This document shows, in pieces, positions 1 to 42,417 of a stretch of 42,417 bases of DNA; position 1 is the first letter of the stretch, and the number at the start of each line of letters is the position of its first letter. Source of the stretch: a virus; IMG/VR virus record IMGVR_UViG_3300005511_000874, positions 1 to 42,417 of that record; one strand, given 5' to 3'. The notes beneath the pieces are model-generated. The model did no database searches. It had not been told where the DNA came from and saw nothing but the letters and a program-made list of their open reading frames with translations. Both the position numbers and the translations under genes were made by a program.

Positions 1-1608
1 ATGACGGCGAAGGTTTACAGCTACATGCGTTTCAGCGACGCCCGCCAAGCCGGCGGGTCGAGCTCGGAGCGCCAGGGCGCCTACGCTGCGGCGTGGGCCA
101 AGGAACACTCCCTGCCCCTCGACGAGGCGCTTTCAATGCGCGACGAGGGCCTCTCGGCCTTCCACGAGAAGCACGTGAAAAAAGGCGCGCTGGGCGTCTT
201 CCTCAAGGCGGTCGAGGATGGCCAGGTGCCCGTCGGCTCGTTCCTTGTCGTCGAAGGCCTCGACCGGCTCTCTCGAGCTGAACCGATCCAAGCGCAGGCC
301 CAGCTGACAGCCATCATCTCAGCCGGCATATCGGTCGTGACAGCCAGCGACGGCAAGGTCTACAGCCGCGATCGGCTGAAGGCCAATCCCATGGATCTCG
401 TTTACAGCCTGCTGGTGATGATCCGCGCCCACGAAGAATCGGACACGAAGAGCAAGCGAGTGCGCGACGCTGTCCGCCGGCAGTGCCTCGGATGGATCGC
501 GGGCACGTACCGCGGGCTCATCCGCTACGGCAAAACGCCCGGCTGGCTGCGCGTCGTCGACGGCCATTGGGAGATCATCCCCGAGCGTGCCGAGGCGATC
601 CGTGTTGCCGTGGACCTGTTTCGCCGCGGGCTTGGCACGGGGCAGATCGCCAAAACGCTCCACGACGCCGGCATGTCGACGAGCGACGGGGCCCCGACTT
701 CGGGACACCTGGTCCGTCTGCTGGCCAGCCCGGCGCTCAAGGGCGAGAAACACCTGGTGCTCGAACCTGACACGCACGTGCTCGAGGGCTACTACCCCGC
801 CGTCATCGATGCAGACGTGTGGACCGAACTGCAGCAGTTGGCCGGTCTTCGCAGCAGGCAGCACGTGAAAGGCGAGATCCCGTCGCTGCTCACCGGCTTC
901 GGCGTGACCGTTTGCGGCTATTGCGCCTCACCGCTGAAGAGCCAGACGATGGCGAACAAGCGCCGCATCGACGGCACCCTGGCCGACGGCCACCGCCGGC
1001 TGCAGTGCATCCGAGTGAACAGCGGCGAGAGCTGTGCGGTGAAGGGGTCTTGCTCCTCGGCACCGATCGAGCGCGCCCTGATGCGCTACTGCTCGGACAT
1101 GGTCAACCTTCAATCCCTGTACGACGGTGATCGCAGCGCGCTCCCTCGCAGCGAACTGGTGGCGGCAGCAGCCCGGCTGCAGGACATCGAGACGAAGCTG
1201 GAGCGCATCACCGAGGCATTGCTCGAGAGCGCCGACGGTGCGCCGGCGACGTTCATCCGACGCGCACGAGAACTGGAAAGCGATCGCGATCTCGCCCGCG
1301 ATCGAGTCCGGCAGGCCGAGCGGGCATTGTCGGAAGCCGCGCGATCGGACCTCACCGGAGCCGATGAACGGTGGAAAGCCTTGATCGAAGGCGTCGACAG
1401 CCTCGACTACGAAGCGCGCATGCGTGCCCGCCAGCTTGTGGCCGACACCTTCGAAAAGATTGCCGTGTATCACCGTGGGATGCGGCCGGCTGATGATGAG
1501 CGATTCATCGACCTGATCCTGCAGGCGCGAGGGGGTGGTGCCCCGCGCCTGCTGCGGATCAGCAAAAAGGGCGAGCCGCTCACCGCCGAAGAGGTCGAAG
1601 ACGACTGA
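1..1608 (+). CDS. Large serine recombinase (phage integrase)
   Basis: Serine-family site-specific recombinase of 535 aa, expected to integrate and excise the prophage through a phosphoserine-DNA intermediate. The N-terminal resolvase domain has the nucleophile context YMRFS (Ser12) and the conserved active-site motif DRLSR (88-92). A recombinase domain spans roughly 165-285. A zinc ribbon follows, with Cys305 and Cys308 (CGYC) plus Cys336, Cys345 and Cys351. A charged coiled-coil stretch lies around 385-450, the usual large-serine-integrase plan. The ATG is the first base of the window, so its ribosome site cannot be seen. The 3' end overlaps a leftward membrane-protein gene by 29 bp. Lambda-like prophages more often carry tyrosine integrases. 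No directionality factor is recognisable. Confidence 0.93.
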   Translation: MTAKVYSYMRFSDARQAGGSSSERQGAYAAAWAKEHSLPLDEALSMRDEGLSAFHEKHVKKGALGVFLKAVEDGQVPVGSFLVVEGLDRLSRAEPIQAQAQLTAIISAGISVVTASDGKVYSRDRLKANPMDLVYSLLVMIRAHEESDTKSKRVRDAVRRQCLGWIAGTYRGLIRYGKTPGWLRVVDGHWEIIPERAEAIRVAVDLFRRGLGTGQIAKTLHDAGMSTSDGAPTSGHLVRLLASPALKGEKHLVLEPDTHVLEGYYPAVIDADVWTELQQLAGLRSRQHVKGEIPSLLTGFGVTVCGYCASPLKSQTMANKRRIDGTLADGHRRLQCIRVNSGESCAVKGSCSSAPIERALMRYCSDMVNLQSLYDGDRSALPRSELVAAAARLQDIETKLERITEALLESADGAPATFIRRARELESDRDLARDRVRQAERALSEAARSDLTGADERWKALIEGVDSLDYEARMRARQLVADTFEKIAVYHRGMRPADDERFIDLILQARGGGAPRLLRISKKGEPLTAEEVEDD

Positions 1609-1834
1609 GCGGGGCGAGCCAGCCTATCCAGATCCCGCGCAACCAGGCGAGCCCATAGAGCACGCTCAGGGCGAAGACGCCCCACTGGGCGCCCTGCCAG
1701 CTGGCGTAGAGCCAAAACGGCGTGCCGGCAATACCGAACAGGCATGCCCACCGCCGGCGCGCCTGGCGCCCGTCTTGCGACAGCCAGGCGGCGACGAAAC
1801 CCAGCACCGCGATCGCGAGTTGCTCGATGGGCAT
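1580..1834 (-). CDS. Small membrane protein
   Basis: An 84-aa protein with two to three hydrophobic segments (about residues 4-18, 29-45 and 50-70) and an arginine-rich C-terminus, so probably an inner-membrane protein. The ATG has a GGAG Shine-Dalgarno six bases upstream. It begins just after the TAG of the preceding 62-aa gene, so the two are likely co-transcribed from the SOS-controlled leftward promoter. Its 3' end overlaps the integrase 3' end in antisense. I do not recognise the family; holin-like or exclusion roles are possible but unsupported. Confidence 0.55.
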   Translation of the reverse strand: MPIEQLAIAVLGFVAAWLSQDGRQARRRWACLFGIAGTPFWLYASWQGAQWGVFALSVLYGLAWLRGIWIGWLAPLSRLRPLRR

Positions 1835-1837
1835 GCC

Positions 1838-2026
1838 CTACTCCAGTTCGCTGACTGGCTTCAGCCAGTCGACTGCCGCCTCTCCTGGCGCCATTGCCCG
1901 CAACCTCGGATCCCGCGCCAGATCGCGCGCTACCTCCTCGAGCACGTCAGGGTCGACCGTGCGCCACTGCCGCTGCAGGCGGTGGGCGCAAGCCGCGATC
2001 CAGAGGTTTTCGGGGGTGGTGGACAT
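1838..2026 (-). CDS. Small conserved-looking phage protein, SOS-controlled
   Basis: A 62-aa soluble protein beginning MSTTPENLWIA, largely helical and charged. I chose the ATG at 2026; an in-frame TTG at 2032 is a weaker alternative. No Shine-Dalgarno precedes it. Instead a promoter with a perfect -35 (TTGACA, 2060-2055) and a -10 TAGTAT (2038-2033) would start transcription at about 2026, giving a leaderless mRNA. A LexA box covers the spacer. It is translated just ahead of the 84-aa membrane protein. Function unknown. Its SOS control makes it a candidate for prophage induction or another damage response. Confidence 0.6.
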   Translation of the reverse strand: MSTTPENLWIAACAHRLQRQWRTVDPDVLEEVARDLARDPRLRAMAPGEAAVDWLKPVSELE

Positions 2027-2047
2027 GGCCAAATACTACTGTATATT
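2020..2047 (+). promoter_or_regulatory. Rightward SOS-type promoter
   Basis: TGGACA (2020-2025), a 16-bp spacer and TATATT (2042-2047) match the sigma70 consensus at 5/6 in each hexamer. The predicted start is about 2053-2054, coinciding with the GTG start of the 166-aa gene. The -10 element lies inside the LexA box. Confidence 0.6.
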
Positions 2048-2060
2048 TAAACAGTGTCAA
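2031..2060 (-). promoter_or_regulatory. Leftward SOS-type promoter
   Basis: On the minus strand TTGACA (2060-2055), a 16-bp spacer and TAGTAT (2038-2033) form a sigma70-like promoter. The predicted start is at or within a base of the ATG at 2026. The LexA box lies across the spacer, so LexA should block polymerase. Confidence 0.6.
2037..2056. promoter_or_regulatory. LexA (SOS) box between divergent genes
   Basis: TACTGTATATTTAAACAGTG has the obligatory CTGT-N8-ACAG core and matches the E. coli SOS consensus at 17 of 20 positions. It overlaps the -10 of the rightward promoter and the spacer of the leftward promoter, so one bound LexA dimer could silence both directions. Confidence 0.85.
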
Positions 2061-2554
2061 TCGAACCTGTCCGCCACCACGAGGTCTTTCGCACCCGGCA
2101 TGAGGGGATAAAGCTGCAGTCCGAGCAGGCGATCAAGCACACCCGTCGGATCGGCGAGCTGTTCTATCGCGACCGCGTCTGGGACCCTCGGCCAGGCCGC
2201 AGCATCAAGATCGCAGTTCTCCTGCAGCCAGACGGCGAGACCTATGTCATTCCGCCCCTCGATCGAGCCCGAGTGCGGGAGATCCGGGGCGGCATTCTGA
2301 TCAGCGGCGTCGAGATCATTGCGCGCGGTCACGGCTCGAAGAACATCAAATCCGACGACTACCCCCAGACGTGGTACTGCCGACCAGTTTGGGTAACGCG
2401 CAGCGCGTTTGAGGGCGATCCTTCGCCCTTCGGGAATCCTGTAGAAGCTCGGCGGCGAGCCCGCGAGCACGAGCTCGAACAGTCGCTGCACGCCATGGAG
2501 ATCGGAGACACGCTGACTAGGCAATCGAGCCGTAGGCCGACGCGCATTAACTAG
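2054..2554 (+). CDS. Unknown protein, probable SOS-induced
   Basis: A 166-aa protein of mixed alpha/beta character, with a basic, charged C-terminus and no recognisable family. The only plausible in-frame start is GTG at 2054, inside the LexA box and at the predicted transcription start, so translation would be leaderless. There is no Shine-Dalgarno. I prefer this strand over an overlapping minus-strand frame because its composition is protein-like (for example KIAVLLQPDGETYVIPPLD) and a promoter points into it. It lies in the accessory region ahead of the PIN-like gene. It may be an inducer of a repressor that cannot self-cleave, but that is inference. Confidence 0.6.
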   Translation: MSIEPVRHHEVFRTRHEGIKLQSEQAIKHTRRIGELFYRDRVWDPRPGRSIKIAVLLQPDGETYVIPPLDRARVREIRGGILISGVEIIARGHGSKNIKSDDYPQTWYCRPVWVTRSAFEGDPSPFGNPVEARRRAREHELEQSLHAMEIGDTLTRQSSRRPTRIN

Positions 2555-2663
2555 GTTCCGTGGCCCCACAGCGGCGACTTCTGATCGCAATGCGCGACGG
2601 ACCTCCCGTACAGCAAGGATCGCCGTGCCCACAGACCGTCAGCGTTTCCCCCCTGTACTCGCA

Positions 2664-2678
2664 GCACCGGACCGGTGC
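2664..2678. promoter_or_regulatory. Inverted repeat upstream of the PIN-like gene
   Basis: GCACCGG-A-CCGGTGC is a perfect 7-bp inverted repeat ending 27 bp before the ATG at 2706. It could be an operator for the cassette, or an RNA hairpin (GCACC/GGTGC) followed by pyrimidine-rich sequence that ends transcripts from the gene to the left. Confidence 0.4.
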
Positions 2679-2705
2679 ACTCTTTCTGACTTTCTGGAGG
2701 CTGGA

Positions 2706-3908
2706 ATGGAAGATATTTTCAAAGGCTACTTTTACCCCACCGCAGACGAATTTTCCGAGACCCTCAAGAACTGTATATTTGCTTTCGACGCAAATGTCAT
2801 TCTTAACCTTTACAGATATTCGGACTCAACAAGAAAAAAACTCGAACAATCCCTTGAGGCCCTAAAGGATCGGATTTTCTTACCTCATCAAGCCGCGAAA
2901 GAATTCCTCAGGAATCGCCACAATGTAATTGCAAGCCAAGCCAACAGCTATCAAACAGCCGCCACTGAGTTCAATAAAATCTCCGACATCATTACCAACA
3001 CGAGCAAACACCCCTACCTTGACAACGATCTTCTACAAAAATTCACCGAAATACGGGCAAAAATTATCCAGCAGCTGGACGAAAAAAGAGAGCAATTGAG
3101 CAACAAAATCAATACGGATACGAATATCGAGAAGATCAAATCCCTATTTCAGGAGTGCACTGGCAGCCCGTTTGACGAAAAGGCCGCGGGAGATCTACGG
3201 ACAGAGGGAGAGCGTCGCTATAAAGCGCAAATACCGCCAGGATGGAAAGACAAGGACAAAGAACCCAACGGCGATATAAACAGAAAATTCGGCGACCTAT
3301 TCATTTGGAAACAACTGATCGAGAAGTCCAAAGTAAGCAAACGGCCGCTGATTCTGGTCTCGGAAGATAAGAAAGAAGACTGGTGGCAAGATCAGTCCGG
3401 CCGCACGATCGGTCCACAACCGGAGCTAGTTTCGGAGTTTTTCGCTGAGACCCAGCAGGCGTTTTGGATGTACACCGCAGATCAATTTTTGGAAAGGACG
3501 GCAGATATAACGCGGGTCAATATTTCAGCCGACGTCATCGACGAAATAAAATCAGTCACCGCAGCTCGGTCGAAGCAAAATTTCTCGGAATTTCTACGCC
3601 TGGGGACCGCACTTGCAGATTCGAATATCAGTGAGGGGCGTAAGTTGATATTGCTGGAAATTGCAAAAAGACTCGACCCCTTTAGCCTTATCAATCTCAG
3701 CTACGAGGAAGCAAAAGCAAGATTCACTGACATCACCGGGAGCATCCATCCAGGTGCATTAACAGCGCTACGGGGTACAGATCTTGTCAACAACACGAAC
3801 GAGCTGACTCCAGAAGGATGGAATTTGCTTGCAGCTGCCGCGGTAGCGATAATAAGCAGTAGCACCACGGCATCCTCTTACTCCCCAAATCTTTTTAACT
3901 GGCGATGA
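2706..3908 (+). CDS. PIN-like domain nuclease (PIN_8/DUF4935 type)
   Basis: A 400-aa protein with an N-terminal PIN-like nuclease domain. Acidic metal-binding candidates are Asp28 (FDANVILNLYRYS), Glu66 (AAKEFLRNR), Asp197 (FGDLFIWKQLI) and Asp221/Asp225 (VSEDKKEDWW), the signature order of the PIN_8/DUF4935 family. A helical, Lys/Glu-rich insert (about 70-180) separates the second and third acids. The C-terminal 150 residues are unassigned. I chose ATG 2706 because GGAGG lies five bases upstream; the frame is open to 2625 without a ribosome site. It probably cleaves RNA or single-stranded DNA. The gene is much more AT-rich than the phage and is followed after 76 bp by a DUF6236-like gene, suggesting an acquired two-gene cassette. 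Confidence 0.87.
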   Translation: MEDIFKGYFYPTADEFSETLKNCIFAFDANVILNLYRYSDSTRKKLEQSLEALKDRIFLPHQAAKEFLRNRHNVIASQANSYQTAATEFNKISDIITNTSKHPYLDNDLLQKFTEIRAKIIQQLDEKREQLSNKINTDTNIEKIKSLFQECTGSPFDEKAAGDLRTEGERRYKAQIPPGWKDKDKEPNGDINRKFGDLFIWKQLIEKSKVSKRPLILVSEDKKEDWWQDQSGRTIGPQPELVSEFFAETQQAFWMYTADQFLERTADITRVNISADVIDEIKSVTAARSKQNFSEFLRLGTALADSNISEGRKLILLEIAKRLDPFSLINLSYEEAKARFTDITGSIHPGALTALRGTDLVNNTNELTPEGWNLLAAAAVAIISSSTTASSYSPNLFNWR

Positions 3909-3925
3909 AATTGTTCCCAACAATT
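3909..3925. other. Short hairpin between the two cassette genes
   Basis: AATTGTT-CCC-AACAATT is a perfect 7-bp inverted repeat starting right after the PIN-like stop codon. There is no T-tract, so it is a poor terminator. It may protect or adjust the mRNA between the two cistrons. Confidence 0.3.
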
Positions 3926-3984
3926 AAATGGCTGGCTCGTCCACCAGTTAGCATTTAACATTCCGTGAAATTGAAAGAGGCATC

Positions 3985-4896
3985 ATGGGGCAAGCGGCGC
4001 AACGAGCGAAGTCCGACCCAAGTTTCGGGCGCATTCCTAAGGACATAAAGGAACAAAAACGGGGGCTGGTTGTCAGTGCGCCGCTTACTATCAAGGGAAG
4101 CTCCTTTGAGATTGGCTCGCCAAATTTAGACCCTCAGGAACTAAGATATTCCCTATTATTTTGGGACGAGCTGCTTCAGCCCGAGAGCAACCTTATATAC
4201 ATTGAACCGGGAGAATCCGAACAATTTCTTCTAGATACAGGGATCCTAAGAAAGCAAGCCACTTATATTGAAGGGAGTGGATATTTTTCACAATCTCTTG
4301 CACAGGTTCACATCGAGACCTTTAAGCAACTAGATAAGGAATCGCCGGGCAAATGGTCCTTAGCAACAGGGCCTCGGTCTTTTAACTGGGACAATTTAGA
4401 CGGAGGCGATCGGAGCGGATTTTACTTAGAGTTGATACGTGCCATTCCTGTGCCTAATGTTGATGTGCCGCTACAAGAAATTCTTGAATTTAAAGCGCGC
4501 CGTCACCCAGAGCTTCTTGCCCTTCGTTCCGAGGTGGACAGTTTTGCCTTCTTTATTTCAAAATCAGATGACGTTGGAGCCGCACTTCAAAAGAAGAAGG
4601 AGTTTGTTGAGAGTGCTTGCCGCGATCTGCTTTCCGTCGGAATGGAATGGAAATTTCCAGTCCGCATTGCCGACTTGAAGTGTAGCTTTGAGATCAATCC
4701 CGGTACAGTATTCGCGGCAATGGTGGCCGGCTATAGTGCAGGCACATTGCTCGCAATGCCGACTTTGTCGGCAGCTATCGCCGGCGCCGCATCGGCAATC
4801 AAGATCACCGGCGACCTTAAACGTCAGCCGGTCATGCCAAGATCGACGCCTTATCAATATGTCTACAACTTTCACGACGAAATTTTTCGAAAATAA
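3985..4896 (+). CDS. DUF6236-like protein
   Basis: A 303-aa protein resembling the DUF6236 family: KRGLVVSAPLTIKG near residue 25, DPQELRYSLLFWDEL at 49-63 and PLQEILEFKARR at 162-173. I recalled the family from these motifs and could not search for it. Residues 241-272 are Ala/Gly-rich and hydrophobic (FAAMVAGYSAGTLLAM) and could insert into a membrane or pack as a helical hairpin. ATG 3985 has a purine-rich AGAGG a few bases upstream. It lies 76 bp downstream of the PIN-like nuclease, on the same strand and with the same low GC, so the pair probably forms one operon. Function unknown; regulator, antitoxin-like partner or membrane effector are all open. Confidence 0.68.
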   Translation: MGQAAQRAKSDPSFGRIPKDIKEQKRGLVVSAPLTIKGSSFEIGSPNLDPQELRYSLLFWDELLQPESNLIYIEPGESEQFLLDTGILRKQATYIEGSGYFSQSLAQVHIETFKQLDKESPGKWSLATGPRSFNWDNLDGGDRSGFYLELIRAIPVPNVDVPLQEILEFKARRHPELLALRSEVDSFAFFISKSDDVGAALQKKKEFVESACRDLLSVGMEWKFPVRIADLKCSFEINPGTVFAAMVAGYSAGTLLAMPTLSAAIAGAASAIKITGDLKRQPVMPRSTPYQYVYNFHDEIFRK

Positions 4897-5033
4897 AGCA
4901 TTCGCAGCGAATTGCATTTTCTCCTGCAATGTGCGGCTGCCCCGCAGCCGGCGGATAAAAGGCGATGACTGCCCAGCCGACATAAGAAATCCAACGGCCG
5001 TTAAATAGAGTTACCCGCATTTCGCCCCCTCTC
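4897..5033. other. Convergent intergenic region
   Basis: This gap separates the rightward PIN/DUF6236 pair from the leftward lysis operon. It holds a GC-rich inverted repeat CGGCTGC-CCC-GCAGCCG (4934-4950) without a clear T-run on either strand, so it is at best a weak bidirectional terminator. Confidence 0.3.
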
Positions 5034-5570
5034 TTAATCGGAAGAAAGCAAATTTCGATCGTTCCTCAAGGTTTCCACTAGCACAGCTACTTCGTTATCT
5101 CGCCCTTCAACAACGAGTCGACCTCGTTCAAGAAGCTCTCGACTTCGTGCAGCCACGGCTGTGAGGACTGCGGATCGATCCGCGAGACGCTGGCAGGCAA
5201 CGGGGTCAGTTGCGGCCTGCTCGCGATCACCGGCGACGTAGGCGGCGAACTGCTGGCGCATCCGGTCACGATCAGCAGCGACAACACGGCGACGGCCATC
5301 CAGATCCGCGAGGCGGGCTTCGTAGGCATCGACATTCTCCTTTTGGGTCTTGGCATGGGAGGCGGTGAGCGCCACCGTGCGTTGCAGGTCGGCCAGCGCA
5401 GCCAAGGCGCGGGCAGTGTTCTCATCGGCCCGGCTGCGCTTCTCGGTCGCCAGATCAGCTCGGGCGCCGGCCGCGCGCGTGCGCTCGATGCCGGCCACGC
5501 CCAGGGCGGCTACGAGCCCTACGCCCAGTACCCACAGCAGCGGCATTTTCATGTCAGGCAGGCCAATCAT
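5034..5570 (-). CDS. Rz: Rz-like inner-membrane spanin
   Basis: A 178-aa i-spanin. A single N-terminal membrane anchor (about residues 9-25) is followed by a long coiled-coil periplasmic domain rich in Ala, Arg, Asp and Glu. With Rz1 it should fuse inner and outer membranes in the last step of lysis. The ATG at 5570 overlaps the endolysin stop (ATGA); an in-frame ATG at 5552 is an alternative. Order holin, endolysin, Rz/Rz1 is the classic lysis cassette. Identification rests on architecture and position plus the nested lipoprotein gene. Confidence 0.85.
   Translation of the reverse strand: MIGLPDMKMPLLWVLGVGLVAALGVAGIERTRAAGARADLATEKRSRADENTARALAALADLQRTVALTASHAKTQKENVDAYEARLADLDGRRRVVAADRDRMRQQFAAYVAGDREQAATDPVACQRLADRSAVLTAVAARSRELLERGRLVVEGRDNEVAVLVETLRNDRNLLSSD
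5087..5329 (-). CDS. Rz1: Rz1-like outer-membrane lipoprotein spanin, nested in Rz
   Basis: An 80-aa lipoprotein encoded wholly within Rz in another frame. Its signal sequence ends in the lipobox LLIVTGC, with Cys24 as the lipidated residue. The mature part is about 57 aa with prolines near the N-terminus, as in Rz1 proteins. AGGAG lies seven bases before the ATG at 5329; an ATG at 5335 is too close to it. The product should sit in the outer membrane and bind Rz across the periplasm. Confidence 0.85.
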   Translation of the reverse strand: MPTKPASRIWMAVAVLSLLIVTGCASSSPPTSPVIASRPQLTPLPASVSRIDPQSSQPWLHEVESFLNEVDSLLKGEITK

Positions 5571-6094
5571 GGCAGCCCCAGGAACGCTCGCACGGCGCGA
5601 TGGTGCCCTTCCCACTCGGCGCGCAGTTGCGCGCGCTTGGCGGGCGTGCCGCGGGTGTAAGCGCCAGGACGCCACGCGCGCAGGTATAGCTGCCACGCAG
5701 CCTCGGTGTCCGTCACCCGCGGCAGTACCCCGGGCTCGGTCCACAGCAGCAGGCGGGCGAACACCGCGCCGAGCACGTCATCCGCCTGCATGGCGACCCA
5801 CACCCCCATGGGAGAAGCATCGATGCCGCGCTCCGCACAAAAGCGTCGCGCCAGCTCAGAGCTCGAGCGGTGCGTCAGCACGCCCGTGATGCCGCCGCCA
5901 CGCTCGAACTGCCAGAAAGACACCGCGGGCCCGTCCTCCTTTCCGCTGCTCGTGACCTGGCGACGGTGCCTGAGCAGGGATTCCTTGAGCGCGATCGTCA
6001 GCACCTCCACCAGGGCCTCGTCGCTGGTCATCTTGGGCGGCAGCCAGGCGAGCGCCGGCCTGACGGCCGAGGCCATCAATTCTTCGAGGGTCAT
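5567..6094 (-). CDS. Putative endolysin, lysozyme-like
   Basis: A 175-aa protein placed between the holin and the spanins, where the endolysin is expected. Residues 32-60 (LTIALKES, then RHRRQ and SFWQFERGGG) resemble lysozyme/transglycosylase-like phage proteins, with Glu38 the likely general acid. No signal peptide is visible, so it would need the holin for release. Downstream it overlaps Rz by ATGA; upstream it is 4 bp from the holin gene. The enzyme class is inferred from these motifs and position. Confidence 0.7.
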   Translation of the reverse strand: MTLEELMASAVRPALAWLPPKMTSDEALVEVLTIALKESLLRHRRQVTSSGKEDGPAVSFWQFERGGGITGVLTHRSSSELARRFCAERGIDASPMGVWVAMQADDVLGAVFARLLLWTEPGVLPRVTDTEAAWQLYLRAWRPGAYTRGTPAKRAQLRAEWEGHHRAVRAFLGLP

Positions 6095-6098
6095 GGAA

Positions 6099-6602
6099 TC
6101 ACTCCTTCCCGAGTGGCGCGACGTTGCTCACAGCTGGGTCGGCCGGCGCCCCGTTGCGCACCTTCGCGCGGGCGTTGTCGATGGCATCGGTGACGAACTT
6201 GTCCACTACGCCCAGCCACCGGCCGCGAGAGGCGCCTGCGACGACCACGATCCAGATACGCCAGCCGCGGGTGATCTGCGGAAGCGACACGATGTCGAGC
6301 TGCTTGATCGAATCGGCTGCAGCATTCCAGCCCTCGACGCAGAGCAGCGCGAAGGCGCCGCCCACAATCGCGACGAGCATGTCTTTCGCGAGCACGAACT
6401 TCAAATCGCCGACCAGGGCCTTGAAGCTGACCATCGTCACCATCGTGCGGCCGATGCCGCCGAGTAGGCCCGCAGCCGCGGCGAGACCCAGAGAGGCCCA
6501 ATCGAAGGCCATGACGTCTTGCGCGAACGTAGTGTTGGCGTAGCAGACCGCGCTGTAGGCCAGCAGCCAGGCCGCAGCCGCTCGAGAAAATGCCTTGTTC
6601 AT
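6099..6602 (-). CDS. Putative holin
   Basis: A 167-aa membrane protein. The N-terminus looks like a signal peptide (AAAAWLLAYSAVCYANTTFAQ). Further hydrophobic segments lie at about 36-62, 70-92 and 112-125, with a charged cytoplasmic tail. GLLGGIGRTMVTM resembles LydA-type (holin 3 superfamily) proteins. It starts in an ATGA overlap with the upstream membrane protein and precedes the endolysin. It is the best holin candidate, though its neighbour could share that role. Confidence 0.68.
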   Translation of the reverse strand: MNKAFSRAAAAWLLAYSAVCYANTTFAQDVMAFDWASLGLAAAAGLLGGIGRTMVTMVSFKALVGDLKFVLAKDMLVAIVGGAFALLCVEGWNAAADSIKQLDIVSLPQITRGWRIWIVVVAGASRGRWLGVVDKFVTDAIDNARAKVRNGAPADPAVSNVAPLGKE

Positions 6603-7138
6603 TCAACTGACTCCAGTTCATCTTCCTTTGCGTCAGCGGCCCGCTCTCGCGCCTGCTGTTCGTTCACCGAGTTGGCGTAGCACACGCCGATCAGTACCGT
6701 CACCAATGACCTCGCCAAATACGAAACGGGCAGCGATCCAAGGTCGAGAGGGTGAGCAAGGTTCGCAAGATAGATCCACGTAACAGAGATCAGAAAGCAG
6801 CCTCCAGCAGCGGCGATGCGCGGCCAGTACAGCCCGAGCTTGTCCGGCAGAAACACCAGCGTCACCAGGTGCGGCAAGCAAGCCAGCAGTCCAGCGGTGA
6901 AGAAGCACGTCACCATGTACGGCGACGGCGCAAGCTTCGCGACTCGGTAGATCAGCGATTCCTCGACGTCGAACAGATACAGCTGCGGCTCTATGACGAG
7001 AAGCAGCACGATCGCCACTGCGATTGCGCTGTACACCCGAAGTTCTTTGCTCATGCGCTCGGTGGGAGAGAGCGTGATCGATGGGGCGCGCTTGACCCAT
7101 TCGGCGAGCTTCGCCTGGGTGTCAATCTGGATAGACAT
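6599..7138 (-). CDS. Membrane protein of the lysis region
   Basis: A 179-aa protein with four hydrophobic segments (about 36-52, 72-95, 105-125 and 138-155) between charged ends. It is the first gene after the tail spike and is coupled by ATGA to the putative holin. It may be an antiholin, a second holin or an exclusion protein; the sequence does not decide. No family recognised. Confidence 0.6.
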   Translation of the reverse strand: MSIQIDTQAKLAEWVKRAPSITLSPTERMSKELRVYSAIAVAIVLLLVIEPQLYLFDVEESLIYRVAKLAPSPYMVTCFFTAGLLACLPHLVTLVFLPDKLGLYWPRIAAAGGCFLISVTWIYLANLAHPLDLGSLPVSYLARSLVTVLIGVCYANSVNEQQARERAADAKEDELESVE

Positions 7139-7195
7139 GTGGACCTTTCAGGCAAAAAGAAGACCTTCCTCCACGAGGCAAGGCAGCAGCGAGTA

Positions 7196-9538
7196 TCAAA
7201 AGAACCGACGAAAAGCCATCGCCCAAACGTCCGCATTCAGATTGACGGATGAGCCAGTCGAGTTGCCAAAGCAAATCTGAACCGTGTTGTCTACATTGCA
7301 TCTGGACCATGCGATGTAGATGCCAGTTGGTAGCAATGACTCGGGCACGACGACGGAATAGTCCAATTGCTTCGCGCCCGTGAGCATGACCGTGGTTATC
7401 GCTTGACCGTTTGCAGGCACCGTGAGGGCGATGTTTGCCTTTGCACCGGACCTCCGACATGAAGCGACCTCATAGGTCGTGCTCTCGCCATTTGCCCGGT
7501 AGCTCAGAACACCACCGATCACCGAAACGTGGCCGGTTTCAGCCCCGCTAGAGCTTTTGAAGAACAGCCCTCGGTCGCTCAGGCCTGTTGTCCACAAGCC
7601 AGGTTGCAGAATCGGATGCGCCGTGGTCGGGTACGCCGCGAAGATCGGACGCCGCAACGCGGTGCCAGACTTGTTCTGTCCCCTCCACAACGGCATATCC
7701 GCAGGCTCATAGACGGACATGAACTCGCGATTGGGCCGCGTTTCCCCGTTGTTGTAGGCCGTGCCCGTCTCGAGGATGTCGAGCGCGATACTCGGGACCA
7801 GCCGGGTGTGAATGAGGCGATTGCTGTAGTTGTTTTCAGCTCCACTTTGAGCAAAGAGAACCCGCATGCAGAGCTTGTATCCAACGGCGGAGCCGCCGCC
7901 GTCAGCAGCAATCGCAGTCGATGCGACCGTCTGGGAAGGACTCACGCTATACGTACCCGCGCCGCCTGTCGTTCCCGTGAGCTGAGACAGGATCCGAGTG
8001 CCTCCGGCGACCCCCGTTCCTGTCAAGGCCTGACCGACGGAAAGAGTGCCGGAGCTCACAGCGCTCACTGTCAGCGTGCCGCCCGCGATCGATCCTGTGA
8101 CCGCAGCGGAGGGAAAAGTGACTGCGGTGCCTCCCTTGTTGAGAGAGACCTTCATGGTGTCTGCAGTCGGGACGTCCACGATGTAGTAGGTGCTCCCCAA
8201 CACCATCCCGGCCGCAGCAACCGTGGCATTGAAGACGATGGCGTCCCCGATCGAGCGCCCATGGGCCACTCGGGTGAGAGTGTCCCCGGCGACGGTGACG
8301 GTCTCGGTCGCTGCGCCCGTCTCGTGATAGCAACCGATCCAGCTGTTCTCGTAGGCGTTGTGGACTTCAATGATCCACTCGCTCGTGTTCCCCTCGAGAC
8401 CCGTCCCAAAGAAAACGTTCCCGACCACTGACGTGGCCGGAGAGCGCCCGTCAATGAGGATGTGACACCAGCCCGGGCGGCGGATGCCACCTCCAGCAAA
8501 CCCGGGAGACTGGGCAAGATTGCCCGCGTGATAGGCGTTGCTGTTGCACCAGCCGGCTGCACCAGGCGCGATCACAACCATGCGCTTGCAGTAGAGCGAC
8601 TGGCCCAGCCAGATTCGGTTGTAGACGGTGCCTTCGCCGATACCGCCGAACCACCACGCGCTTTCCATGTGAGTGGTCCGACCCAAGGTGATGTCGGAGG
8701 CATTGATGTTGCACAGGCGCACGCCGACGGAACCCGCAACCGGATCGACATTGACATGCAGCTTCGAGATGTTGGGCATCTCGATCTTTGCAGAAGAAAG
8801 GTTGACCGAAGGCGTGTCAAGACCGACACGAAAGGCTTCCGTCGCGAATGCCTGCGGCAAAACGAAATCTGCGCCTTCGCTGATCAAGTTGCACAAGACC
8901 CGGATCGCCGTCGTGAGCGAGGCAAGCTTGTATTTCCCCGGGTTGATGACCAGACACGCCCCCGGCAACTTGAATGTCCCCGCCGCACCATCCCGCAGGA
9001 ATCCGTTCGCCCACGCGAAAGCCTCGAGCACCTTGGCCGTGGCGTCGTAGGTCGACGTGCCTGCGGTAATGGCTGCGCGCTCCTCCGGTGGAATGAAGTC
9101 GAACAGATCCTTTCGAATGAAGATCTTGTCGGCAACAGACTGCGCCACGGCAGCGGCTGCATCGGCCGTTGCACCGATCTTGGCCGCGGCGTCCGCCGCG
9201 GCGATGTCGGACGCACCGACGAGCTCGCCTTCTTCGTAAGCCTCCTTCACAGGCGACATGTCCCCGAGCAACTGGGTCACCCGGTTGGCAAGCGGCGGAA
9301 TCGTTGATTGGGTCGGCCAGCACGCGAAATTTCGGCCAGATCCCGCCACACCTTCGAAGTCTTCGACGAGAGTGAGCCGCACGTCGCTGTCGATGGTGTC
9401 GACCTCGCAAATGGCGCCGCCAACCATGAAGCCGAATCCCTCGGCGACGTACTTCGTGAACTCCGTGCCAGCTCCGATGACAACCCTGGAGCCGTTCGTA
9501 ACGGTCACAGTGCCACTGCGATACCAAGTACCTGCCAT
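7196..9538 (-). CDS. Tail spike / receptor-binding tail protein
   Basis: A 780-aa protein starting [17 protein letters not shown], a common N-terminal virion-attachment type for tail spikes. An Ala-rich helical linker follows (about 105-140), then a beta-rich body from about 200 that could be a beta-helix. Near 470-560 it carries two modules typical of phage tail proteins: one built on [16 protein letters not shown] and one on [17 protein letters not shown]. It probably binds, and perhaps degrades, a surface polysaccharide; no catalytic residues can be assigned. The ATG shares TAATG with the upstream stop. Last structural gene of the operon. Confidence 0.8.
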
Positions 9539-9837
9539 TACGCCTCCGTGATCGGCTTGGCGCCGCTGAAATGATTCGCCTCGGCGCGCAGCACAGCTTC
9601 GCTGAACCAGGTGGCCGGGTCTTGAATGCCCGGCGGCGGCATCTCCTTGAGCTGAGCAGAGACCATTGCCACGGGCCTCTTTCCGGCTTGCCATGCGGCT
9701 TGGCTCACGTAGCTCGCGAAAGTGGCAGAGCTGGTGCCATTCAGGAGCATGACGGCATAGGCCGCCACCGCGTGAAACTGAGTCGTGACGCCGCTCGAGG
9801 GGTCTTCGATCGGAATCTCCAGACCAACGATCTTCAT
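9538..9837 (-). CDS. Small protein of the tail-fibre region
   Basis: A 99-aa protein beginning [16 protein letters not shown] 9837 overlaps the previous stop (ATGA), which fixes the start. It ends in TAATG with the tail spike. Position between tail tip and spike suggests a fibre assembly or accessory protein. No family recognised. Confidence 0.65.
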
Positions 9838-10064
9838 GGCTGCTCCCATGCATGGGTTACCCACGACCAAACGGCTGTGGGATTGGGCTTTTCGGGAAAG
9901 GGGACGAGCTTGCCGCCCTGGACGTATCCATCGGCCTGGGTGCCGCCGACGGGGACGTATGGCAACGCGAGGTCCGACGAGAGCCGGTCTGCGGTGGCAA
10001 GATCGGGCACCGTGGTGCGCATTTGGACTTCGCCCGTGCTGCTGTACAGGCAGATGTAGATCAT
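9834..10064 (-). CDS. Small tail-region protein
   Basis: A 76-aa protein ([15 protein letters not shown]) ending in a Trp/Pro-rich tail. ATG 10064 overlaps the stop of the tail tip protein (ATGA); an in-frame ATG at 10073 is possible. It resembles short accessory proteins encoded next to phage fibre genes. Function unknown. Confidence 0.65.
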
Positions 10065-13000
10065 CGTTTGCACCCAAGAAAAGAAACGCTTTTGAAGCGG
10101 GTTTCTCCACCGCCGGCGCCCGACGCATCGTTGAAGAGAATGCTGTAGTCGGCCGCGCCTGCTGGCGGTGTGAAGCCGAATTCGAGGCCATTGCGCACGT
10201 TGCGAGCAGCAACCGGCACGCCGTTGCGCAGAATCGTGACCCGCACAACATCGGCGTCCGCATCAAAGGACGCAGACACCTTCACGAACTCGCCCCCCGA
10301 ATCAAAACCGTAGATGAACAGCGTATTGATGAAGCCGGAGTTGGGAAGCGACACGGGCACTTCGGTCTCGGCGTAAGCCGGCTGCGTGACTGATCGCCCC
10401 GCCAGCTTCAGCGTGCCGATATCCGCATCCTTGATCTTGGCGACGTTCATGAAGACGACACCACCTTCAACTCGAAACGGCGCGTCGCCCAAAGTCGACG
10501 TGTCGGGTGCGACGATGAAGCGATCTGCGATGACGATCGCCTCAGACTGGATACTCGTTCCACCCGAGCTGCTGGAAACACCCAGCAACAGGCCGGCCAT
10601 CGCACGCTTACCCGTAACGCCGATCACTTCGGTGCGCACCATGTATTGCGCCGCGACGTTGCCGTTGAGGTTGGCGACCGTGTTGGCCTGGATGTCGACT
10701 GTGGCGCTCAGATCGCCGACTAGCGACTGCACCGTTGTCACCATGGAGGCCAGCGCCGAATCTCCATCGGCGCGCGCAATCTGCTCTTGAACGATTGCTG
10801 CCTGGTTGCTGTTCGAAATCGCAGCAACGATGTCAATGCGATGCGCTTCAGCGTATAGGTTGGTTGCAACAACGTTGAGCTGGCTGGTGATGATGGCTTG
10901 GTTCTGATCGACGGTAGCGGACAAGGCAGTGAACTTGGTCACCATGGCCTTGTTCTCCTCTTTCACCACCTCAATGCGCTCGTAGGCCCCAGCACGCACT
11001 CGTTGTGCCTTGTCGTCCGCGTTCAGCGCGTTGTTTGCCTCGATCTCGGCGATCAGGTCCATCGCGTTGCGAACATAGCCGCGCAGATCGCGAATGGGCG
11101 CGTCGAACGACTCCAGCGTCGTTGCGTCGGCATAGCCGGCCGCGCTGCGGTTGCCGGCCACGTCGATCGCTACCACCCAGTACCTGTGATTGCCAAACTG
11201 CAGCTGTTCGGTCGAGTAGACGGTCGAGCCCGACAGGCCAGCCACGGGAGCGTCAGTGAAGGCATAGCCATAGCGGACCTCATAGGTCCGCATTGGCTGC
11301 GTCGTCTTGCAGTCCTGCCAGGCGAGGTGGATCGTGTTGCGGTTGGATACCGTCGCCTCGGGCAGCGGCTGCGCCGGCGGCAGGATCTGGATGATCTCGA
11401 ACTGCGGCTCGGACTCCCGGCCTTCACGGTCGCGGTGCGCAACCCAGATCGCCTGGTCGCCAGCCGGCAGCCAGCCCAGATTGGCGACCGTGGCCTTGCC
11501 GCGGAACAGGGTGGACCCCGCGTCCCACGTCGGCCCCATGCGGACTTCGGACACTGACCAGTCGAGCAGGTCCAATCCCACCGGCGAGGCCCAGCGTGCG
11601 TAGACGCCATCGCCCTCGACGGTGAGCGTCAGCTCCGCCACATCCTCCGGCGCTCTGCTCTTGCCCGTGAACACGTAGTGGATCCGCGCGTAGGAGGACG
11701 CGTTGTAGCGGCTCTGAAACCGCACCCGCACCTCGTACTCGGCGCCAACCTCGAGCGCGACCAGGTACGCCTGCGTCGCATCACCGGGCAACTCGCTGGT
11801 TTGCCAAGGCGCGTCCGGCAGGTTCCGGCGCCATTCGACCCTCACGGCTCCGTCGAGCAACACGGCTGACTCGGTCGACTGGCCCCAGAACACGCGGGCC
11901 CGATAGACGAGCGTTCCGCTCTGCTGAATCTCCTCGCTGACGACATCGAGGTTCTGGGGCGGCTCGACAGCAGCGAATGGGTTCGGGAGGTTCGTGTTCG
12001 GCGCCGGATCCGCTCGGACCTCGTCGGCCGTGTCATAGAAGCTCTCGACGTCCTCCTCGGCCAGCAGCGTGAGCGGGGCCTCGGGCGAGTACGACCAATC
12101 GGTGATGATGAACGTCTTGTTCGTGAACCCGTACAGAGCGCTGCTGAGCGTGACCCGATCGCCCGGCTGCAGCTTCCAGGCGCGCATCTTCGGACTCATG
12201 CGCACGGTGAACCCTCCGCGGCTGCGCTCGACGCGCACGCGGGCCAGCTGGTGGCAGCGCACGTGCGAGGCCGTGAAGGTCATCGCCATGTCCGCGACCT
12301 TTTCTTTCTCGTCGAGCTCGAGGAACATGTCGTTGAAATACGGGATGAAGTCCTCGGGATTGCCGCCGCGAGCAGCGTTGACGTAGGTGCCCCGGGCGCC
12401 GTTGAACCGCAACGCGCTCGAGTTCGCGGCCTGCGTCACGGACATGGTCGTGAGCATGTCGTCATCGCTCAGCCCCATCACCGGCGTCGACCAAGCACCT
12501 GCCTGAATCCGCCATACCCCTCCGCTCTCCAGCGAGAAGCCCGCCATCGAGTCCTCGATCGACTGCCGCGTGCTGTCGCGATCTTGATCGCTACGGAACA
12601 TCCCGTCGCACACGTAGAGCGAACGAGATCCGCCGTAGTTTTCCCAGTCGGTCAGCGCGTCAGCGCCGTACACCTGTTGATCGCACGCATTGGCGGCCGC
12701 GATCAGCGACGCTTGATCCAGCTGAGCGATCGACGCTCCATAGCCCTCTCGGGACATGAGGTAGTCCGCGAGGATGAGCGCAGGGTTGCGGCTGTAGACG
12801 GTCTGGCCCGTGCGCAGGTCCAAGACTTTCTTTCCGCGGATCTTGGCTGTGATCTGCGGCAGGCCGCCCTGGAAGCGTTCGAAGAACTGATTGAGGGTGA
12901 TGACCGCGTAGGTGTAGCCGGAGAGCTTGTGGGCCGCAGTCCACAGGTTCCTGCCCGGCCATGACATTTCCATCGAATCGACCAAGACCTGGTCGGCGGT

Positions 13001-13567
13001 GTCGACGCCACCAGGCGAGAGGTGGATCGAAACCCGGACTGCTGGGCCGGCCGAAACATCCCCGAAGTACTCTGGTGCCAACAGGAAATCGGTGTTCGTC
13101 GTCCAGCCATCGGCATCGATGTTCAGCGGTTGACCATCGATGTAGATCTGCTCGATCGCATCGCACTCATGCGCCGCAAAGAGCATCACGATGTGCTTGT
13201 ACTCCGCCCCCAGACCGGAGGACAGCTGCGCGATCGGCGTGCCGCCGACCGGCGGGGGTGCCCCGTAGATTACGACCCGCGGCGCGTCGCTCTGCACAAT
13301 GGTCGCGGTTCGGTCTGCCAGGTTGGCCGCGTCCTGTGCCCACTGACGCTCGAGTGCCCTTCGCGCAGCCTTCCGCTGCTGTCGGCTCGCATAGAAGCTG
13401 CTCGCGATGGAAACCGCAGTCCCAACGATCAGGCTGCCGACGCTGACGGCCGTGGCGGCGGATGCGCCGGCCCAGGTTCCAATCGCATACAGCGCGGAAG
13501 TGACCGGCTCAGCAAATGAAGGGCCGCATGCGGTCAGCGCAACGACGGCCAAGGCCAGCCTGATCAT
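10061..13567 (-). CDS. J: Tail tip / host-specificity protein J-like
   Basis: A 1168-aa central tail tip protein, the largest in the phage and in the position of lambda J. Residues about 20-60 contain a hydrophobic Ala/Gly stretch. The body has the tail-hub region (LILADYLMSREGYG), fibronectin-III-like beta domains around 560-830, a helical stretch with Asn/Gln repeats around 860-1000 and a beta-rich C-terminus. It should form the tip channel and trigger host contact. The start at 13567 is set by ATGA overlap; GTG 13576 is an alternative. Oddly, the first residues MIRLALAVVALTAC look like a lipoprotein signal. Confidence 0.9.
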   Translation of the reverse strand: MIRLALAVVALTACGPSFAEPVTSALYAIGTWAGASAATAVSVGSLIVGTAVSIASSFYASRQQRKAARRALERQWAQDAANLADRTATIVQSDAPRVVIYGAPPPVGGTPIAQLSSGLGAEYKHIVMLFAAHECDAIEQIYIDGQPLNIDADGWTTNTDFLLAPEYFGDVSAGPAVRVSIHLSPGGVDTADQVLVDSMEMSWPGRNLWTAAHKLSGYTYAVITLNQFFERFQGGLPQITAKIRGKKVLDLRTGQTVYSRNPALILADYLMSREGYGASIAQLDQASLIAAANACDQQVYGADALTDWENYGGSRSLYVCDGMFRSDQDRDSTRQSIEDSMAGFSLESGGVWRIQAGAWSTPVMGLSDDDMLTTMSVTQAANSSALRFNGARGTYVNAARGGNPEDFIPYFNDMFLELDEKEKVADMAMTFTASHVRCHQLARVRVERSRGGFTVRMSPKMRAWKLQPGDRVTLSSALYGFTNKTFIITDWSYSPEAPLTLLAEEDVESFYDTADEVRADPAPNTNLPNPFAAVEPPQNLDVVSEEIQQSGTLVYRARVFWGQSTESAVLLDGAVRVEWRRNLPDAPWQTSELPGDATQAYLVALEVGAEYEVRVRFQSRYNASSYARIHYVFTGKSRAPEDVAELTLTVEGDGVYARWASPVGLDLLDWSVSEVRMGPTWDAGSTLFRGKATVANLGWLPAGDQAIWVAHRDREGRESEPQFEIIQILPPAQPLPEATVSNRNTIHLAWQDCKTTQPMRTYEVRYGYAFTDAPVAGLSGSTVYSTEQLQFGNHRYWVVAIDVAGNRSAAGYADATTLESFDAPIRDLRGYVRNAMDLIAEIEANNALNADDKAQRVRAGAYERIEVVKEENKAMVTKFTALSATVDQNQAIITSQLNVVATNLYAEAHRIDIVAAISNSNQAAIVQEQIARADGDSALASMVTTVQSLVGDLSATVDIQANTVANLNGNVAAQYMVRTEVIGVTGKRAMAGLLLGVSSSSGGTSIQSEAIVIADRFIVAPDTSTLGDAPFRVEGGVVFMNVAKIKDADIGTLKLAGRSVTQPAYAETEVPVSLPNSGFINTLFIYGFDSGGEFVKVSASFDADADVVRVTILRNGVPVAARNVRNGLEFGFTPPAGAADYSILFNDASGAGGGETRFKSVSFLGCKR

Positions 13568-13971
13568 ACGCGCCACGCGGCCACCCCTTCCGTCACCGGC
13601 ACAAACACAAGCTCATTCGGCCCCGGCCCGGCGAGATGCGTGCCGGTGGCCAAGCCGAAGCTGAAGCCGGACACCCGCCCGACCCTGCCGCCGCTACGCA
13701 TGAGGACAACGTCCCCGCGCTGTGCCATCAAACCAGGCAGCGAGGGGCCAAGGAGGCGCTCAGCGGCGGCGACGAATCCACCAGCGGCCCGCACGTAGCG
13801 CAGCGCAGCCAGAAGGTTCTTGGCATCGAGGAGGTCTGCGCGCAGGGGGGCCAGCGGATCGGAGCCCGTCTTCTCGAGCACCCAGTCCGCGGCGAGGTGC
13901 ACACAGTCGTGCGCGAAGTACTCGAAGGGCCGATCACGCCGCGCTGAAAGGAAGTCATCCAGGTGCGCCAC
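13564..13971 (-). CDS. DUF6950-like tail assembly protein
   Basis: A 135-aa protein reading VAHLDDFLSARRDRPFEY, then HDCVHLAADWV, a Cys-containing helix like that of NlpC/P60-type and DUF6950 proteins. It occupies the gpK slot before the tail tip gene, where a cysteine peptidase-like tail protein is usual. GTG at 13971 is chosen because GGGAGG lies six bases upstream and the preceding stop ends two bases before it. Catalysis is not proven; the Cys is at about residue 22. Confidence 0.7.
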   Translation of the reverse strand: MAHLDDFLSARRDRPFEYFAHDCVHLAADWVLEKTGSDPLAPLRADLLDAKNLLAALRYVRAAGGFVAAAERLLGPSLPGLMAQRGDVVLMRSGGRVGRVSGFSFGLATGTHLAGPGPNELVFVPVTEGVAAWRV

Positions 13972-13973
13972 GC

Positions 13974-14588
13974 TCAGCCTCCCTTGAGGTACTGGCGGAA
14001 CCGGATCCAGGCTTGCGTCCAGACCCCCAGCCACAGCGTCGGCTTGCCGATCATGTCGTTGAGGTAGACGAAGCCCAGTTCGCCGGGGTGGTCGACCTGG
14101 TGCTGGGCGTTGTTCATCCGCAGCGCGGCCGGATTCGAGCGCACGTCGTAGGCAGCGCTGCGGCACTCCATCACAATCCGCGCCTTGCCTGCCTCCGGCA
14201 GAATCTGGGCCCGGTCCATCACGCCGGCAAAGCGCAGGATCGGCGCTCCCGAGAGTTGCCCCGTTTCGGCGTTGAGCATCGCGATCCAGATCCGCAGCGA
14301 GCGATCGACGTAGTCGTTGGGGTCCAACGCCAGCCCGCGCAGCCCCAGGTCGACGGCCGACAGCTCCACCGAGATGAGCTCCGACGCACCGTCGTCGCTC
14401 TCGCGCAGTTCACCGATCTTGCCCAGCGAACCGACGCCAATCCAGTCGTTCCCCATCACTGTCAGGCTGACCGGCCAGCTGGTGACACGGATGGTCCCAG
14501 AGCGGGCTTGCGCCTCAACGAGCGCAGCGACCCCATAGGCCGCGGCCGCTGCTGCCTGGTCGAAGCCGGGGTTGGTCGTCAGGCTCAT
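13974..14588 (-). CDS. Minor tail / tail hub protein
   Basis: A 204-aa protein between the distal-tail-like protein and the K-slot protein. It is beta-rich with an Ala-rich N-terminus. LRGLALDPNDYVDRSLRIW and RFAGVMDRAQI resemble minor tail or hub proteins of long-tailed phages (lambda L or BR0599-like position). The ATG overlaps the upstream stop (ATGA). Assignment rests on position and general resemblance. Confidence 0.65.
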   Translation of the reverse strand: MSLTTNPGFDQAAAAAAYGVAALVEAQARSGTIRVTSWPVSLTVMGNDWIGVGSLGKIGELRESDDGASELISVELSAVDLGLRGLALDPNDYVDRSLRIWIAMLNAETGQLSGAPILRFAGVMDRAQILPEAGKARIVMECRSAAYDVRSNPAALRMNNAQHQVDHPGELGFVYLNDMIGKPTLWLGVWTQAWIRFRQYLKGG

Positions 14589-15211
14589 TCCCAGGACTCC
14601 ATCAGGTCCAGGCTGAAGCCGCCCTGCAGCTCGCCCGGATGCGTACCCCAGGTGGAATCTCCGCTGACTCGACGCATGAGGCAGGTCGGCCGATCCCAGA
14701 CGATGACGCTGCCCGCGGCGACGGCAACTCGCAGTACTGGTTCGAAGCTCACACTGATCCGGCCGTTCCCATCTGCAGTCGCATCCGCCTGCACATGCAG
14801 CAGCTGACGGTAGTTGGCCAGCTGGTTGACGCCGATCCAGTCGCCCTGCCTCAAGGTCCGGCCAGCCTGGTTCTCGCCCAAATCGATCGCGATCGACGCG
14901 GCCCCAGCGACGGCCGTGGCTTGTGCGACCCATGCGCCACGCGCGGTGCCTCGAGGCCGAGTTTGGATGGTGTCGTAGACCGCGAGCTGGTTGACCCGCC
15001 CACGGAGGGAATGGATCAGTGCGCGCCACGAGGCGCCCGACTCGAGCTCCGCGCGTTCATTGCCTACCAAGCTGCAGGTCCTGCGCGGCGGGCCGAATAC
15101 AGACGTCTGCACTGCCCCAGTGTTCTCGTTCGAGAAGGACAGGTCGAACGTGCGGATCCCGAAATCCTGGCGGACGATCGCCAGGTCGGACGGAATTTGG
15201 ATGATGCTCAT
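14585..15211 (-). CDS. Minor tail protein (distal-tail-like)
   Basis: A 208-aa beta-rich protein directly after the tape measure gene, beginning MSIIQIPSDLAIVRQDFG. It probably forms part of the distal tail or baseplate hub. ATG 15211 overlaps the tape measure stop (ATGA). Near its N-terminus (NTGAVQTSVFG) lies one copy (14/16) of the phage-wide 16-bp palindrome. Confidence 0.65.
   Translation of the reverse strand: MSIIQIPSDLAIVRQDFGIRTFDLSFSNENTGAVQTSVFGPPRRTCSLVGNERAELESGASWRALIHSLRGRVNQLAVYDTIQTRPRGTARGAWVAQATAVAGAASIAIDLGENQAGRTLRQGDWIGVNQLANYRQLLHVQADATADGNGRISVSFEPVLRVAVAAGSVIVWDRPTCLMRRVSGDSTWGTHPGELQGGFSLDLMESWE
15097..15112. repeat. Palindrome copy 1 (14/16)
   Basis: ATACAGACGTCTGCAC, two mismatches to GTGCAGACGTCTGCAC, near the start of the distal-tail-like gene (encodes VQTSV on the minus strand). 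Confidence 0.6.
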
Positions 15212-17394
15212 TGCGCCGGCACCACCCTGAGACGCTGCAGATACTCGAGCATCTGCTGGTTGCCTCGTGTCACCAGCGACTGCATGTCGGCCATGATGGC
15301 GCCGCGATCGGACCTGCTGTCGATCGCCACCTGCCATGTCGGCGAGACAACGACGGATTGCGAGACCTGCGCGCCCAAGGCGTCATTGGGAACGATCGAC
15401 CCGCTCACGTCCGGCGTGAAGAGCTCGGGTCCCTTCTCGCCGACGAGATAGGTGTCGCCGGAATTGACGGGCCCACCACTTGCTCGAGCACCGACGATGT
15501 TCACCAAGCCATCCAACGCAGTCATCTGCGAGGACGTGTACCCGCCACCTCCACCGGTCAATCCCAACGCGCCGCCGAAGCTGCGCAGGAGCCCACCGAA
15601 CAACCCCGAGCCCTCACCACCTTGCACCAGGTCGCCGAACATCGCGCGTGAGAGCTTCGCCGCAGCCGCTTCGGCGATCATCCGCTTGAGCAACTGACCG
15701 AAGTTGGTGCCGATCGTCTTGAAATTGCCGTCGAGCACGTTCACCAGACCCTGGCCGAGAGAGTCCTGGATGTTCGCGGCGCCGCGCTTCGCAAACTCGT
15801 CCGTGGTGTTGTTGAGGTCGGCGATACGCTTCTTCGCCTCGTCGTACTCGTCCGTGGCCTTTTGCACCGCCCTTGCGGTCGTCCCGGGCCCGAGGCGCTC
15901 GAGCTCGGCCGATATCCCGGCAAGCCGAGCCAGCTCGGCGTTGTAGGCCTCGAGGGGGGTTCGCGACGACTCGAAGACGCGTCGGGCTTCATCCTGCACC
16001 GCGAACAGGCGACGTTGCGCCTCTTCCTGGTCTTTCGTCGCCGTCTTTTGAGCCTCGGCGCGCTCCTTCAGCACGTCGATTTCCGCCGCGGTCTTCAACA
16101 TGGCCTGCTTCTGGTCTTCGGACACAAGGCCGCCGTTGGCGCGGATGCGTTGGATCTCGGCCAAGGTGACCTCGACCTGGCTGAGCTCCTTCACCTTCTC
16201 GATCTGTTTGGCGAGGCTTTCGATGTACTGCTTGGCCTTCGCTTCCTCGTCCCTTCCCTTCGAGGACTTGTCGGGCGAAGCGATGACCGGCGCCTCGGTG
16301 CGCGTGTCGGGCGATTCCGGCTTCCAGCCACGGTCTTCCTTGCGCCGCTGCGCGCTCCCCATGGGGTCAGCCTTGTCCGCGAGGCGCTTGAGCTCTTCGC
16401 TGGCCGCGTTCGCCACGCGCTGCTGCTCCTCGAGCTGGCCGCGGTAGGTGGCCATCCGTCGCTGCGCCATCTCGTTGCCCGGGTCCCGCTGCAGCGTGAG
16501 CTCGACGCCATCCATCTGCCGGCGCAGGCGGGCCATCTCGCCCATGGCTGTCTGCGCACGCTTTTGCGCATCGCCGATCTCGTCCATGCCCAGCGTGCGG
16601 GCAAAGCCGCCGCCGATCGTGACCAGAAGCGCGTTGAGCAGACTGCCCTCTTTCTTGGCTTCGAGCATCTGATTGGTGATCGACACCAGCGACTTCAAGA
16701 AGGGTCCGCCCAACGCAACCGATGCAGCCTCGCCGGAGATCCGCAGCTTCGTGAGGTTGTCGTTGAAATCGGCCGCGTCCTTCGCCAGCGAGCCGCCGTA
16801 GATGGCGCCGAGCTGCTCAGCCTCGAGGCGCAGCTTCTCGATGCCTTCGCGCCCCTGGTTGAGCAGCGGGATCATCTCCGCACCGCTCTTGCCGAATATC
16901 TCCTGTGCAAGCGCCGCCTTGAGGGTGCCGTCCTTGTAGCTGGCGAAGCGGTCGGCCAGCTCGCCGAGCACCTCCTCGCTGCTGCGCACGGTGCCGTCGG
17001 CGTTCTTGACCTCGATGCCCAAGGTCCGGAAGGTCTCGGCGGCCTGCTTGTTGCCGCCTGCGGCCTCCGCGATCTGCTTGCTGAGCCGACCGACGCCGCC
17101 AGCCAGGGCCTCGAGCGGCGTGCCGACCGATTCGCCGGCGTAGCGCAGTTCGCTGAGCTTCTCCACCGAGATGCCGGTCTTCTCCTGCAGGTCGTCCAGC
17201 TGATCGAGCATGTCGATCGACGACTTGGCGCCCAGCACCGCTACGCCCGCCGTAATCGCAGCGCCCAAGCTGACGGCGCCGGTCTTGACCCTTCCGAATC
17301 GCTCCGTCAGACCGTCCACGGACCGACTGACGGACGCGAACATCGCCTGCGTCGCGTCCTTGCCTGCAAGAATGATCTCGGCTCTCGTTGCCAC
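15208..17394 (-). CDS. H: Tail tape measure protein
   Basis: A 728-aa tape measure protein. It starts with a conserved ATRAEIILAGKDATQAMFASV segment, continues through long helical coiled-coil regions (about 40-570) and ends in a Gly-rich tail containing VGEKGPELFTPDVSG, a hallmark of this family. It sets tail length and helps DNA injection. At roughly 0.15 nm per residue, tail length would be near 110 nm, typical of a siphophage. It follows the G/GT chaperone genes directly, as in lambda. Confidence 0.93.
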   Translation of the reverse strand: MATRAEIILAGKDATQAMFASVSRSVDGLTERFGRVKTGAVSLGAAITAGVAVLGAKSSIDMLDQLDDLQEKTGISVEKLSELRYAGESVGTPLEALAGGVGRLSKQIAEAAGGNKQAAETFRTLGIEVKNADGTVRSSEEVLGELADRFASYKDGTLKAALAQEIFGKSGAEMIPLLNQGREGIEKLRLEAEQLGAIYGGSLAKDAADFNDNLTKLRISGEAASVALGGPFLKSLVSITNQMLEAKKEGSLLNALLVTIGGGFARTLGMDEIGDAQKRAQTAMGEMARLRRQMDGVELTLQRDPGNEMAQRRMATYRGQLEEQQRVANAASEELKRLADKADPMGSAQRRKEDRGWKPESPDTRTEAPVIASPDKSSKGRDEEAKAKQYIESLAKQIEKVKELSQVEVTLAEIQRIRANGGLVSEDQKQAMLKTAAEIDVLKERAEAQKTATKDQEEAQRRLFAVQDEARRVFESSRTPLEAYNAELARLAGISAELERLGPGTTARAVQKATDEYDEAKKRIADLNNTTDEFAKRGAANIQDSLGQGLVNVLDGNFKTIGTNFGQLLKRMIAEAAAAKLSRAMFGDLVQGGEGSGLFGGLLRSFGGALGLTGGGGGYTSSQMTALDGLVNIVGARASGGPVNSGDTYLVGEKGPELFTPDVSGSIVPNDALGAQVSQSVVVSPTWQVAIDSRSDRGAIMADMQSLVTRGNQQMLEYLQRLRVVPAQ

Positions 17395-17395
17395 G

Positions 17396-17743
17396 CTACT
17401 TCCTACGACGACGTGCGTTGAGCTCGCGCACCTGCTGGACTACGTTGAGCCTGCGAGACGGTGCCGGCGAGGGTGCGGAGGTCCAGGGATCGGCGGGCAT
17501 GAAGTGCTTCGCACTCCATGCTTGTCCGTCCCTGCGGGTGGTCTGCCCTTGCATCAGGGCGGCCAGCAGCTGCGCATGCCTGGCGCGGATCTGCGCCGGG
17601 TGAAGTTGCTCGCGGTCGTACAAGAGCTGCCATTCCGAGAATTCCCATCCGCTCATTCGCTCGCCCATCTCTTCCACCGAGAGGTAGCCCAGGTCCCGCG
17701 CGAGAAGAAGGGCGAAGCGGCGCGCGGGCTGGGCGATCAGTTT
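17396..17743 (-). CDS. T part of the G-T tail assembly chaperone, made by -1 frameshift
   Basis: This frame has no sensible start of its own. It is entered from gene G through the slippery site 17740-17746, adding 114 residues (LIAQPARRFALLLARDLG onward) to give a fusion of about 236 aa. The T region begins with a helix containing GYLSVEEMGERM and ends in a basic tail (RRRRK). The fusion should load the tape measure protein and recruit tail tube subunits, and is absent from the finished tail. Confidence 0.88.
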   Translation of the reverse strand, partial: KLIAQPARRFALLLARDLGYLSVEEMGERMSGWEFSEWQLLYDREQLHPAQIRARHAQLLAALMQGQTTRRDGQAWSAKHFMPADPWTSAPSPAPSRRLNVVQQVRELNARRRRK

Positions 17744-18105
17744 TTTTCGACGTCCTCGACGCGCTGGCCCGAGAGCCGCATGGCGATGTTGAAAAGCCGG
17801 AAGGCTTCGGTGCCGTTCATGCCGCCGAACTCGTCCCACTCGATCGCGGTAAGCAGAGGGTTGCCCTCGGCATCGATCACGCAGCAGTGCAACGTGCGCG
17901 GCAAGACGGCCGCGCCCGCTCGCGCGCGCGCCTCCTGCTCGGTTTCGCCATCACGCGGAACCTTGCCCTGCTCGTTGAGGTTGTCGTGGCGCAGGCGCTC
18001 GGTGAGCAGGAGGCCGCGCACGATCACGTTGCCGCCGAGGTCCTCGACGAGGACTTCCTCGCGCGGCACTTTCCGGCGCTGGATCGTTTCAGGGGTGAGC
18101 ACCAT
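17737..18105 (-). CDS. G: Tail assembly chaperone G
   Basis: A 122-aa gpG-type chaperone between the tail tube and tape measure genes, ending EDVEKN at a TGA directly after a run of seven A. Most ribosomes should stop here and a minority shift into T. It has an Ile/Val-rich N-terminal half and a WDEFGGMNGTEAFRLFN helix near 90-106. Size and position fit lambda G. Confidence 0.88.
   Translation of the reverse strand: MVLTPETIQRRKVPREEVLVEDLGGNVIVRGLLLTERLRHDNLNEQGKVPRDGETEQEARARAGAAVLPRTLHCCVIDAEGNPLLTAIEWDEFGGMNGTEAFRLFNIAMRLSGQRVEDVEKN
17740..17746 (-). promoter_or_regulatory. Programmed -1 ribosomal frameshift site
   Basis: The canonical heptamer A AAA AAC in the zero frame (codons GAA AAA AAC, then TGA) lies at the last codon of gene G. 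A -1 slip gives AAA CTG ATC and joins the T frame in register. This X XXY YYZ form matches known viral slip sites. No downstream pseudoknot was worked out. Confidence 0.88.
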
Positions 18106-18108
18106 GGA

Positions 18109-18759
18109 TCAGGCCTCGCCCGGATAGGCCTGCAGCTCGCCGCGCACATCGATGCTCACGGGCGTGGTTACGGCCGCGCCGGCGGACCCGCCTGGCGCCA
18201 GCGTCGTCGACGGCATGCCTGCGAACAGCACCGTGGCGCCATCCAGAAAGCGGAAGCGGATCGCGCGCACCTCGCGCTTGCGCGAGGCCTTCGACAACTC
18301 GATCAGGGCGGGGTCTGCCACATCCCAGAGCGAACCGAAGCCATAGGTCAGCGGACCCACGTTGCCCGGCAGGTTGTAGTCCTTGCGACGGTGGATGGTG
18401 CGCACGGCCACCTTCTCGGCCTCACCGCCGCTGGGGGTCACGTCAGTGAAGGTCTCGGCGCTGGCGCCGAAGGTGACCTCCTGCGCGCTACCCGAAACGA
18501 AAATCTCCTCGGCGTCGGTCAGATCGACGCCCTCGAGCGCGAAGTTGTCCTCGGCCGTGTTGGCGACGCGCACCACCAGCCAGTCCAACTGGCCCATGCC
18601 CTTCACGCGCAACAGCAGGATCTTGCCGTTGCCATAGCCATGGCCGGCGAGGGTCACTACGGCAGGGTTCGCTTTGCTGATGCCCGTGATGTTCTTCGGG
18701 GCAGCGAGGGTGGTCTGAACGTCAACGGCGACTTCGGACCAGATCTGTACATCGGACAT
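18109..18759 (-). CDS. V: Major tail tube protein
   Basis: A 216-aa beta-rich protein in the lambda V position, between the tail terminator and G. It contains NYNLPGN-type and GFGSLWDVADPALIELSK segments seen in siphophage tube proteins, and an N-terminal PAVVTLAGHGYGNG stretch. Hundreds of copies should polymerise on the tape measure. The gene ends 3 bp before the start of G. Confidence 0.82.
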   Translation of the reverse strand: MSDVQIWSEVAVDVQTTLAAPKNITGISKANPAVVTLAGHGYGNGKILLLRVKGMGQLDWLVVRVANTAEDNFALEGVDLTDAEEIFVSGSAQEVTFGASAETFTDVTPSGGEAEKVAVRTIHRRKDYNLPGNVGPLTYGFGSLWDVADPALIELSKASRKREVRAIRFRFLDGATVLFAGMPSTTLAPGGSAGAAVTTPVSIDVRGELQAYPGEA

Positions 18760-18771
18760 GGAATGCTCCTG

Positions 18772-19218
18772 CTAAAGGGGTTGGTCCGGCGCGCCGCGCC
18801 GGGTGAAATACTGGGTCTGCCAGGCCTGCTCGCGCGCGGCCAGCACGCGATCACCCTCCCCGCTGAAGCGGATGCGCGAGCGAGTGAGGGCAGTACGCCC
18901 GGGCTTCGGCGCCGCGAAGGTGGAAGCGCCAAGTACGCGCTCGATCTCCAGTCCGAGGGCGCGGGCCTGCGCTCCGTACCCTTCGCCGTGCGCCAGCACG
19001 GCCGTCACCAGCACCGACAGCACGCGCGTTTGCATGCCGTTGACGGTCTGCGGGTCGGATCGCTCGCCTTCCTGGTCTTCCTCGATCAAGATCGCCGGCA
19101 GATCCTCCGCTTCCAGCGGATCCACCCGGTCGAGAAACACACGCGCGCCGGCCGCCGTGCTGGCTGCGAGGAGCGCGTCGCGATAGGCCTCGAGGATCAA
19201 CTGCTGCGCGTGCACCAT
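18772..19218 (-). CDS. U: Tail terminator (U-like)
   Basis: A 148-aa protein beginning MVHAQQLILEAYRDALLAA, with an alpha/beta layout and a VLSVLVTAVLAHGEGYGAQARAL helix-strand pattern typical of gpU-type tail terminators. It sits between the head-tail joining protein and the tube. It should cap the tail tube and dock it to the head. Family assignment is by position and fold pattern. Confidence 0.75.
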   Translation of the reverse strand: MVHAQQLILEAYRDALLAASTAAGARVFLDRVDPLEAEDLPAILIEEDQEGERSDPQTVNGMQTRVLSVLVTAVLAHGEGYGAQARALGLEIERVLGASTFAAPKPGRTALTRSRIRFSGEGDRVLAAREQAWQTQYFTRRGAPDQPL

Positions 19219-19220
19219 GC

Positions 19221-19544
19221 TCAGGCCTTCCGAAGTGCGTACACGATGAATCCCGCGCCATCCGGGTCGCCGCGGCCCACGAGGAACTCTTCCGAGGCGG
19301 CCGTGACGGGATTCACCAGCACCACGGCCGTGTTCTGCCGCAGCTTCTGGGAGTCGGCCAGCGAAACCGTCAGCCGCGGCTCGATAGCCTCGGCCAGGCC
19401 GTCCAGGGCATCGACGCCCGCGGCCTCGTAGATTCCGTCGAACTCCGCCGCCACCGGCGCCGACACCACCACGCGGCGATTCGCCATGCGGCGCATCACC
19501 TTCGCGTTGAGGCGCGACTCGAGGGCGGCGAAGTTGACGGGCAC
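19221..19544 (-). CDS. Head-tail joining protein (FII-like)
   Basis: A 107-aa protein with a helical start (NFAALESRLNAKVMRRMANR) and then beta strands (RVVVSAPVAAEFDGIYEA). It fits the lambda FII class that binds the head completion protein and receives the tail. It lies between the capsid decoration gene and U, with a 2-bp gap to U. Confidence 0.7.
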   Translation of the reverse strand: MPVNFAALESRLNAKVMRRMANRRVVVSAPVAAEFDGIYEAAGVDALDGLAEAIEPRLTVSLADSQKLRQNTAVVLVNPVTAASEEFLVGRGDPDGAGFIVYALRKA

Positions 19545-19555
19545 GAGATCCCCGA

Positions 19556-19927
19556 TCAGGCCGCGAGCGTCCCCGGCACGCCGGTCAGACGAACGAGCAG
19601 CGTGGTGGCACCGTTGCCGGCGCCGGCGAACGCCACCGCGGCCGCACCCGAGACGTCGCCGGCGGCGGCGACGGCCAGGTTGTCGTCGAAGGCGCCGGCC
19701 GACGCATCCCAGACGAGGGACTCGCCCTGTGCGATCACGGCGCCCGCGACCTTGGGCAGGCGGTGCACGCCGTCGATGGCTACGGAGCCGGTCGCGCCGA
19801 CGGCGATCTCGGTCAGCGCGACGCCGATGATCTGGCCGATCCGAACGACGGCGCTGCTCGGGATCTTGGCGCCCGAGTTGTTCGTGTAGTCGAGGACATG
19901 CCCCGGCTGGACATAGGTGGTGGTCAT
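19556..19927 (-). CDS. DUF2190-type capsid decoration protein
   Basis: A 123-aa protein starting MTTTYVQPGHVLDYTN, continuing with RIGQIIGVALTEIAVGATG and HRLPKVAGAVIAQGESLVWDA, the usual signature of DUF2190 proteins that stabilise or decorate phage capsids. I chose the ATG at 19927. It follows the capsid gene with a 37-bp gap, like lambda gpD next to E. Confidence 0.83.
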   Translation of the reverse strand: MTTTYVQPGHVLDYTNNSGAKIPSSAVVRIGQIIGVALTEIAVGATGSVAIDGVHRLPKVAGAVIAQGESLVWDASAGAFDDNLAVAAAGDVSGAAAVAFAGAGNGATTLLVRLTGVPGTLAA

Positions 19928-19964
19928 GAAGGTTCCTTTCGAACGGATAGATGACGCTCGGCGA

Positions 19965-22112
19965 TCAGCCGGCGTTGCGGACCGCGCCGCGGTAGTCGAT
20001 GCCGGCCACGCCGTAGTCCAGCCGCACCTTCCAGCGCGCGCCGTCGGTGTTGAAGGCGGTCTCCAGCTCGAGGTACGGCACGTCATTGCCGTCCAGGAAC
20101 GCGACTTCGAGGACGCGCGCGATGTTCGGATCAGCGAACATGTACCAGGCGGTGCCGGCCAGCCGCGGCGTGTCGACGATGTCGCGGACCATGCTCGCGG
20201 CCACGTTCGCGCGCTGGAGCTTGTTGTTGGCGTCGGGGTCGTAGGTGCTGTTGATCACCACCTTCGCCTGACCGCTGATGCCCGCCGGGCCCAGCCAGAC
20301 GTCGGGCGTGAGATCGAGGAAGTCGTTGCCCGAGACGTCCTTCTGCGAGGCGAGCTGTACGCGTGCTGCTTCGAAAGTCGAGACGCTCGGCGCGCCGGGC
20401 GCCGCAGCGATGTTTCCATGGTCCGCGTGGAACAGCGTCTTCCCATCCTCCAGCAGCGGGCCCAGGCCTGCGTTGAGGGCGAGGGTGGCATAGACATCGG
20501 CTTCCACCGTGCGCTTGGCCGCGCGCCCAATGTCCAGCGACAGACCGGTGAACGCGCTCAGGTCATCGTTGATGATCGTCTCGCGGCTGATGTTGATGAT
20601 GTTGCCCTTGGTGCCGGCGGCGATGGAGGCGCGCTCGCCGTCCGGGATGGTCTTGTTCTTGTATTCGCCCAGCTCGTTCTTGGCATCGAGGTTGCCTAGG
20701 CTGCCGGTGCGATAGCGCTTGTGCGGACGGAAGTCGCTGACCGAGCCGCGAGCGCAGAAGCGCGTCCAAGTGTCCGGCTGCAGCGCATAGGCCGAAAGCA
20801 GCGTCTTGTGCATGACGTTCTCGAGCAGGATCGGAAAGTCGCTGGTCGACTGCGTGAACGCCGCGGCGACGATCTCGCGCGGGTCCATGCCGTCAACGCG
20901 CCGGCCCGCCTGGATGAGGCAGGTCTCGGCGATCGCCAGCAGGCGCCGGCCGCGGTACGGGTTGGAGCCGTCCGCGCGCACGGGACCTGTCTTGTCGATC
21001 GCAACGCTCGCGCGGGCCAGCAGAGCCTGCGTCACGGCGGAGCGGAACTTGTCGCGCTCGTCCTCGATGGTCAGCACGCGCCCGCCGGCGACGGGCGACA
21101 TGCCGCGGCCGATGTGCGCGAGCAGCCGGGTGCCCGCGGCCTCGAGTGTGACAGCGTGATCGTCTTCGCACGAGGCCTGCAGCGCGCGGACACCGTCGAC
21201 GCTCAGGTGGTTGGCGAACATGGCACGGATGCCCTCGCGGCGCTGCTTGTCGGCGGCCAGGATGGCAGCGGCGTCGGGTGCAGCTGCGGGAGCGGCGACA
21301 GGCGCAGCAACCGGTGCCGGCGCGGGAGCGGCGGCGCTTCCGCCACCGGCCGCCGCAGCGCCGGACGCACCGATGGCGTTCAGCAGCAGGAAAGTACGGA
21401 GTTTCATGGGATCCTCATCAGCGGAAGAAGCGGCAGCAGCCGCGGGGGAGCCCGCTGCCTGCAGGGTTGCAGGAAGCGAGCGGTATCGGTTCAGGGGGAA
21501 GGTGCCGGCGGCCGTCACCGCAGCGCCGACGTTCTCGTCGGCGATGGCGTCGATCAGCTTCAGCTCGAGCGCCTGCGCGGCCGTGAAGAAGTGGTCTTTG
21601 CCATCGGTGAGGAAGCCGGCGATCGCGGCCTTGTCGCCGCTGCGCGATGCGTAGCTGGTGGACATGGCCGAGGCCCAAATGTCGAGCTCGTCGGCCTTCT
21701 CGCGCAGCTCGACGCTGTTGCCGCCGGCGTAGGTCCAGGGCGCGTGGATCATCATCACGGCGTTGCTCGCCATGCGCACGGTGTCGCCGCCCATGGCGAT
21801 CAGGCTGGCGATCGACAGCGCCATGCCGTCGATCTCGACGGTGATGTTGGCGCGGTGACGACGCATCGCGTTGTAGATCGCCAGGCCGTCCGGGACGCTG
21901 CCGCCCAAGCTGTTGATGCGCACGGTGATGTCGTCCACGTCGAGCTCGCCGAGCTCGGTCACGAACTGCGAGGCGCTGACCGTCTCTTCCCACCAGCTCT
22001 CGCCGATGTCGCCGTAGATGAAGACCTCGGCGGCTGCGGCAACACCGAGGGCAGCAGCTGCTAGCGCGGTGCGACGGTGAAATGCAAACCAGGGATTCTT
22101 GGGCTTGGACAT
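19965..22112 (-). CDS. ClpP-like prohead protease / scaffold / major capsid fusion
   Basis: A 715-aa three-part protein. Residues about 28-200 form a ClpP-like serine protease with Ser100 (GMALSIAS) and His123 (MIHAPW). Residues about 220-300 are an Ala/Pro-rich linker followed by a helical, scaffold-like region to about 400. From about 410 to the end is a Mu-gpT-like major capsid protein (KTLFHADHGN near 570). The protease should cleave linker and scaffold during capsid maturation. An internal ATG at 21407 (Met236) with GAGG five bases upstream could give a separate 480-aa scaffold-capsid product. Such protease-capsid fusions are known in phages but not common. Confidence 0.9.
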   Translation of the reverse strand: MSKPKNPWFAFHRRTALAAAALGVAAAAEVFIYGDIGESWWEETVSASQFVTELGELDVDDITVRINSLGGSVPDGLAIYNAMRRHRANITVEIDGMALSIASLIAMGGDTVRMASNAVMMIHAPWTYAGGNSVELREKADELDIWASAMSTSYASRSGDKAAIAGFLTDGKDHFFTAAQALELKLIDAIADENVGAAVTAAGTFPLNRYRSLPATLQAAGSPAAAAASSADEDPMKLRTFLLLNAIGASGAAAAGGGSAAAPAPAPVAAPVAAPAAAPDAAAILAADKQRREGIRAMFANHLSVDGVRALQASCEDDHAVTLEAAGTRLLAHIGRGMSPVAGGRVLTIEDERDKFRSAVTQALLARASVAIDKTGPVRADGSNPYRGRRLLAIAETCLIQAGRRVDGMDPREIVAAAFTQSTSDFPILLENVMHKTLLSAYALQPDTWTRFCARGSVSDFRPHKRYRTGSLGNLDAKNELGEYKNKTIPDGERASIAAGTKGNIINISRETIINDDLSAFTGLSLDIGRAAKRTVEADVYATLALNAGLGPLLEDGKTLFHADHGNIAAAPGAPSVSTFEAARVQLASQKDVSGNDFLDLTPDVWLGPAGISGQAKVVINSTYDPDANNKLQRANVAASMVRDIVDTPRLAGTAWYMFADPNIARVLEVAFLDGNDVPYLELETAFNTDGARWKVRLDYGVAGIDYRGAVRNAG
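21407..21416 (-). promoter_or_regulatory. Possible internal translation start within the protease-capsid gene
   Basis: The in-frame Met236 codon (MKLRTFLLLNA) is preceded on the minus strand by GAGG and a five-base spacer. It begins exactly after the protease domain. This parallels lambda C/Nu3, where a scaffold starts inside the protease gene. Confidence 0.5.
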
Positions 22113-22193
22113 GGACTGAGGGCCTCGAGGAGAAAGCCCTCAGTGTCGAAATTTGTCAATCCACTTTTAAGGGGCGAAAGTGGACTTTCTTCA

Positions 22194-23744
22194 TCACGCG
22201 TTCTGGCGCGGCAGATCGTCCTGGTTATTCTGCGGCTCCTGCATGCCCGGCGCACCGCCACCCACGTTGCGCGCATTGCTCGTGAAGACCAGTCCACGAC
22301 GATCGGACTCGGCCCGAAACTCCGACACCTGCTCGAGCAGATCACGCGGGCTGTTGCCGCCGGCGCGAATCGCCTGGGCTTCGCTCGCGAACCCGGCCTG
22401 CGTGCGCTTCTCCCAGGCCAGTGCTTCCTTCAATGGATCGATCCACGGCATCGACTGGCCGAGATAGAGCGCTTCCGCTTCGGTGCCGGGCTTGAGGTCG
22501 ATGGGTTTGCGTACCACGCCACTCAGGTGCGCGATCTCCACGAAGCGCTCGTAGTTGGGCTGGACATACATGCCCACGAATTCATCGGAGAGCACGGCGT
22601 AGTGCACGAACTGCTCGACCAGTTCCTGGCGCTGCGAACTGTAGGTGCCGTCGTAGTTTCTGCTGATGCTCGAATAGCTGCCACCGATCCCGGCGGCGAA
22701 GGCCTTCAACTGCCCCGAGCGCCATGCCACCAGGTTCGGGTTCGGCCGCTTACTGTCCAACAGGCTGATCTCTTCGCCCACCAGCAGGCTGTCGATGATC
22801 ATGCCGGGCTGCATCCGGATGTCGCGCGGCAAGGGGTTGCCGTCGCTATCGCGTGCGCCTCCCTCCCCGTCATAGCCGTCGGGTGCGGTCCGCTTCACGT
22901 AGGCCGTCAGCGACGCGGCGATTTTCGCCGCGACGCGCTCGGACTCCTCATAGTCCTTGAGATCCTCCGCGCGCGTCAGGACACTGGCCGCCTCTGAGAC
23001 GCCGCGCAACTGGTGAAGCCGATCGAAGGTGGCAACGTGGCAGACGCGCTCGGCCGGCACGCTCTTCAGATCGGCCTGCGTGAGCAAGCTCCCCCCTTCG
23101 CGCGGATCGTTCTTGTACACGTTGTACGCCACCGGCTGCCCCCATGCATTGGTCTGGATGCCCTGCGTGATGCGACGGCCGGGATCGTTGTAGTCCAGCG
23201 GCACGAAGTCGGGCTCGAACAGCTCCACCGAGAACGGTACCGGGCTTCCGTGCGTGAGATAGGGGACGTCGCCGAACACCTGTTGAGAGAAGCACTCGCC
23301 GTCCCGAAACCATGTGTACCCGACCATGCGCTGCGACAGCGATTCGCTCAGACGACGCGTCACCTCGGGTCGACGGCAATGCCGCTTGTACGCCGCGCTC
23401 AGCTCCTCCGCGTAGGCGGTATTGATCGTGCCGTCCTTGCGACGCGGCTGCGGCTCCACGCCGATGCCCGTCGGACCGATCGTGTTGTTGACCAGGACAC
23501 GCAACGCGCCCCGAAAGATGTCGTGATTGCGCTCGAGGTAGCGAGACTGCGCACGAATGGCGGCTGCGCCCTGCTGCACCAGCGCGTTGGGTGCGCGGTT
23601 GTCGCTTCGTCGCTTGCGCACCGGACTCGGCTTCGCGGCTTCGTAGTGGGCCAAGGCGGTCTTGCCCTGGGCCCGCCTCAGTCGCTCGACCGGGTCGGTG
23701 AGATACACCCAGAAGTCGAAGATGCTCATCGAGGTGTCGCGCAT
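22194..23744 (-). CDS. B: Portal protein (lambda B-like)
   Basis: A 516-aa portal of the lambda family. It shows RYLERNHDIFRGALRVLVNN near 65-85, a FEPDFVPLDYND region, and the conserved SYSSISRNYDGTYSSQRQELVE around 385-407. Twelve copies should form the DNA-entry ring and bind terminase. ATG 23744 has AGGAG seven bases upstream and lies four bases after the W stop. A second in-frame Met at 23729 is less favoured. Confidence 0.93.
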   Translation of the reverse strand: MRDTSMSIFDFWVYLTDPVERLRRAQGKTALAHYEAAKPSPVRKRRSDNRAPNALVQQGAAAIRAQSRYLERNHDIFRGALRVLVNNTIGPTGIGVEPQPRRKDGTINTAYAEELSAAYKRHCRRPEVTRRLSESLSQRMVGYTWFRDGECFSQQVFGDVPYLTHGSPVPFSVELFEPDFVPLDYNDPGRRITQGIQTNAWGQPVAYNVYKNDPREGGSLLTQADLKSVPAERVCHVATFDRLHQLRGVSEAASVLTRAEDLKDYEESERVAAKIAASLTAYVKRTAPDGYDGEGGARDSDGNPLPRDIRMQPGMIIDSLLVGEEISLLDSKRPNPNLVAWRSGQLKAFAAGIGGSYSSISRNYDGTYSSQRQELVEQFVHYAVLSDEFVGMYVQPNYERFVEIAHLSGVVRKPIDLKPGTEAEALYLGQSMPWIDPLKEALAWEKRTQAGFASEAQAIRAGGNSPRDLLEQVSEFRAESDRRGLVFTSNARNVGGGAPGMQEPQNNQDDLPRQNA

Positions 23745-23748
23745 GGTG

Positions 23749-23973
23749 CTACTCCTGATCGAAGCGAGCGACGCTGTAGCCCAGGCCCGCAAACCGCGGG
23801 GCGGTCGGAGCGTTCTCGGCTGCCACGCGGCGCTCCCATTCCTGGCGCCCTTCGCGGATCTCGGAGAGGTTTTCCATGGTCAACTGCCGGCCAGCGAAGG
23901 CAACGCTCTTGCCCTCGAGGAGCTCGGTCTCGGCGGCCAGGTACTTGGCCAACATGTCGGTTGCGATGGTCAT
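23749..23973 (-). CDS. W: Head completion protein (gpW-like)
   Basis: A 74-aa helical protein starting MTIATDMLAKYLAAE. It matches lambda gpW (68 aa) in size and position and contains the gpW-type LLEGKSVAFAGRQLTMENL stretch. It plugs the portal after DNA packaging and joins the head to FII. Confidence 0.83.
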   Translation of the reverse strand: MTIATDMLAKYLAAETELLEGKSVAFAGRQLTMENLSEIREGRQEWERRVAAENAPTAPRFAGLGYSVARFDQE

Positions 23974-23983
23974 GCCCGCCACC

Positions 23984-24385
23984 CTATTCCGCCACGCGTC
24001 CAGTTTGAAGGCCGGGAACTGGATTTTTCGGCGACGACACGCCGATGCGAACCTCGATGGGCTCACGCATGCCAACGATCTGGTAGACCCGCGAGCGGCT
24101 GATGCCGTACTTCGCCATGATCTCCTTCAGGTTCCGCGCGCCCATAAACTCACGCCGGATCGCCGCATCGCGCTGCGACTTGTCGGGTGCCGGAATCCAG
24201 ATGCTTTGTCCACCGTTGCGGCGACGCAGCCCGCGCACCAGCGCCTGGGCCACGATCGCAGCGAGCGCCTCGTGCATGCCAATCTCCTCGCGAACGATGG
24301 CGATGAAGTCGTGCTCGAGCTGCACCGCGGCATCGTCGGCCTGTGCTTCGGACTGGTGGTCCTTCTGAAAAATCGGTTGGGTCAT
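23984..24385 (-). CDS. Mor-like transcription activator family protein
   Basis: A 133-aa protein resembling the Mu middle-operon regulator (Mor/C) family: acidic N-terminal dimerisation part, RRRNGGQSIWIPAPDK loop at about 55-70, and a C-terminal helix-turn-helix (NLKEIMAKYGISRSRVYQIVG, about 85-106). Its ATG overlaps the terminase stop, so it is translated with the packaging and head genes. It may switch on late genes. Its position inside the head operon is unusual. Confidence 0.82.
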   Translation of the reverse strand: MTQPIFQKDHQSEAQADDAAVQLEHDFIAIVREEIGMHEALAAIVAQALVRGLRRRNGGQSIWIPAPDKSQRDAAIRREFMGARNLKEIMAKYGISRSRVYQIVGMREPIEVRIGVSSPKNPVPGLQTGRVAE

Positions 24386-26568
24386 AGGCGGCTGCTCCAG
24401 TCATCGGAGGCGAAAGGATTGGGGGGAGGAACACGCGCCGGCGGACGCGGCGGGCTGCGCTCGATGGGTGGTGGCGGCCGCGGCGGTGCGGGCGCTGCAG
24501 CGCTCGGAGCCGGCGCCGGCGGCGGCACCGGCGCACTGACCGGCATCACCGGAGGCTCGAACTCTGTGGCCGGAGCGGGCCGAGGCGGCGGTGCAGACGT
24601 CTGCACGCCCTCGAGGTCATCATCCGAGAGCAGAGGTGCCTGGCGCACGCGCACCTCGGCGAGGTCCCATTGCTGCTTCTTGCGAAGGTGCAGCCGCAGC
24701 GCCCTCGAGAGCCACAGGGCATAGACCGTGCAATCGAGTGCTTCATTGCGGCGATCCGTCCTGGGCTTCCACTCCCGCCGCAACTTGTTGCGACGCCCCG
24801 GGATCTTGATCTCGCTGAGCAGCTGCCCGTAGAAGTCGTCCCGCACACCCTCATACCAGTGCATGCGCGCGGGCCCGTTGCCCTCGAGCCGCACACGCCC
24901 GGCCTGCTCCGACCAGCCCAGGATCAGATCCTTCGCCTTCGCGGTTCCGACCTGGTTGGACTTCACGCCAGCGCGAGAGGCTTTCGTCGATTTGTTGTTC
25001 GGGTCGATCGCCTTCGGCGGGGTCCAGATCTCGACGGTACCAACCGCATCGGGCGCACCCTTGACCGCATACACGGGGCGATCACGGCGATCGTGCTTGC
25101 GGACGAACTCGTAGACCGCATCTGCGGTCTGTCCGTCCGACGAGTCGATCGCCAATGCGGCGATGCCGAGGCCGGCGCCCGTCGCGTGCTTGATCTGGCG
25201 GCCCATGGTCTGCTCGAGCTCGATCCACGCACCGGCGTGGGCCACGACCGTCTTGCCGTAGAACTCGCCCCAGAAGGCAAGCCACATCTCCTCGCCGCGG
25301 CCGAACACCCAGACGGTCACGGCCAGTCGGTCGTGCTGGACGTCAACGGACATCAGAGCGACCAGGCCGCCGACCGGACAGCTCCACTCCGCGTACTGTT
25401 CGGCGCGCTCGCGCAGCGTGTCCTCTTCCGGCAGCTCGCCGCGGTACTCCCAGGTCCGGCCCAGCGTGCTGTTCCAGAACGCGATCATGTCCGTCGGATC
25501 GCCCTTGTCGAGCTCGGCTTTGGCCTCGAGGTACTTGCGAGCCAGCACCGGCACGCGCGAGCCGTCGAAGGTGCTCAGCAGCTCGTTGAGGTAGTAGCCC
25601 GGAATCGGACTATCCGCCGTCGCCGCCCATCCGCCGCCATCGCGCTCGGCGCGCCGGAGGTTCGCAATGCGCTCATCGTCGGTCCAGATCTGGCCGCAGT
25701 GCGGGCAGGCGTAGTAGGCCTGGTCAGGCAGGAACTGACCGTACACCTCGTGCACCGGCGCTTGCTTGTCCTCGGGAATGGTGACGTGCTCCCAGTCCGG
25801 CGCATGGAGCTCGCCGCACGAATGGCAGGGCACGTGGAAGTAGCGCTTGTCGGTGGTCCGCATCTCCGCTTCGACCGCGCTCGCGTCCTTGGCCGTGGGC
25901 GTGCCGCCGATCAGGATCAGGTGCCTCGGATCCGTCTTCACCCGCTCGCCGAGCAGCTTTACCGAGTTGCCCTGCCCCTTCACGTTCGCGGCGGCGTCGT
26001 CGGGCTCTTCCACGATGACCACGCGCGCGCTCGTGGACTTCACGTCGCTCGGGCTGTTCGTGCCGACCAGCTTGATCAGCCCTCCGGCGAAGCGCTTGCG
26101 CAACGCGCTGTTGCCCTGGGCCCTGCTGTTGAGGGTGATGCGACGCGCCAGGACCGGCGTGCTGCGGATCATCGGATCGAGCTTCTCGCTCGCGAAGTCC
26201 TTCGCGGCCATCGCCCGCGGAAACGCGACGACGATGACGCTCGGCCGGTGATGCACGTGATAGCCGATGACGTTGCACACGATGCCCGCGGTGTAGCCAA
26301 CCTGCGCGCTCTTCTGCACCACGAGCTTGCGCACGGCCGCGGCCGTGGCCGTCTCCGCGATCTCGCGAAGCGCCGGAGACACGCGCCAGCTGAAGCGCCC
26401 TTTGAGGGCGGATTCTTCGTTGCTGAGCACGCGGTACTTCTCGCTCCACTCCGCGCAGGTCACTGCAGGGGGAGGGTTGAGCTTCTTCCATACACGCGCA
26501 TGCGTCGCGCGCAACGCCCGACGCGCGCGCAGCACATGCGATCCGCTCGGGCCCGCCTCGTTCGTCAT
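24382..26568 (-). CDS. terL: Terminase large subunit (GpA family)
   Basis: A 728-aa packaging motor. The ATPase contains QKSAQVGYT (85-93) in the Walker A position and VVIVEEPDD (183-191) as Walker B. Two zinc-binding pairs lie between ATPase and nuclease: Cys248/251 and Cys288/291. The nuclease begins at MSVDVQHDRL (Asp409), with a second acid in LAIDSSDGQ. The last 70 or so residues are a Pro/Ala-rich tail, longer than usual, and a perfect 16-bp palindrome (24591-24606) encodes VQTSA at its first residues. The start at 26568 overlaps the small subunit (ATGA). Confidence 0.95.
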   Translation of the reverse strand: MTNEAGPSGSHVLRARRALRATHARVWKKLNPPPAVTCAEWSEKYRVLSNEESALKGRFSWRVSPALREIAETATAAAVRKLVVQKSAQVGYTAGIVCNVIGYHVHHRPSVIVVAFPRAMAAKDFASEKLDPMIRSTPVLARRITLNSRAQGNSALRKRFAGGLIKLVGTNSPSDVKSTSARVVIVEEPDDAAANVKGQGNSVKLLGERVKTDPRHLILIGGTPTAKDASAVEAEMRTTDKRYFHVPCHSCGELHAPDWEHVTIPEDKQAPVHEVYGQFLPDQAYYACPHCGQIWTDDERIANLRRAERDGGGWAATADSPIPGYYLNELLSTFDGSRVPVLARKYLEAKAELDKGDPTDMIAFWNSTLGRTWEYRGELPEEDTLRERAEQYAEWSCPVGGLVALMSVDVQHDRLAVTVWVFGRGEEMWLAFWGEFYGKTVVAHAGAWIELEQTMGRQIKHATGAGLGIAALAIDSSDGQTADAVYEFVRKHDRRDRPVYAVKGAPDAVGTVEIWTPPKAIDPNNKSTKASRAGVKSNQVGTAKAKDLILGWSEQAGRVRLEGNGPARMHWYEGVRDDFYGQLLSEIKIPGRRNKLRREWKPRTDRRNEALDCTVYALWLSRALRLHLRKKQQWDLAEVRVRQAPLLSDDDLEGVQTSAPPPRPAPATEFEPPVMPVSAPVPPPAPAPSAAAPAPPRPPPPIERSPPRPPARVPPPNPFASDDWSSRL
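24591..24606. repeat. Palindrome copy 2 (16/16)
   Basis: GTGCAGACGTCTGCAC, a perfect 16-bp palindrome at the junction between the TerL nuclease domain and its Pro-rich tail (encodes VQTSA). Confidence 0.85.
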
Positions 26569-27062
26569 TCGAGATCGGCCTCCGTCCCGTCCGCGTCCTC
26601 GTCCTGGTCGTCGCTGTCCTCGGCCTTCCAGTTCGCCAGCCGGCGCAGGAAGTCGTCGAAGGTGCGGGCGAGCAGTTCCTCGACGGCCGACTTCTCCATG
26701 CCGATGATCAGCGAGGCGAGGCGCAGCGGCTCGCCCACGAGGAACTCCCTGGCGTTGAGGACGGCGCTGGACCACAGCGGCTCGACCTCCTCCGCCGGGA
26801 TCAGCGAGCGGCTGTCGCGCAGCATCTCCTGCTCGATCTTGTCGCCCTGCAGCCGCGAGAGCCGATCTTTCGGCGACTCGGCCTGCACCTTGCGCACTTC
26901 GCGCTCCACCAGCCAGGCGATGCACTGCGGCGCGTCGTATTCGCTCGGCACGCCGGGCCCGCCCTGCACGGCGACCGGGAAGCCGAGCACCTGCCACTCG
27001 GTGATGGTCTTCGGTGCGACGCCGAACATGGCGGCGATCTGCTCTTGCCCCTTGACTCTCAT
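26565..27062 (-). CDS. Terminase small subunit (Nu1-like)
   Basis: A 165-aa DNA-recognition subunit. The N-terminal winged helix-turn-helix (QEQIAAMFGVAPKTITEWQVLGFPV, residues 6-30) is the lambda Nu1 type. A helical dimer region and an acidic C-terminus (DSDDQDEDADGTEADLE) that should contact TerL follow. It presumably binds a cos-like site in the untranslated DNA just upstream. Confidence 0.9.
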   Translation of the reverse strand: MRVKGQEQIAAMFGVAPKTITEWQVLGFPVAVQGGPGVPSEYDAPQCIAWLVEREVRKVQAESPKDRLSRLQGDKIEQEMLRDSRSLIPAEEVEPLWSSAVLNAREFLVGEPLRLASLIIGMEKSAVEELLARTFDDFLRRLANWKAEDSDDQDEDADGTEADLE

Positions 27063-27193
27063 GCTTACTTACCTCGTGGCCGAAGCCAGAACTAGCGCGA
27101 AGACGGGGTCCGAATTACCCGCATCCGGCCATTTTTGGGAGGACCCGTCGTGGGGGGGGTGGGTCGCCCCACCTTGGTGCATGGCGCGGCCGA
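27063..27193. other. Intergenic region upstream of terminase; candidate cos
   Basis: A 131-bp gap directly before the small terminase gene, the lambda location for cosB/cosN. It has a strong G-run (eight G near 27150) beside GGGTCGCCCCACC. I could not identify a cleavage site or R-type repeats. Confidence 0.35.
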
Positions 27194-27991
27194 TCATCGC
27201 GCCCCCTTCGCCGGGCGGGCCGTGCGCAGGGCCTGGGCCACGGCATCGCGGGCATGGCCCGCGTAGACGCGCGTGACGGTGGCCTGAGCCACCTCGTCGA
27301 AGCGATACCGCGGCCGATACTTGGCGCCCTTCACGAAGATCAGGACGGGCGACACCTTCGAGCCCAAGACGCCGTCGGGACGCCGCACCCACACGCCCCT
27401 GGGCAGGGTCTGCTGCTTGCGCCCTCGCTTCCACGAGCGCTTACCGAACGGGTGCGTGCCCACGCCGGTGCTGACAAAGTACGCCTCGCGCCTGCGCTTG
27501 CTCGTGCTGCGCTTGCTGCCCGTGGCATTGGCATCGGACCCTGCCAGGTAGAACGTCTGCAGCTGGCTCAGGATCTTCACGATCTGTCCGCGGCTCATGT
27601 TGCCGTAGCTGTCCAGCTTGGCGCCCTCACCCGGCACAGCGCGCTCAGAGGGCAGCATCCAGCCGCGGCGCACCAGCATCTCCTCGAAGCGCTTCAACGG
27701 CCGATTGCCACCGGCGATCTGCGGCAGGAGGTAGTGGGTGGGCCGCTCGCTGTCCTTGACCCACACGCGCGCGATGAGGTCCTGTTTGGTCGCAGGCTTC
27801 ACGTACAGGCTGTTGAGCGTGAAGCGTGTCGGCCGATCGAACACGGCGGCCATCTCTGCCTGCTGATCGGTCTTCACGTCCTTCGCGGTGCGCGTGAGGG
27901 CCAGTGCAAGGGCATAGGGCATCTGGGCCTGCTGCTCGCCCAGCTCCCGCTTCACGTCCGGGAAGTTGTCCCGCACGTCGATGGTCAGCAT
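27194..27991 (-). CDS. Putative virion protein upstream of terminase
   Basis: A 265-aa basic protein with a helical N-terminal third (DVRDNFPDVKRELGEQQAQM, LALALTRTAKDVK), resembling minor tail Z or tail-completion-type proteins, and a Lys/Arg-rich centre (about 150-190). ATG 27991 overlaps the preceding stop by seven bases. Its place ahead of terminase is unusual for a tail protein. Family and function are uncertain. Confidence 0.62.
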   Translation of the reverse strand: MLTIDVRDNFPDVKRELGEQQAQMPYALALALTRTAKDVKTDQQAEMAAVFDRPTRFTLNSLYVKPATKQDLIARVWVKDSERPTHYLLPQIAGGNRPLKRFEEMLVRRGWMLPSERAVPGEGAKLDSYGNMSRGQIVKILSQLQTFYLAGSDANATGSKRSTSKRRREAYFVSTGVGTHPFGKRSWKRGRKQQTLPRGVWVRRPDGVLGSKVSPVLIFVKGAKYRPRYRFDEVAQATVTRVYAGHARDAVAQALRTARPAKGAR

Positions 27992-28293
27992 GGGACACGC
28001 TCCTGTGCAGGCGTCTGCACGGCCGGCGGCTCGGCGATGAAGGCCGCGAAGGCGACGCCGTTGACGACGGCGTATTGCTGCCATTGGTCGACCGGCGAGG
28101 CCGGCGGGAAGGGCGTGCCCAGGACATGCCCGCCCTCGAGGGCATAGAAGCGGCCCGGCTCGCCCGCGAGCGCGCGCCGCAGGCAGTCGTCGACGTGGGC
28201 CTTTCCCATGTCGAGGCGCTTGCGCTCGATCCATGCCGCCGTCATCGGCATCGCGGTGCGCATATCGGACGGCTTGGGTGCTGGCTGGCTCAT
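27985..28293 (-). CDS. Unknown conserved-looking phage protein
   Basis: A 102-aa protein starting MSQPAPKPSDMRTAMP, with a mixed middle (GRFYALEGGHVLGTPF) and a Pro-rich end. A 15/16 copy of the phage palindrome encodes its VQTPA near the C-terminus. It is translated just before the 265-aa gene. The first gene after the TGGACGG-rich region. No family recognised. Confidence 0.6.
   Translation of the reverse strand: MSQPAPKPSDMRTAMPMTAAWIERKRLDMGKAHVDDCLRRALAGEPGRFYALEGGHVLGTPFPPASPVDQWQQYAVVNGVAFAAFIAEPPAVQTPAQERVPC
28005..28020. repeat. Palindrome copy 3 (15/16)
   Basis: GTGCAGGCGTCTGCAC, one mismatch, near the 3' end of the 102-aa gene (encodes VQTPA). Confidence 0.75.
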
Positions 28294-28656
28294 GGTGCTG
28301 ACCTCCGAAAGTGAAGGGGATGGACGGGGGGCGGACGGCGCAAACCCGCGTGGCTGCTAGATCCGTCCATCTGTCCAACCTGTCCAAGGTGTGTGAGTGA
28401 GCTGCGCCCCCGCGTGCGCGCGCAGACACGCGCCCGCCTGTCTGCGCGCCTGCACACATGAGCGAGGGATGGCCCCGAGGGGTGGACGGGTGGACGGATC
28501 GGGATTTTTTCAATCGCGACAACGGCTTGCGCCGTCCACCCTCCCATGGACGAAGGGCGGACGAGGCTGGACGGCGGAGGCGTCAGGACCGGGCACGCAG
28601 ACGCATGCACGGGGCGAGACCTACCGCGAGGCATCCAGCCAGGCGCGCGCGGGTGA
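28294..28656. repeat. Non-coding region with many TGGACGG motifs; candidate origin
   Basis: A 363-bp stretch without a convincing gene, between the primase-helicase stop and the next leftward gene. TGGACGG or its complement CCGTCCA occurs at about 28321, 28363, 28483, 28492, 28532 and 28568, with shorter GGAC/GTCC variants near 28332, 28372, 28382, 28547 and 28558. The middle holds GC-rich alternating CG/CA sequence and a short T-run (28505-28510). Iteron-like repeats next to a VapE-type primase suggest an origin; a terminase-binding role is an alternative. Confidence 0.5.
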
Positions 28657-31056
28657 TCAGAACGGAAGGTCATCGCCCTCCTCTCGAAACTCATCGGCCG
28701 GCGGCGTCGACGCTGCGCCGGGCTGCGCTGGCAGGTCCGGCTTCGCGCGACGCCAGCCACGCAGGCGACGACCCGTGGTCGGGCGCTCTCGGACGAAGCC
28801 GAGCAGCTTCATGCAGTTGGACACGCGCGTGTCCATCTGGCCGTTACCGTCGATGCGGTCGGCCTTGATCAGCAGCGCCTTTTCGTAGAGCTCGTTGGTC
28901 GTGAAGAAGTCGCGCTCGACCCGAGGCACCTCGGTCGCGTTCGGCCGATGCGGGTCGTTGACGTAGGCGCTGAGCATGTCCTCCCACGGATCCGAGCGCT
29001 TGAATGGCTCCTGCTCGGGGAACACCAGCGTGCGCTCCTCCTCACGCGTCGGCCAATACTGCTCGCCGAGCTGGACCCGATGCAGTGCCTCCGCGAGCAG
29101 TTGCAGGCGGGCTGCCTTGAGGACATCGACGTTGACGGCCTTCACCTCGAGCGGCCAGAAGCGGCGATCGCCCGTGGCGTCCTTCAGGAAGGTGTCGGCG
29201 TTGGTCGTCCCGACGTTCACCGAATGCCGCGGCGCCTTGACCATCTGCGAACCGTAGGGAGGCCGGTACCAGTCCTCCTGGGCCGAGAGGTACTGTTTGA
29301 TGAGCGTGGTCTCGGATTTGTTGAGCGACTCGAGCTCGGCCGACTCAACGATCCAGGCGAGCTGCATCGCCATCTGCGAGTCCTTGTCGCCCACCCTGAT
29401 CGCGTTGTCGGTGAAGTACGGGAACGACAGGGCGCGGAAGGCCGTCGACTTGTTCAGGCCCTGCTCGCCCTTGATGATGAGCATGTAGTCGAACTTGCAG
29501 CCCGGATCGGTCGCTCGTTTGACCAGGCCCATCATGAAGCACCGCGCGATCAGCCGAACGTAGGGCCGATCCTGGACCTCGAAGACGTCGGTCAGCCAGT
29601 GGTCTATGCGGTGGGTTCCATCCCACTTTTCTGCCTTGATCCAGTCGATGATCGGGTTGTAGCGGTTCAGGCGCGCGGTCATCAGCACGCCATCGCGCAA
29701 GGTGCCCTTGCCCTTGATCCCGAGGCCGTAGACCTGCAGCAGGTACTCGCCGAGCATGAGGTCGTCTTCCTCATCCCAATCGCCAGCTGGACGGCCCCAT
29801 GGCGCGTGTGGCCCGCGCTCGAGCAGCAGCGAGAAGTCGTTGCGACGCACCAAGCCCTTGAGCCTTGGGTCATCGCGCATGGCGTAGAACACGTTCTCGC
29901 GGCAGTCCTCTGGCTTGCCTCGACGTCCCTTCACGAGGGCGTCAGCCACCCGGTCGAATGCCTCCTCATCGTCGCCCTCGGGCGGCACATCCGCCGGCGG
30001 TCCGCCGCCGCGCCCTCCACCCTCGCCGCCCCCAGCGGGAGCCGGCGTCGCGCGAATTTTTTCGCGCGGCTTGCTGACTGCCACGCCGACCAGCGGCGCG
30101 AGCCAATGGAGGGCATCTGCGGGCTTCTGCGCGGGCAGCCACTCGAGGACCAGGTCCAGCGGCGTGCGAGAGCCGCCCTTCGGGTCCCCCATGTCCGCCA
30201 CGCCGAAGTCGCAGATCCCCAAGGGATCGATCGACAGATCCTCCTGCAGATCGCGGCCCAGGGCCTGCGAGGTGACTCGGTAGCCAGCGCCCCGGGGAAT
30301 CTCGCGGCCGCCAAAGAGCGCGGGCACCCACGCGGCGAAGTTGGCCATCGCGGCGTCGTTGACCCTGCGGAAATCGTTGGTGCCGCCGTCCTCGTGCTGC
30401 GCTGGCGTGGCAGCGGGTGCGGGCGCGACCTTGGGCGCCGGCCGCTTCGCTTCCTTGGCCGCGGCCTTGGCATCGTCGATCGTTCGGTGCAGACGTCTGA
30501 GCGCGACATCGCTGATCGGGTTCACCTCGGCCGGCGTGTTCGGGAATCGGTTTCCAGTGACGGTGAAGTACTGGCTGCCGGCGAAGACCTCGACGCCGAT
30601 GTCATTGCTTTTGTTCGTCGACGTCTCACCACGCACGATACTGTGCACGCCCTTGCCGCTGGGCGAGATCTCGGTGAAGCTGTCGCACGCCGCGACGATG
30701 TTCTTGCAGCGGTCCGACCACTGCCCATCCGCCTCGAGCTGCCCGTCCAGGTCGATGCCGATCAGCCCGTCGCCTGGCAGGAAGGCGAACCCGACCCCGT
30801 GCCAGCCAGCACCAGGACGCTCGAAGGCCCTGCGCGCCACATCGAGCGTCGCCAGCCGCTGCCGGTCTCGGTCGTTGCCCTGCCCGCCCGTACGCCTGCC
30901 GCCGGCGACGTAGTAAGGGACCTTGTTCGGCTTGGTATCGGTCTCTCTCTTGAACTCGAATTTCCAGAGGACCCAATGCTGCAGGGTCGCCAGGGAGGCG
31001 GGTATGCCTTCCCACACCGGCGGGATGATCGGTGGCAGCTGTCGCGCGTCGGACAT
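28657..31056 (-). CDS. VapE-type primase-helicase
   Basis: A 799-aa replication protein. The N-terminal part looks like a primase-polymerase: GLIGIDLDG (Asp102, Asp104), SPSGKGVHSI (131-140) and GVEVFAGSQYFTVTGNR. A Gly/Ala-rich linker (about 330-365) precedes a superfamily-3-like helicase of the VapE/DUF5906 class, with Walker A GEQGLNKS (530-537), Walker B AWIVESAELE (567-576) and the conserved TTNADTFLKDATGDRRFWP. It should open and prime the phage origin. Downstream (leftward) lies the TGGACGG-rich region. It encodes one copy (14/16) of the phage palindrome in a third codon phase. Confidence 0.9.
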   Translation of the reverse strand: MSDARQLPPIIPPVWEGIPASLATLQHWVLWKFEFKRETDTKPNKVPYYVAGGRRTGGQGNDRDRQRLATLDVARRAFERPGAGWHGVGFAFLPGDGLIGIDLDGQLEADGQWSDRCKNIVAACDSFTEISPSGKGVHSIVRGETSTNKSNDIGVEVFAGSQYFTVTGNRFPNTPAEVNPISDVALRRLHRTIDDAKAAAKEAKRPAPKVAPAPAATPAQHEDGGTNDFRRVNDAAMANFAAWVPALFGGREIPRGAGYRVTSQALGRDLQEDLSIDPLGICDFGVADMGDPKGGSRTPLDLVLEWLPAQKPADALHWLAPLVGVAVSKPREKIRATPAPAGGGEGGGRGGGPPADVPPEGDDEEAFDRVADALVKGRRGKPEDCRENVFYAMRDDPRLKGLVRRNDFSLLLERGPHAPWGRPAGDWDEEDDLMLGEYLLQVYGLGIKGKGTLRDGVLMTARLNRYNPIIDWIKAEKWDGTHRIDHWLTDVFEVQDRPYVRLIARCFMMGLVKRATDPGCKFDYMLIIKGEQGLNKSTAFRALSFPYFTDNAIRVGDKDSQMAMQLAWIVESAELESLNKSETTLIKQYLSAQEDWYRPPYGSQMVKAPRHSVNVGTTNADTFLKDATGDRRFWPLEVKAVNVDVLKAARLQLLAEALHRVQLGEQYWPTREEERTLVFPEQEPFKRSDPWEDMLSAYVNDPHRPNATEVPRVERDFFTTNELYEKALLIKADRIDGNGQMDTRVSNCMKLLGFVRERPTTGRRLRGWRRAKPDLPAQPGAASTPPADEFREEGDDLPF
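30487..30502. repeat. Palindrome copy 4 (14/16)
   Basis: GTGCAGACGTCTGAGC, in the primase-helicase gene, read there as LRRLH in a different codon phase from the VQTSA copies. Confidence 0.6.
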
Positions 31057-31059
31057 CCG

Positions 31060-31536
31060 CTATGCCGCCGGCTTGCCCGCACGGTTGAGCTCGGCCAGCG
31101 TCGCCAACAATTGCTGGACGCTTGCGACAACCTCAGCGCCTTCGGCCTGAGCTTGCCGCAACTCGTTGTCGTTCACGTCCCCATCGGCCAAGGTGTCGCA
31201 CACGCTGGCGAGCAATTCCGCCGACTGACGGGAATGCTCCGCCAGTGCACGCACGGCCTCCTTGCCGCTGCCCATCGCGCCTCGTGGAATCGGGACGAGC
31301 AAGCATCCCATTCGGGCCGCGAAGGCGGTCGCGAACTCGAGTGCCTCCGGAGTACCCAGCTCGTAGCAGATCTCTGCAATGTCAGCAGCGTCATCGACGC
31401 CCAGCTTGAATCCTGGAGCACCACGGAGCTCTTTGTCGAGCGTGCTCGCGGTCTTGCTCGGCAGCCGCGGCGCCAACGACTCGACTCCGCCCGGGTAACG
31501 CCGCGCCATCGCGCGGACGGCATCACGAATGTTCAT
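31060..31536 (-). CDS. CII/CP76-type phage regulatory protein
   Basis: A 158-aa protein resembling Phage_CP76 (CII) regulators: MNIRDAVRAMARRYPGG, APRLPSKTASTLDKELRG and DAADIAEICYELG in the first 75 residues form the DNA-binding part, with a helical C-terminus. I chose the ATG at 31536. It lies between the Cro-like gene and the primase-helicase, the position of lambda cII, and may control lysogeny or replication genes. Confidence 0.78.
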   Translation of the reverse strand: MNIRDAVRAMARRYPGGVESLAPRLPSKTASTLDKELRGAPGFKLGVDDAADIAEICYELGTPEALEFATAFAARMGCLLVPIPRGAMGSGKEAVRALAEHSRQSAELLASVCDTLADGDVNDNELRQAQAEGAEVVASVQQLLATLAELNRAGKPAA

Positions 31537-31723
31537 ATCCGCCGAAATGAAAAAGGGAGATGGCGTGACACCCCGGAGCCGGGAAGACTCCGCGCATGAC
31601 AACAACACAAAGACCCCGCCGCCTCAGCGCGCCAAAGGATGTGCACCTGCCCGCGCACAGCCCGAGGAGGAGGACGCCAGAAATAGCGAGCGCGCCTGTG
31701 GTGATGGCGGCGGGGGAAAACAT
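31523..31723 (-). CDS. Possible 66-aa membrane peptide
   Basis: A short frame beginning MFSPAAITTGALAISGVLLLGLCAG, a plausible signal or membrane helix, overlapping the start of the CII-like gene by 14 bp. No Shine-Dalgarno is visible and the C-terminal half is Cys/His-rich without a pattern. It would fill the gap between the Cro-like and CII-like genes, but evidence is thin. Confidence 0.28.
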   Translation of the reverse strand: MFSPAAITTGALAISGVLLLGLCAGRCTSFGALRRRGLCVVVMRGVFPAPGCHAISLFHFGGYEHS

Positions 31724-31738
31724 CGTCGAGCCGTTTCT

Positions 31739-32005
31739 TTACGACGTCTGGGCGGTGGACGCATCGCCTGCAGACACGCAGGCACTGCACGTGCGTACCA
31801 GCCTGAACCATTCGGTGTCGGCCGGCAGCAACTCTTCGCAGGTAACGGCGCCACCCGTGAACAGTTGGATGTATGGGCACCATCGAAGCGGAACTGGCTT
31901 CTTTCCTGCAGCGACCCTCGATAGAAGCGAAGCCGGCACTTTCAGAAACGTCGCAAGACCCGCGAAACGACCGCGTTCAGCCTGGAGCCATTCAAGCAGT
32001 TGCAT
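31739..32005 (-). CDS. Cro/YdaS-like DNA-binding regulator
   Basis: An 88-aa helix-turn-helix protein. MQLLEWLQAERGRFAGLATFLKV, LLSRVAAGKKPVP and FTGGAVTCEELLP match the YdaS/Cro-like family, with the recognition helix near 30-42. ATG 32005 has no Shine-Dalgarno, and the predicted promoter start is one to two bases upstream, so the message may be leaderless. It is divergent from the repressor and first in the leftward operon, as Cro is in lambda. Confidence 0.82.
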   Translation of the reverse strand: MQLLEWLQAERGRFAGLATFLKVPASLLSRVAAGKKPVPLRWCPYIQLFTGGAVTCEELLPADTEWFRLVRTCSACVSAGDASTAQTS

Positions 32006-32013
32006 AGGTACAT

Positions 32014-32041
32014 ATCTTAACCCATGGTTAATCACAGTCAA
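32014..32041 (-). promoter_or_regulatory. Leftward promoter of the Cro-like operon (PR-like)
   Basis: Minus-strand TTGACT (32041-32036), a 16-bp spacer and TAAGAT (32019-32014). The -35 sits between the two operator dyads and the -10 overlaps one of them, so repressor binding should shut the promoter. Confidence 0.55.
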
Positions 32042-32055
32042 TAACCATGGGGCAA
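32017..32055. promoter_or_regulatory. Operator O1 between repressor and Cro-like genes
   Basis: Two 15-bp dyads of form TTAACC-N3-GGTTAA. The first is perfect (32017-32031, centre 32024). The second is imperfect (32041-32055, centre 32048). Centres are 24 bp apart. Seen another way, CCCATGGTTA and TAACCATGGG form a perfect 10-bp inverted repeat with an 11-bp gap (32021-32051). Confidence 0.75.
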
Positions 32056-32090
32056 TTCCGCGCTATAGCCCCCGGATATCCAATCCCGGC

Positions 32091-32492
32091 ATGCAGACAG
32101 TTTTCGAGACGCGACGGTTGCGTCTACGCATGCTCAAGGAAAAATACGGGACCGTCTCGGCGCTCAACGTCGCGATCGGGTGGGAGAGCACGAGCGCGCG
32201 CTTGTCGCAGATCCTGAACGGCAGCGTTCGAAGCGGACGTGGCACGCCCTATGAGATGGGCGACTCCACCGCTCGATTGATCGAGGAGAAACTGCAGCTG
32301 CAGACCGGCTGGATGGACACCCCGCCGGGCTACACCGACTCAGCGACAAACAACCAGATCGCCCATGTCGTGAAATTGCTTGAGGCAATGCCGCAGTGGC
32401 AACGGGAACAGGCTGTAAAAATCGTTGATGCGCTTGCGCAACCAGCCAACGGCACCACGGGCGCCATCGGCCCGACCGGAAGCGGCAAATGA
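32091..32492 (+). CDS. Phage repressor without peptidase domain
   Basis: A 133-aa protein with an N-terminal helix-turn-helix: LRMLKEKYGTVSALNVAIG, then SARLSQILNGS, and DSTARLIEEKLQLQTGWMD, typical of phage CI-type DNA-binding domains. No S24/LexA peptidase follows; the remaining 50 residues are a short helix (VVKLLEAMPQWQREQAVKIVDAL) and a Gly/Thr tail. It is divergent from the Cro-like gene across operator O1 and is the likely lysogeny repressor. Since it cannot self-cleave, induction needs a separate signal. The longer upstream open frame has no start signal. Confidence 0.8.
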   Translation: MQTVFETRRLRLRMLKEKYGTVSALNVAIGWESTSARLSQILNGSVRSGRGTPYEMGDSTARLIEEKLQLQTGWMDTPPGYTDSATNNQIAHVVKLLEAMPQWQREQAVKIVDALAQPANGTTGAIGPTGSGK

Positions 32493-32539
32493 CTGCTGCT
32501 ACGCGCCTCGGGCCTAAGGCGCGGGCCCTCGCCTAAGTT

Positions 32540-32815
32540 TCACTGGTCAGCACGCGTCCGCTGGCCACGATCGACAGCGCGTTCAATGGCGTCCAACTTG
32601 TCAAGCGCACGCTCCAAATTCAGCGCGTGGCTGCGGCGGTCGACGACGATCTGCACGGCACGCGCGAAGACGTAGGGAATGACGGCCAAGGCGACCGCGA
32701 TAGCGGCCCCCGCCGCCTCTTGGGGAGCGCTCTTGCTTCCGGCGAACGTCCCGAACAAGGTCACACCTCCAGCCACCGCGCCCAGGAGCGCAACGATGTT
32801 CAGAAACTGGACCAT
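32540..32815 (-). CDS. Small membrane protein of the immunity region
   Basis: A 91-aa protein with two membrane helices (about 4-24 and 37-55) and a cytoplasmic helical tail with heptad-like leucines (HALNLERALDKLDAIERAV). It is convergent with the repressor and lies in the immunity region, where superinfection-exclusion proteins are common. No family recognised. Confidence 0.6.
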   Translation of the reverse strand: MVQFLNIVALLGAVAGGVTLFGTFAGSKSAPQEAAGAAIAVALAVIPYVFARAVQIVVDRRSHALNLERALDKLDAIERAVDRGQRTRADQ

Positions 32816-32942
32816 GGGCGGTGTACCTCCGAAGTGTGCAGAAAGCGATCCTAGGGCTTCGCCGGTCCCGCGCGATCAGTACCAACCCATCCGTTTGGAG
32901 CTACCGCTCCCGCTCGCCTTGGGATAAAAGTCTGGCTTGAAT

Positions 32943-32981
32943 TTAACCCAAGGTTATTGACAAATATTAACCTTAGGATAA
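32943..32981. promoter_or_regulatory. Operator O2 at the rightward early promoter
   Basis: Two dyads of form TTAACC-N3-GGTTAA, each with one changed base: 32943-32957 (centre 32950) and 32967-32981 (centre 32974), again 24 bp apart. The -35 (32957-32962) lies between them at the same offsets as in O1. CCCAAGGTTA and TAACCTTAGG are 11 bp apart, as in O1. Confidence 0.75.
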
Positions 32982-32986
32982 ATACT
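32957..32986 (+). promoter_or_regulatory. Rightward early promoter (PL-like)
   Basis: A perfect TTGACA (32957-32962) is followed after 16 bp by TAAATA (32979-32984) or after 18 bp by AATACT (32981-32986) as the -10. Transcription should begin near 32992, giving a short leader before the gene at 33015. It is embedded in operator O2. Confidence 0.65.
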
Positions 32987-33014
32987 CGACCCCGTCACAA
33001 CGACGGAGGTCGAC

Positions 33015-33413
33015 ATGGTTCTTTCCTTCCCCGCCGCGAAAGCGGCACCCCAGCCACTCTGCTCGCTGCTCGCGAGCATGGTCGGCTTCCTCGAGGGCTT
33101 CGAGGACGATCCTGATCAATGCGAGGTGCCGCATCTCCTGCGCGACCTGCGTCACGCACAGGAAAGTGAGTTGGTGGCGCTACCAGCGCCGGCGCCCTGC
33201 TCCTTCCACTTCTCCGACGAGATCGACTTCGTCACGAATCGCAAGAAGGGGAAAGGCGGCTATTCGCTCCGCCGCCACGATCCGATCGGGGCGGACCAGA
33301 TCGGACGGTGGTGCTGGACCGCCACCCGCTACGACGACGAAGGCCGCGCCTGGCACACCAGCGGTATCGCCGTGATCGATGACTTCGGCAACCTGGTGGA
33401 AGTTCGGGCATGA
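33015..33413 (+). CDS. Unknown protein, first gene of the early operon
   Basis: A 132-aa protein starting MVLSFPAAKAAPQPLCSLLASM, with a beta-rich C-terminal half (RRHDPIGADQIGRWCWTATRYDDEGRAWHTSG split across strands). The ATG has GGAGG five bases upstream. A short hairpin (CCGTC/GACGG, 32992-33006) partly covers that site and could lower translation. No family recognised. The gene starts the ATGA-linked early operon. Confidence 0.68.
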   Translation: MVLSFPAAKAAPQPLCSLLASMVGFLEGFEDDPDQCEVPHLLRDLRHAQESELVALPAPAPCSFHFSDEIDFVTNRKKGKGGYSLRRHDPIGADQIGRWCWTATRYDDEGRAWHTSGIAVIDDFGNLVEVRA

Positions 33414-33616
33414 ACCGGCCGCAGCTCACGCCGCCTCGCGCCGATGGCCATAGCTACCTCTGGGGGCAGATCTTCTTCACTGAGCCGATCGGCCAGTGGA
33501 TCTGCGTGGCCGGGCACTCGTGCCGTTGGTCGATCGCACGCTCGGATGCCGGGGTGATGGGCCGTGTCCAGCGCCGTCGCGCCAGTCCTCAATCGCTCGC
33601 TCAGAGGTCCGCATGA
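33410..33616 (+). CDS. Unknown small early protein
   Basis: A 68-aa protein with an aromatic centre (SYLWGQIFFTEPIGQWICVAG). The start overlaps the preceding stop (ATGA) and its own stop overlaps the next start. The C-terminal third is basic and low in complexity. No family recognised; reality rests on the unbroken overlap chain. Confidence 0.5.
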   Translation: MNRPQLTPPRADGHSYLWGQIFFTEPIGQWICVAGHSCRWSIARSDAGVMGRVQRRRASPQSLAQRSA

Positions 33617-33756
33617 GCTGGCTAGAAGGCATTCTCGTCGCCGGCGCCATCCTCCTGCTGTACGGCGTCGCGAACGTGTTCGACGTGGCCGACAAGGTCA
33701 CCCACGGCACCGCGAGCGAGATGCTCTACACGGCCTGCAGGAGCGTGAAGCCATGA
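33613..33756 (+). CDS. Single-pass membrane peptide
   Basis: A 47-aa protein beginning MSWLEGILVAGAILLLYGVA, one membrane helix and then a short polar tail. Both ends overlap neighbouring genes by ATGA. Function unknown. Confidence 0.5.
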   Translation: MSWLEGILVAGAILLLYGVANVFDVADKVTHGTASEMLYTACRSVKP

Positions 33757-33935
33757 GGCGACACCTCGACCCGCTGCAGCTCGAGCAGCTGCGCGACGCG
33801 CGCAGTCCGGACCGCCCGCTCATCGAGCGTATCTCGGGCGTCGCCGTCAGCATCTGCCTGGCGCTGTTCATCGCGGCGGTTTGCATCGGCTATATCGCCT
33901 ATGCGCTCGGCCAGCTGCCAGGGCCCACGCCATGA
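33753..33935 (+). CDS. Single-pass membrane peptide
   Basis: A 60-aa protein with a polar N-terminal half (MRRHLDPLQLEQLRDARS) and one strong membrane helix (VAVSICLALFIAAVCIGYIAY, about 31-51). Translationally linked to both neighbours. Function unknown; exclusion or lysis-control roles are guesses. Confidence 0.52.
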   Translation: MRRHLDPLQLEQLRDARSPDRPLIERISGVAVSICLALFIAAVCIGYIAYALGQLPGPTP

Positions 33936-34297
33936 CCGCGGCGGATGTGCAGACGTCTGCACCGAGCGCCGCATTCGACCTGTTCGACACGGAAGGCGAG
34001 CCGCTCTACTTGGACCTCGTCGGCGTCCTGCTGCAGGACGCTCAGGTGCGCACGGCGCTCGTGGGCGAAGACCGGCACCCGGTGCCGGTGCTCTGGCTAG
34101 AGATCCGCCCCGTCCACGCGCTGGTCGGCAACGGCCGAACCATCCACGTCGAGCAGATCTACAGCGAGGCCAGTCGCAAACAGGCCGAGCGAAAAGCCGC
34201 ATCCCTCAAACGCGGCGCACGCGTCCGCATCACCACCTCCTTCCATGGCATGCGGACGATCCTCCCGGACGTCCAGGCCGTGGCCCTCATCGCTTAA
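33932..34297 (+). CDS. Unknown early protein, possibly OB-fold-like
   Basis: A 121-aa protein with alternating strands (YLDLVGVLLQ, PVPVLWLEIRPV, TIHVEQIY, ARVRITTSFHGM, AVALIA) around one helix (SEASRKQAERKAAS), a pattern that would suit an OB fold and so perhaps nucleic-acid binding; this is inference only. Codons 6-10 (VQTSA) are a perfect copy of the 16-bp palindrome (33947-33962). The start overlaps the preceding stop (ATGA). Confidence 0.6.
   Translation: MTAADVQTSAPSAAFDLFDTEGEPLYLDLVGVLLQDAQVRTALVGEDRHPVPVLWLEIRPVHALVGNGRTIHVEQIYSEASRKQAERKAASLKRGARVRITTSFHGMRTILPDVQAVALIA
33947..33962. repeat. Palindrome copy 5 (16/16)
   Basis: GTGCAGACGTCTGCAC, perfect, at codons 6-10 of the 121-aa early gene (encodes VQTSA). 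Confidence 0.85.
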
Positions 34298-34310
34298 TCG
34301 GAGCGCCAGC

Positions 34311-34655
34311 TTGACATCCGTCACCATCACATTCATCGACCTGGGCGACGACCAGGTCAGCGTCCGCACGGACGCGGTCCCTCCCGCGGTTGGCCGTCGC
34401 CTCACGCGCGCCGAAGCACTGGCCATGGAGTTCCTCGGGACCTCGTTCCGCCGTGGCGCTGAGGTGATCTACGACCGCCGCCAGATCCCCGCGATCTCCC
34501 TCGCGCTAGAGCTCAACGATCCCGAAGGTCTCGGACACGCCGCAACGCCGTGCATTCGCGCTCGCGCGCGCGACGTGGTGTCCAGCATCAGCACGCACGC
34601 GCCCGTCGCCGGTGTGGACATCGATCAGTTCCACCAGACGAGGCGGGCAACGTGA
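34311..34655 (+). CDS. Unknown early protein with TTG start
   Basis: A 114-aa protein (MTSVTITFIDLGDDQVSVRTD). The best start is TTG at 34311, seven bases after GGAG; the frame is open upstream but without a ribosome site. A strand-rich first third and a C-terminal segment like DVVSSISTHAPVAGVDIDQF. It ends in GTGA overlap with the next gene. No family recognised. Confidence 0.6.
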   Translation: MTSVTITFIDLGDDQVSVRTDAVPPAVGRRLTRAEALAMEFLGTSFRRGAEVIYDRRQIPAISLALELNDPEGLGHAATPCIRARARDVVSSISTHAPVAGVDIDQFHQTRRAT

Positions 34656-34957
34656 GCGCGGTCTACCTGCTTGCCAGCACCTTCGGCCTCGTGTTCGCCC
34701 TGAGCCTGCAGAGCAAACTGGTCAACAACGGCCATTACGTTGCAGCCTTCCTCAACAGCGCCGCCATCGGCGCCTGCAACCTGGTGCTTTTCAGGCTCGC
34801 CCCGGACGCCACCGGCCTCGAAATCGTCGGCTACCTAGCCGGCGGTCCCTTCGGGGTCATCGCGAGCATGTGGGTGTACCGCCGCATGCGGGCCGGCTCG
34901 ATGCTGCTGCACGACTTTCCGCTGATCGGTCGCATCTTCTCGGAGCGCCGGCTATGA
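34652..34957 (+). CDS. Multi-pass membrane protein
   Basis: A 101-aa protein with three hydrophobic segments (VYLLASTFGLVFALSL, AAFLNSAAIGACNLVLFRL and EIVGYLAGGPFGVIASMWVY) and a conserved-looking YLAGGPFG turn. It starts at GTG 34652, overlapping the previous stop. It looks like a family found in early regions of other phages, but I cannot name it. Confidence 0.65.
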   Translation: MSAVYLLASTFGLVFALSLQSKLVNNGHYVAAFLNSAAIGACNLVLFRLAPDATGLEIVGYLAGGPFGVIASMWVYRRMRAGSMLLHDFPLIGRIFSERRL

Positions 34958-35751
34958 GCGGCGGCATTGCCACACCCCGGAACATCGTGTCCCGCGGGAT
35001 CTACACCGGCGAGGATCTGCGGCGATCGTCGCCGCGACAGGGCGCCTACGACGCGTATGCGATCCCCAGTTTGATCGGCGGTCGACTGGTGACCCGCGAG
35101 CAGCAGCGCGAGGAGCTGCTCGCGCCACTCCCGCCGGCGCCGCCCATGCCTGCAGCCCGCGGCGCCTCACGCGTTGCCGAACCCGAGCCGGCACCGCTCG
35201 GCGAGCCGCCGGCGTCCCCTCCTCCGGCGCCCGAGCCTCTCCAGCCGCCGCCCGTGGTGACGTACGTCAATCGCGTGGCTGAGCGCACTGTTGCTCCTGC
35301 GGCCAAGCCCTACAGCGCCCGCGGAGGCAGCTTCCCGGATCTTGTGCTGACGCACCTTCGAGAGTACGGCGGGCATCTCTTTTTCAGCGAGGTCACGACG
35401 CGCTACGGCGTCCAGCCAACGTCCATCACCAGCATCTTCAAACCCGCCGTCTCACGGGGCGCGCTGATCCGCGTGCGAATCGGCAAGCGGATGGCGTTCG
35501 CGCTACCCGGCTACATCCCGCCCAGCCCGACCGATGGACGAAAAATTGTTATCGGCCCCGTCGACCGCGCGCTAACGGGCACCTCGCTCGACGCGCTCGC
35601 CGCCGAACTGCCCGTCGCATCCATGGCCCAGCTCAAGCGCGTGCTCGAAAGCACCGCACGCTTGCTGCTGCAAGCCGCCGAACTGATCCAGCTCGGCCGC
35701 CCCACCGACCTTCCCACCAATCTCGCCGGAGAAAAACATGCCCATGACTGA
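34954..35751 (+). CDS. DNA-binding-like protein with winged-helix region
   Basis: A 265-aa protein. The N-terminal part ends in a Pro/Ala-rich linker (about 50-90). Residues about 120-180 (FPDLVLTHLREYGGHLFFSEVTTRYG, then SITSIFKPAVSRGALIRVR) look like a winged helix-turn-helix. A helical C-terminus with leucine repeats (LAAELPVASMAQLKRVLESTARLLLQAAELIQLG split over two helices) may dimerise. It is just upstream of the ParB-like gene, overlapping it by 14 bp, and may work with it. Function is inferred. Confidence 0.62.
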   Translation: MSGGIATPRNIVSRGIYTGEDLRRSSPRQGAYDAYAIPSLIGGRLVTREQQREELLAPLPPAPPMPAARGASRVAEPEPAPLGEPPASPPPAPEPLQPPPVVTYVNRVAERTVAPAAKPYSARGGSFPDLVLTHLREYGGHLFFSEVTTRYGVQPTSITSIFKPAVSRGALIRVRIGKRMAFALPGYIPPSPTDGRKIVIGPVDRALTGTSLDALAAELPVASMAQLKRVLESTARLLLQAAELIQLGRPTDLPTNLAGEKHAHD

Positions 35752-38056
35752 ATTCGCTGCGGCGGATGGCGCAGCCATTGCCGACCCCACTGAAATGCAA
35801 GCGCTGCCGCTCGACACGCGCAGCTTCGCAGATCTGGATCTCGAGCTGATCGTGGAGCGCCGCTACCAGCCTCGCACGATCTTCGACGAGGGCGCGCTGC
35901 AGGAACTCGCGGACGACATCGCGCGGCGCGGCCTGCTGCAGCCGATCCTGGTGCGGCCGCTGCCGCCCAATCGCCTGCAGGACACATTCGAGAGCCGCCC
36001 AGCCGGCCAGCGGCTGCCCGAATTCGAGATCGTGGCAGGCGCTCGCCGCTTCCGAGCCAGTCGCCTCGCGGGAATGAAGTCGATTCCTGCGCTGATTCGG
36101 GCGTTGGATGACGTCCAGGCCGCCGAGGCCTGCCTCGTAGAGAACCTGCGGCGCGAAGACCTGACCGAGCTCGAGGAGGCCGAAGGCTACGCCGAACTGG
36201 TGGAAACCACCGGCGTGGCGAAAGAGGACATCGGCGCCCGAATCAACAAGAGCCGCAGCTACGTCTATGGGCGCATGAAGCTGCTGGACCTCACTGCGAC
36301 ACCACGCGAGGCCCTGCGCAAGGGCGAGATCGATGCGAGCCGCGCACTGCTGATCGCGCGCATTCCCAGCGAGAAGCTCCAGCTCGAAGCGTTGGAAGAG
36401 GCCACCGCCAAGGACCATCAGGGCTCGCCGCGGCTCAGCTATCGCGCCTTCCAGACATGGGTGCAGCAGAACGTCATGCTCAAGCTGGCCACGGCGATCT
36501 TTCCGATCGACGACGCCACCCTGGTCTCTCCAGCTGGCCCCTGCACCACGTGCATGAAGCGCACCGGCGCCGCGCCGGACGTTTTCACCGACGTTGACGG
36601 TCCAGACGTCTGCACGGATCCAACGTGCTTCCACGAGAAGGTATTCGCGCACACTGACCGAATCGCTGACGCAGCACGGGCTCGCGGCGTGGAGGTGATC
36701 GAGGGCAAAGAGGCGCTCGAGCTGAAGCCTCACCAGTACGCGAGCTGGCTCAGGGGCTACAACGACCTCACCAGTGAACTGCGGGCCGAACTGTCCACGC
36801 GCGATCTGGGCATGGTCAAGCTGTTCATCGACCCTCACACGCACGAGCCGCGCGAGATCATCCCCGCAGATCTGGCACAGAAGGCGAGGCACAAGGCAAG
36901 CGTCAAGGAACTCAAGAGGGATCCCGAGCTCGCCAAGAAGCACGCTCAGCAGCAGGCGAAGGATGAGGAGCGCGAGGCGAAGGAGGTCAAGCGCCAGTTG
37001 ACGCGCGACTACCAAGCCCGATGGCGCGAGGCCGCGGCAGACCAGCTCAAAGCGGGCATCCTCGCGGGGAACATTCAAGCGTTGAGTGCAAACCTGCTGC
37101 GGCAGGTCCTCATCGAGATGGCTTTCGGAAGCGGGCGATGCGAGCGCAGCGTCAGCAATGTGCTCGAGGTCGACCAGTACGACGAGGAGCTGCTGGCCTC
37201 GACCATCCGCTCACTCGATGACACGCAAGTGGGCTACACGCTACTGCTCGTTCTGCTCGACGGCGATCGGTCTCCCGTGTGGGACTACGTGGACGGTGAC
37301 CACGTCTTCAGCGACGCTGCACCATCGATCGAGGAGCTCGCACGCCTTCTGTCGTTCGACGTTCAGGCGGTGAAAGAGGACGTGCAGCAGCAGATCCGTG
37401 CCGAGCGCGCGGAAGTCGAGGCCTCCGGCGCGGAACTGGCTGCGCAGCCGGAGGGAAGTGCGAAGGGCAAAAAATCGAAGGCGCGGCCTGCGGCGCCCGC
37501 GAAGAAGCCGTCGAAGGAAGAGGTTCAAGCGAGCATCGCTACCGCGCTGCAGGAGCTCGATGCTGGGCCAGCCGGAGAGCCCGCCGACGAAGCTGGCGAC
37601 GCTGTCGATTCCCCAGCCGCCGACGCTGCGGCAGAGTCCCCTGCGGAGATCGGAATTTCCGACAGCGTCGAAGTCAACGACACGAAATACTCGCAGCACG
37701 GCAAGCGAGGCACCGTGACCAGGCTCGAGAGCAAGAACAAGGTGCGAGTCGCCTTCGATGACGAAGGCACTGTCGTCGTCTTGCCGGTGAGCGCCTTGAC
37801 GCTCGTTTCCAAAGCGCTCTGGCCGTGGCCCGGATCGGACGCGACACCCACGCCGGCGAGGCCCGAACTATCCGCTGGCCAGCGAGTGAAGGTCCGCGGG
37901 TCTCTCAGCGGGCATAACGCCGAGTACCACGGCAAGGAAGGGACCCTCAAGCGCCAGGTCGACGGCACCACGAAGTGGGTGGTGAACCTGGCCAAGCCGA
38001 AGAAGGCGCCCAAGCTGGTCGAGCTCGAGGCCGACGCGCTGGAGGTGCTGGCATGA
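35738..38056 (+). CDS. ParB-like DNA-binding protein
   Basis: A 772-aa ParB/RepB/Spo0J-family protein, far larger than chromosomal ParB. It has an N-terminal ParB domain with GARRFRA (101-107, the GERR-type nucleotide box) and ENLRREDL (135-142), a helix-turn-helix (TGVAKEDIGARINKSRSYV, 158-176), a zinc cluster (Cys269, Cys272, Cys292, Cys297), a coiled Lys/Glu segment (about 390-430), an Ala-rich linker, and two C-terminal KOW-like beta modules (about 645-690 and 705-770). No ParA partner is nearby. GGAG lies six bases before ATG 35738. It carries a 15/16 palindrome copy inside the cysteine cluster. It could bind phage DNA for segregation, replication or transcription. Confidence 0.85.
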   Translation: MPMTEFAAADGAAIADPTEMQALPLDTRSFADLDLELIVERRYQPRTIFDEGALQELADDIARRGLLQPILVRPLPPNRLQDTFESRPAGQRLPEFEIVAGARRFRASRLAGMKSIPALIRALDDVQAAEACLVENLRREDLTELEEAEGYAELVETTGVAKEDIGARINKSRSYVYGRMKLLDLTATPREALRKGEIDASRALLIARIPSEKLQLEALEEATAKDHQGSPRLSYRAFQTWVQQNVMLKLATAIFPIDDATLVSPAGPCTTCMKRTGAAPDVFTDVDGPDVCTDPTCFHEKVFAHTDRIADAARARGVEVIEGKEALELKPHQYASWLRGYNDLTSELRAELSTRDLGMVKLFIDPHTHEPREIIPADLAQKARHKASVKELKRDPELAKKHAQQQAKDEEREAKEVKRQLTRDYQARWREAAADQLKAGILAGNIQALSANLLRQVLIEMAFGSGRCERSVSNVLEVDQYDEELLASTIRSLDDTQVGYTLLLVLLDGDRSPVWDYVDGDHVFSDAAPSIEELARLLSFDVQAVKEDVQQQIRAERAEVEASGAELAAQPEGSAKGKKSKARPAAPAKKPSKEEVQASIATALQELDAGPAGEPADEAGDAVDSPAADAAAESPAEIGISDSVEVNDTKYSQHGKRGTVTRLESKNKVRVAFDDEGTVVVLPVSALTLVSKALWPWPGSDATPTPARPELSAGQRVKVRGSLSGHNAEYHGKEGTLKRQVDGTTKWVVNLAKPKKAPKLVELEADALEVLA
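36600..36615. repeat. Palindrome copy 6 (15/16)
   Basis: GTCCAGACGTCTGCAC, one mismatch, inside the ParB-like gene, encoding PDVCT of the zinc cluster in a third codon phase. Confidence 0.75.
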
Positions 38057-38646
38057 AGTCCCAAGTCTACTGGCACAACCCCGAAACGGGCTCGGTGTTG
38101 AGCGACGACACCGCGCGCTCCGACGGCATCGACACCAGCACGTGGACGAAGGTCGCGCTCCATCCCGTCGCCGCGGCGAACTGTACGCCCGAGCCGTGGC
38201 GCGGGGAAGCCGAGGCCATCGTAGATGCTGCCCAACGCTTGGCGCGCCGCGGCTTTTTCGCGCCGAGCACGTGCGCCGATTCAGAAACGGCCGCCGATAT
38301 GGCGCTGATGCGTTGCGCCCTCGCGCAGATCGCATGGCCTCGCATCACCCGACCAGGCGACATCACCTCACTGACCGATGACCTGATCGCAATCCTTGGC
38401 CGTCCGAACTTCACTTGCATTCGCTTAGCGCAGGCCCTGCGCTTGTGCGGTACCGAGATCAAGACGAAGGCGGAGCACGAGCAGGCGGCGGTGATCCACT
38501 TCCTGCTTATGCGGTATGTGAGCCACGGTAGCGACTGGGCGAAGCAAGCCGACGCCGACCTTCGCGAGATGCTCGACCAGGTCGACGCGAAGAACAAGGC
38601 GGCAGTGCAGTCCGCAGAAGCGAAGGGAGGCTGCCATGGAAAGTAG
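38053..38646 (+). CDS. Unknown early protein
   Basis: A 197-aa protein starting MKSQVYWHNPETGSVLSD in ATGA overlap with the ParB-like stop. The middle is helical (EAEAIVDAAQRLARRGFF, ETAADMALMRCALAQIAWP) and the C-terminus is Lys/Ala-rich. No family recognised; its coupling to the ParB-like gene suggests a shared job. Confidence 0.58.
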   Translation: MKSQVYWHNPETGSVLSDDTARSDGIDTSTWTKVALHPVAAANCTPEPWRGEAEAIVDAAQRLARRGFFAPSTCADSETAADMALMRCALAQIAWPRITRPGDITSLTDDLIAILGRPNFTCIRLAQALRLCGTEIKTKAEHEQAAVIHFLLMRYVSHGSDWAKQADADLREMLDQVDAKNKAAVQSAEAKGGCHGK

Positions 38647-39649
38647 GGCAATCGGCGCATTGCTGCTGGGCGTCGTCTGCTCCATGCTGGCCTATGGCTT
38701 CGGCTGCTTCATCGGCGCGCGCAAACAGCGCGACTTGTGGCGAGCGGAGATGAATAAGGCAGATCGCTATGCACGCGCTGTAGACGACCTGGACAGGTGG
38801 TGCGGTCATGCATCTCCACATGCCAAGCTCATCGCCCGCCATCTGACGGCGCACGGCGATGGCCTTGACTACAACGCCGGCACACCGAGCGCCGACGAGG
38901 CCTGTGGCATCAGCGGCCTGCGGATACAACTCCAGCGCCTCGATGCAACTGCCGCGGCCCCCGCTGCGGCTGGGGGCGCGATGGACCTTACACGCCAGGC
39001 CCTGGACGTCGCGTACAACGGCCTGAAGTGGTATCGGGACCGCTACCCCGAGGCGGTGGATGGGAGCGACGACGAGGCCGATGACCTGATCGAACGGGCC
39101 CTCGCACAGCCCGCACCTGTAGATGACGCGTGTCCGGGCCCGGTCACCCAGTCGTGGGTGCATGGCATCTCGATGATGCAGCAGAGCGTCCTGTTGGCGG
39201 CAATTCGCGGGCCCGACGGTCTCGCGAAGTATGGGGGCGGGGCGAAGATGCTGCTTCGGTGGTATCGACGGTGCGTGCTCCTGTCCGCAATGGACCGCCG
39301 CGTGCTGCGAGATCCGATCGAGCCAAACGGCGGATCGTTCACGGGCCCCTCGCTCGAAGGGGAGGATGACCAGGACCACTGGAGCGATCGCATGCAGGCG
39401 CACGTCAACGACTACCTGCGCCAGGTCGACGCCCTTCCGCATCACTACCAACTGCACTTCCTGCATGCGGTCGAAATCCTGGGCTACAAGCATCCGGACG
39501 CGGAGATCCGCCTCTTCTGGAATCGTCTGTACGTGCGCCTGGTGCATGACTTCCACCTATGGCCGGAAACCGAAGAGCAACTCGACAGCCGCCTCGGAGA
39601 CTCACGTAGGGGTTGGCTCAATCGCGCAGACCCCGCGACGGTGGAGTGA
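38636..39649 (+). CDS. Membrane-anchored early protein
   Basis: A 337-aa protein with an N-terminal membrane helix (AIGALLLGVVCSMLAYGFGCFIGA, about 5-28) and a large cytoplasmic part. Two blocks look conserved among phages: VLLAAIRGPDGLAKYG with WYRRCVLLSAMDRRVL (about 183-220) and HYQLHFLHAVEILGYKHPD (about 268-286). Family recalled only as an unnamed phage group. Its start overlaps the upstream gene by 11 bp. Confidence 0.65.
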   Translation: MESRAIGALLLGVVCSMLAYGFGCFIGARKQRDLWRAEMNKADRYARAVDDLDRWCGHASPHAKLIARHLTAHGDGLDYNAGTPSADEACGISGLRIQLQRLDATAAAPAAAGGAMDLTRQALDVAYNGLKWYRDRYPEAVDGSDDEADDLIERALAQPAPVDDACPGPVTQSWVHGISMMQQSVLLAAIRGPDGLAKYGGGAKMLLRWYRRCVLLSAMDRRVLRDPIEPNGGSFTGPSLEGEDDQDHWSDRMQAHVNDYLRQVDALPHHYQLHFLHAVEILGYKHPDAEIRLFWNRLYVRLVHDFHLWPETEEQLDSRLGDSRRGWLNRADPATVE

Positions 39650-39654
39650 TCGCC

Positions 39655-39882
39655 ATGTTGACCAAGCTCTTCCGTTCGTTCTGGTTCAAGCACCCTCTTG
39701 CCCGCTTCCAGTGGTATCGCCGCTGGTACGGCGGTCGGTGGGAGCGGCATTGGATCGATATTTGCGGCAGCTGCATGTGGCTCGACATGCATCCAGAGCG
39801 CTGCTGGCCGGCGTACCGCCAGCCGTGCTCATTCGGCACGCCGGAGATCGAGGACTACCCAATGCCGGAGGCATCTCGATGA
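39655..39882 (+). CDS. Small Cys/Trp-rich protein
   Basis: A 75-aa protein rich in aromatic and basic residues (FRSFWFKHP, RFQWYRRWYGGRWERHW), with CGSC in the middle and two later cysteines (about 55 and 62), so perhaps a zinc-binding peptide. ATG 39655 has weak ribosome-site support. It overlaps the next gene by ATGA. Confidence 0.5.
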   Translation: MLTKLFRSFWFKHPLARFQWYRRWYGGRWERHWIDICGSCMWLDMHPERCWPAYRQPCSFGTPEIEDYPMPEASR

Positions 39883-40295
39883 GCCGCACAGCAGTCCTTC
39901 TCACACCGACTGAGGTCGAGACGTCGCTCAAGCCCTTGCGCGCCGCCGCCAAGGCGCTGCGCATAGGCGTTGCTACCGAACTGGAGTGGGTAACCGTCGG
40001 CAACGCGATCGAAACGGCGGTCCGGCTCGAGCAGCGCGTGCTGCCGCGCGGCCTGGCCGAGCATCTGCAGAGCGCGCTCATCGCTCTGCAGGAGATCCGC
40101 CGGCGTGCGCTGGCCAGCGGCGCCTGGCTGCCGGTCGAGATCTACCTGCAGGAGATGGAGCAGGTCGACACGGCCGTGGAGCTGCACGAGTGGCAGCTGC
40201 TGCAGCTCAGCGCGGCCGAAGCTGGCCAGTACACGCCGAGGCCGGCTCACTTCAAGTCGACGGCCGTCGACCAGATTCAGGGAGAGCTCACATGA
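39879..40295 (+). CDS. Unknown helical early protein
   Basis: A 138-aa mainly helical protein (TPTEVETSLKPLRAAAKAL, AIETAVRLEQRVLPRGLAEHL, WLPVEIYLQEMEQVDTAV). Starts and ends in ATGA overlaps. No family recognised. Confidence 0.58.
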   Translation: MSRTAVLLTPTEVETSLKPLRAAAKALRIGVATELEWVTVGNAIETAVRLEQRVLPRGLAEHLQSALIALQEIRRRALASGAWLPVEIYLQEMEQVDTAVELHEWQLLQLSAAEAGQYTPRPAHFKSTAVDQIQGELT

Positions 40296-40552
40296 TCGGC
40301 GAACAGAAGACCGGCACGCTCGAGGGCGTGGTAATCAGCGCGGTCTCGCATGAAGGTCTACGCGCCACCGTCAATGGCAAGCCGGCGCGCCTCGCCATTG
40401 TCCTTGACGATGGGACCATCATCAGCGCCGGCGACGACGTGGCACGCGAGGCCGAAGCCGTGGCGGTGAACTGCTATCGAAACATGCTGCGGCTGAAAGG
40501 GCACCTCCGGGTCCTAAGCGTGCCGCTAGCGACGTCGCCCCCAAACGAATGA
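40292..40552 (+). CDS. Unknown small protein, last gene of the early operon
   Basis: An 86-aa protein with a beta-rich N-terminal part (TGTLEGVVISAVSHEGLRAT, ARLAIVLDDGTIISAG) and a short helix. It starts in ATGA overlap and is followed by the operon terminator. No family recognised. Confidence 0.55.
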   Translation: MIGEQKTGTLEGVVISAVSHEGLRATVNGKPARLAIVLDDGTIISAGDDVAREAEAVAVNCYRNMLRLKGHLRVLSVPLATSPPNE

Positions 40553-40580
40553 TCCCCCTTCCACGCCTAACCCTAACCAA

Positions 40581-40601
40581 GCCCGCTCAAGCGGGCTTTT
40601 T
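40581..40601 (+). terminator. Intrinsic terminator of the early operon
   Basis: GCCCGC-TCAA-GCGGGC (40581-40596) forms a strong stem followed by TTTTT (40597-40601). It lies 29 bp after the last early gene, in the correct orientation. Confidence 0.85.
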
Positions 40602-40618
40602 CGATTTGCTGAGCGAGC

Positions 40619-41647
40619 CTAGTCGTCTCGCATCACCTTGTCCAAGAGGTGTGAGTGGTAGCCACAATAGCCACCATTATCTTGGTCGTCTTGCTTGAGC
40701 GGTTCTTCACAGAGTGAGCATCTCTTGTAATCGAGTTCAGCGCCGCACCACAGGCAATGCTGCTCTTCGATGAAGAAGGTTGAACGCCGACAGCAGTAGC
40801 AGCGCTCGACGCCAGGCTCGCCCCCATCGCGGGGGTCATAGTCATAGGCTTCGTTCAGCACACTGATCAACAACGGAGCAATCAAATCCGAGTGTCCGCA
40901 GGCAACGCAGACGTATTTGAACGACTTCTCCTGACCCTCAACGGTGCTCCCGCTATCAATATCTTCTTGGCTGGGAGTAAGCAGGGGCGAGCCGCATTCC
41001 TCACACTGGCACTGATCTAGCCAGGGCTGCATAAGCTCAGGGACACAAGCCTCATCCCACGCCTTCCCACATTTCGCCAGTGTGTCGGTGAAGAATTTGT
41101 GATGCGCGAGCATGACAGGCCACGCAGAGGCTAGCAGTTCAGCCGGCTGCTCGTTCAGTTGCTTAAGCATGAATTCGCGCAGCACAGGAAACAGGTCGGC
41201 AACAAATCCTGCTACCTCGCCCAGCGTATTGGCCGGGTGCAAATGCTCAAGGTGGTTCCGGCATTCCTGCATCTTTTCGATGACCGGCCAGTCGACTTCA
41301 ATCCCGAACCCCTCGAAACGCTTCCTGATGGTCGCGACATCGATGGTGGTCTTCTTGAACTTGCCAACTGGCTTCCACTCAATGCCTCCCTTTCCGTCCG
41401 CTTGCGGTAGAACTTCAGGGGGATTGAAGATAAGGTCAGGCGCTTGCTCAGGATCGTCGACCGAGACTGCGATCTTGTACTTAAACAGAAGCAGGATGCC
41501 TGCAAACAGGTTTCGCACCGCTGAGAGTGCACGGGTCGGGTCGCCCCCGTGTCTCGGTTCCTGCTTAGTCCGCTCGAAGTCCTCAATACCAAGGCGAATG
41601 GATGTGAGCGCGTTCTCCTTAAGCTTTTCTGCGTCTAGTTCCGCCAT
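40619..41647 (-). CDS. HEPN-like protein with zinc ribbons
   Basis: A 342-aa protein. Residues about 10-140 look like a HEPN helical domain: ALSAVRNLFAGILLLFK and RNHLEH (Arg130, Asn131, His135), the R-N-x3-H motif of HEPN ribonucleases. The C-terminal third carries several cysteine pairs (213/215/218, 247/250, 283/286, 298/301, 310/313), so two to three zinc ribbons probably recognise nucleic acid or protein. It lies beyond the early terminator, convergent with that operon, with base use milder than the phage core. It may be a phage-borne defence or toxin-like gene, or flanking host DNA. Confidence 0.65.
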   Translation of the reverse strand: MAELDAEKLKENALTSIRLGIEDFERTKQEPRHGGDPTRALSAVRNLFAGILLLFKYKIAVSVDDPEQAPDLIFNPPEVLPQADGKGGIEWKPVGKFKKTTIDVATIRKRFEGFGIEVDWPVIEKMQECRNHLEHLHPANTLGEVAGFVADLFPVLREFMLKQLNEQPAELLASAWPVMLAHHKFFTDTLAKCGKAWDEACVPELMQPWLDQCQCEECGSPLLTPSQEDIDSGSTVEGQEKSFKYVCVACGHSDLIAPLLISVLNEAYDYDPRDGGEPGVERCYCCRRSTFFIEEQHCLWCGAELDYKRCSLCEEPLKQDDQDNGGYCGYHSHLLDKVMRDD

Positions 41648-41781
41648 TGTTGCTCGCTGAGGTTAAAAGCTGCTCTCGTGCCACATCAAAGCCCGGCTTG
41701 TCTGTAGTCGCTGCCATGTCGATCACACACGAGGGAAGTAGCCACCCTGTTAGTCGACAAGGCGTCGACGGTTGGTAAACG
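41648..41781. other. Intergenic region between the two HEPN-type genes
   Basis: A 134-bp gap with two GTCGAC sites near 41754 and 41764. No clear promoter, terminator or attachment core was recognised. Confidence 0.3.
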
Positions 41782-42417
41782 CTATTGCGGGCTGGAGGCG
41801 GGCCCACTACTACCGCTAGAGCTCTGAGTTGTCGCACGTCGATCGATCAGTCTGTGAAGCGCCCCGTCTAAATGACCAGCGATGAACGCGATAGCGACTG
41901 TGAAGTGAATTCGCTCTAGAGATGCTCCTTCCTGAGGCTTGCCAGCGCGGTCAGATGCGGCCTTTTCGAGTGCAAGCAATGACTTTCCGTTCTTGGAATC
42001 ACGAAAATGTCCGGCCGCTACGAGCGCCCTCGTCATTTGCACGACTTCGTTTGACTCGAATGTTTTCGCGGAGACCTCATGAGCAGCTTTGTTCCGAACT
42101 TTTCGAATTCGTTCAAGGTCCTCAAACATCCAACGAGGTATCAAGTCGAGCGCATAAGCAAGCTTGATTCGTGAAGAAAACGTTGCGAGAGGTCCCATTC
42201 CCGCAAACAAAGGGTCGGCCGCCACCTTAGCCACGTGCTCGTTTCTTGCGAGATTGAATGACAGCAATGATTTCAGCACGTCATCCACGGCACTCGCACC
42301 GACAAGAATTACGCCGCGATCAGATTCCGACATCATTTCCCCAAACAGATCATCTGCGCGCCGGTCGACCTCGGCACGATTGTTAGGGTCATATGTGTGG
42401 GTAGGTTCTGACGGCAT
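41782..42417 (-). CDS. MltR-like HEPN protein
   Basis: A 211-aa protein resembling the MltR family: FGEMMSESDRGVILVGASAVDDVL, DPLFAGMGPLATFSSRIKLAYAL and IRKVRNKAAH. The last has the HEPN R-N-x3-H motif (Arg108, Asn109, His113). It is called a mannitol-repressor-like family, but many members are not linked to mannitol. No sugar gene is nearby and it is beside another HEPN protein. The ATG is the last base triplet of the window, so a longer form is possible. The Ser/Gly-rich tail is low complexity. Confidence 0.75.
   Translation of the reverse strand: MPSEPTHTYDPNNRAEVDRRADDLFGEMMSESDRGVILVGASAVDDVLKSLLSFNLARNEHVAKVAADPLFAGMGPLATFSSRIKLAYALDLIPRWMFEDLERIRKVRNKAAHEVSAKTFESNEVVQMTRALVAAGHFRDSKNGKSLLALEKAASDRAGKPQEGASLERIHFTVAIAFIAGHLDGALHRLIDRRATTQSSSGSSGPASSPQ

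Follow-up and report, generated by a model that had tools for sequence, protein, structure and literature searches.

Why should the DNA of a phage repeat one 16-bp palindrome six times in genes that are otherwise unrelated, and which protein, if any, would read it there? The window analysed here, meaning the whole stretch of 42,417 bases, is a complete IMG/VR record, and judging by the large serine recombinase at its left end (the probable integrase) it would come from an integrating temperate phage. Its minus strand carries a lambda-like head and tail block, and a megablast of window bases 20001-42417 against INPHARED gave no match. The initial annotation had located the six copies and their mismatches correctly: none at 24591 and 33947, one at 28005 and 36600, and two at 15097 and 30487. 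These copies, and the genes to which the argument refers, are as follows.

1..1608, plus strand: large serine recombinase, probable integrase, at the left end of the window
15097..15112, no strand: parS-like site, ATACAGACGTCTGCAC, two mismatches, a weaker copy; in a gene of the minor tail region read on the minus strand, in a stretch unaligned with the relative G001
24591..24606, no strand: parS-like site, perfect palindrome; in the minus-strand gene for the terminase large subunit, close to its 3′ end, exact in the relative at 24974
28005..28020, no strand: parS-like site, GTGCAGGCGTCTGCAC, one mismatch; directly upstream of a ribosome-binding-like AGGAG and a start codon on the minus strand, identical in the relative at 28388
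28657..31056, minus strand: VapE-type primase/helicase, neighbouring replication gene
30487..30502, no strand: possible weak site, GTGCAGACGTCTGAGC, two mismatches; in the VapE-type primase/helicase gene, not kept in the relative
31060..31608, minus strand: CII-like regulator (Phage_CP76)
33947..33962, no strand: parS-like site, perfect palindrome; 5′ end of a small plus-strand gene (MTAADVQTSAPS...), one mismatch in the relative at 35857
35738..38056, plus strand: orphan ParB P0001, 772 amino acids, with ParB_N (31-137), HTH_ParB (140-226), a four-cysteine module and a long C-terminal region
36600..36615, no strand: parS-like site, GTCCAGACGTCTGCAC, one mismatch; inside parB, in the codons for ...GPDVCTD..., identical in the relative at 38489

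Two other parts of the window deserve a remark of their own. An AT-rich island (2625-4896, about 48-52% GC compared to 65%) adjoins the recombinase and encodes two proteins, one with a PIN_8 domain and one of the DUF6236 family, which may form a cargo or defence pair, and the right end (40619-42417) holds two minus-strand genes, one for an MtlR-like protein of 211 amino acids and one for a protein of 342 amino acids without Pfam match.

The palindrome in the window and in a relative

The control was the same 16 letters reversed, likewise a palindrome and of identical composition, and at up to two mismatches the window has none of it, as opposed to six copies of the palindrome itself. When three mismatches are allowed the palindrome has seven matches, where 0.42 are expected and the largest of 100 shuffles reaches three; the seventh match (position 809, three mismatches) is at chance level. 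At the shorter scale of 10 bp, no palindrome in the window is as frequent as CAGACGTCTG, which has five exact copies, the runner-up having three.

A relative, IMGVR 3300039303_000018, whose parB is 71% identical to that of the window, holds four of the six sites within at most one change (24591, 28005, 33947 and 36600), so that a related phage does keep most of the motif at matching places, its lack there being one of the outcomes that would have spoken against a signal. The copy at 15097 falls where this relative does not align, and at 30487 the relative has GTGCAACCGCCTGAGC between flanks that are about 90% identical; for these reasons both copies are less certain sites. Since the difference at 30487 consists of substitutions and leaves no gap, a short mobile insertion was rejected as the origin of the copies. 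The same observation disagrees with the earlier idea that several copies sit in protein ends or linkers tolerant of extra sequence, as does the presence of one copy in a conserved cysteine motif of ParB.

Association of the palindrome with a phage ParB

Across IMG/VR the exact palindrome occurs in at least 118 stretches, as opposed to three for the reversed palindrome (complete scan); an arbitrary 15-mer, both strands counted, gave 59. The neighbouring bases of 120 flank-distinct exact sites are unrelated, and the motif is therefore not one homologous segment. All 23 whole records checked carry between two and eight sites at up to two mismatches, with a reversed-control total of one. Several exact sites occupy the same codons in a gene that reads ...(S/G)ADVCTDP.CF..K..., and the copy at 36600 has the corresponding place in the window's own parB (GPDVCTDPTCF).

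When searched with a profile built from 17 phage ParB proteins, 43 of 50 motif-bearing records have a phage ParB, compared to one of 27 control records (Fisher P 4e-13). The CII-like family PF06892 is present in 30 and VapE (PF05272) in 25 of the same 50 records, and as correlates of the motif both were set aside as weaker than ParB. The reverse test leads to the same association: out of 80 viral loci picked solely for encoding a ParB relative (about 10-20 kb each, 1.25 Mb in total), 69 hold at least one site at up to two mismatches, amounting to 152 sites against none for the reversed control. The other 11 have no site within their stretch of about 10-20 kb, and a search for an alternative repeated palindrome in a subset of them found none that was convincing. 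Among 80 bacterial-genome loci with ParB relatives, mostly chromosomal ParBs, sites are seen only in the two phage-like ones (L295 and L296). Even a count of perfect 16-bp palindromes in 83 ParB loci, made without the motif, puts GTGCAGACGTCTGCAC first (22 copies in 17 loci) and GTGCACACGTGTGCAC second (12 in nine), the next reaching six. The sites conform to GTGCA[G/C]ACGT[C/G]TGCAC.

Some records with the motif lack a detected ParB. One is G004, a record of 31 kb, perhaps a fragment, with four sites, and another is G007, where two sites are exact and a third has one mismatch. Near the right end of G007 (L396, which is G007:C1:26000-36056, and L397) a 1011-aa ORF, in which hydrophobic segments and an apparent P-loop are seen, adjoins an integrase-like ORF; our guess is that it might be a cargo gene that replaced parB.

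The same association is found in bacterial genomes, where a motif equally common across the host would have argued against a phage signal. In the 5.7-Mb genome of Variovorax ginsengisoli all four copies are on one contig, and it is this contig that carries a phage ParB. In 151 genomes of the family of this species, 18 have the motif (at most one mismatch), 16 have a phage ParB and 12 have both; that is, the motif is present in 12 of the 16 genomes with a phage ParB and in six of the 135 without (P 1.5e-10), which ties it to the prophage and not to the chromosome. The two often share a contig, as in G125:C179 (six sites), G117:C26 and G166:C99. All six sites of G125:C179 are the asymmetric variant GTGCAGGCGTCTGCAC and lie beside a diverged ParB, and this variant is possibly a clade-specific site. 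Genome G216 has eight copies (at most one mismatch) on five contigs, perhaps because it holds several ParB-type prophages.

The copy inside parB allows DNA and protein conservation to be told apart. In 55 parB genes with the residue pattern, from loci that were not chosen by the motif, the alanine of the embedded site is encoded by GCA in 47 of 53 cases (89%, compared to 14.8% gene-wide), the preceding serine by AGT in 26 of 28 (93% compared to 7.6%) and the preceding glycine by GGT in 19 of 21 (compared to 10.5%). These favoured codons are the rare ones that the palindrome requires. The effect is very large, with binomial P from 4e-17 to 9e-33, values which overstate independence because the parB genes share ancestry. 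Synonymous codon choice thus rejects protein conservation as the sole cause of the parB copy, in agreement with the initial annotation, which had argued from other grounds that such conservation could not account for all copies and that the repeats were a signal in the DNA, to which a protein of the phage or of the host might bind. This suggestion gains support here, and the likely protein is the phage's own ParB. What emerges is a palindrome of parS type, 16 bp long, tracking a ParB and selected at the DNA level.

As to the protein, P0001 scores above the curated cut-offs of PF02195 (84.3 bits, cut-off 26.3), PF17762 (54.5, cut-off 22.6) and TIGR00180 (126.4, cut-off 58.45), and by this domain test belongs to the ParB/RepB/Spo0J family. 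The ParB fold and CTP-site-like motifs, G[AE]RRFRA and ENL[RQ]RED, are predicted in the P0001 family from sequence and model, and the PDB proteins to which P0001 is related, in sequence as well as in predicted fold, are ParB, Spo0J, Noc and KorB. Residues 1-27 have low confidence in the structure model. Directly after the HTH come four nearly invariant cysteines (C269, C272, C292 and C297); the stretch that they span, residues 269-297, is outside the Pfam matches, and its sequence would suggest a metal-binding module.

P0001 was also considered as a Noc or a PRTRC ParB and was ruled out as either by the family cut-offs, with 141 bits for TIGR04285 (cut-off 315) and 124.8 bits for TIGR03734 (cut-off 278.6). 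Positions 173, 179, 184 and 201 (Caulobacter ParB numbering) set the specificity of ParB and Noc (PMC7383237). In the alignment P0001 has R, R, D and S there, which differs from the Noc specificity residues Q173, K179, K184 and R201. Among the phage proteins, whether the site is of the C or the G type correlates with ParB residues 182, 184 and 200; however, columns outside the HTH correlate as strongly, and this correlation is therefore confounded by phylogeny.

Proposed loading of the phage genome and competing roles

Taken together, we estimate at about 0.87 the probability that the palindrome is parS-like, a site at which the phage's own ParB binds and is loaded. That ParB is its reader is, from the sequence associations, very likely, and loading as a CTP clamp is probable by analogy with the family. 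According to PMC12704722 and PMC7383237, ParB-family dimers recognise 16-bp palindromes with the HTH and close upon CTP, before they slide and are recycled. By this analogy, a dimer of the phage ParB would read the 16-bp palindrome through its HTH domain, bind CTP and close round the DNA as a clamp, which would then slide off and free the site for the next dimer.

What such clamps would do is a matter of conjecture. To the likeliest role, the loading of clamps along the whole phage genome of about 40 kb, we give by itself somewhat less than even odds; the clamps could organise, compact or shield this genome, and could act in early infection, on an episomal form or in the prophage. The presence of three to eight sites spread over a genome of about 40 kb, with no ParA detected, makes whole-genome loading likelier than ParA-driven partition from one centromere. 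The spacing of sites is on average slightly more even than random, at modest significance (pooled P 0.007, 13 genomes), although the window itself is not even, and dispersed, slightly even sites lying mostly within genes would favour whole-genome loading over one centromere or one promoter. An early or lysogenic role is plausible from the place of parB in VarioGold, where it follows the CI repressor gene on the same strand and has SSB and nucleotide-kinase genes nearby. A wider reading is tentative and rather doubtful, namely that a widespread group of integrating temperate phages has a ParA-independent ParB clamp which, from several dispersed 16-bp sites, coats the whole viral genome. The purpose of such a coat (compaction, shielding from host nucleases, silencing or self-recognition) is just as speculative. 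If true, whole-genome coating would add a further, separate function of ParB to those of partition, nucleoid occlusion and local repression.

The strongest rival, which we consider unlikely, keeps the same reader and the same sites and makes gene regulation the output: in the style of KorB of RK2 or of VirB, ParB would load, slide and repress or de-silence distant phage promoters. KorB, a relative of P0001 by sequence and fold, does use a 16-bp operator (PMC11790492), with 12 binding sites on RK2 according to a reference cited there. The position of the annotated parB of VarioGold, on the strand of the CI repressor gene and downstream of it, would agree with regulation. Some sites are intergenic, three of 11 in two annotated phages compared to about 6% of positions, an enrichment that is suggestive only; an ORF-length criterion is blurred by the spurious ORFs that cover this GC-rich DNA. 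Against regulation, the sites of annotated phages are mostly within genes, including terminase, primase and parB, and have no common position relative to promoters.

Less probable still is a role in partitioning or maintaining the phage as an extrachromosomal element, with a ParA of the host or by riding on the nucleoid. The so-called plasmid unnamed2 of Comamonas odontotermitis (L377, NZ_CP083453.1) is a complete circular phage genome of this type, 36.9 kb long, with an integrase, an orphan ParB and six sites at up to two mismatches, and is therefore an episomal prophage or induced phage DNA. Moreover, the plasmid prophage N15 is partitioned by means of centromere sites that are dispersed (PMC3235114, PMC7205306). 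However, a ParA-type ATPase, sought by a single family model (AAA_31, PF13614), was found in none of 44 records whilst all 14 control genomes match, and none of 125 ParBs has the canonical ParA-binding motif [LFI]G[KR]G[LFI] near its N-terminus, the only occurrence being at residue 477 of one protein. The window and the annotated examples, in addition, have integrases.

That another DNA-binding protein reads the site (a CI/Cro repressor, an integrase, a host nucleoid factor or a methylase) and that ParB merely shares its module is improbable. Phage repressors, too, use palindromes of such size, and CII and VapE genes are common in the records that carry the motif. Yet of the three correlates tested ParB is the strongest, synonymous codons keep a site inside parB itself, and the HTH family of ParB is known to read 16-bp palindromes (PMC7383237). 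Chance, a codon-usage artefact or protein conservation can be practically dismissed, for even though one copy is in a conserved protein motif of ParB (ADVCTD), the scarcity of the reversed control in IMG/VR, the unrelated flanks and the rare codons of the parB site all speak against them.

Known ParB systems and the phage sites

With the palindrome as the likely loading site of the phage ParB, a large group of orphan prophage ParBs gains a likely DNA site, natural variants of which track variants of the protein, and binding, CTP gating and function thereby become directly testable in inducible laboratory phages, such as VarioGold. The two also form a candidate parS-ParB pair of new specificity for DNA labelling, and dispersed ParB sites add to the organisation of phage genomes a layer that still calls for explanation. 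Among the papers searched, none contains the 16-mer, and the VarioGold paper mentions the ParB domain and not the sites.

Orphan ParB-like proteins of prophages have been surveyed in PMC12704722 (PNAS 2025); as a group they are recognised, with DNA targets and roles that are for the most part uncharacterised. Like the phage ParBs of this work, they have a ParB-CTPase fold, are encoded by prophages outside parAB operons and are without the ParA-binding motif. The passages of the survey that were consulted report no cognate DNA sites, whereas a likely site is given here for one large group.

The resemblance to the chromosomal and plasmid ParB-parS systems (Spo0J, Caulobacter ParB) is found in the ParB_N and HTH_ParB domains, in the CTP-site-like motifs and in a site inside parB. 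Like parS, the phage site is a 16-bp palindrome with an ACGT centre, and GTGCACACGTGTGCAC even has the CACGTG centre of the consensus parS, TGTTTCACGTGAAACA; the outer half-site, however, is GTGCA in the phages and TGTTT in parS. Further differences from ParABS are the lack of a detected ParA, the extra four-cysteine module and long C-terminus of the phage ParB, and the dispersal of sites over the phage genome, whereas those of ParABS cluster near the origin. Since neither a ParA partner nor the ParA-binding motif near the N-terminus was found in the tests made, the phage system falls outside ParABS.

Noc and its NBS sites come close in another way, Noc being a ParB paralogue without ParA, with scattered sites and high sequence similarity (TIGR04285, 141 bits); but P0001 stays below the 315-bit cut-off and has R at 173, where Noc has Q. 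KorB and OB of RK2 likewise combine a ParB-family clamp with several 16-bp operators that are dispersed over a mobile element, although KorB has a different operator, has IncC (ParA) and KorA as partners and acts as a repressor, a role that for the phage ParB would be conjecture. SopB of N15, with its sites IR1-IR4, is also a ParB-type protein, encoded by a temperate phage whose genome has centromere-like sites at several positions, and the IR sites also begin with GTGC and end with GCAC while differing in the inner part; yet the prophage of N15 is a linear plasmid and has SopA (ParA), whereas these phages carry integrases and no detected ParA. Dispersed centromere-like sites being known from N15 and RK2, dispersal alone is not new; what appears to be new is the sequence of the site and its association with many ParBs that form a large ParA-less group in integrating phages.
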